A stretch of DNA of 33,634 nt, from positions 1-33,634 of the forward strand of contig JAPKBZ010000044.1 of the NCBI GenBank assembly GCA_028823175.1, in the 5' to 3' direction. Under the pieces are notes generated by a model. That model did not search any database and was not told the origin of the DNA. It saw only the letters and a list, made by a program, of their open reading frames with translations. Origin of the DNA: Myxococcota bacterium. GTDB lineage: Bacteria > Myxococcota_A > UBA9160 > UBA4427. Position 1 is the stretch's first letter, and each line of letters opens with the position of its first letter. Shown piece by piece: positions 1 to 33,634 of this stretch. The position numbers and the translations under genes were made by a program.

Positions 1-16
1 CGCAGCTTAAAATCGC

Positions 17-98
17 CCCGCCACGGGCTCCCCTAGGAATTTTACATAACGCCCATATTCGGAGTTTGTGCCGGAACCCAGCTTCTATGTCCTATCCC
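17..98 (+). repeat. Dispersed ~83-bp repeat, copy R1
   Basis: First copy of the family that punctuates the window. It starts with the CCCG-CCA-CGGG hairpin, continues through CTCCCCTAGG and the XerD-like arm ATTTTACATAA (10 of 11 versus the reference arm), and ends in CCTATCCC. It is diverged from the others (ATATTCGGAGTTTGTGCC in the middle; GGAACCCAGC instead of AGAAGACAGC). The 3' end of the minus-strand sulfatase-like gene is ~130 bp to the right; the 129 bp between holds nothing recognisable. Confidence 0.9.
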
Positions 99-227
99 GC
101 CAGCATCCCAAAAGGCCGGCTCCAGACAGCAATAGCCGTCCACGTCCTTGTTCGACAAGGTAGAGACGGTGGACGGCGAGGTCGGCTAGCAGCGGTCTCT
201 GAGGCCTCGCGTGCGGGGTGCCTGGGC

Positions 228-2639
228 CTATTCGATGTAGCCCAGGGCGCGAAGGTTCTGCTCCACCTCTTCGTCGATGGGTTCCGTGAGGGGCGAGGGG
301 TCGACGATTCCCTCGTCCCGGCGGATTTTGTTCTCGAGCAATTGCCTGAGGGTGTGGCCCACTACGGTCTGCCGGAACCAGATATCGTTTTGCTCTCCGG
401 CATCCTTTTCGAGGTCGAAGAGCTGATACGTGTGATGGGGGGTCGTCCGCTTGCGGGTGGTTCTCGCCAGCTTCCAGCGTCCCAATCGCACCGAGACGAG
501 TTTCTCCGAGCCAAAATAGACCCTGCCTTGTTTCGGGATACTGACGTTGGACCACGAGTAGATGGGGACTTCCGGGCCGGGGCTGCCGGCTGGGCCGAGA
601 ATGACGGGGAGAAGGCTCTGGCCCGACATGATCTCTGGTTTCGGGATGCCCAGGAGGTCGAGAAGCGTTGGAAGGATATCGACGCCCTGGACCAGGGCCA
701 CGCTCCGCCCGCCCTCGGGAATGACTCCGGGGAGGGAAAAGATCAAGGGGATTCTGAGCTCTTCCTGGTAGACGGATCTTCCGTGACCCCACAACCCATG
801 ATCGAATAATTGCTCGCCGTGATCCGAGAGGAGGACCACGACGGTGCTGTCGCGCCGCCCCGATTCTTCGAGTCGATCAAGCAGGGCCCCGAAATACTCG
901 TCGACGAAACTGACCTCGGCCTTGTAGAGCGAACGCAGCTGCTCCTTATCCTCGGGAGCGAGCCAGTCACCGTGGTCGTTGATCGCTCTGAGGACAAGGA
1001 GGTGCTCGCTGAAGCTCGGGCGCCAGCCATCGATATTCCCCGAGTACTCGATCGCGTAGGGGGCCAGATAGGAAGCCGGGGCCTCGTAGGGGGAATGGGG
1101 ATCGATCTCATGAAGCAGCGCGAGCACGGGCCTGTCTTCCTCGTTCTCGAAGGCGGGAGCGAAAAACTGCTGCCAAACCCTGTCGGCCTGGTCTTCGGCG
1201 GAAGGGATTTCTTCTAGGACCCTCGCCCTGGACTCGTAGTACTCGACTAATTTCGAGAAGCCGCGGCCGAAGCCGTAGGCCTGCGAAAAGAAGGCATTAT
1301 TGGAGACTGCGACGGTCAGGTAGCCGGCCTGTGCCAGGATTTCAGGCAGGTAGGGCAGGTATTCAGACAGGACCTTGGCTTTGCCCCCGAGTTGATGGGC
1401 CGAGGGATGCAGCCCAGTCCAGAGTGAAGCGATGGAAGGACGCGTCCATGAAGCGTTCGAGTGCGCCTGCTCGAAGGTGAAGCCCGTCGAGGCAAATTGC
1501 TTCAGGGCGGGAGTCCGGACAGTGGTGCCCCCGTAGGGTTCGAGGTGGTCCGACCGGAGCGTGTCGAAAAGGACGAGCAGCACGTTGTAGGGGTGCTGGG
1601 GAGAATGGACCGGCGGCACACCGGGCTCGGTCCCCTCGATATAGGGCGCATCGAGAATGATCGACACGCTGGTTTTGTCCGCCGAGGAGGATCGGAGGAC
1701 GCTCTGGAGTCCGAGCATCTGCCCCGCGTAGCGCGAGAGGTCGATGGCCATGGCCTTTTCCCCGGCGCCGATGGGAGAGAATTCGGCGAGAATGCTCTCC
1801 TCTCCCTGGGCGTCGCGCGCCACCCATTGCCAGAGGGGGGTCCCGGATTCAGCAGGCAGATCCCATTTCAGGCCCACGTGAAGCTTGGCGTCGTCCGGAA
1901 GCTTGTAGTGCCAAGCGATCATCGAGTCGGCGGGTTGCCTGATTTGATTGCCTTCCACTTCAACTTCGGCCAGGGCGGTGCCCGCGGAAGCGGTCGAGTT
2001 GGCCCCGGAGAAGCGAACGCCGTGCAGCTTGAAGGCGATGGGCCTGGAGTCCAGCGCGGTCTGGCTCGTCGAGGGGCTGATCCAGTAGTAGAGGGGACTG
2101 AAAGTCAGGCGGTTGAGTCCAGTGGCCTGGACCTCGGCAGGGAGATCGACAGTCAGGGTCTGGCGCTTCCAATCCAGGGCGAAGCGACCGAGGTCGTGGC
2201 TGTTCCAGAAAATTCGGACGCTCTGGTGGGGCAACTCCTCTTCGGCCATCGAGGGCTCGATGTCGATTTCGAGCACCCGGTTCTCGGGCTCGAGGACGGT
2301 GATCTCGATCACGGAGCGCTTTCCCCGGGACCAGATGAAGGCCTGCTCGGGAGTTTCGTTCTGGACCGCGTGCCACCCCTGGGTGAAACGCGCCTCCCGG
2401 TCTCGGTCGAGCACCCCTTCGGCGCTGCCCTGGCCAAACCAGGCCCCCGGCAGATCGGCAACGAGGTCCAGGCGAATGGCTCGGGGTGGCGCAGGGGTCG
2501 TCTCCCCGACCTCGCCGGAAGGGGCCGGCTCGGGCGCCTCGCGCTCGGCGCAGCCGACGAGCGCGAGAAGGGCGAGCAGGAGCAGGCAGGACCCGAGGAT
2601 AGGGGCGATGCCCTTGCGGGCTTTCTCGTGGCGTTCCAT
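228..2639 (-). CDS. Sulfatase-superfamily lipoprotein lacking the formylglycine cysteine
   Basis: An 803-residue member of the alkaline-phosphatase/sulfatase superfamily (PF00884). I chose the ATG at 2639 because it gives a lipoprotein signal (MERHEK, a leucine-rich segment, lipobox LVGC with Cys30); the frame is open 64 codons further upstream. Residues ~31-345 are a non-catalytic all-beta region. The catalytic domain spans about 351-680, with FDTLRSDH (358-365), SNASWTRPSIASLWTG (around 394-409), a DPHSPY motif and LLSDHGEQ (603-610). Where sulfatases carry the C-x-P-S-R formylglycine motif, this protein has T-R-P-S-I with Thr399, so formylglycine cannot form. By analogy with LtaS-type enzymes Thr399 may be the nucleophile, which would suggest phospho- rather than sulfo-transfer; this is inference. 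The protein ends LRALGYIE, like its relative at 6218. It is probably anchored in the inner or outer membrane facing the periplasm or surface. Confidence 0.9.
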   Translation of the reverse strand: MERHEKARKGIAPILGSCLLLLALLALVGCAEREAPEPAPSGEVGETTPAPPRAIRLDLVADLPGAWFGQGSAEGVLDRDREARFTQGWHAVQNETPEQAFIWSRGKRSVIEITVLEPENRVLEIDIEPSMAEEELPHQSVRIFWNSHDLGRFALDWKRQTLTVDLPAEVQATGLNRLTFSPLYYWISPSTSQTALDSRPIAFKLHGVRFSGANSTASAGTALAEVEVEGNQIRQPADSMIAWHYKLPDDAKLHVGLKWDLPAESGTPLWQWVARDAQGEESILAEFSPIGAGEKAMAIDLSRYAGQMLGLQSVLRSSSADKTSVSIILDAPYIEGTEPGVPPVHSPQHPYNVLLVLFDTLRSDHLEPYGGTTVRTPALKQFASTGFTFEQAHSNASWTRPSIASLWTGLHPSAHQLGGKAKVLSEYLPYLPEILAQAGYLTVAVSNNAFFSQAYGFGRGFSKLVEYYESRARVLEEIPSAEDQADRVWQQFFAPAFENEEDRPVLALLHEIDPHSPYEAPASYLAPYAIEYSGNIDGWRPSFSEHLLVLRAINDHGDWLAPEDKEQLRSLYKAEVSFVDEYFGALLDRLEESGRRDSTVVVLLSDHGEQLFDHGLWGHGRSVYQEELRIPLIFSLPGVIPEGGRSVALVQGVDILPTLLDLLGIPKPEIMSGQSLLPVILGPAGSPGPEVPIYSWSNVSIPKQGRVYFGSEKLVSVRLGRWKLARTTRKRTTPHHTYQLFDLEKDAGEQNDIWFRQTVVGHTLRQLLENKIRRDEGIVDPSPLTEPIDEEVEQNLRALGYIE

Positions 2640-3039
2640 CGTTTTCCGTGCTCCGGTAGTCGGCTCAGCGGGGCCTGGAGCCTGGCCCATGCTATCGGGT
2701 TCGGGCCCGATCGGCCCAGGGGCGCGATGGGCGCTCTTCGCAGGGATTACCAACGGGGCGACGAATTCGAGGCGCCCGGGGCCATCGGGGGTGAAGGCCG
2801 GTCCCCCCAACCCCGTGGATTCGGTCGTCATGCCGATTTGGCGAAAATTTGAGACCGCTGGACCGCCGCGTGAGTTCGATGGGGTTCTTCCCTTTCCTAT
2901 GCTCTACCGGGCGACGAGGACTCCATGCATCGACTCCCCTTGCTTGCCCGTCTTCCGCGCCAGTCGAGACCCGAAGGCCTGCGATCCACGCTCACCCGAG
3001 ATGTTCTGCACGCGTCAGCACATAGCGACTCAGGCGCGA
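2640..3039. other. Intergenic stretch, nothing recognised
   Basis: About 400 bp between the start of the sulfatase-like lipoprotein and the GNAT remnant. Frames are open on both strands, as expected at this GC content, but no translation resembles a known family and no clear ribosome-binding site with a start was seen. The minus-strand frame of the lipoprotein stays open to 2831; that extension is Pro/Gly-rich and lies upstream of the signal peptide, so I treat it as untranslated. Confidence 0.5.
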
Positions 3040-3394
3040 CTCAGGCCTTCCGCTCCGCTCACGACCCAGAAGCCGAGGCGCTCCGCCACGAGAGTGCGAC
3101 GAGAGAGGCCTCCGCTGCGAGGCCTGCCCCCCAATACCGCGGGTCGAAGTGATACGCATACTCGACACATGCGCCGAGCGAGTTGAAGCCAACCGCACCG
3201 ATGAAGGTGGATCCCTCTTCGAGCATCGCGGCCCACCGAAACCCGGTCCCCATCTGAGCGCGGTCCAGGCAAAATTCGAGCAACCGATCACTCGTTGCGG
3301 GCGATGCCGCAGGCAACTCAAGGAGCCGACCCTTGGCATCGATCGCCTGTCCCGAGTACTCGCAGACCGCGGGCTCTCGCCAAAGCGCGAACAT
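3040..3394 (-). pseudogene. GNAT acetyltransferase remnant, cut at its 5' end by repeat R2
   Basis: The minus frame 3394-3059 reads as the middle of a RimJ/RimL-type GNAT N-acetyltransferase: CEYSGQAIDAKGRLLELP, then RWAAMLEEGSTFIGAVGF, then EYAYHFDPRYWGAGLAAEAS, which holds the acetyl-CoA-binding Y-W-G-x-G-x-A-x-E-A core. The normal N-terminal ~25-40 residues (the ERLxLR start) are missing, and the reading begins 5 bp from the left edge of R2. After GLAAEASLVALS the frame shifts: the adjacent frame contains TLVAERLGF, the family's usual C-terminal V-A-E-x-L-G-F element, so an internal deletion or frameshift has occurred. I conclude it is non-functional; exact ends are approximate. Confidence 0.7.
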
Positions 3395-3399
3395 GCCCC

Positions 3400-3482
3400 C
3401 CCGCCACGGGATCCCCTAGGGATTTAACATAACGCCCAGGCTCGAACGTTGTGCCCGAACCCAGCTTCTATGTCCTATCCCC
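3400..3482 (+). repeat. Dispersed repeat, copy R2 (left unit of a composite)
   Basis: Full-length copy with CCCG-CCA-CGGG-ATCCCCTAGGG and an exact ATTTAACATAA (3422-3432), whose complement TTATGTTAAAT is the XerD-binding half of E. coli dif. It ends in CCTATCCCC. It is followed immediately by a second right half and an inverted left end (separate entry). The GNAT remnant abuts on the left. Confidence 0.93.
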
Positions 3483-3554
3483 GTGCTCGGACGTTGTGCG
3501 GGAAGGCCGCTTGAATTTCCTATCCCCTAAATCCCTAGGGGGTCCCGTGACGGG
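3483..3554 (+). repeat. Second right half and inverted left end of composite R2
   Basis: 3483-3527 repeats the right half of the element (GTGCTCGGACGTTGTGCG through CCTATCCCC) without its left half. 3528-3554 is the reverse complement of the 27-bp left end: compared with 3400-3426 it matches 25 of 27 positions. The whole block 3400-3554 is therefore ~155 bp flanked by inverted 27-bp ends, unlike the other nine copies. The inverted end carries the GTCACGGG version while the left end carries GCCACGGG, so it probably derives from a different copy. Confidence 0.85.
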
Positions 3555-3653
3555 CTCAAGGCGATTCCGAGTCGTGAGGAATAAGCGCCGGCTTTGTCGG
3601 TCGCTGCTGGGCAGGCGATGGTAGAATGAGGAGGGGGTTGGAGATTCAATTCT

Positions 3654-5516
3654 ATGTGCCTTCCAGTGCATGAGAACCGCCGGCTGGGCTTCCGTGCTCT
3701 GGTAGCCCTCCTGGCTGGCTTGATACTTTCGTTCTCGGCCTCGGCTCAGACTCCCCCGCCGCCTCTCTTCTTCGTCCATGGCGGAAATCCGGGCAATGCC
3801 ACGGGCTTCTTTGCGGGTGACGACGATCGGCCCGGGATTCAGGCCGCCATCGATGCCGCCATGATGTGGCTCGAGGATTCCGCCAACGTGGGGGCGGGGC
3901 CGGCATCGGTGGTTTTCGAGCCTGGAGGCACCTACCACCTGGATTCGGTCAAGCCCAATGACACTTCGTTTGCGCTGATCGTGCGCCAGCTGGACCGGAA
4001 CTCGGACTGGCTTCACTTCGTGGGAAACGGGGCGACGATCGTTCATCGGCAACTGCTACGGCAGACCCTGGGTATTCACGCTTCCCAGAACGTTCTCGTG
4101 GAGGGCCTGGACTTCGACCGTGATCCTCTTCCCTACATGGACGGCTTCGTCGAGGCGGTGAATGGAAGCGTCGTGACCGTGCAATTGGTCAGGGGCCTCA
4201 GCCCGTTGCTCTTCCCACCCGAGAACCCCTCTCCAGGCAGTATTCGGCATTGGGGCTGGCTGCTCGACCCCCAGATTCCGGGGCGTCCCAAGGAAGGTTC
4301 AGCGAGTTTCTACGAAGCCTCCGCGGTGAGCCTGACAGGCTCGGATCCCGATGTCTACGATTTCGTCATCACGGCGGCAGGGAGCACCATCGCCGCCGAC
4401 TTCGCCGTGGGCGATCGCTTTACCTACCACTACAGGGAGGGCGGGAATAGCCTGCATATCCGTAACTCCCTGAATATCGAGATTCGAGACGTCACCGCCT
4501 ACGCGGCATCGGCCATGTTCGTCAACTCCAGCACGACTACCGGGCTCTCGGTGATCGACAGCCGGGTGGCGATCCGGCCGGGCCATTGGCGTTCGACCAA
4601 CGGCGATGGGCTGCATATCAAGCGAAGTACCGACCTGTGGGTCGAGGGCTGCTCCTTTCAAGGTGTCAGCGACGACGGCATCAATGTCACCGAGGTCGAT
4701 ACTTTCGTGCTGCAGAACAACGTATTCGCGAACAAACGGCGGCACGCGATTTTGCTCGACGCCGACGACCAGGGCGGAAATCCGCCGAATTCGTCCAACG
4801 GCCAAATTTTCGGCAACTATGCGGCTTTCAACGGAGGTTCCTTCATTTCACATGCGGGAGGCGAGTACGGGATTTCCATCCATTCGAATAATGTCAGTTC
4901 TAACAACGTCACTCGAACGTTCGGAGAAAACCGTCTTGTCCGTCTGGGAACGCGACTCGGTGGGTTCGCGGCGGCGGGTGTCGACGGACTGGACGGTGCG
5001 TGGAGCGAAGGCGATGCGGTGCAGGTGGTCGCCAATCTCTCCATGACGGACACCGCCTGGCATTTGCAGGAGGTGTCCGGCGGCCGAGTAATCATCATCA
5101 ACCGGGCGGCTCGAGATGATGGCCTCTGGCTCTACCTCGTCCCCGCGCAAGCATCTCCAGCCCAGGGCGACCCGGCGGTCTTGCGGACCGGCCAGGGTCC
5201 CAACAACCCGGCGGCCGCCGAGTGGGTGGTGGAAGAAGTCGAGGGCAGCGAGTTCGCCCGAATTCGTCACGCCGATTCCGGCTTCTACCTAGCCCTGCAG
5301 CCCTCGGCGGGTGGACCCGCGGCGGGAGACCCCATTGGCGTGGAGGCGTCTTCGAGCAGCGATGTGAACCAGGTCTGGAGGATCGACCGACTGGAGGACG
5401 GGGATCAGGGAGTTCCGATCCCGCTGCTCGGGGGGCTGGGACGATTGCTCCTGATGGCAATTCTGGTTGCCGGGGCGGCTCTCCCGTCACGGGGCTCCCC
5501 TAGGGACTTAACATAA
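3654..5516 (+). CDS. Secreted right-handed beta-helix protein with ricin-like domain and CTERM-like tail
   Basis: A 620-residue exported protein. Residues 1-31 form a signal peptide (cleavage near ASA-Q). Residues ~35-440 form a parallel beta-helix of the pectate-lyase/GH110-like type: EGLDFDRDPLPYMDG (150-164), then STNGDGLHIKRS (314-325) and GVSDDGINV (337-345), whose paired Asp residues resemble GH110/GH28 active-site turns. A glycoside hydrolase or polysaccharide lyase is possible but unproven. Residues ~458-581 look like a ricin-type beta-trefoil (two repeats ending WVVEEV and VWRIDRL). The tail VPIPLLGGLGRLLLMAI resembles an IPTL/PEP-CTERM sorting helix. The last ten residues (PSRGSPRDLT) and the TAA stop are encoded by repeat R3, so the native C-terminus with its usual basic cluster appears to be replaced. 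The ATG at 3654 has a GGAG ten bases upstream. Confidence 0.88.
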   Translation: MCLPVHENRRLGFRALVALLAGLILSFSASAQTPPPPLFFVHGGNPGNATGFFAGDDDRPGIQAAIDAAMMWLEDSANVGAGPASVVFEPGGTYHLDSVKPNDTSFALIVRQLDRNSDWLHFVGNGATIVHRQLLRQTLGIHASQNVLVEGLDFDRDPLPYMDGFVEAVNGSVVTVQLVRGLSPLLFPPENPSPGSIRHWGWLLDPQIPGRPKEGSASFYEASAVSLTGSDPDVYDFVITAAGSTIAADFAVGDRFTYHYREGGNSLHIRNSLNIEIRDVTAYAASAMFVNSSTTTGLSVIDSRVAIRPGHWRSTNGDGLHIKRSTDLWVEGCSFQGVSDDGINVTEVDTFVLQNNVFANKRRHAILLDADDQGGNPPNSSNGQIFGNYAAFNGGSFISHAGGEYGISIHSNNVSSNNVTRTFGENRLVRLGTRLGGFAAAGVDGLDGAWSEGDAVQVVANLSMTDTAWHLQEVSGGRVIIINRAARDDGLWLYLVPAQASPAQGDPAVLRTGQGPNNPAAAEWVVEEVEGSEFARIRHADSGFYLALQPSAGGPAAGDPIGVEASSSSDVNQVWRIDRLEDGDQGVPIPLLGGLGRLLLMAILVAGAALPSRGSPRDLT

Positions 5517-5566
5517 TGCCCATACTCGGACGTTGTGCGGGAAGGCAGCTTGTATGTCCTATCCCC
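5483..5566 (+). repeat. Dispersed repeat, copy R3
   Basis: GTCACGGGGCTCCCC subtype with arm ACTTAACATAA (10 of 11 versus the exact arm in R2) and terminal CCTATCCCC. On the left it supplies the stop codon (TAA at 5514-5516) of the beta-helix gene. On the right it joins directly to a 5'-truncated amidohydrolase. Its internal GTG (5535) is in frame with that fragment. Confidence 0.93.
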
Positions 5567-5909
5567 CGCCGGCTGGTCGACCTTCATGCTTTCGCATTGG
5601 CATCGCGAGAAGGGCACCTTTAGTTTGGCCGAAACGGTTCGGTTGCTGACGAGCGCACAGGCCCGCATTCTAGGCTTTAGCGATCGAGGCACGCTGGCGG
5701 TCGGCATGCGAGCCGATGTCAACGTGATCGACACAGACGCCGTCGCGGAGGGGCAGCCCGCGTTGGTGAACGACTTCCCAGGTGGCGTGCCGCGCTTGAT
5801 TCAGAAGTCGCGGGGCTACCGGGCGACGATCTGCAATGGGAGGGTCATCGTGTTCGAGGGCGAGTTGACCGGCGAGCGAGCCGGCCAGGTGCTGCGGAAC
5901 AACGCCTGA
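5567..5909 (+). pseudogene. Amidohydrolase (N-acyl-D-amino-acid deacylase type) C-terminal fragment
   Basis: Only about 110 C-terminal residues of a family that is normally ~480-580 residues. Visible landmarks are FSLAETVRLLTSAQARILGF, RGTLAVGMRADVNVIDTD (the conserved G-x-L-x-x-G-M-x-A-D-x-x-V-x-D near the C-terminus) and CNGRVIVFEGELTGERAG. All metal-binding and catalytic segments are absent, so it cannot be an active hydrolase. Homology starts right at the repeat edge. A GTG inside R3 (5535) would produce a 124-residue fusion MREGSLYVLSP-fragment, but no Shine-Dalgarno precedes it. Most likely a relic created when the repeat junction formed. Confidence 0.82.
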
Positions 5910-6217
5910 AGCGGGATGGGCAATGAAACTGCCTAGCTGACGCATCTTTGAGTTGTCGGTCCTTTTTACGAATGCACAGCTTGGCGCTTCTCCACTCGTC
6001 TGACGCCGAGAGTCGTACGCCGCTGTGGCCGAAACCGCGTGGCGGAATACCCTAAGCGCCTGCGCTCCGCCGAATGACTGGGCTGGGCTGAAGGCGAGAA
6101 TACGCCCCTTCCGTGGAGACCGCCGGGCCCCGGACGGCGTGCCTGTCCTTGGAAAACCGCCTCGATTTTGTAGAAAATTGGCTGGTATTTCCGACCCGCA
6201 ACCCGCATCCTGAAGCG
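5910..6217. other. Intergenic stretch, nothing recognised
   Basis: Roughly 300 bp between the amidohydrolase fragment and the second sulfatase-like gene. No RNA gene, repeat copy or family-like translation seen. The + frame from a GTG at 6113 runs into the downstream gene, but that extension precedes the membrane anchor and has no family character. Confidence 0.5.
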
Positions 6218-7933
6218 ATGGCCAGAGGGCGTAAAAAGGGGTGGGAGGACTGGCTCAGGATGGCTTCAATCGGCGTCCTGCTGGCCAGTCTCTGTTTTTA
6301 TGCTGTGGACCTTGTCTCCGGGCTCCTGTGGCTCAAAATTCCCTTCCAGGCGCTCACGCTGGCTGAAACTTTCTCGACCAGTAACTCTATCCCGGCCCGC
6401 CCTGGCGATTTGCGTGGTCACAACCTCCTGCTTGTCACCTTCGACACGACACGGCCGGACCGGGTCGGGTTCTATGGCAACGACGAAGTCCAGACCAGGA
6501 ATCTAGATCGGCTCGCCACGGATGGGATCGTATTCAGCAATGCGATCGCTACCACCTCGACGACGCTGCCGGCTCATGCTTCGATCCTGACCGGCCTCTA
6601 TCCCCATCGCCACGGGGCTCGCGTCAATTCGCGACAAGCCCTGCCTCAATCGATCCCGACCCTGGCCGAAATTCTCAAATCCGAGGGCTATGGCACAGCC
6701 GCCTTCGTCTCGGCTTTCGTACTCGATGCAAAGTTCGGTCTCGACCAGGGCTTCGACCGCTATAATGCCGTGACCGACAGGAAGGGAAATTCCACAGGCT
6801 ATTCAGAGAGATCCGCGGCTAAGACGACCAACGCCGCGATTTCCTGGCTGAAACGGAATCGTAAGCGCCCCTATTTTCTCTGGGTCCACTATTACGACCC
6901 GCACGCGCCCTACAAGGCGCTCGCGCAGTTCGTCGACGCAACTAGCAACGCCTACGACGCTGAAATTGCCTCGACGGATTTTCAACTCGGAAGACTTCTC
7001 GAGGCCGTCGAGATCGCCGACAGCAGACGCAGGGACGAGACCCTGGTCGTGGTCACGGCGGACCACGGCGAGGCATTGGGCGAGCATGGGGAACTGGTAC
7101 ACGGATTGCTCGCCCAGGAGGCAACTGTCCGGATCCCGCTCCTTTTCTACGCGACCGAGGGGTTGGCACGGGGTGTTCATGTACCTACCCGGGTGTCCCA
7201 GGTCGATCTCGTGCCGACGATCACTTCTCTCCTCGGGGTACCAGCACCAGAAGAAGTCGACGGAGTGGATCTGGTCGGGGAAGTCAGCCCTAGCCGTGCG
7301 GTTTTGAGCGAGTCGGTTTATGGATATGCCCATTGGAACTGGGCACCAATATCGGCGATCTATCAGGGCCGCTGGAAATACATCGAATCACCTCGGCCCG
7401 AACTCTACGATCTCGAAGCGGATGCTCTCGAGCAGACAAATTTGTACGAAGAAAACTTAGAGCAGGCAGCCCTGCTCGCCGCCGAACTGCGCGAGCAGCG
7501 AGGGCCCAACGCCTACAAATTGCCGGATGGCGAATTCGATTTCGAACCGGAAGAGATCGAGTACCTGCGAACACTGGGCTACGTGGCAGGAACCATCAGC
7601 CCCGGCCAGGCTCCGCTGGACGGCCCGAATCCGAAAGACATGCTTCCGCTCTTCAACGAAGTCAACCAGATTATGATAGGAACCGATAACTACAAAAACC
7701 AGGTACCTGCCTGGCGTTTCCTGATGTCGGCGATAGGTATCCCTCTATACGAGGACCAGAGTGAATTGATTGAGGCACTCGAAGCATTCGAGCTCGAGCA
7801 CCCTACCTTCGCACCTCTACACTACAATCTTGCCGCTATCTACGAAGCGGCCGGGCGATTCGACGACGCCGCGCGGTCTAACGAAAAGCTGGCCCAACTC
7901 CTGACAGGCGACCCGCCCCCGGCACGGAAATAG
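6218..7933 (+). CDS. Membrane-anchored sulfatase-superfamily protein with C-terminal TPR-like tail
   Basis: 571 residues from the ATG at 6218, chosen because it begins with a basic N-terminus (MARGRKKGW) followed by one transmembrane segment (~15-39). The catalytic alkaline-phosphatase-superfamily domain covers about 68-390: TFDTTRPDRVG (74-84), the nucleophile loop TTSTTLPAHASILTG, HYYDPHAPY (224-232) and VVTADHGEALGEHGE (277-291). As in the lipoprotein at 228-2639, the formylglycine Cys is replaced by Thr (Thr116 in T-L-P-A-H), so an FGly sulfatase mechanism is excluded. EEIEYLRTLGYV precedes a tail (~465-571) with a TPR-like pair (YNLAAIYEAAGRFDDAARSNEKL). Sequence similarity suggests the two window copies belong to one subgroup, though anchored differently (TM versus lipid). 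Substrate unknown. Confidence 0.9.
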   Translation: MARGRKKGWEDWLRMASIGVLLASLCFYAVDLVSGLLWLKIPFQALTLAETFSTSNSIPARPGDLRGHNLLLVTFDTTRPDRVGFYGNDEVQTRNLDRLATDGIVFSNAIATTSTTLPAHASILTGLYPHRHGARVNSRQALPQSIPTLAEILKSEGYGTAAFVSAFVLDAKFGLDQGFDRYNAVTDRKGNSTGYSERSAAKTTNAAISWLKRNRKRPYFLWVHYYDPHAPYKALAQFVDATSNAYDAEIASTDFQLGRLLEAVEIADSRRRDETLVVVTADHGEALGEHGELVHGLLAQEATVRIPLLFYATEGLARGVHVPTRVSQVDLVPTITSLLGVPAPEEVDGVDLVGEVSPSRAVLSESVYGYAHWNWAPISAIYQGRWKYIESPRPELYDLEADALEQTNLYEENLEQAALLAAELREQRGPNAYKLPDGEFDFEPEEIEYLRTLGYVAGTISPGQAPLDGPNPKDMLPLFNEVNQIMIGTDNYKNQVPAWRFLMSAIGIPLYEDQSELIEALEAFELEHPTFAPLHYNLAAIYEAAGRFDDAARSNEKLAQLLTGDPPPARK

Positions 7934-8013
7934 CGCATTCACCCGCGCAGAAGAGCACGGATAATGACCGGCCTCGGCTGTGATGCTTCACGCGATGAAG
8001 GCCGCGGGCCTAG

Positions 8014-8096
8014 CCCGCCACGGGATCCCCTAGGGATTTAACATAATGCTCATACTCGGACGTTGTGCGGGAAGACAGCTTGAATGTCCTATCCCC
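8014..8096 (+). repeat. Dispersed repeat, copy R4
   Basis: GCCACGGGATCCCC subtype with the exact 11-bp arm ATTTAACATAA at 8036-8046. It shows the predicted fold best: GGGAT (8033-8037) with ATCCC (8091-8095), GGAC (8058-8061) with GTCC (8086-8089), GTTGT (8062-8066) with ACAGC (8075-8079). Its right edge provides the stop codon (CTA on +, TAG on -, 8089-8091) for the minus-strand gene at 8089-8997. Confidence 0.95.
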
Positions 8097-8997
8097 CGAG
8101 CTTCGCGAGTACGGGAATCGTTGCGACTGCCAGCGTGTCGCCGAGTTGTTTCCCCGGCCCTACGCGGTTGATGAAGGTACTGCCGATCATGGCGTGCATG
8201 TAATCGATCCCAGGATAGTAGACAGCCACGAACTGCTTGTAGTTGTGCTCGCCCTCGACCGAGACCGCGCGCCCCATGTGCATCGGCCCGTATCCGCCCT
8301 CGGCCATGCCGCGCAGCATGGCTCCGCTGTAGGCCCGGTCGGCCGCTTGTTGATCCGCCGTGCCCGGCAGGATGAGGTTGACGACCAGGATCGCGTCGTC
8401 GCGAATGTCGCGGTAGTCCTCGAGGGCCAGGATCTCCTTGCGCTTGGCCTGAATGGGGGGCACCGCGTCCTCGAGAGCGAGGGGCTCGAAGGGCAGGATG
8501 GACTTGCGGCGAAGCAGGATGTCTCGCACGCGCAGCCCGCCCAGCGCGAGGGGGATGAGTAGGTTGGTAATTGCGGGCCGCCGGAACCCGTGCACGTAGC
8601 TGCGTTCGCAGCCGTCCAGCACCTGCCCCAGTTCGGTGCCTTCGCGCTGTCGTTCAAAGCCATCTTGGGATGGATACTGGGCCAAAACGAGTGCGCTCCA
8701 ATCGTTGGGGAGGCGCGTCGAAGCCGCCATGTTGACCGCGACCAGGCCGGCGTAGACCACGCGCCCACCACCGGGCGCCTCGATGGCGCGGCGAAGCTGG
8801 CGAAGGGCTTCGAACTCTCCCTCGCGTCCCAGGGAGTCGGCGACCTTGAGGAACGTCACCGTGTGAAACGACTCTCTAGGATAAAAAGAAGGTTGGCGGT
8901 CCTCTAGGCGCTCACGCCGGACCCGCAGATACCGGAGGTACTGCCAGGTGCCTGCCGCAATCAAGATCGTCGCCCCCAGTACAAAGAAGAGACTCAA
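8089..8997 (-). CDS. Membrane-anchored protein with tandem DUF1330-like (alpha/beta-barrel) halves
   Basis: 302 residues using a TTG start at 8997, chosen because AGGAGG lies eight bases upstream; no ATG fits. Residues ~2-22 form a membrane anchor (SLFFVLGATILIAAGTWQYL), followed by a basic stretch. The remainder looks like two ferredoxin-like/dimeric alpha-beta-barrel units: ~50-140 (FHTVTFLKVADSLGREGEFEAL through WSALVLAQYPSQDGF) and ~200-300 (DDAILVVNLILPG through QFVAVYYPGIDYMHAMIG), with the Y/F-P-S/G-x-D/E-x-F/M spacing typical of DUF1330. No catalytic residues can be assigned. The last two codons and the TAG stop come from repeat R4, so the natural C-terminus may be slightly altered. 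The gene fills the whole 0.9-kb space between R4 and R5. Confidence 0.75.
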   Translation of the reverse strand: MSLFFVLGATILIAAGTWQYLRYLRVRRERLEDRQPSFYPRESFHTVTFLKVADSLGREGEFEALRQLRRAIEAPGGGRVVYAGLVAVNMAASTRLPNDWSALVLAQYPSQDGFERQREGTELGQVLDGCERSYVHGFRRPAITNLLIPLALGGLRVRDILLRRKSILPFEPLALEDAVPPIQAKRKEILALEDYRDIRDDAILVVNLILPGTADQQAADRAYSGAMLRGMAEGGYGPMHMGRAVSVEGEHNYKQFVAVYYPGIDYMHAMIGSTFINRVGPGKQLGDTLAVATIPVLAKLGG

Positions 8998-9027
8998 GAT
9001 GTAACCCTCCTGATTCGGATGGACCGC

Positions 9028-9111
9028 CCCGTCAGGGGGTTCCCCTAGGGACTTAACATAACGCCCATACTCGGACGTTGTGCCAGAAGACAGCTTGGAT
9101 GTCCTAGCCCC
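9028..9111 (+). repeat. Dispersed repeat, copy R5
   Basis: Variant left hairpin (CCCGTCAGGGGGTTCCCC), arm ACTTAACATAA (10 of 11), canonical CGGACGTTGTGCCAGAAGAC core, and right end CCTAGCCCC. It lies immediately upstream of the TTG start of the minus-strand gene and ~80 bp upstream of the plus-strand membrane/spermidine-synthase-like gene, so it occupies a divergent intergenic region. Confidence 0.92.
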
Positions 9112-9193
9112 AACGTGTATTCCCCCCATCGAGTCGAAAAAGAACCGAGATCCCCTGGATTTTTGGCCATTTGCCGCGCACCCTCGTACAGCA

Positions 9194-11866
9194 ATGACTG
9201 GCTGGATCGTCTACGCGGTTTTCTTCCTATCGGGTCTCTCGGGACTGATCTATCAAGTCATCTGGGTTCGCCAATTCGGTTTGGTCTTCGGCAACACCCT
9301 GCAATCCGCTTCCCTCGTGAGCGCGATCTTCCTCTTCGGACTGGGTGTCGGCGGTTGGGGAGCGGGCATCCTTGCTGATCGTCTGAACCCCAAGGATCAG
9401 CAAGCAGGCCTACGCCTCTACAGCCTCTGCGAGGCTGCGATCGGAGCCCTGGCACTGCTAGTCGGGCTCGTATTGATTCGGCTCCAGGGCTGGAGTTCTG
9501 TCATCTCATCTTACACAGCGACGGATCAGGGCTGGCTCGAGCTTTCGGCCACTTCGCTCTTGCTCCGCTACCTGACCGCGATCGCCCTGATCGCCCCGAT
9601 CACGCTTCTCATGGGAGCAACCCTCACTCTCCTGATCCGGTTCCTGGTTCAGATCGAGATGGGCGAGGCGGGCCGCCGCATTGGCTTCCTCTATGCAATC
9701 AATACGGCGGGCGCCGCAATGGGCGCCCTGCTGGTGGATTTCATCGCGATCCCAGCCCTCGGATTACTGCGAACACAGTTCGTGGCCGTCGCCTTGAACC
9801 TGCTCGCAGCCGGCGGCGCCTTCGCACTCTTCAGGCGACTTCGTTCGGCATCCGTTGCAGCGGTAGATCCGCCGCCCACATCCACATCATCGAATGCACA
9901 GGCAAGATCCTTGCCCGCATATCAAGTCGCGATTGCACTCGCTCTATCCGGATTCGCCGCCATGGGAATGGAGATCCTCTGGTTTCGATATCTGACCAGC
10001 TTCATGGGGCAGTACCGGGTGATCTTCTCGGTCCTGCTCACGGTCATCCTGGTGGGCATCGGGCTGGGGTCGGCCTGCGGAGGTGCCCTCGCAAGTCGCT
10101 GGAGGCATCCGGTTCGCATCTTCGTGCTCGCGCAGTTCGCCTTCGTTCTTTCGGCCGTGGCTTCGATCTTGCTCTACAAGGCCGGTGGCGGCATCAGCGA
10201 ACTTCACATACTCAGGACCGAGGGCCTCTCGGGCGTCGGGCGCTTTCTCGGCGCCATGGCTCAGATCGTCGATCCCATCTTTCGGCTGGTCGGTATCCCC
10301 GCCTTCTTCATGGGATTCTCCTATCCCGTCGCCAATGCGATCGTACAGACCCAGAGCGAGGACGTGGGGCGGCGGGCCGGCGCACTCTATCTCGGGAACA
10401 CGATCGGCGCGGTCGCCGGATCACTCACGACCGGTTTCCTCCTGCTGCCCTTGCTCGGAATCAAGACCGGCGGCTTCCTGCTTCTCCTCTGCGCCTGTCT
10501 GGCGCCCATTCCGATCCTCTATTCCTCCCTCGGCCCAACCTCCGAATCGCAGATCGAAGGCTCGGGGCAACGCGGATTCAGTCTGGCGATGGGGGCACTC
10601 GGGCTAGTCGTCATCTTTGGTCTCAGCGCCTGGAATGGTCTCCCTCAGCACTACTTCGTGCTGGATAGCTTTCGTTACCACCCCAGGCTGAGCGCGTATC
10701 TGCACGATCCCTACCTCCTCTCGGCAAGCGAGGGCGAACTCGAATCGATTGTCGTTCTCGAAATCCCAGAAGAACACGGCCGCACGCTCTATACCAACGG
10801 CCACAGCATGTCTGCCACGTCGCCCCAGGCACAGCGCTATATGCGCGCCTTCACCCACATCCCCCTACTTCAGATGGAAGAGCCTCGCGATGTGCTCGTG
10901 ATCTGCTTCGGCGTCGGAAACACGCTGCATTCGGCATCGCTACACGGAAGCATCGAGAACCTCGAAATCGTCGACCTCTCACGCCATGTCCTCAAACACG
11001 CTTCCTTCTTCGCCGCCACCAATGGCGACGTTCTCGAAGACGATCGTGTCAGTGTCTTCATCAACGATGGTCGCCAGCATCTCCGCATGCAAGACGTCGA
11101 GCGCTACGACCTCATCACGATGGAACCGCCACCAGTCGACTTCGCCGGTGTCGCTTCGCTCTATTCTCGCGAGTTTTACGAACTCGTCCGCAGCCGGCTT
11201 AAGCCCGGCGGTCGGATCACCCAGTGGCTGCCGATTCGCGAAGTTCCGGGCGAAATTTCGAAGTCGATGGTGCGCGCCATGCTCGACGTCTTCCCCGATA
11301 CAGTGATGCTCGCTGCCTCTTACGCCGATTTGATCCTGATGGCTACGAGGGATGGCGAAATCCAATTCGATCCCGATCGCTACGATCGCCGCCTCGCCGA
11401 GAGTCCCGCCGTAGAGGCTGATCTTGCTCGCTACGAGATGAATTCAGCCATGGAAATCCTCGGAATGTTTTCTGCCAATTCCGAGACCCTGGCGGCTGCG
11501 ACTCGCGATTCCGCACCCGTGACAGATGACAACCCCATCCTCGAATACGCGAGACACTGGTACCCAAGAGAGAGCATTCCCACGGATCTCTTTGCGGAAG
11601 ACGAGGTGGCCAGCTGGTGCCCCGCATGCATGAAAGAAGGCCGGCTCAAGCCGCGATTCGCCCTGCTGCCTACCTACTTGGAGATCATGGCAACAATCCA
11701 CGACGCACCCCAGTACTGGGATCTCACGGCTCGTGATGGTGCGACCGCCACCCTCGATTTCGGGAATCACAACATCTCCCGAATCCGACGAGTCGTTGCC
11801 ACGAGTTCGCATCTTCAAAGACTCATTCCCGAGCTGGCACCAAGAGCCCGTCACGGGGCCCCCTAG
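9194..11866 (+). CDS. Fused multi-TM / spermidine-synthase-like protein
   Basis: 890 residues from the ATG at 9194. The first ~500 residues are polytopic, with many hydrophobic segments (GLSGLIYQVIWVRQFGLVFG and the LFGLGVGGWGAGILADR turn are typical of fused MFS/spermidine synthases). The C-terminal part is a Rossmann aminopropyltransferase-like domain: glycine loop DVLVICFGVGNTLHSA near 563-578, acidic EIVDLS, NDGRQHLRM, then DLITMEPPPVDFAGVASLYSREFY (from ~637). True spermidine synthases have an Asp in the D-S/C-x-D-P segment; here it reads M-E-P-P, so polyamine synthesis is doubtful. The last six residues (ARHGAP) and the TAG stop at 11864 are contributed by repeat R6, meaning the gene end overlaps the repeat. 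The start has no strong Shine-Dalgarno. Function unknown; inner-membrane location expected. Confidence 0.85.
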   Translation: MTGWIVYAVFFLSGLSGLIYQVIWVRQFGLVFGNTLQSASLVSAIFLFGLGVGGWGAGILADRLNPKDQQAGLRLYSLCEAAIGALALLVGLVLIRLQGWSSVISSYTATDQGWLELSATSLLLRYLTAIALIAPITLLMGATLTLLIRFLVQIEMGEAGRRIGFLYAINTAGAAMGALLVDFIAIPALGLLRTQFVAVALNLLAAGGAFALFRRLRSASVAAVDPPPTSTSSNAQARSLPAYQVAIALALSGFAAMGMEILWFRYLTSFMGQYRVIFSVLLTVILVGIGLGSACGGALASRWRHPVRIFVLAQFAFVLSAVASILLYKAGGGISELHILRTEGLSGVGRFLGAMAQIVDPIFRLVGIPAFFMGFSYPVANAIVQTQSEDVGRRAGALYLGNTIGAVAGSLTTGFLLLPLLGIKTGGFLLLLCACLAPIPILYSSLGPTSESQIEGSGQRGFSLAMGALGLVVIFGLSAWNGLPQHYFVLDSFRYHPRLSAYLHDPYLLSASEGELESIVVLEIPEEHGRTLYTNGHSMSATSPQAQRYMRAFTHIPLLQMEEPRDVLVICFGVGNTLHSASLHGSIENLEIVDLSRHVLKHASFFAATNGDVLEDDRVSVFINDGRQHLRMQDVERYDLITMEPPPVDFAGVASLYSREFYELVRSRLKPGGRITQWLPIREVPGEISKSMVRAMLDVFPDTVMLAASYADLILMATRDGEIQFDPDRYDRRLAESPAVEADLARYEMNSAMEILGMFSANSETLAAATRDSAPVTDDNPILEYARHWYPRESIPTDLFAEDEVASWCPACMKEGRLKPRFALLPTYLEIMATIHDAPQYWDLTARDGATATLDFGNHNISRIRRVVATSSHLQRLIPELAPRARHGAP

Positions 11867-11929
11867 GGATTTAACATAACGCCCATACTCGGACGTTGTG
11901 CCAGAAGACAGCTTGTATGCCCTATCCCC
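11847..11929 (+). repeat. Dispersed repeat, copy R6
   Basis: GTCACGGGGCCCCC subtype with the exact arm ATTTAACATAA at 11869-11879. It supplies the TAG stop of the upstream plus-strand gene and lies 26 bp from the 3' end of the minus-strand Pr6Pr gene, so it sits between convergent gene ends. Confidence 0.95.
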
Positions 11930-11955
11930 AACAGCCATGCATTTTCTATAGCCTG

Positions 11956-12582
11956 CTAGGTTTCAGTTCTGTTGGAAATCAGATGTGCTACCGCGATAAA
12001 CACAGCGCCAACAATCACAAAAACCGCAACAAATCCGACCATACTTAGCATTACATTTTCGATTCCTAGGTCAGTTACGTTCAAAAATGAATAAGGGTAC
12101 GCTGCAGTTAAGGATCCACGGATAATCGTCAGCACCCCATATACGGCAGGATATATGCCCCAATAAGGAAGATGTTTATAGGAAATCGGTCGCTTCTCAG
12201 CCAAGAACAACCAATCGATAATGTAGAGGATGGGCATGACTGTATTCAAACCGGTGGTGGTGATCAAAGTGAAACCCTGGGGATCGAACGAACTCACGAT
12301 CAACACATGATAAACAACTGCCACAATAAGAATATTGGATGCAAGGGCTGCGCGGACGGCTGGGCGCATGAAAAATTCAGATAACTTTCTATCTGGTTTG
12401 AGCAATGGCGCCGTAAAGGCAATCGCAATCAGGATGTTGGTCAGAACTGTGAAATACCCAAAAAAGGCAATCAATGTTTCACCGATACTATTGTACTCAC
12501 CACTGATCGACATATCGACATATCTAAGAAACACCACCACCCATGCGATGAGTGCGCAAATAATTCTATAGTTACTTGTCAT
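11956..12582 (-). CDS. Pr6Pr-family integral membrane protein
   Basis: 208 residues from the ATG at 12582, preceded by GGGGGA at a suitable distance; the frame stays open 13 codons further upstream. There are about six transmembrane helices, with the characteristic SGEYNSIGETLIAFFGYFTVLTNILIA segment (helix 2 entry) and PILYIIDWLFL (helix 4), as seen in the poorly characterised Pr6Pr family. No catalytic motif visible. The gene is markedly AT-rich (a sampled 60-bp stretch is ~42% GC) compared with its GC-rich neighbours, and it sits just right of R6, which suggests recent acquisition. Function unknown. Confidence 0.8.
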   Translation of the reverse strand: MTSNYRIICALIAWVVVFLRYVDMSISGEYNSIGETLIAFFGYFTVLTNILIAIAFTAPLLKPDRKLSEFFMRPAVRAALASNILIVAVVYHVLIVSSFDPQGFTLITTTGLNTVMPILYIIDWLFLAEKRPISYKHLPYWGIYPAVYGVLTIIRGSLTAAYPYSFLNVTDLGIENVMLSMVGFVAVFVIVGAVFIAVAHLISNRTET

Positions 12583-12798
12583 TTTGGTTCCCCCACTCAG
12601 CGTCTTTGCGCAATACGTCATCCAGAAGTTTCTTCACGATAAAGGTTGCATCGTCGTTGATTTCCCCGAGGAGGAAAATGATATCCTCGTAGCCGGATTC
12701 ACAACCGGTGACCTATCCCCTTCTCGGTAGTCTTTTATTCGAGGGTCCCTGCCCTTCCCTAGCCTTCGATTAGAGCTGTCGAACGCGGCCTAACGCGC
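12583..12798. other. Intergenic region with a 47-codon minus-strand tail fragment
   Basis: On the minus strand an open stretch from about 12712 to the overlap with the Pr6Pr start reads TGCESGYEDIIFLLGEINDD and continues through FIVKKLLDDVLRKDAEWGN, ending with TAA just inside the Pr6Pr gene. It has no credible start and looks like the 3' end of a lost gene, immediately left of an isolated CCTATCCCC (12712-12720). It is AT-rich like the Pr6Pr gene, so both may have arrived together. No family recognised. Confidence 0.35.
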
Positions 12799-13986
12799 CT
12801 AGATCACGCCGCCTTCTTTCAAGCTCTCTATCTCACCCTCGCTGAGTCCCAACCAATCACCGAATACCTCATGGTTGTCTGCGCCAAGGTCCCGACTCGG
12901 CGACAGCGGCGCGAGCGGGACACCGCGAAATCGCAGGGGACTATGCGAGACTGTGATCTGCCCCACTCGGGGGTGATCTATATCCTGAATCGCGCCCCGC
13001 TCGCGAAGATGCGGATCGGCGACTACTTCTGCGAGATCGCGTACGGCGGCCGAGGGAACCTTCGCATCACGAAGAGCCCGACTCACTTCGCCGCGTGTCC
13101 GCGTGGTCGTCCAGGCGCGAATCATCGTATTCAGCTCATCGAGATTCTTCCGACGACGAGCGTGGCTTGCGAAACGCTGATCTATGGCGAGTTCGGGGCA
13201 CCCCATCGCCTGGCACATCTTTTCCCAATGCTTCTCAGTAATGACGATGACAGCGACGAATCCATCACTCGTCGGGTACACATCGTACGGGGCCAAGGTA
13301 ACGCCGTCTGCCCCGTTTCCAGCCCGCGAAGCCGAACCATCGCGATAGTAGCCAGCCAACGTCGAAGCCAGCGTGGCATACACGGTATCGATCATGGCAA
13401 CGTCGACGATACGACCTCGTCCGGTCTTCTCCCGCTCGTACAAAGCGGTCATCACGCCTCCGTAAAGGTAGGACCCACCCATGATGTCGATAAAGGGCAC
13501 CCCCGCCTTGACTGGGGGAGCGTCCGGAAACCCCGTCAGACTCATCACCCCGGAATAGGCCTGAATCGTGACGTCCATACCCAGCTGATCACGATCGGGT
13601 CCATCGATTCCGTAAGCGGTCGCCGCCGCGTAGACGAGGCGCGGGTTTTTCTCGAGCAAAAGCTCGGGAGCAAGACCCAGGCGCTCCATCGTGCCAGCAC
13701 TAAAATTTTCGATGACCACATCAGCCTTCGCCACGAGATCGAAAAAGAGCTCTCGCCCCCGCTCGCTCTTGAGGTCAAGCGTCACTGCCTGCTTATTCGA
13801 GTTCATCATTGCAAAGGGCACTGTCGACCCACCATGCGGACCCCGCGCAGGTTCGCCGGAAGGCTCTTCAATTTTGATAACGGTCGCCCCGCCTAACGCG
13901 AGCAAGTTTCCGCACCACGGCCCTTGATAGATTCGGCCGAGGTCCAGGACTTTCAGTCCTTCGAGAAGTGGGGATTGATCGGTCAT
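12799..13986 (-). CDS. CaiB/BaiF family III CoA-transferase
   Basis: 395 residues, full length for formyl-CoA-transferase-type enzymes, which move CoA between carboxylic acids through Asp-bound intermediates. Visible motifs: LKVLDLGRIYQGPWCGNLLALGGA (11-34) and VIKIEEPSGEPAR (36-48) at the N-terminus; KQAVTLDLKSERGRELF (65-81); the catalytic Asp is most likely Asp167 in GVPFIDIMGG, matching Frc Asp169. The ATG at 13986 is preceded by AAGGG six bases away. It lies 60 bp downstream of the TetR gene on the same strand and is probably cotranscribed with it. The divergent acyl-CoA dehydrogenases and hydratase suggest it activates the acid that they oxidise. Substrate not determinable from sequence. 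Confidence 0.95.
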   Translation of the reverse strand: MTDQSPLLEGLKVLDLGRIYQGPWCGNLLALGGATVIKIEEPSGEPARGPHGGSTVPFAMMNSNKQAVTLDLKSERGRELFFDLVAKADVVIENFSAGTMERLGLAPELLLEKNPRLVYAAATAYGIDGPDRDQLGMDVTIQAYSGVMSLTGFPDAPPVKAGVPFIDIMGGSYLYGGVMTALYEREKTGRGRIVDVAMIDTVYATLASTLAGYYRDGSASRAGNGADGVTLAPYDVYPTSDGFVAVIVITEKHWEKMCQAMGCPELAIDQRFASHARRRKNLDELNTMIRAWTTTRTRGEVSRALRDAKVPSAAVRDLAEVVADPHLRERGAIQDIDHPRVGQITVSHSPLRFRGVPLAPLSPSRDLGADNHEVFGDWLGLSEGEIESLKEGGVI

Positions 13987-14046
13987 TTCCGTCCCTTCAA
14001 ATTGGCCCGCGAATTCGAAGCAGCCGTTCGCTTCTTCCGATTGCTC

Positions 14047-14706
14047 TCATTTGGACTTCGTCTCTGAGAGAGACCGCAACACGAAGTGAACCTGCGCTCG
14101 CGCGTCCTCGACATCAAAGGCGTTACGGTCGAGCAAGAGTTGTGTGGATGCGCCGCGTAGCATTCCAGCCAAAAGCGCAGACATCGCGACCGGCGACACT
14201 TCCGGCTTGATCTCACCCCCTTCGATCGCTTCTTCAAACGCTCTTTTCACGAAGGAACGAAGCTGTTGATCCGCTTTCACGAAGTGCTCTCGGAAGTGTG
14301 AGTCCGTCCCCGCTGCTTCCCCCATTAGGACGTAAAAACAGTGTTGAGCGCTTGACGGTCGAGCCGCCGTATCGAAAAACGCGTTGACGATTGCAGTGAG
14401 TCGAGGGAGGCCTCCGTTCCCCCCTGAGCCACGGTCAACGAGCGCCGTAAATCCCAACTGCACATGTCGAATGACGGCCTCAACCAGACCGGTCTTCGAC
14501 CCGAATCGCGCAAGGACAAGTCCATGACTAAATCCCGAGGCTCGCCCCACCTCCATCATCGAAGCGCGGGAGCCTTTCTGGACCATGAGCTCGACGGCCG
14601 CGTCGAGCATTGCCCGAGACGACGCGGCTGACCTCTCGCTCTGGGTTCGGCCCGCCGGTGCCGCTGCTGGCGAGGACTCTGTGTCGTTGGAGTCTGTATT
14701 CGTCAT
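14047..14706 (-). CDS. TetR-family transcriptional regulator
   Basis: 219 residues from the ATG at 14706. The DNA-binding domain occupies ~28-76 (SSRAMLDAAVELMVQKGSRA, then ASGFSHGLVLARFGSKTGLVEAVIRH, the usual G-x-S-x-G-x-x-x-x-x-F-x-x-K-x-x-L recognition region). The rest is a helical TetR C-terminal domain. The N-terminal ~20 residues are low-complexity Ala/Ser/Thr. No Shine-Dalgarno is present. The -10 candidate of its own promoter is so close to the ATG that the transcript could be nearly leaderless. Position between the CoA-transferase and the divergent dehydrogenase operon indicates a local repressor, probably released by an acyl-CoA; the effector is inference. Confidence 0.93.
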   Translation of the reverse strand: MTNTDSNDTESSPAAAPAGRTQSERSAASSRAMLDAAVELMVQKGSRASMMEVGRASGFSHGLVLARFGSKTGLVEAVIRHVQLGFTALVDRGSGGNGGLPRLTAIVNAFFDTAARPSSAQHCFYVLMGEAAGTDSHFREHFVKADQQLRSFVKRAFEEAIEGGEIKPEVSPVAMSALLAGMLRGASTQLLLDRNAFDVEDARAQVHFVLRSLSETKSK

Positions 14707-14741
14707 TGACACAAACTATATGTCCGTATATAAACTGTCAA
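14706..14741. promoter_or_regulatory. Overlapping divergent promoters with candidate TetR operator
   Basis: Plus strand: TTGACA (14706-14711), a 17-base spacer and TATAAA (14729-14734) point at the acyl-CoA dehydrogenase operon. Minus strand: TTGACA (14741-14736) with TATAGT (14720-14715) at 15 bases points at the TetR gene. Between the hexamers lies an inverted repeat TATAT-N6-ATATA (14717-14732), a plausible TetR operator that would block both promoters. Confidence 0.75.
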
Positions 14742-14768
14742 GTATTCACAATGCGAAGGACCGAAAAG

Positions 14769-15848
14769 ATGAATTTTGAACTTGGCGACGATCTTGAGCT
14801 CGTTGTTGAAACAGCCCGAAAGCTGGCCGAAAGCGAGCTCACGCCCCGTCTTCGAGAATCCGAGGCTTCGCGGGCGGTCTCGGAAGATCTCCTGGGCTCG
14901 TGGGAGGAAATCGGGTTGGCGGGCCTGGAGGTCCCCGAAGCGGCAGGCGGTGCGGGGCTCGGAGCCGTCGCTCGCGTGCTTGTCAATGAAGAGCTCGCGG
15001 CTGGCGACGCCGGCGCGGCACTCGCCCTTGACCCCTACGGCCCGGCATTCACTGCCATCCTTGAAGTTGCGGGCGAAGACGCAGCGTCGGAATTCGTCGC
15101 CTCACTTTCCAGACGAACCGCGCGTGCGCTGCTCATCATGGGCGAAGACGCCCGAGTCGACCTGGTGTCCGATCAGATCTCAATCGATGCTCCGTGGGTT
15201 GCGGCGGACAGAGCCGATGTGATTGTGGTCTTGAACGGTGACGAGGCGATCCTTCTTCGCGAAGGATTCACGCTTGAGCGCGTTAGAGGTGCAGGCCTCC
15301 GAGCCGCAGGCGCCTCGCACCTCCGAGCGAGTTCCGCGCCTATCGCAGCGCGGTGGTCCAATTCTGAGGGAGCCGCCCGAGCAAGGAGCCGCGCTCGCCT
15401 CTACTACGCCTCCCTTCTCATTGGGGTGATGCGCGCGGCTTGCGAATTTTCAGCGGCCTACTCCCAAGAGCGTGAGGCCTTTGGCAAGCCAATAGGCCAC
15501 CACCAAGCGCTCGCGTTTCTCATCGCCGAGATGCGAATCGCGGTGGACGCCGCTCGCCTCTTAGTTCACGAAGCGGCGTGGAGAGTTGATGCGGGACTCC
15601 CGTCCGCCGTCGAGGCTTCCTCGGCTTGGGCCGAATGCATCGACGTGTCGAGAACAGTCGGTCCGGATGCAGTCCAGATTCTTGGCGGACACGGATTCAT
15701 GGCCGACTACCCGGTTGAGAAATTTATGCGAGAGGCGCGCGCACTCGGGCTTCTTTGTGGCGGCTTCGACGCGGCCATCGAAGAGGCGGGGCGAGAGCTC
15801 GTCAATTCTACCCACCCCCTCTCCCTCACTACCCACGGAGCGAACTAA
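14769..15848 (+). CDS. Acyl-CoA dehydrogenase-like subunit lacking the catalytic glutamate
   Basis: 359 residues from the ATG at 14769, which has AAGGA eight bases upstream. The fold is that of an acyl-CoA dehydrogenase: helical N-terminus (VPEAAGGAGLGAVARVLVNEELAAGD), beta domain, then the C-terminal helical domain with EREAFGKPIGHHQALAFLIAEM and VQILGGHGFMADYPVEKFMREA. At the position of the catalytic Glu of MCAD-type enzymes (Y-E-G-T) it has L-C-G-G, so it probably cannot abstract the alpha-proton itself. It overlaps the next dehydrogenase by one base (TAATG). This matches alpha2beta2 acyl-CoA dehydrogenases of steroid side-chain catabolism (FadE26/FadE27 type), in which only one subunit type carries the base. 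Confidence 0.9.
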   Translation: MNFELGDDLELVVETARKLAESELTPRLRESEASRAVSEDLLGSWEEIGLAGLEVPEAAGGAGLGAVARVLVNEELAAGDAGAALALDPYGPAFTAILEVAGEDAASEFVASLSRRTARALLIMGEDARVDLVSDQISIDAPWVAADRADVIVVLNGDEAILLREGFTLERVRGAGLRAAGASHLRASSAPIAARWSNSEGAARARSRARLYYASLLIGVMRAACEFSAAYSQEREAFGKPIGHHQALAFLIAEMRIAVDAARLLVHEAAWRVDAGLPSAVEASSAWAECIDVSRTVGPDAVQILGGHGFMADYPVEKFMREARALGLLCGGFDAAIEEAGRELVNSTHPLSLTTHGAN

Positions 15849-17023
15849 TGGAATTCTCAATCGATGTTGACGTGCAACGCAGGATCGAAGAGGCACGTGA
15901 GCTCGGAGCGAAAGAGTTTCGTCCGGCCGGGCTCGAGGCGGACCGCAATGCAGCGCCGCTGCCAGTCGATCACCCATTCTTTGAACGCTGCATCGAGCGC
16001 GGCGAGGGGCGAACACGATGGCAGGGGCTCAATCCACCGTCCGCAAGACCCGCCCCGACCAGAACTGTTGTTGGCACCCTACTCGTTATGGAAGAGCTCG
16101 CGTATTGGGACCGGGGCATCATCAACGCCATACCTGGCCCAGGACTTCCCGAGCAAAGCGTGCTTAGCATGGGTACCGACGAGCAAAAAGAGAAGTACCT
16201 CGGCCCGTTCCTAGAGCCCGATCGTCCTCGTTGGGCATGCTTCGCGATGACAGAACCAGGAGCGGGCTCCGACGCGGCCGCGCTCACGACGAACGCAAAG
16301 AGAGACGGCGACGGGTGGATCCTCAACGGCGCCAAGTGCTTCATCGGCAGCGCCTCCCGCTCCGACTGGCTTCTCGTTCAAGCAACCGTGGATCCCTCTA
16401 AAGGCAGAGGGGGCCAGCGCGCCTTCTTCGTCGAGCGAGGAACGGAGGGGCTCGGCGGATTCAAGATCGAAAAGAAAATGGGCCTCAAGTCCTATGAATC
16501 CACATCGTTCACCCTCGACAACGTCAGGGTCTCGGCCGCTCACCAACTCGGAGCGGGGGGACGCAATGAGAAAAAAGCAGGCTTCAAAACAGCCATGCAG
16601 ACCTTCAACGCCGGGCGGCCCATTATCGCGGCGCAGGCAGTGGGCATGGCGCGTTCCGTTCTGGACGAAGCCATCAACTTCGCCAAGATTCATGACCTAA
16701 CAAAGAAGGATCGAGTGCGCGACCGAATCGAGGGCATCGCACGACGCGTCCGAAAGGCTCGGATGATGAGTGTGCGGGCAGCTTGGCTCGCAGACCAACA
16801 AAGAGCCAACATCATCGAGGCGTCGATGTCTAAGGCGCTCGGTGCCCAGATTGCGCAAGAGTCGGCATCGTTCGCGCTCGAACTTCTCGGCACTATGGGC
16901 GGCGCGGGCAACCACATCATTGAGAAGCTCTATCGCGATGTGAAGGCGATGGACATCGTCGAAGGCACCGGCCAGATTCAGAAAATGCTCATCGCTCGCA
17001 GCCTTGTTGGGCTTCCCCGATGA
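15848..17023 (+). CDS. Acyl-CoA dehydrogenase, catalytic-type subunit
   Basis: 391 residues, starting at the ATG that overlaps the preceding stop codon. Landmarks: the FAD/substrate motif ACFAMTEPGAGSDAAAL, GWILNGAKCFIGSASRSDW, ESTSFTLDNVRV, and the C-terminal RDVKAMDIVEGTGQIQKMLIAR, in which the Glu of V-E-G-T-G is the expected catalytic base. Compared with its partner at 14769 it is complete. The first ~25 residues (helix EFSIDVDVQRRIEEARELGA) match FadE-like enzymes acting on bulky or branched acyl-CoAs. It is predicted to form a heteromeric FAD enzyme with the upstream subunit and to feed an enoyl-CoA to the downstream hydratase-family protein. An electron-transfer flavoprotein would be needed elsewhere. 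Confidence 0.93.
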   Translation: MEFSIDVDVQRRIEEARELGAKEFRPAGLEADRNAAPLPVDHPFFERCIERGEGRTRWQGLNPPSARPAPTRTVVGTLLVMEELAYWDRGIINAIPGPGLPEQSVLSMGTDEQKEKYLGPFLEPDRPRWACFAMTEPGAGSDAAALTTNAKRDGDGWILNGAKCFIGSASRSDWLLVQATVDPSKGRGGQRAFFVERGTEGLGGFKIEKKMGLKSYESTSFTLDNVRVSAAHQLGAGGRNEKKAGFKTAMQTFNAGRPIIAAQAVGMARSVLDEAINFAKIHDLTKKDRVRDRIEGIARRVRKARMMSVRAAWLADQQRANIIEASMSKALGAQIAQESASFALELLGTMGGAGNHIIEKLYRDVKAMDIVEGTGQIQKMLIARSLVGLPR

Positions 17024-17799
17024 GCGAATTCGGAGTCTTCGGCGACATCCACGTAATGCTGGCGGATGACTATGTTGCAACTGTCGAGATCAGGCGACCG
17101 CCCAATAATTTCTTCGACCGGGCACTCCTTGCAAGCATGGTCGAGGCATTCGACGAGCTCAGCAAGGACGAGCACTGCCGGGCGATCGTCCTTTGCTCGG
17201 AGGGGCGCCACTTCTGCGCAGGCGTAGATGTGAGTAGCCCGCCGCCTTCAAAGGATAAAGAGGCCGGCCACCTGTACGACGAAGCAGTCAAGCTTTTCGC
17301 GAATCCCACGCCGGTGGTGGCTGCAATTCAGGGGGCAGCGGTAGGCGGCGGCCTGGGACTTGCCCTCATGGCTGACTTCCGTGTCGCGAGCCCTGAAGCA
17401 CGCTTCAGCGCAAACTTTGCCCGCCTCGGCTTTCACCACGGTTTTGGACTCACCGTCACCCTTCCCCGCCTCATCGGACAGCAACGTGCGGCTGAAATGC
17501 TGTACACCGGGCAGCGGGTAAAAAGCGACGAAGCGCTGCGCATTGGGCTCTGCGACCGACTCGCGACGACCGACTCCGTCAGAGATCTGTCACGAAGCCT
17601 TGCGAGCGAAATCGCGCAGTCGGCGCCCCTCGCTGTGCGATCCATCCGCGACACGTTGCGCGGTGACTTGTCCGCAGAGATCCGTGCCGCCACCGACCAC
17701 GAGAAGGCCGAGCAAGAACGGCTTCAACAGACGTCGGACTTTCGCGAAGGTGTCCGCGCCACGATCGAACGCCGCCCGCCCGAGTTTCTCGGTCGATAG
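17020..17799 (+). CDS. Enoyl-CoA hydratase/isomerase-family protein
   Basis: 259 residues, starting with ATGA overlap with the preceding dehydrogenase, so translationally coupled. The crotonase oxyanion-hole elements are present: HFCAGVDVS and GAAVGGGLGLALMADFRVAS. The second hydratase Glu is conserved (RAAEMLYTGQRV), but the position of the first (rat Glu144, P-E-x-x-x-G) reads N-F-A-R-L-G followed by FHHGFG, so ordinary two-glutamate hydration is uncertain; isomerase, hydrolase or a variant hydratase are alternatives. As the third gene of the + operon it probably acts on the product of the dehydrogenase pair. Confidence 0.92.
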   Translation: MSEFGVFGDIHVMLADDYVATVEIRRPPNNFFDRALLASMVEAFDELSKDEHCRAIVLCSEGRHFCAGVDVSSPPPSKDKEAGHLYDEAVKLFANPTPVVAAIQGAAVGGGLGLALMADFRVASPEARFSANFARLGFHHGFGLTVTLPRLIGQQRAAEMLYTGQRVKSDEALRIGLCDRLATTDSVRDLSRSLASEIAQSAPLAVRSIRDTLRGDLSAEIRAATDHEKAEQERLQQTSDFREGVRATIERRPPEFLGR

Positions 17800-17950
17800 G
17801 TTCAGAGATGAACGTTCGGGCCCCAGGAGTCACAATACCCTTTGGTATGTTAGTCCTTCGCAATCGTGCGTACGACACCGACAAGCCCAGCTCCGACCAT
17901 AGAAGCGGTCCACGCCAAGACTAACATCAAAGTCACGACACGAAACGAGT

Positions 17951-17993
17951 CCGTCACACTCAGCGTGACGGTCTTTCTCGTGTGAAGCACGAG
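17951..17993 (+). terminator. Paired hairpins, possible operon terminator
   Basis: CCGTCAC-actcagc-GTGACGG (17951-17971) followed by TCTTTCTC, then CTCGTG-tgaag-CACGAG (17977-17993). Stems are perfect (7 and 6 bp) but the T-run is broken. It lies 150 bp after the hydratase stop, the natural place for termination of the acyl-CoA operon. Function inferred. Confidence 0.4.
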
Positions 17994-18254
17994 ACCAGAT
18001 TCGAACTGGCGCTCGGTCGCGGCCTAACGGCCACTCATGCGGTCTTTCAATGGCTCGAACATTCACTGGATCGTTGACATTCAGTTGGCTGTCATTGGGC
18101 CCAAAACTCTCGGCTATCTGTCGGTATCCTCACCTCATGGGCAATTTCGGAAGAGTCAAAAGCCAGACCTCGTTCATGTCGTTACGAGCGTCCGAGATGC
18201 TCTATCTGGAAACGCTGCTGGCCCAGTTGCACAAGAGAGCATGAGCCAAGCTTC

Positions 18255-18275
18255 TCCTCCTCCTCCTCCTCCTCC
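18255..18275 (+). repeat. (TCC)7 trinucleotide tract
   Basis: Seven consecutive TCC units in a non-coding region. It could vary in length by slippage but is not inside a recognised gene, so no phase-variation role is suggested. Confidence 0.9.
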
Positions 18276-18352
18276 GAACCGATGCAGTCTCCTTACTTTG
18301 ATTTCCAATACTGACGGACCAGCCCAAGCGCGCTTGAAGGCGGCCAAAGAGG

Positions 18353-18436
18353 CCCGCGACGGGGCTCCCCTAGGGATTTGATATAATGCCCATACTCGGA
18401 CGTTGTGCCAAAAGCCAGCTTGAATGTCCTATCCCC
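18353..18436 (+). repeat. Dispersed repeat, copy R7
   Basis: Left hairpin is degraded to CCCGCGACGGGG; then CTCCCCTAGGG, arm ATTTGATATAA (9 of 11), core CGGACGTTGTGCCAAAAGCC and end CCTATCCCC. It precedes the aldo/keto reductase gene by ~150 bp. No obvious damaged gene is seen at either edge. Confidence 0.92.
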
Positions 18437-18583
18437 GAAACTTGCCAGCGAGTCCCTTGAATTGGATCTTGGGTAGTCAGCCCGCTTGGGTGATAGTTGC
18501 ACTCTGGCCGCGGCACCGTCGCCGGATCTTCCGTCGAGTCATGGCCGAGGGCCAGCTGAATAATCAAAGGGAGCGCCGACCCA

Positions 18584-19555
18584 ATGCAAAGAACCAGCCT
18601 GGGGCCACTTGCAGAAATCAGCCGCCTGACACTCGGGGGCGGTGGCCTGGGCCAGGTGTGGGGAGAAACGAGCCCCGAAGAAGCGGTGGCAACCGTCGCT
18701 GCCGCCGTCGATGCAGGGATCACGCTGCTCGACACCGCCCCCATGTATCTGCACTGCGAACGGGTGATCGCCGCGGCCTTTGGAGGCAGTCTGCCCGCCG
18801 ACGTGCGGATTACTTCGAAATGCCAACTTGGAGAGCCACCGCCAGGCAAAGCAGCCGCATTACTTGAATCCTCCCTGGATGCGAGCCTTGCGGCCATGCA
18901 GCTCGACCACATCGATCTATTCTTCTTGCATAGCAACATCTGCGAGGACGACGCAGTCTATGCCCATAGCAACGATCATCGCGCGCTCTTCGCCACGCCT
19001 TGGAGTCGATATGTCGACGAAGTCGCGCCGGCGCTGGAGGCGCTCAAAGAGCGGGGACGAATTGGGGCCTGGGGTATTACGGGTGTCGGAGTTCCTTCGA
19101 CGATTCAAAGAGCACTGGCTCACGATGTCAGGCCGGATGTCGTACAGGCAGTATCGAACCTGCTCGACTCCGCCGGTGGCATGCGAAGGTACAAGGAGCC
19201 GGCGCATCCACGTAGGGTCATCGCCGAGGCCAAGGCTAGCAATGTTGGCGTCATGGGGATCCGGGCGGTTCAGGCCGGCGCACTCACCTCGCTGATCGAT
19301 CGCTCCCTCAAGGACAGCCATCCGGAATCCGCCGACTACCGAAGGGCAGCCCCTTATCGGGCGCTATGCGCCGAGCTGGGGGCGGACCCTGCCCAGCTCG
19401 CCCACCGCTACGCCCTTGGCATGGACGGGGTCGACACAGTCGTCCTCGGGGTCAAGAACCGATCGGAACTGTCACAGTGCATCGAGGCCGAGGCAATGGG
19501 CCCGCTGCCTGCCGAGCTGTGCGCGCGGATCGACGATCTGGGATTGGCTGTCTGA
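18584..19555 (+). CDS. Aldo/keto reductase
   Basis: 323 residues; NAD(P)H-dependent reductase or dehydrogenase of the AKR (beta/alpha)8-barrel superfamily, cytoplasmic. The catalytic tetrad is readable: Asp50 (LLDTAPMY), Tyr55, Lys79 (ITSKCQLG) and His116 (DLFFLHSN). The C-terminal half has the GVPSTIQRAL and LGVKNRSEL elements of the cofactor side. The ATG at 18584 has GGGAG about ten bases upstream. Related enzymes include D-threo-aldose/L-fucose dehydrogenase-like AKRs, but the substrate cannot be assigned. It stands alone between R7 and the ParB-like gene and shows no operon partner. Confidence 0.93.
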   Translation: MQRTSLGPLAEISRLTLGGGGLGQVWGETSPEEAVATVAAAVDAGITLLDTAPMYLHCERVIAAAFGGSLPADVRITSKCQLGEPPPGKAAALLESSLDASLAAMQLDHIDLFFLHSNICEDDAVYAHSNDHRALFATPWSRYVDEVAPALEALKERGRIGAWGITGVGVPSTIQRALAHDVRPDVVQAVSNLLDSAGGMRRYKEPAHPRRVIAEAKASNVGVMGIRAVQAGALTSLIDRSLKDSHPESADYRRAAPYRALCAELGADPAQLAHRYALGMDGVDTVVLGVKNRSELSQCIEAEAMGPLPAELCARIDDLGLAV

Positions 19556-19735
19556 CTAGTTCAGAGGCCCAGAATCGGGTTGGCGACGGCGTGGCCGGCC
19601 ATGTCCGGAAGAGGCTAACGAGAGACACGGGGGTTCTCGAGAGAGAGCTGGGATCCGTAGGCGGGAAGAATACGGAAACTCTAGCCCAGGGGATTTGCGG
19701 GGAGAGGTGCGAGGGGTGTCGTTTCCGTTCCGACG

Positions 19736-20116
19736 CTAGTCGTAGGCGAGGTCCTCGGGTCGAACGCCGACGGTATCGGGCACCGGATCGCTCGCAAAAC
19801 GGACGGCTTCGATCTCCGAACGTCCCTCGAGGAAGGCCTTGGCGGCCCGGTGCATTCCGTCCATGACGCGTCCATCCGCGCCTAGGATGATCGGGTAGGA
19901 GAGGTCGGTCTCCTGGATCAGTTGCAGGTGTTCAAGGACTTTGCGGCACGTGGGCTTCTGGTACTCGCCGTCGAACCAGTAGACCTCGTCGAATTCCCGG
20001 ATCGACAAGAGGGGGACCATCTGACGTGGAAGGTCGCGGGAGAGTTCGATCAAGCGAGCGACGTCCCAAGCCTGGAGACCCTGGTCGGACGGCCAGAGGT
20101 GATATTGCTTTCGCAC
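19736..20116 (-). CDS. Small ParB/Srx-like domain protein
   Basis: 126 residues from a GTG at 20116, preferred because GAAGGA lies nine bases upstream; an ATG at 20176 in frame would add 20 residues but has no Shine-Dalgarno. The ParB N-terminal-like fold is recognised by FDEVYWFDGE (42-51), YPIILGADGRVMDGMHRAAKAFLEG (74-98) with the D-G-x-H-R-x-x-A signature at 86-92, and a C-terminal VGVRPEDLAYD. It lacks the helix-turn-helix and dimer domains of chromosomal ParB, so it is not a partition protein. Single-domain relatives are widespread and uncharacterised; a nucleotide-binding or nuclease role is speculative. Its start lies about 65 bp from R8. Confidence 0.75.
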   Translation of the reverse strand: MRKQYHLWPSDQGLQAWDVARLIELSRDLPRQMVPLLSIREFDEVYWFDGEYQKPTCRKVLEHLQLIQETDLSYPIILGADGRVMDGMHRAAKAFLEGRSEIEAVRFASDPVPDTVGVRPEDLAYD

Positions 20117-20182
20117 GGTTCGGATTCCTTCGTCGTTTCCAGTCGCTCTGAGCGGATAGGAATTCCAAAGGCCCATTCTACA

Positions 20183-20265
20183 CCCGCCACGCGATCCCCT
20201 AGGGATTCAACATAGCGCCCATACTCGGACGTTGTGCCAGAACCCAGCTTGAATGTCCTACACCC
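20183..20265 (+). repeat. Dispersed repeat, copy R8
   Basis: Diverged copy: left hairpin CCCGCCACGCG, then ATCCCCTAGGG, arm ATTCAACATAG (9 of 11), canonical core, and right end CCTACACCC. It sits between the divergent ParB-like and SDR genes, ~75 bp from the SDR start. Confidence 0.92.
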
Positions 20266-20341
20266 TAGTGGCATGGTTGCAGACGAACCGAGACCAACAC
20301 ACGCTAAATTTTCGGCCTCACCTATAAGGAAAACACACGGC

Positions 20342-21178
20342 ATGACCCAGTGGAACGAGCAAGTTGCAATTGTGACCGGCGCAGGCTCCGGCATCGGCCA
20401 CGGGCTCTCGCACGCCCTCGCATCTCGGGGTGTCACCGTTGTGGCGTGCGACATCAACCCGGAACGCATCGAAGCCACGCAGAAAGAGATTGAAGCCGCA
20501 GGCGGCAAGGCCGCCGGGGTCACCCTCGACGTCACAGATGCAGACGCCGTTGCCGCAGTGGTTCGCGACACCCATGAGCGGCATGGTCGCATCGACTACA
20601 TCTTCAACAATGCAGGGATCGCGGTCGGTGGCGAAGTTCGTGACGTTGAGCTTGAAGACTGGCAAAAGGTTTTGAAGGTCAACCTCGATGGTGTCGTGCA
20701 CGGCGTCGTCGCCGCCTATCCCATCATGGTCGATCAAGGCTTCGGACACATCATTAACACCGCCTCCATCGAGGGACTCGCACCGTTCCCGTCCACGGTG
20801 TCATACGTCGCAAGCAAGCATGCAGTCGTCGGGCTTTCGACATCGCTTCGCGTCGAAGGAGCGGACCTCGGCGTCAAGGTCAGCGCGGTTTGCCCGGGTT
20901 ACATCAAGACCCGGATCTTTGAGGACTCGAAGTTTGTGGGCATGGACGTCCAGGAGGAAATCGACAACGTGCCGGCGTGGCTTGGGATCACGCCAGACGA
21001 GTGCGCGAAACGGATTCTTCGTGGCGTCGAACGCAACAAAGCCATCATCCCGATCACCGGCATGGCGTGGGTTCTCTGGGCGCTGATGCGTGTGAGCCCC
21101 AACGCAGTCATTGCGCTTATGCGTCGTCAACTCAGGCGCTCTCGCATCCGGATGCGGAACGTCGAACCCAAAAACTAA
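20342..21178 (+). CDS. Classical short-chain dehydrogenase/reductase (SDR)
   Basis: 278 residues from the ATG at 20342 (AAGGA eleven bases upstream). NAD(P)(H)-dependent oxidoreductase with complete classical motifs: TGAGSGIG (12-19), cofactor acidic residue in ACDINPER, NNAG (89-92), Ser142 in NTASIEG, Tyr155 and Lys159 in YVASK, and CPGYIKTRIF. Asp in ACDIN hints at NAD+ preference. The ~60-residue C-terminal extension (WVLWALMRVSPNAVIALMRRQLRR) is amphipathic and basic and may associate with membrane. Substrate unknown. It is convergent with the di-heme peroxidase gene, 95 bp away. Confidence 0.94.
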   Translation: MTQWNEQVAIVTGAGSGIGHGLSHALASRGVTVVACDINPERIEATQKEIEAAGGKAAGVTLDVTDADAVAAVVRDTHERHGRIDYIFNNAGIAVGGEVRDVELEDWQKVLKVNLDGVVHGVVAAYPIMVDQGFGHIINTASIEGLAPFPSTVSYVASKHAVVGLSTSLRVEGADLGVKVSAVCPGYIKTRIFEDSKFVGMDVQEEIDNVPAWLGITPDECAKRILRGVERNKAIIPITGMAWVLWALMRVSPNAVIALMRRQLRRSRIRMRNVEPKN

Positions 21179-21272
21179 ACCGGCCCCTCACTCAGCTAGA
21201 AACGATCGCTTCGCTTCGTTACGAAAAATGGGGCTTATAATGCCTACTCTCTCTCATTGGGCTCATGCAACT

Positions 21273-22775
21273 TTATGGTTCGATTGTTTTCGTTTCTCCG
21301 TAACTTAGCCCAGGAGTTTTGGAATCGGCTTCCGGGTCGTCCGACGCGTGCATCCAGAAATACGACCCATCATCGAGGAAGAGTTGCAGGCTGGGATGAG
21401 CGTAGGGCCCAGATCCCTTTGCGATTCGCGGATCGGTCAAGCCTTCCAGCATCGCGATGACATTGGCCTTGTCCCGTTTCTTCATTCGCCCCTTGAGATT
21501 CTTGATCTTTACTTTCTGGTCAACTCGATTGCCACCCCGAATGTAGAAATCGAGCATTTCCGAGAGGTCCGCCGCAGAGCCGTCGTGGAAGTAGGGTGCC
21601 GTAAGGGGCAGGTTGAAAAGATGAGCTGTCTTGAAGTTGCCCTCGAAGGGGTCCCTCCCGACAAAGTCATCCACGACACCGGGGTCGATACTGGCGTCGG
21701 CAACGCCAGTGGAAATGAACGATTTTCCGTTCTTGCCCGTGAAGACATGGGCCGCGCTCGTTCCATCCGTTAGGTGGCAACTGTCGCAGCGCATGCGCTT
21801 GAAAGATTTCTTCTGAGCGCGTGTCGGTTTCTGGACGTGAGCGTAGGATTCGAGGGTCAGTTCATACGCCATGACAGAAAGACCCCAGAAGAGCGAGAAG
21901 TTCTGTTCAGTAAGTGAAGGTTCGACGAGGGTTCGGTTCCCATTCGAATCGGTTACGCGTATTTCAGGGACTCCCGCGACGGCCTCATCGCCAATGAACT
22001 CGCCAAGGACATCACCGAAAGCATCGTTGATCATCGTGTCGTAGTGTCCAGCGGTTGTGGTGGACAGCTCATCAGCCAGATCGCCGGTTTGCATCGCGAG
22101 AGGCTTTACCCGCAACATCTTGTATCCCAGTTCCGGGAACGTGCGACCCCGAGCGGCCATTTCGACATCGCTGTTAGGAGGGCCTACGGCCTGGGACGCC
22201 TGGGAAGCATCACAGAGCAAAAAGGTAGTGGGAACGATGCCGCCCCCATCTTTGCTCCACTGGTGGAGACCGCGTTGTCCCTCCTGGCCTCCCGGATCGA
22301 CACCATTAAAACAGTTGTTCGCGCGACCGTCCCAGAAGTTGTGCGTGAACTCGGACTCAACCGTAGGGGGCGCTTGGCGACCGGTTATCAAGAAATCGAG
22401 AGGCTTGCTCGTGTCATCCGTCGCACTCGCCACCCCCTTTTCAAGCAGCGAAATCCCGCGGAACTGGCTTTCCCGAACCCCTAGAGATCCAATAATCCCA
22501 TCGGAACGCGTAGAGGACACGACCCGTCGGGTTTCTGAATCGGCGCCAGCCTGATAATGACAAGTTGCACACGCGGATTGCGCGCCGTTCCCGCTTCCGA
22601 CTTGCATGTCCCAAAATAAAGCTTTCCCAAGTTCGACAACGGCCGGGTCTGAGAAAATCGAGTTGGGGACCCGATCTTTGGCCTCCGCTCCTTGTGCTGT
22701 AAGCAAGCCGACGAGCAGAACAAGCGCCGACCCACAGACCCATTTCAGCGTCCAGACTTTTACAGTTTTAAGCAT
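21273..22775 (-). CDS. Di-heme cytochrome c peroxidase/MauG-family protein
   Basis: 500-residue exported di-heme protein. Signal peptide residues 1-32 (hydrophobic core GSALVLLVGLLTAQG, cleavage after AEA). Two c-type heme sites: CATCH (69-73) and CDSCH (330-334), the spacing expected for CcpA/MauG-like proteins, with PDI-like TAPYFHDGSAADLSEMLDFY near 410-430 as the usual C-terminal signature. Periplasmic; it may reduce peroxide or oxidise an organic substrate. At 500 residues it is longer than bacterial CcpA (~340), with insertions between the hemes, so a non-peroxidase role is possible. The ATG at 22775 has a GA-rich upstream stretch (GAAGAAGAG). It would depend on cytochrome c maturation genes elsewhere. 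Confidence 0.93.
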   Translation of the reverse strand: MLKTVKVWTLKWVCGSALVLLVGLLTAQGAEAKDRVPNSIFSDPAVVELGKALFWDMQVGSGNGAQSACATCHYQAGADSETRRVVSSTRSDGIIGSLGVRESQFRGISLLEKGVASATDDTSKPLDFLITGRQAPPTVESEFTHNFWDGRANNCFNGVDPGGQEGQRGLHQWSKDGGGIVPTTFLLCDASQASQAVGPPNSDVEMAARGRTFPELGYKMLRVKPLAMQTGDLADELSTTTAGHYDTMINDAFGDVLGEFIGDEAVAGVPEIRVTDSNGNRTLVEPSLTEQNFSLFWGLSVMAYELTLESYAHVQKPTRAQKKSFKRMRCDSCHLTDGTSAAHVFTGKNGKSFISTGVADASIDPGVVDDFVGRDPFEGNFKTAHLFNLPLTAPYFHDGSAADLSEMLDFYIRGGNRVDQKVKIKNLKGRMKKRDKANVIAMLEGLTDPRIAKGSGPYAHPSLQLFLDDGSYFWMHASDDPEADSKTPGLSYGETKTIEP

Positions 22776-23068
22776 CTTCTCTTCTTCAATTCGCGTTAAA
22801 TGGGGGCTAATACGTACGCATTTTTACGCACCCTTACCCTGCGATGATTTAGAAGGGAACTAACTGCACCCGGATCGAAAATACCTCATTTGCTCAATAT
22901 TGATGCGATTTTGATCGAAAATCGCAGCCATACGCGCCATAAATTAGTCATGGTGCGCCAAAAGAAACATTCATTAACAAAATCGCTAGCCATATCGTGG
23001 GCATTACGCAACGCTGCGACCCTGTGACCCTGTGACCTCAAAAATCACACTCCATTCTGCACGGACTC
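22776..23068. other. AT-richer intergenic region upstream of the peroxidase
   Basis: About 290 bp, visibly AT-richer than its surroundings, between the peroxidase start and R9. It holds direct repeats ACGCA-tttt-ACGCA (about 22816-22830) and a tandem TGTGACCC duplication near 23022-23037. It presumably carries the minus-strand promoter of the peroxidase, but no clear -35/-10 pair was identified. Confidence 0.4.
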
Positions 23069-23152
23069 CCCGTCACGGGGCTCCCCTGCGGATTTACCCT
23101 AACGCCCATACTCGGACGTTGTGCCAGAAGACAGCTTGTATGTCCTATCCCC
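23069..23152 (+). repeat. Dispersed repeat, copy R9
   Basis: GTCACGGGGCTCCCC subtype but with CTGCGG replacing CTAGGG and arm ATTTACCCTAA (9 of 11). Right half is canonical and ends CCTATCCCC. Its right edge truncates an LLM-oxidoreductase gene and supplies that fragment's stop codon. Confidence 0.93.
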
Positions 23153-23321
23153 GGCCCAGCTTGATACGACGGGTGTCAGTAGCGGCGACGGAAAGCTGCA
23201 TAAAGGGATTGTGCTTTCGCTCCGAGATGTAGAGCGCCTCGAATCCGAGATCTTCGAGTCTTTTTGCAGGCTCAGCGACGTCTTGCAGAGAGTCCACGAC
23301 CAAGTGGGTTACCCATTTCAA
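23145..23321 (-). pseudogene. F420-dependent LLM oxidoreductase, N-terminal fragment truncated by R9
   Basis: Starts at a TTG (23321) with AGGAG seven bases upstream, so the native start region is intact. It encodes about 55 residues typical of the N-terminus of luciferase-like monooxygenases: LKWVTHLVVDSLQDVAEPA, KRLEDLGFEALYISERKHNPF, then LSVAATDTRRIKLG, after which sequence runs directly into the repeat end and stops at TAG (23147-23145) within R9. Full-length members are ~330 residues, so ~80% is gone, including flavin-binding regions. The truncation coincides with the repeat's right edge. Confidence 0.8.
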
Positions 23322-23437
23322 ATCGAGTCTCCTGGAGCTTCTAGAAAACCCGCAGCTTTTTTGTGGACGTTTTTTCGTGAACGTTGTCGAGATCACAGCC
23401 TACTGCGAGCTGATCGGGGCGCCTGGGCCATTCCGGC

Positions 23438-24124
23438 TTAGGCGCCGCCTCCGGTGTCAAGTGAATCGACGAAGGCGTCGATCATTCGAAGCTCCTTTTC
23501 AGCCGACGCCTTGCTTCCGTTTCCGACCAGGCGTGTTCCCGCGCCCACCGTCAATGCGCCGATCGCCGCGAGGAGTTCGCTCGGGTCGAGATCGTCGCGC
23601 ACCAGGCCGGCTTCTTGAAGACGACTCACCCAACCAATATTCAGGTCCCTCCAGTTCTCGATGCCCTGCTGGGGATCGCCCACAAGCTCACCATCCGCGT
23701 CCGATCGCGCGCGAAGCTCGAGCCAGTTGCGCCAGTCGCGGCGGCGTTCGGGGTCGAGGGGCAGGGCCTCTCGAACCGCCGCGCGGAGCTGTGACAGCGT
23801 CGGTGGGCCGACGCGTGTCGCTTCGACCCGAGCGACCAGTCGCGCGCGCGCCTGCTCGCAGCGCTTTTCGAGGTCCTGGATCGAAATACGTGTTTGAGTT
23901 TGCTCTTCGAGTCCAAGCCGGTCGGGTTCGGCGCGCGCCAATTTGATCAGCTCGGCCTGAGAGTGGACGCCGAGCTTCCCGAATGACGACTTCAGGTGGT
24001 TGCTCACCGTTCGCGGACTGATCCCGAAGTGCCCCGCAATCGTCGCGATGCGACCTCCCTTGAGGAGCTCAAGGATGACCTCCTTCTCTCTCTTCGTGAG
24101 CGCTGAGTTTGGTTTTACGGCCAT
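23438..24124 (-). CDS. Regulator combining a LuxR-type HTH with a TetR (BetI-like) ligand domain
   Basis: 228 residues from the ATG at 24124. Residues 9-60 are a GerE/LuxR helix-turn-helix: LTKREKEVILELL, GISPRTVSNHLKSSFGKLGVHSQAELI. A linker with helical character (~60-108) follows. Residues ~112-223 resemble the C-terminal ligand domain of BetI-type TetR regulators: LRAAVREALPLDPERRRDWRNWLELRARSDAD, then GLVRDDLDPSELLAAIGAL, then AEKELRMIDAFVDSLD. LuxR HTHs normally sit at the C-terminus and TetR domains follow a TetR HTH, so the order and pairing are unusual. It is divergent from the PQQ-like lipoprotein gene (81 bp apart) and probably regulates it. The minus frame continues upstream beyond 24124, but that part overlaps the other gene and lacks family character. 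Confidence 0.82.
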   Translation of the reverse strand: MAVKPNSALTKREKEVILELLKGGRIATIAGHFGISPRTVSNHLKSSFGKLGVHSQAELIKLARAEPDRLGLEEQTQTRISIQDLEKRCEQARARLVARVEATRVGPPTLSQLRAAVREALPLDPERRRDWRNWLELRARSDADGELVGDPQQGIENWRDLNIGWVSRLQEAGLVRDDLDPSELLAAIGALTVGAGTRLVGNGSKASAEKELRMIDAFVDSLDTGGGA

Positions 24125-24205
24125 GGCTGGACCATTATGGCCCATGCATCTGTTCAGAAAAACTGCCAGAGTCTCGGCCGCCAACGCCAGCAAAGGACCC
24201 TCGAT

Positions 24206-26467
24206 ATGGACCATGCCAATCGACTGTGTGCTCTCGCGCTCTTCGCGTTCTTCGTCCTGTCCTGCTCCGAAGCCGAGAAGCTCTCGCCCTCCGCAGGCCC
24301 CGAGGGGGCACCGACTCGGATCTCGGATCGCGGCGTTCAAGAGCACGGAAAGGTGTGGCCTCGCAGTATCGAGTCTGCCTACATGGGCACGTGGGGTGAC
24401 AATCGGAACTCTGGCTCGACCCTCGTCACGAGCTTCGAGCAGCGCCGCCTTGCCGGCCAGAGCGAATACCTCAGCTGGACCCAGCCGAATTCGCCCCCCG
24501 TATCGGCGCTGATGACCAACGGCAGCACCGAAGCGCCCAACGGTCTGATCATCGCCGTTTCGCCTCGCGGCGGCGGCACCTCCACTGTCGTGGCTCTCGA
24601 CCTGAACGGCAAGGTCGTTTGGCGCACCGAAGAGTGGACCGGCGACGACAAGGACGGCGATGGAATTCCCGACCAGGCGGGACAGCGCAACGCGGTGGCC
24701 TCCAGCGCTGGGATCCAGGCCCCGATGGTCGACGACGAGGGTGCGATCTATGTCGGCGACAATTACGGGGTCTGGAAGCTGGACCAGGATACCGGCGAGC
24801 GCATCTGGTTCTCGCGGTTCTCCGACTACAGCGGCAACAAGCTCGCTTCGAACGATTTGCGCCTCTTCAACGAGGGTGAAGACGGTTTGGTGGGGAACGT
24901 GTTCGCTTCGGGCTGGCACATCTGGCTGGATCGTCGCGATGGTTCGCCGGTTGTCGTCAAAGAGCCCGACCCCTTCTCGGCAGAGGATTGTCCGTTACGC
25001 GCACGGCTCTACGTCAGCGCGAGCGGCGGCGAGATGGATAAGTCGGGCGAACTCGACGAACTGACTTGCCTTGCGTACAGCGCCAACAACACGGTGCCCC
25101 AGCCAAACAACCTGGCGGTCCGCCCCGCGATACCCGGCATCTCCGAGCACGCCCGATACTTGTTCACCTACGCGGGTCCGGTGGGAAAACCCGATCAAGC
25201 GCGGCTCATCGCATACGACTTCACCTACAGCGACGAGAAGGGATGGGGCATCCGCAAAGCCTGGGAGCGTGTCATCGATGGGCTCACCGGTGCCAGCCCG
25301 ACGCTCAACCCCGATTATACGATCGTGAATGCCTCGGACGCCGAAGGGAGTGTCAACTTTACCTATGTAGAGACCGGAGAGGCGATTCCGAACCCCGACG
25401 TCGACTTCAATAGCTTCGGATCCCCCGCCAACACCATCGACGGGCTCTACTGCGATTGGTGGACCCTGACCTGCATCTCTCCCGACGGGAAGACGGTGAT
25501 TCAGGCGGACCACTCGGCCACGGAGGAGATCGCTGCACAGGTTCTGCCCGAACTCGATGACTACGCGATTCCATTTCTCTGGGGAACGACGCCGGATGCG
25601 GACTACATCGGAGGGGGCATTGTGGATCCCATGCGATGGACGGCCACCGCGAGCGTGGGCTATCCCTATTTTCTGGGAAAGGTGCTCGGCAGTACCACGC
25701 GTCTGGGCTCCCTGACACCCACCGCGATGGTGCCCGTTACCTTCGACGCAAAGACCGGAAAGCTCATGCCGGGACAGACTTTCGGGCCCGAGCTCACACG
25801 GCCGGGTATCTCACAGGCCAATGGCCTCGTCACTACTCGCGGACGCTACGTCGTGCAGAAGGCCGAGTTGCTGACACTCTTCTACTACTACCTGTTCCAG
25901 GGCAACTACAATTTTTTTAACACAAACGACGTCAGCTACGATGACGTGAGTGACGAGAAAATGGTCGAGCTCCAGGAGACGAGCGCGAAGCTGTACTTCT
26001 TCGGTCTCTTCGGTTCGATCGGTGAAGAGGGAATTGTTCCCGATCCGTGGAAGGTGCCACAGCCCGAGGCAGGCATTACGATCTACGAGCCCACCTCCTT
26101 CCTTCAGGGCGTGCGCAACCAAATCGAGATGGACATTGCCCTCGTCGACTTTGCGCTCGCGAATCTCTGCGTCACTGCGGGCTGCCAGATCGAAGAAGCT
26201 GCCGCGCGACTCGGCTATGCGGCCTGGAATCTTGACCGCTCTGTGCCTCATCAACTTACCGAGGCCCAGACCCGAAACGAGATCCAGGGCGCCGCCCGCC
26301 AGAACGTCCAGATGGCAACGTCCGGGGCAGCGGCTCTTTGCCGCCGCGCTCGCGCGCAGCTCCTCGCCAACCAGCCGCAGCTTCCCGATGCGCCGGGACT
26401 CATACTTGCGAAGCAGGACGCTGCAAACTGCATGTCGGATCTAGAATCCGCCCTTGCACGACTGTGA
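24206..26467 (+). CDS. Secreted PQQ-like beta-propeller lipoprotein
   Basis: 753 residues from the ATG at 24206, with AAGGA eight bases upstream. Lipoprotein signal MDHANRLCAL...FVLSC with lipidated Cys20. Propeller-type repeats are visible in VVALDLNGKVVWRTEEW, DDEGAIYVGDNYGVWKLDQDTGERIW and LIAYDFTYSDEKGWGIRKAW, the blade pattern of PQQ-dehydrogenase-like domains, but no quinone-binding disulfide pair or catalytic Asp can be assigned. DDKDGDGIPD (~147-156) is a thrombospondin-3-like calcium loop. The C-terminal ~100 residues are helical with paired cysteines (LCVTAGCQIEEAA; LCRRARAQ; NCMSDLE). Surface or periplasmic location expected. Immediately followed by the PDZ protein gene, so probably an operon. 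Function unknown. Confidence 0.82.
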   Translation: MDHANRLCALALFAFFVLSCSEAEKLSPSAGPEGAPTRISDRGVQEHGKVWPRSIESAYMGTWGDNRNSGSTLVTSFEQRRLAGQSEYLSWTQPNSPPVSALMTNGSTEAPNGLIIAVSPRGGGTSTVVALDLNGKVVWRTEEWTGDDKDGDGIPDQAGQRNAVASSAGIQAPMVDDEGAIYVGDNYGVWKLDQDTGERIWFSRFSDYSGNKLASNDLRLFNEGEDGLVGNVFASGWHIWLDRRDGSPVVVKEPDPFSAEDCPLRARLYVSASGGEMDKSGELDELTCLAYSANNTVPQPNNLAVRPAIPGISEHARYLFTYAGPVGKPDQARLIAYDFTYSDEKGWGIRKAWERVIDGLTGASPTLNPDYTIVNASDAEGSVNFTYVETGEAIPNPDVDFNSFGSPANTIDGLYCDWWTLTCISPDGKTVIQADHSATEEIAAQVLPELDDYAIPFLWGTTPDADYIGGGIVDPMRWTATASVGYPYFLGKVLGSTTRLGSLTPTAMVPVTFDAKTGKLMPGQTFGPELTRPGISQANGLVTTRGRYVVQKAELLTLFYYYLFQGNYNFFNTNDVSYDDVSDEKMVELQETSAKLYFFGLFGSIGEEGIVPDPWKVPQPEAGITIYEPTSFLQGVRNQIEMDIALVDFALANLCVTAGCQIEEAAARLGYAAWNLDRSVPHQLTEAQTRNEIQGAARQNVQMATSGAAALCRRARAQLLANQPQLPDAPGLILAKQDAANCMSDLESALARL

Positions 26468-26472
26468 AAGGC

Positions 26473-27852
26473 ATGATGCAGCGATCGATTCGATTCCGTC
26501 TTGCGGTATTCCTAGGCGCACTCGCTCTCTTGGGGTGTCTGTCCCTATTTCTGGCAACCGGTCGACTGTCTCTCAGTCGGGACAACCCCGAGATCGTCGC
26601 GCTTTCTTCCCGTTGGGTATCCGCGGTGGCGGATCGGAACCCCGGTTTCGTTGACCTGCTCAGCACGAGTTCGGTCGAGTACTATGAACACCTCCGGGAT
26701 GTGGCGCTCCACGGCGGCGTGTCCGAACTCAATGCGCTTGGCCCGACCGATCAGCTGCAGGTGCTGTTCCTGCGCCTGACCATCGAAGCAAAGAAGCTCC
26801 AGGAGATCTCGGGCCGCGAGATTTTAGTGCGAGCCGTCGACGAGCATTGGATCGGTCAGGATCTTCGCCGAACCGACGAGCTTCGCGAGGTTGTCGTTGA
26901 TGGAGACGCGGCAACTGGGCGACTCTACAAGTTCGGGCGAGACGAACGGCCAGACCGCGGGCTACAATACTTCGTTCGCGAGAACGGAAAGTGGCGCGTC
27001 GACCTTCGCGGAGAGCGCGAGCGGCTCCGGGTGGACTTCGAATCCTTCGTCGCAAGGTCTGGGCTGGTGCCCTCGGAAGCAGCCTTCTTCATCCTCGAGA
27101 CGAGACTCCTGCGGAAGGTAGTGCCCGCGGACTTCGTGCCGCCGGGGCGCGATTGGGTTGCCGAGATCGGCAGGGCTTCCGTTCCGAAGGAACGGCAATC
27201 CGCGGCCCGCCTTCGACTCGTCACGATCCGCGAGTCGCTGGACGATTCCAGCCTTACTGCGGTGACGGTCGAAGACCGGGAAAACTCCTTGCGCTCGGTG
27301 CTTTACGTTGGCGACTCAGTCGGAGGCGACGATGGACATCGCCTCGCGCGGGTGGAAGGCGGCCGGGCGTGGCTCGTGCGCGGCGGGGCAAGTCTCGAGT
27401 TGCGCCTCGAACCTGAGGGATTCCCCCTTGACCGGCGCCTTCGCTTCGCTGGGAAGCCTGACGCGGAAGTGTCGCTTCTAGAGCAGGCTCGGCTCGGCGA
27501 GCACCGCGAGGGCTTGATGGCTCAGTGGCGAAACGTTGGGCTACGCGGTCGGCCACAACTGCTGCAGCAAGCGTGGCTCGTCCCCGAAGTTGCGGTTGGG
27601 CGCGAATCGTTGATGGGCCTTCGCGTACGAAAACTTGTCGAGGGAAGCTTTTGGCACCAGCTTGGGTTGGCCGAGGGCGACCTCCTCGAGCGGCTGAATG
27701 GCGACCGCATCGATTCGATGGACCAGTGGCAGGCACTAGTACGCGCTGCCGAAATGGACAAGGAAATCTCCGTCGCCATTCGACGAGACGGACGAAGCCT
27801 GAGGTTTCATACGAAAACCGTTCCGCCTCGAGAGTTGGATAAACCGGTGTGA
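26473..27852 (+). CDS. Membrane-anchored protein with C-terminal GspC-like PDZ domain
   Basis: 459 residues from the ATG at 26473; a GTG at 26464 overlapping the previous stop codon (GTGA) is an alternative start. Residues ~8-30 form a signal anchor. The central region (35-375) is not recognised; residues 40-210 are mixed helix/strand with a YFVRENGKWRVDL strand resembling NTF2-like/DUF4878-type folds. Residues ~382-455 are a PDZ domain of the type found in type II secretion GspC: LVEGSFWHQLGLAEGDLLERLNGDRIDSMDQWQALV, ending in IRRDGRSLRFHTK. No other secretion-system gene is nearby. Close coupling to the lipoprotein suggests a shared envelope role. Confidence 0.8.
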   Translation: MMQRSIRFRLAVFLGALALLGCLSLFLATGRLSLSRDNPEIVALSSRWVSAVADRNPGFVDLLSTSSVEYYEHLRDVALHGGVSELNALGPTDQLQVLFLRLTIEAKKLQEISGREILVRAVDEHWIGQDLRRTDELREVVVDGDAATGRLYKFGRDERPDRGLQYFVRENGKWRVDLRGERERLRVDFESFVARSGLVPSEAAFFILETRLLRKVVPADFVPPGRDWVAEIGRASVPKERQSAARLRLVTIRESLDDSSLTAVTVEDRENSLRSVLYVGDSVGGDDGHRLARVEGGRAWLVRGGASLELRLEPEGFPLDRRLRFAGKPDAEVSLLEQARLGEHREGLMAQWRNVGLRGRPQLLQQAWLVPEVAVGRESLMGLRVRKLVEGSFWHQLGLAEGDLLERLNGDRIDSMDQWQALVRAAEMDKEISVAIRRDGRSLRFHTKTVPPRELDKPV

Positions 27853-27964
27853 AGGCGGTGGGGTGTCCGCCAAGTGCGGGTGGACCCAAACGCCTAGATG
27901 GTCGGCAAGGAGCGTGTCGAGGCGGCTCACGATCACGCTCCGGAGACGATCGAAATTCCGGTAA

Positions 27965-28390
27965 CTAGGGCCTAGGTCGTACCCACTGCTCGAAGCGCTG
28001 CCGGGATGTCGGGATGCCGCCGCAGCCTACAGCTACTACGTCAACCGGTATCTGAGTCCGTTCCTGGGCGTCAACGCGTATCGAGAAGAGGACTCCGGGG
28101 AATCCGTTCAAGGAGTCTTCGGTTTCAGCTGGCTGCTTTCTCTGAATATCTCGTCGAGCGTCTGGGGCGGAACCGATGCCAGCTTTCGCTGGAGAGCAGG
28201 CAAGCAGTTCTACTTGACCCACCGCCTGGTTGCGGTCGCCCATGTCGAGTACGACACGGTAACCGGTTGGGCATGGGAGGCCGGGTCGGAATACATCCTG
28301 ACCAGGTACTTCTCACTCGTAGGCCAGTACACTTCCGAATACGGTGCAAGTGGTGGCTTTCTCGTACGCTTCTTTACACCCGGGTTCTAA
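27965..28390 (+). pseudogene. Outer-membrane beta-barrel C-terminal fragment without start codon
   Basis: An open frame from a TAA at 27962-27964 to a TAA at 28388-28390 with no ATG, GTG or TTG start. The translation alternates hydrophobic and polar residues as in barrel strands: AYSYYVNRYLSPFLGVNAYR, GVFGFSWLLSLNISSSVW, FYLTHRLVAVAHVEYD, YILTRYFSLVGQYTSEYG, and ends GGFLVRFFTPGF with the terminal Phe recognised by the BAM machinery. This is the 3' end of an outer-membrane protein gene whose 5' part has been lost. Nothing recognisable precedes it in 27853-27964. Confidence 0.65.
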
Positions 28391-28750
28391 AGCATCAACG
28401 GTAATACGGGATCGATCTGAAACTTGAGACGGATCCCGGCCCGCTATTGAGATTTCAAATTTCCCCTCTTTTGTCGACACCGTGCTTGTTCCAGGGTGTA
28501 GAATAGATCTGTGAAGTTTTTGTCCGCCTGCTCGGCACCCGTGGTGGAGCCGCTCGAGCGATCTTCAACATTTCCACAACTAGGGCGCAAGAGTTCGTCG
28601 CTTGCGCGCGATTCTGCGCGGGGTGCAAAACGCAAGGTGGGCCGGAAATCGGTTAAGGTCCGGGCCGTCTAGGGTCCCGTGCGGTCGGAAGAGCATCGTT
28701 TTCCAGATGGGTCTTCCGAGTTTTTTTGCTTTTGAAACGGATTCCGTCGC
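28391..28750. other. Structured leader region upstream of the flavoprotein gene
   Basis: About 360 bp with no protein-coding signal. It contains a perfect hairpin GCGCAAG/CTTGCGC (28585-28607), a GC-rich stem around 28633-28668, and a strong terminator-like hairpin just before the gene (separate entry). A weak promoter-like pair TCGACA (28474-28479) and TAGAAT (28499-28504) with a 19-base spacer lies at its start. It could be a small-RNA gene or an attenuated 5' leader; I recognise no known RNA family. Confidence 0.4.
28685..28727 (+). terminator. Intrinsic terminator, possibly an attenuator
   Basis: An 8-bp perfect stem TCGGAAGA (28685-28692) with TCTTCCGA (28712-28719), an inner CATC/GATG stem, then G and seven T residues (28721-28727). 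It is the best terminator in the window. It ends only ~24 bp before the flavoprotein start, so it either ends an upstream small RNA or controls entry into that gene. Confidence 0.75.
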
Positions 28751-30703
28751 ATGCGCAACTCGGATCGTGATCTAGGGATGGACCGCCCCGTTACGCGTCG
28801 AGATTTCATCGAGGGCGCCGGGGCGATTGCGGTGGGCTCTCTCATCGCCGGGAAACCCCAGGCAGGAGAAGCTCAAGCATCGGGCAAAGCCGCCGGGGCG
28901 GGTACCCCAGCCCACTACCCACCCGCGCTTTTGGGGCAGCGGGGTAGTCAACCCGGATCCTTTGACGTCGCCCACGAGTTGGTGCTTGCCGGTCGGAAAA
29001 ACTGGGGCACGCCGATCGAATCCGATGAGAATATGTATGACCTTGTGGTTGTCGGCGCGGGCATCAGCGGGCTCGCCGCGGCCTACTTTTTCCGCGAGCG
29101 GAATCCCGAGTCGCGGATCTTGATTCTCGACAACCACGACGATTTCGGCGGACATTCGAGGCGGAACGAATTTTCGATCGATGGGCGCACGATCCTGAGC
29201 TACGGCGGTGGCCAGACTCTGGAGAACCCTACTGGGTACAGTGAGATCTCGAAACGCCTTCTGCGCGATGTGGGAATCAGGATGGAGCGATTTGAAACCG
29301 CCTATGACCAGGAGTTCTATCGCCGGCACGGGCTGCGAGGGGGGATCTATTTTGATCGGCAAACGTATGGCGTAGACCGCGTCATTCCCTACGAAATTCT
29401 GGAGTTTACGGGTTACCTCCCGCTTGAGCGCTCAAAGTTGTCCGCGGCAGAGGCGATTGGAAGGATGCCGCTCTCGGAGGCTGCCCGAAAGGATCTTCTG
29501 AAGTTGATGACCACGAGTAAGGATGTGATCCCCAACGTTCCGAAGGGTGAGCGAGCAGAGTATCTCGGGCGCATCAGTTACCGGGAATTTCTCGAGCGTC
29601 ACATGGGAGTGAAGGACCCCGACGCGATCGCATTGCTGCAGGGCATGACAACCGATATCGGTCTCGATTTTCGGCGTGCCACTGCCGCGAGCGTGATCGG
29701 CTACGTGGGCATGCCCAACGCGAGAGCAGCCGGTTTTTTCGGCGAAGAAGACTACGCGCCGTATATCCACCACTTCCCTGATGGAAACGCTTCCGTCGCC
29801 CGTCTTCTCGTGAGGAGCCTCATACCGGCCGTGGCGCCGGGTAAGACGATGGAGGACATCGTGATGGCCCCGTTCGATTATGGAAGACTCGACGACCCAG
29901 GGACGGGCGTACGGGTCCGATTGAACGCGACGGTTGTGAAGGTCGTCCATGAGGAGGCGCCGGCCAAGTCGAAGAGTGTCGCGATTACCTATGTGACCGG
30001 CGCTTCTTCTTCCGTCTCTTCGCGCTCTCGCGTCGTACGCGGTCGAGCGTGCATCCTTGCAGGATACAATTCGATGATTCCGCATCTCTGTCCCGAGATG
30101 CCCACGGCTCAGCGCGATGCGCTTTCGCTCGCGATTAAATCGCCCGTGGTGTACACGAATGTCTTGCTTCGAAACTGGAAGGCCTGGAAGAAGATGGGGA
30201 TCGGGGCGGTGGCGACCCCAGGTGGGTACCACGCGAATGCGATGCTCGACTTTCCGGTCAGTCTCGGCGACTACCATTTTTCGGCCGGCCCCGACGAGCC
30301 GATCGTCGTGCACATGGAACGGTTCCCAAAGGGTACGGATGGCAGCGCGTCCGCGCGGGACCAATACCGGGCCGGGCGCCGGGATCTTCTCCGGACTCCG
30401 TTTGAGTCGATTGAGCGCTCAGTACGCTCGCAACTCGGGGGTATGTTGTCCGAGGGGGGATTCGATCCAGCCACCGATATTGCAGCGATCACAGTCAATC
30501 GTTGGGCACACGGTTATGCGTATTCCTATGATCCGATCTCGGATTTGGTGTATGACGAGGGTGAGTATCCGAACGAGGTTGGGCGAAAGCGATTCGGGCG
30601 CATCGCTATTGCCAACTCCGATGCTGGGGCTTCGGCGGCCGTTCCGAGTGCGATCGAAGAGGCTCATCGAGCGGTTTCCAACTTGGAAGACCTACAGGGG
30701 TGA
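28751..30703 (+). CDS. Tat-exported FAD-dependent amine oxidoreductase, spermidine-dehydrogenase-like
   Basis: 650 residues from the ATG at 28751 (a second ATG at 28778 would also keep the signal). The twin-arginine motif VTRRDFIEGAGAIAVGSL (Arg16-Arg17) directs folded export. The FAD dinucleotide fold is YDLVVVGAGISGLAAAYFF (GAGISG at 102-107), followed by ILILDNHDDFGGHSRRNEF, a segment closely resembling Pseudomonas-type spermidine dehydrogenase/FAD oxidoreductases. A second FAD contact is expected at the C-terminus (GRIAIANSDAGASAAVPSAIEEAHRAV). Polyamine or another primary/secondary amine is the likely substrate; this rests on family resemblance. It sits directly behind the terminator-bearing leader and is probably controlled by it. 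Confidence 0.88.
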   Translation: MRNSDRDLGMDRPVTRRDFIEGAGAIAVGSLIAGKPQAGEAQASGKAAGAGTPAHYPPALLGQRGSQPGSFDVAHELVLAGRKNWGTPIESDENMYDLVVVGAGISGLAAAYFFRERNPESRILILDNHDDFGGHSRRNEFSIDGRTILSYGGGQTLENPTGYSEISKRLLRDVGIRMERFETAYDQEFYRRHGLRGGIYFDRQTYGVDRVIPYEILEFTGYLPLERSKLSAAEAIGRMPLSEAARKDLLKLMTTSKDVIPNVPKGERAEYLGRISYREFLERHMGVKDPDAIALLQGMTTDIGLDFRRATAASVIGYVGMPNARAAGFFGEEDYAPYIHHFPDGNASVARLLVRSLIPAVAPGKTMEDIVMAPFDYGRLDDPGTGVRVRLNATVVKVVHEEAPAKSKSVAITYVTGASSSVSSRSRVVRGRACILAGYNSMIPHLCPEMPTAQRDALSLAIKSPVVYTNVLLRNWKAWKKMGIGAVATPGGYHANAMLDFPVSLGDYHFSAGPDEPIVVHMERFPKGTDGSASARDQYRAGRRDLLRTPFESIERSVRSQLGGMLSEGGFDPATDIAAITVNRWAHGYAYSYDPISDLVYDEGEYPNEVGRKRFGRIAIANSDAGASAAVPSAIEEAHRAVSNLEDLQG

Positions 30704-30836
30704 CCGCCCCGTGTCGGGCACAACCAATACTAGGTGCTCTGACAGCTAAGCCCCTGTCTGGGCTACGTGGCCTCTTTACGGGAAGTCAGCTGGTCGTCAT
30801 TTCCTTTTTAGTTCTCCGCATTACTGCCGGGTTAGG

Positions 30837-30860
30837 TATAATGCCCGCCCCTATTGGAGG
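30837..30860 (+). promoter_or_regulatory. Promoter -10 and ribosome-binding site of the OmpA-like gene
   Basis: Consensus TATAAT at 30837-30842 with the GGAGG ribosome-binding site at 30856-30860, six bases before the ATG. No good -35 is visible, so the promoter may need an activator or use another sigma factor. The leader is only about 18 nt long if transcription starts near 30849. Confidence 0.6.
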
Positions 30861-30866
30861 TTCATC

Positions 30867-31529
30867 ATGAACACATTCATCGCTTCTCGTCCGTCCTTTC
30901 TGCTCGTCGCTGCGACGGCGACGGTCCTCATGCTCTCTGGCTGCGTCACTCGCAGCTCCTACGAAGAGGTCGCAGAGGAGCGCGACCAGCTTCTTCGACA
31001 GAATGCCGCGCTCGAGGGCGACACCGTCGAATTGAGTACCGAGCTCATGCTCCGCGATCTGGAACTTTCCCAGCTCGAGCGTGAACAACAGGAATTGACC
31101 GACGAGGTCACACGCTGGGCCGTACGCGGTGCGATCAAGATGCAGATGTTGGCGGACGGCCTCCATCTGACGCTCCCCTACGACGTACTCTTCGCGAGTG
31201 GCACGACAACGCTTAGCGACGAGGGCCGTGAGCTCATCGTGGAACTCGTCCAGGAGATTAATCAACAGCCCTACCAGATCGCCGTACTCGGATTTAGCGA
31301 CAACGTGCCCGTTGGGCCGAAACTCGCCGAACACTATCCCTCGAACTGGGAACTCGCCGGCGCACGCGCGGCGAGTGTCGTGCGCGTGATGGAAGAGGCG
31401 GGCATCCCGGCAGATCAGCTGATCGCGGTCTCGCGAGGCGAAACCGAACCGATCGCGTCGAACGACACGGCCGCAGGACGCGCCCAGAATCGCCGCATCG
31501 ACGTGCGACTCCGTCCCATCGTGAACTAA
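30867..31529 (+). CDS. OmpA-family peptidoglycan-binding lipoprotein
   Basis: 220 residues. Lipoprotein signal with lipobox LSGC (Cys26). Residues ~32-88 are a charged coiled coil (EEVAEERDQLLRQNAAL, then LMLRDLELSQLEREQQELTDEV). Residues ~100-218 are an OmpA C-terminal domain: LPYDVLFASGTTTLSDEG, IAVLGFSDNVPVG, NWELAGARAASVVRVMEEAGIPADQL, AAGRAQNRRIDVRLRP; the Asp and Arg residues that bind diaminopimelate are present. It resembles Pal/MotB-type or YiaD-type proteins and would tether the outer membrane to peptidoglycan. It has its own promoter and stands alone. Confidence 0.94.
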   Translation: MNTFIASRPSFLLVAATATVLMLSGCVTRSSYEEVAEERDQLLRQNAALEGDTVELSTELMLRDLELSQLEREQQELTDEVTRWAVRGAIKMQMLADGLHLTLPYDVLFASGTTTLSDEGRELIVELVQEINQQPYQIAVLGFSDNVPVGPKLAEHYPSNWELAGARAASVVRVMEEAGIPADQLIAVSRGETEPIASNDTAAGRAQNRRIDVRLRPIVN

Positions 31530-31739
31530 CGCTTCGGGGCGGCGCGGAGAAGCGCTTCCGCCAACAGTGATGCCGGTAGCGATAGCGCCGAAGCCCGAGC
31601 GCGAGGAACGTGACGCCGGCTGTGGGGCCGCTCGTGGGCAAAAGGCTCGCCATGATGGTGACGTCCCTCCAAGGGTACCTTGGCGTACGGATACTGCGGA
31701 CCAGGAGCGCCTTCTTCCCAAGCCCCTTGACTGTTCCTT

Positions 31740-31822
31740 CCCGCCACGGGATCCCCTAGGGATTTAACAGACTGCCCACACCCGGACGTTGTGCCAGAAG
31801 GCAGCATGAATGTCCTATCCCC
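31740..31822 (+). repeat. Dispersed repeat, copy R10
   Basis: GCCACGGGATCCCC subtype with a degraded arm ATTTAACAGAC (9 of 11) and a variant middle (ACACCCGGACGTTGTGCC). Right end CCTATCCCC. It is separated from R9 by 8.7 kb, the longest gap in the series, and lies between the OmpA lipoprotein and the small minus-strand hypothetical gene. Confidence 0.93.
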
Positions 31823-31888
31823 CACAAAGGAAGACGATGTCCGCGCGAGCGGTCACGGCCCCCGCTCGTGGCGAGCAGTTCGATCGGA

Positions 31889-32155
31889 TCAGCCGTCGCC
31901 GCTTTTAAATACGGTGCTGGTCGGATTTCGGCCCTGGCCTCCGCCCCCGCGTCCTCCCCCGCCGCCCTTACCGCCGGACTTGCCGGTGTCGGGGACAATC
32001 TCGAGCTCGCCGGTCTCAACGAGAGCGGCGACGGGCGGGTGTTCGTCCGCCCGTGCGCGGATCTTGCCTTCTTTGCCCGGGCCCAGGAAAAGCCGCTTCC
32101 CGCCAGGAAGCGGAACGTTCAGTGGTTTCTTCGTCGTGTTCTTGATCGTCGGCAA
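31889..32155 (-). CDS. Small conserved-looking hypothetical protein with Gly-rich tail
   Basis: 88 residues from a TTG at 32155, chosen because GGGGAG lies eight bases upstream; the frame is open 30 codons further but that part has no supporting signal. The core, IKNTTKKPLNVPLPGGKRLFLGPG followed by DEHPPVAALVETGELEIV, looks like a compact beta domain of the sort found in small phage-like or secreted proteins. A low-complexity tail follows (GKSGGKGGGGGRGGGGQG). No family assigned and no function proposed. Its 3' end is ~66 bp from R10. Confidence 0.6.
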   Translation of the reverse strand: MPTIKNTTKKPLNVPLPGGKRLFLGPGKEGKIRARADEHPPVAALVETGELEIVPDTGKSGGKGGGGGRGGGGQGRNPTSTVFKSGDG

Positions 32156-32467
32156 AGCAGCGTCTCCCCATTGAACTGTGTACACCCGCAACTCGACCGC
32201 GGCGCTCGCATAATAGCTACTCGATGGGCGGATAGCCCTAAACACGGACGCGTTTCTTCATTTGAGCTCCCGGTGGCCATTGAGGCGCGCCGGTTACGCA
32301 CACACCGATTGTCCCAAAGGATCACGCGTAGGGGCTGCCCGGTGTGGCGTCGAAGCCGGGGCTGCTCGCAATCGAAATCCAGCGAATCGATAATCAACGG
32401 CACACCCAAAGCCAAGTGGAGCCACTGCGTCGAACCGGGACCCGCAGCAGACTGCCCCAATTGCAGC
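32156..32467. other. Intergenic stretch, nothing recognised
   Basis: About 310 bp between the small hypothetical gene and the reverse-transcriptase remnant. A long minus-strand frame crosses it, but its translation has no family likeness beyond the remnant. No group II intron domain V (the AGC-type catalytic hairpin) was seen here. Confidence 0.4.
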
Positions 32468-32835
32468 TCACACCGAAGTCGTTGAGGCGCTCCTGCATGC
32501 GTCTCTTGAGCGCAGCACGCCCCATCGTCTTTTGCGGTTTCGCGCCCAATAGAACGTGAAGCCTTGGAAGTCAAAGGCCGCCGGACCTTTCCCGACCTTC
32601 TGCCCTGCCCTGCCCTGCCCCGCAGTCGTAGCTTCACCTCTTGCTTGAACCAGAGATCGAGCATGTAATATAGGCAGACGTTCCCCAACAACGGGAACAG
32701 AACTAACCCATCGGCGGTGCCGGACTCTGATGTGGATAGTTCCACACCATCCAGCACTCCCACGTGCAAGCACTTGCCGATCAATCGCACAAGCGACCCA
32801 TCGGCGACCAACACGTGCGCCGGCCGACGCGTCAG
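32468..32835 (-). pseudogene. Group II intron reverse transcriptase/maturase remnant
   Basis: Two minus-strand frames together cover the palm region of a group II intron RT. First frame: LVRLIGKCLHVGVLDG, then ESGTADGLVLFPLLGNVCLYYMLDLWFKQEVK, the counterpart of the family's [26 protein letters not shown] block (here GTPQGG has become GTADGL). Second frame, after ~75 missing residues: FDFQGFTFYWARNRKRRWGVLRSR, the counterpart of FDFLGFTxYW. The intervening segment with the YADD active site is deleted and replaced by a (CCCTG)n tract near 32602-32624. Neither the N-terminal fingers nor the maturase or endonuclease domains remain. Clearly dead. Confidence 0.8.
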
Positions 32836-33014
32836 CTTTGGAGATGGATAACCGGCTCTCCGTCCCACCGGATCTCCCAAGGAAAGACAAGGACCTCTCC
32901 GGTTACGGGGGCATTCTCTTCGTACGCGACGTAGTGCAACACTTCGCCGAATTCGAACCCGCCGAGCCCACTTTTCGATGAAAAGCTCTCAGGTGAGATC
33001 GACATCGTCTTCAT
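32832..33014 (-). CDS. Hypothetical ORF, possibly a 3' gene fragment
   Basis: 60 residues from the ATG at 33014 (MKTMSISPESFSSKSGLGG to WEIRWDGEPVIHLQS). The frame is open upstream to a TAG near 33075 and encodes plausible protein there too (LQCEQALRVDWDWRDCDIS), but without a start, so it may be the end of a truncated gene. There is no ribosome-binding site and no family recognised. It abuts the reverse-transcriptase remnant. Confidence 0.35.
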   Translation of the reverse strand: MKTMSISPESFSSKSGLGGFEFGEVLHYVAYEENAPVTGEVLVFPWEIRWDGEPVIHLQS

Positions 33015-33092
33015 GGAGATATCGCAATCCCGCCAATCCCAATCGACCCGCAGTGCCTGCTCGCACTGAAGTTCCTATCCTCGACGCCGTTG

Positions 33093-33634
33093 CTAGGGCT
33101 GCTTGCTACCGCGTTTCCTGCGTGGCAGTACAGCAAGGGCTGTGGCGCAGAGCGTGAACACAGTCACGAAAAGGGCGGTGGGTGACGCCGACGGAACGTC
33201 GATAGGCGTCGCGTCTAGTCCGAGGCAGACCTGCGCCTCGCAGAGCGCGCCGTCTGTGCAGTCGAGGTCGGTTTCACACTCGACGCAAACCGCCAGGGTG
33301 TCGTCGCAAAGAGGCGTTGGTGATTCGCAAGTCGGTGCCGCGCCGATATCGCAGACGCCGGCGTTGCAGATTTCCGTGCCGTCGCAGAAGGCACCGTTGC
33401 TGCAGTCGAGGTCGACCAGACACGCCGAGCAATTCCCGATCGCCTCGTCACACAAGGGCGTCGATCCAGTGCACAGGGGTGGAGAGCCTGTTTCACACAG
33501 GCCGGCATTGCAGGTTTCGTCGCCATTGCAGTAGACGCCGTCATCGCACAGTGCCGGATCGAATTGATCGCTTGGGCACGCGTCAGTGACGCCATCGCAG
33601 GACTCGGCCACGTCGCAAGTGCCGGTGGCGGTGC
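33093..33634 (-). CDS. Cys-rich surface protein with C-terminal CTERM-like anchor (5' end outside window)
   Basis: The C-terminal ~180 residues of a larger protein; the frame is still open at the window edge. It consists of tandem Cys-rich units built on the pattern C-D-D/N-G-x-x-C-N-G-x-E-x-C-N-A-G-x-C (for example ALCDDGVYCNGDETCNAGLC, then CSNGAFCDGTEICNAGVC), spaced ~40-45 residues, as in large secreted proteins of Myxococcota-like bacteria. The end is a short Pro/Ser linker, one hydrophobic helix (TALFVTVFTLCATALAVL) and a basic cluster (PRRKRGSK), a tripartite layout like PEP/MYXO-CTERM sorting signals. Likely exported and processed or anchored at the outer membrane. Confidence 0.85.
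   Translation of the reverse strand, partial: TATGTCDVAESCDGVTDACPSDQFDPALCDDGVYCNGDETCNAGLCETGSPPLCTGSTPLCDEAIGNCSACLVDLDCSNGAFCDGTEICNAGVCDIGAAPTCESPTPLCDDTLAVCVECETDLDCTDGALCEAQVCLGLDATPIDVPSASPTALFVTVFTLCATALAVLPRRKRGSKQP

What the first reader, a model, noticed from the sequence alone, without database searches (positions are those of the whole stretch)
17..31822. Ten-copy, ~83-bp dispersed repeat family that punctuates the whole region
R1-R10 share a left hairpin, CCCCTAGGG, an A/T-rich arm, the near-invariant core CGGACGTTGTGCC and the terminal CCTATCCCC. They fall at intergenic positions or gene ends every 1.0-8.7 kb, dividing the window into segments of one to several unrelated genes. 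I do not recognise it as ERIC, REP, a Correia element or a classical attC. It could be a new mobile or recombination element family.
Basis: seen in the sequence. Interest (0 to 1): 0.87.

Follow-up and report, generated by a model that had tools for sequence, protein, structure and literature searches.

The report
Xer-site repeats that shuffle gene blocks
An 84-base repeat with over a hundred copies in one Myxococcota genome carries a near-copy of that cell's own dif site (the spot where joined chromosome copies are separated), sits at breaks in gene order, and likely lets the housekeeping XerC/XerD enzymes shuffle blocks of genes.

Summary
In detail: ten full copies lie in the window, all on the + strand, and 137 core-pattern matches lie in the source genome. 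The repeat matches no Rfam family and shows no conserved fold. It is not the attC of the integron captured between two copies in a relative, which has its own classical attC-like sites (by eye). Its core is a XerC/XerD-type site. On the bottom strand it reads ACGTCCGAGTA-TGGGCG-TTATGTTAAAT; the dif site of the same genome reads ACGTCCGATAA-GATAGA-TTATGTTAAAT. That is 20 of 22 arm positions with the same 6-bp spacing but another centre. Copies mark breaks in gene order: 1 of 131 informative copies has collinear flanks elsewhere, against 38 of 141 intergenic controls. Truncated copies break preferentially around the core centre (23 of 69, 12.7 expected). Best reading: dif-derived sites with a private centre that host XerC/XerD recombine with each other, giving chromosomal islands like the dif-module islands of Acinetobacter, but with an 84-bp site and many more copies. 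Recombination is inferred, not seen. How copies become joined to native DNA, and why variants are unlinked even within the arms, is unexplained.

The parts
17..99 (+). copy R1; Xer core 39-66 (XerD arm, 6-bp centre, XerC arm in + strand order)
   Evidence: 17 of 22 arm positions match the genome's dif
3400..3482 (+). copy R2; Xer core 3422-3449
   Evidence: 18 of 22
3481..3530 (+). right-half copy joined directly behind R2
3528..3554 (-). inverted left end closing the R2 composite
5483..5566 (+). copy R3; Xer core 5506-5533; left edge cuts the last bases of a beta-helix gene, right edge cuts an amidohydrolase-like gene
   Evidence: 19 of 22
8014..8096 (+). copy R4; Xer core 8036-8063
   Evidence: 20 of 22
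9028..9111 (+). copy R5; Xer core 9051-9078
   Evidence: 19 of 22
11847..11929 (+). copy R6; Xer core 11869-11896, identical to the family core
   Evidence: 20 of 22
18353..18436 (+). copy R7; Xer core 18376-18403
   Evidence: 18 of 22
20183..20267 (+). copy R8; Xer core 20205-20232
   Evidence: 18 of 22
23069..23152 (+). copy R9; Xer core 23092-23119
   Evidence: 18 of 22
31740..31823 (+). copy R10; Xer core 31762-31789
   Evidence: 16 of 22
3555..5482 (.). example of a block between copies: beta-helix gene; homology to G004:C342 (85%) spans window 3548-5482 and stops at the left edge of R3

Best explanation
The repeat carries a dif-like XerC/XerD site, and the host's own XerC and XerD likely recombine its copies, so that the gene blocks between copies would behave as exchangeable modules. 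Shown: the core has the 11-6-11 layout of dif, matches the genome's own dif at 20 of 22 arm positions, has a different and strongly shared 6-bp centre, and stands at breaks in gene order. Inferred: a common centre lets copies recombine with each other but hardly with dif, so the copies form a private exchange network driven by housekeeping enzymes and need no integrase of their own. Also inferred: exchange adds, removes and inverts blocks of accessory genes, and the left and right arms outside the 28-bp core act as accessory sequences. Not explained: how a copy first becomes joined to native DNA at its outer edges.
For: (1) Dif of the genus: a dif-type pattern with up to 3 mismatches finds TCCGATAAGATAGATTATGTTAAAT (four genomes) or ACCGATAAGATAGATTATGTTAAAT (one) once in each of the 5 genus genomes; G003 has one further, unrelated match, and the reversed control has one match each in G002 and G005 among 20 genomes. 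The 28-mer of the source genome is ACGTCCGATAA GATAGA TTATGTTAAAT; the element reads ACGTCCGAGTA TGGGCG TTATGTTAAAT. Published dif of Anaeromyxobacter (ACGTCCGATAATATGGATTATGGTAACT) and Myxococcus have nearly the same XerC arm (PMC2731167, passages). (2) Controls: the element scores 17 of 19 arm positions, against at most 15 (3 times) in 20000 dinucleotide shuffles and at most 16 (4 times) in 30000 random 84-mers of island DNA. All ten window copies score 16-20 of 22; the best other place in the window scores 14. (3) One pattern of the shared arms with up to 1 mismatch hits 16 of 40 genomes: once in each of seven genomes with at most 3 copies of the element, dif-type in the six that are printed, and 14-87 times in the five genus members (copy numbers). 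(4) Centre CGCCCA is intact in 308 of 390 copies and is the best conserved region, mean 0.955. (5) Synteny: 1 of 131 copies with a homologous flank elsewhere is collinear, against 38 of 141 intergenic controls, P = 2e-11; in G002 alone 0 of 32 against 6 of 27. (6) Truncated copies next to non-element DNA break at positions 35-46 in 23 of 69 cases, 12.7 expected, P = 0.002, with the peak bin 41-46 beside the boundary where XerC would cut (cutting position from general knowledge of Xer sites). (7) Genes for a XerD-like and a XerC-like recombinase are present. (8) At the XerD-arm position where the dif of G037 differs from that of the genus, all 9 G037 copies fetched (of 28 found) carry the base of their own dif.
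Against: No recombination was observed. Copies do not always follow the host dif: at that same arm position 15 of 16 full G028 copies keep the genus base although the G028 dif has the other one. Linkage is lost within about 8 bp everywhere in the 84 bp (mean r2 0.23 at 1-3 bp, 0.026 at 4-8 bp, 0.006-0.014 beyond; permuted 0.003), not only across the centre, so central crossover alone does not explain the variation. Copies sharing a flank junction do not clearly share the adjacent part of the element (left edge, 6 pairs: 70 of 86 positions, background 0.818; right edge, 5 pairs: 64 of 70, background 0.862). Eight identical copies with unrelated flanks and 75 of 838 tested outer edges that abut DNA which is uninterrupted elsewhere call for copying or insertion of the whole 84 bp. 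The recombinase candidates score under their equivalog cut-offs (XerD 323.4 of 329.6 bits, XerC 287.5 of 335.15). The two XerC-arm bases next to the centre vary (TA or GG), and the consensus departs from dif at two nearby positions.
Confidence: 0.6

Rival explanations
1. A non-autonomous transposable repeat that happens to include a captured dif core. It copies itself as an 84-bp unit by an unknown transposase, and the Xer core plays no part in the spread or the shuffling.
For: Eight identical copies in G002 with no similarity among their flanks; sharp outer edges with near-random flanks; patchy presence across species; one half copy inserted in a gene with a 7-bp loss; G028 copies that do not follow the host dif.
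Against: No target-site duplication in 225 copies, no terminal inverted repeats by inspection, and no transposase recognised by eye among the 14 largest island protein clusters printed. It does not explain the conserved centre or why flanks are almost never collinear.
Confidence: 0.21
2. The copies are only short stretches of homology: ordinary RecA-type recombination between them shuffles the islands, whatever their sequence.
For: Loss of linkage along the whole element, and one shared block whose homology ends inside the element at position about 14 (L261 and L229).
Against: 84 bp at about 84% mutual identity is a poor substrate (recalled). Breaks cluster at the Xer centre, and the site mirrors the genus dif.
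Confidence: 0.14
3. The copies are unusual attC sites of an integron, with large multigene cassettes.
For: Integron integrase genes lie next to copies in G001 and G014 at the same junction.
Against: That integrase has its own classical attC-like cassettes on its other side (by eye). Gene direction is random with respect to the copies. No structure is conserved. G000, G002, G003 and G004 have no integrase over the cut-off, though all are incomplete.
Confidence: 0.02
4. The mosaic junctions are metagenome assembly chimeras made at a repeat.
For: The genus genomes are fragmented assemblies, and several contigs begin or end in a copy.
Against: The repeat itself and its dif core do not depend on joins. 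In G002, whose contig names (k141) suggest assembly words longer than the repeat (naming convention recalled), the break signal holds: 0 of 32 against 6 of 27. Chimeras would hardly unlink variants 8 bp apart.
Confidence: 0.03

Closest known systems
dif / pdif modules of Acinetobacter, including chromosomal dif module islands (PMC12907356: abstract, outline and the section on chromosomal dif sites; PMC13141974: abstract, outline and introduction; PMC6449649: passages)
   Same: 11-6-11 XerC/XerD sites resembling the host dif, with additional chromosomal sites differing from the main dif mostly in the centre; many sites in a row separating unrelated gene blocks; movement attributed to the host XerC/XerD; a chromosomal island described (22 sites in strain M10, ten of them in 36 kb).
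   Different: 28-bp sites there, an 84-bp conserved unit here; 1-5, 14, 15 and 22 chromosomal sites reported there, 137 matches here; alternating C and D modules there, 175 of 251 neighbouring copies in the same direction here; plasmid-linked there, no match in the plasmid collection here; another phylum.
Chromosomal dif site
   Same: Arms nearly identical (20 of 22) and the same spacing.
   Different: Multicopy, other centre, long conserved arms; the true dif is separate and single copy in the genus.
Integron attC arrays
   Same: Repeated tyrosine-recombinase sites dividing a variable gene region.
   Different: No attC boxes by eye, no conserved fold, random gene direction, no IntI over the cut-off in four of five genus genomes.
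Neisserial intergenic mosaic elements / dRS3 (recalled; only a search listing seen)
   Same: Short dispersed intergenic repeats linked to rearrangement.
   Different: Sequence relation not tested; no Xer core is known to me for them.

Membership tests
dif module system | site of XerC arm, 6-bp spacer, XerD arm resembling the host dif | tested here: met
   20 of 22 arm positions, spacing 6
dif module system | spacer shared between module sites and different from the main dif | tested here: met
   top-strand CGCCCA in 308 of 390 copies; dif spacer GATAGA, element TGGGCG on the bottom strand
dif module system | sites alternate in orientation (C and D modules) | tested here: not met
   175 of 251 adjacent full copies point the same way
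dif module system | discrete modules found intact in different contexts | tested here: inconclusive
   shared blocks end at a copy on one side in many cases; one block of about 1 kb has copies on both sides in two genomes but in opposite direction relative to them; only 1 collinear flank pair
dif module system | carried by Rep_3/OrfX plasmids | tested here: not met
   one copy used as query: no match in 72,556 plasmid records or 50,697 phage records
dif module system | XerC-dependent recombination | not testable with these tools
   only gene presence shown
Integron attC | conserved fold, IntI present, genes co-directed with the site | tested here: not met
   attC boxes judged by eye only
MITE (DDE transposon relic) | target-site duplication | tested here: not met
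   no duplication in 225 copies
MITE (DDE transposon relic) | terminal inverted repeats | tested here: not met
   ends CCCGTCACGGG and TATCCCC are not inverted copies (by eye)
Rfam RNA element | match to a curated family, conserved structure | tested here: not met

The most novel reading that the evidence does not exclude
A lineage of Myxococcota has turned its chromosome-resolution machinery into a genome-wide gene-exchange system: more than a hundred dif-derived 84-bp sites with a private centre let XerC/XerD run integron-like islands that cover tens to hundreds of kilobases, without any integrase of their own.
Probability: 0.48. Interest if true: 0.87.

Novelty: new variant of a known kind. 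Interest (0 to 1): 0.73.

Why it matters
Dif-module shuffling is described so far as an Acinetobacter system: PMC13141974 calls it unique to that genus (importance statement and introduction read), a passage of PMC6449649 also names Psychrobacter and Moraxella, and a chromosomal island was recently reported in Acinetobacter (PMC12907356). Dif-derived sites at over a hundred per chromosome in a distant phylum would show that the near-universal XerC/XerD system can be co-opted repeatedly for gene exchange. The open question of how modules are born becomes testable, because 75 of 838 tested copy edges abut DNA that is uninterrupted elsewhere. My searches found no earlier description: dispersed repeats with Myxococcota, the core letters, dif-like repeat families, dif modules with Myxococcota gave no paper, and the listings for dif sites with XerC and Myxococcus, and for dif-like sites, showed none on this (listings read, open-access text only).

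Tried and rejected
Integron attC: pursued first because an integron integrase lies beside copies in G001 and G014. Dropped after its own attC-like cassettes were read on the far side. RNA element: no Rfam match and no conserved pairs. Transposition with empty sites: no duplication; joined flanks gave mostly self or tandem artefacts and one half-copy case. Phage or plasmid vector: no match. Targeting of gene 3' ends: no bias. A first idea that left-left and right-right palindromic hybrids prove crossover in the spacer was weakened, because several switch in the arms. Linkage of half elements to their flanks was expected from central crossover and not found.

Rows dropped: copies within 150 bp of another copy, matches over 99.3% identical and matches under 80 bp, also matches within the same genome, 48 of 117 partial copies (contig ends, Ns, or within 40 bp of another copy); in the linkage counts, partial copies and, 17 duplicate sequences, 12 of 23 junction pairs with flank identity under 85%. 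The loci are a biased sample: most contigs were fetched because they carried copies.
Full report
The observation. The window holds ten full copies of one repeat, all on the + strand, plus a composite at 3400-3554. In the source genome (4.64 Mb, 235 contigs, 91% complete) a 30-nt pattern with up to 3 mismatches has 57 forward and 80 reverse matches, none for the reversed control; the four other members of the genus have 33, 73, 27 and 159. Named records identify relatives as Myxococcota metagenome genomes (contig lengths and positions tie G001 to JAAZXM, G002 to JAQWRT, G003 to DUCT and G004 to DUCH). That they are marine is my recollection of names such as TMED88, not a result. A sequence-only model finds copies in 39 of 79 genomes of the order. 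The distribution is patchy: of nine species of genus g11, two score 53 and 50 copies under a scoring limit of 57, two score 1 and 3, and five score none.

Anatomy. From 144 non-redundant loci (1.38 Mb) I took 539 matches, 364 of them full length; after adding further stretches, 156 loci (1.50 Mb) gave 570 and 390. Both edges are sharp and the flanks are near random, with G just before the left edge in 108 of 225. There is no target duplication (225 copies). Neighbouring full copies point the same way in 165 of 237 and then 175 of 251 cases. Of 277 full copies that could be placed, 11 lie inside a predicted gene, and gene direction is random relative to the copy (gene prediction by a simple script). 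RNAalifold finds no conserved pairs on 44 diverse copies. Hybrids made of two left halves or two right halves in opposite direction occur.

What the core is. The bottom strand reads ACGTCCGAGTA TGGGCG TTATGTTAAAT. A dif-type pattern found one conserved site in each of the five genus genomes, and in the source genome it reads ACGTCCGATAA GATAGA TTATGTTAAAT. The XerD arms are identical, the XerC arms differ at 2 of 11 positions, and the spacing is 6 bp in both. Dinucleotide-shuffled elements (best 15 of 19) and random island 84-mers (best 16) do not reach the element's 17 of 19. All ten window copies match dif at 16-20 of 22 arm positions, against a best of 14 elsewhere in the window. A pattern of the shared arms hits 16 of 40 genomes. 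Seven genomes with few or no copies give one hit, dif-type in the six printed, and the five genus members give 14-87, in the printed rows mostly with centre TGGGCG. Published dif of Myxococcales have nearly the same XerC arm (PMC2731167, passages). In G037, from another family, dif has C where the genus has T in the XerD arm, and all 9 copies fetched of 28 found carry the matching base. In G028, whose dif also differs there, 15 of 16 full copies keep the genus base, so copies do not always follow the host. The centre is the best conserved region of the element (0.955 mean; XerD arm 0.919, XerC arm 0.893, right arm 0.889, left arm 0.84).

What the copies do to gene order. For 279 isolated full copies, 129 have at least one flank with a homologue in another locus but only 1 has both flanks collinear there. 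For 386 intergenic midpoints the figures are 145 and 34, and for 400 random positions 113 and 63. A stricter repeat between genomes gives 1 of 131 against 38 of 141, P = 2e-11; for G002 alone 0 of 32 against 6 of 27, and for G001, with few data, 0 of 11 against 2 of 7, P = 0.14. In the window, copy 5483-5566 joins a beta-helix gene that has lost its last bases to a 340-bp 3' piece of an amidohydrolase-like gene; both genes run on uninterrupted in relatives (the second gene name is my reading of its translation and of its cluster). Truncated copies that adjoin ordinary DNA break at positions 35-46 in 23 of 69 cases, expected 12.7, P = 0.002, with a peak at 41-46, next to the boundary where XerC would cut.

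Mechanism. XerC-like and XerD-like genes are present (C220 and C52; XerC model 287.5 bits with cut-off 335.15, XerD model 323.4 bits with cut-off 329.6; the XerD-like one passes the general tyrosine recombinase model PRK00283). With the integron-integrase model the source genome gave 5 matches, and the four that were printed belong to these two genes. I therefore infer that host XerC/XerD recombine the copies. The private centre would favour copy-by-copy exchange over exchange with dif, as reported for spacer identity in Acinetobacter dif modules (PMC13141974, abstract and introduction).

What does not fit. Variants are in near linkage equilibrium beyond about 8 bp throughout the element (226 of 231 site pairs show all four combinations). 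This means heavy reassortment inside the arms as well as across the centre. Copies that share a flank junction are not clearly more alike next to it than random copies (11 pairs). Eight identical copies in G002 have no similarity among their flanks, and 75 of 838 outer edges join DNA that is continuous elsewhere. These facts ask for a second process, conversion or whole-unit insertion, which I cannot name.

Integron question. In G001 an integron integrase (421.9 bits) lies between two copies. Three classical attC-like sites with cassettes follow it on its far side (read by eye). The copies are therefore not its attC sites; the integron is cargo. The same integrase segment, 98% identical, abuts a copy at the same base in G014.

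Comparison. The closest system is the dif module system of Acinetobacter. It shares the site layout, the differing centre and islands of many sites (PMC12907356, abstract and section on chromosomal sites; PMC6449649, passages). It differs in site length, copy number, orientation rule, replicon and host. I file the finding as a new variant that works like dif modules, not as a proven member.

Noticed in passing
L161 3377-7090 (G001:C105): Integron with integrase and cassettes read in the same direction as the integrase (the inverse arrangement), with three attC-like sites by eye and one GNAT acetyltransferase gene.
   Followed up: partly
window 19597-19664: A stretch of about 67 bp matches several places in G005 (C3, C23, C41) at 84-90% identity: probably another dispersed repeat family.
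   Followed up: no
G000:C118:3138-3165: The dif site of the source genome, ACGTCCGATAAGATAGATTATGTTAAAT.
   Followed up: yes
L229 7058-12313, L261 5879-11125, L221 5316-10545, G037:C199 54816-59903: A three-gene block shared by genomes of two families has a copy close behind the same gene end in all four, in reversed direction in G002; in G037 copies lie on both sides.
   Followed up: partly
window 23438-24919 (-): One open frame joins a LuxR-type and a TetR-type (BetI C-terminal) regulatory domain.
   Followed up: no
L102 1-3168 (G008:C32): Long repeats spaced about 535 bp in the stretch fetched around an integron integrase.
   Followed up: no
L136 (Candidatus Hydrogenedentota record JAPYPO010000472.1): One copy in a record labelled as another phylum: transfer or a misbinned contig.
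   Followed up: no
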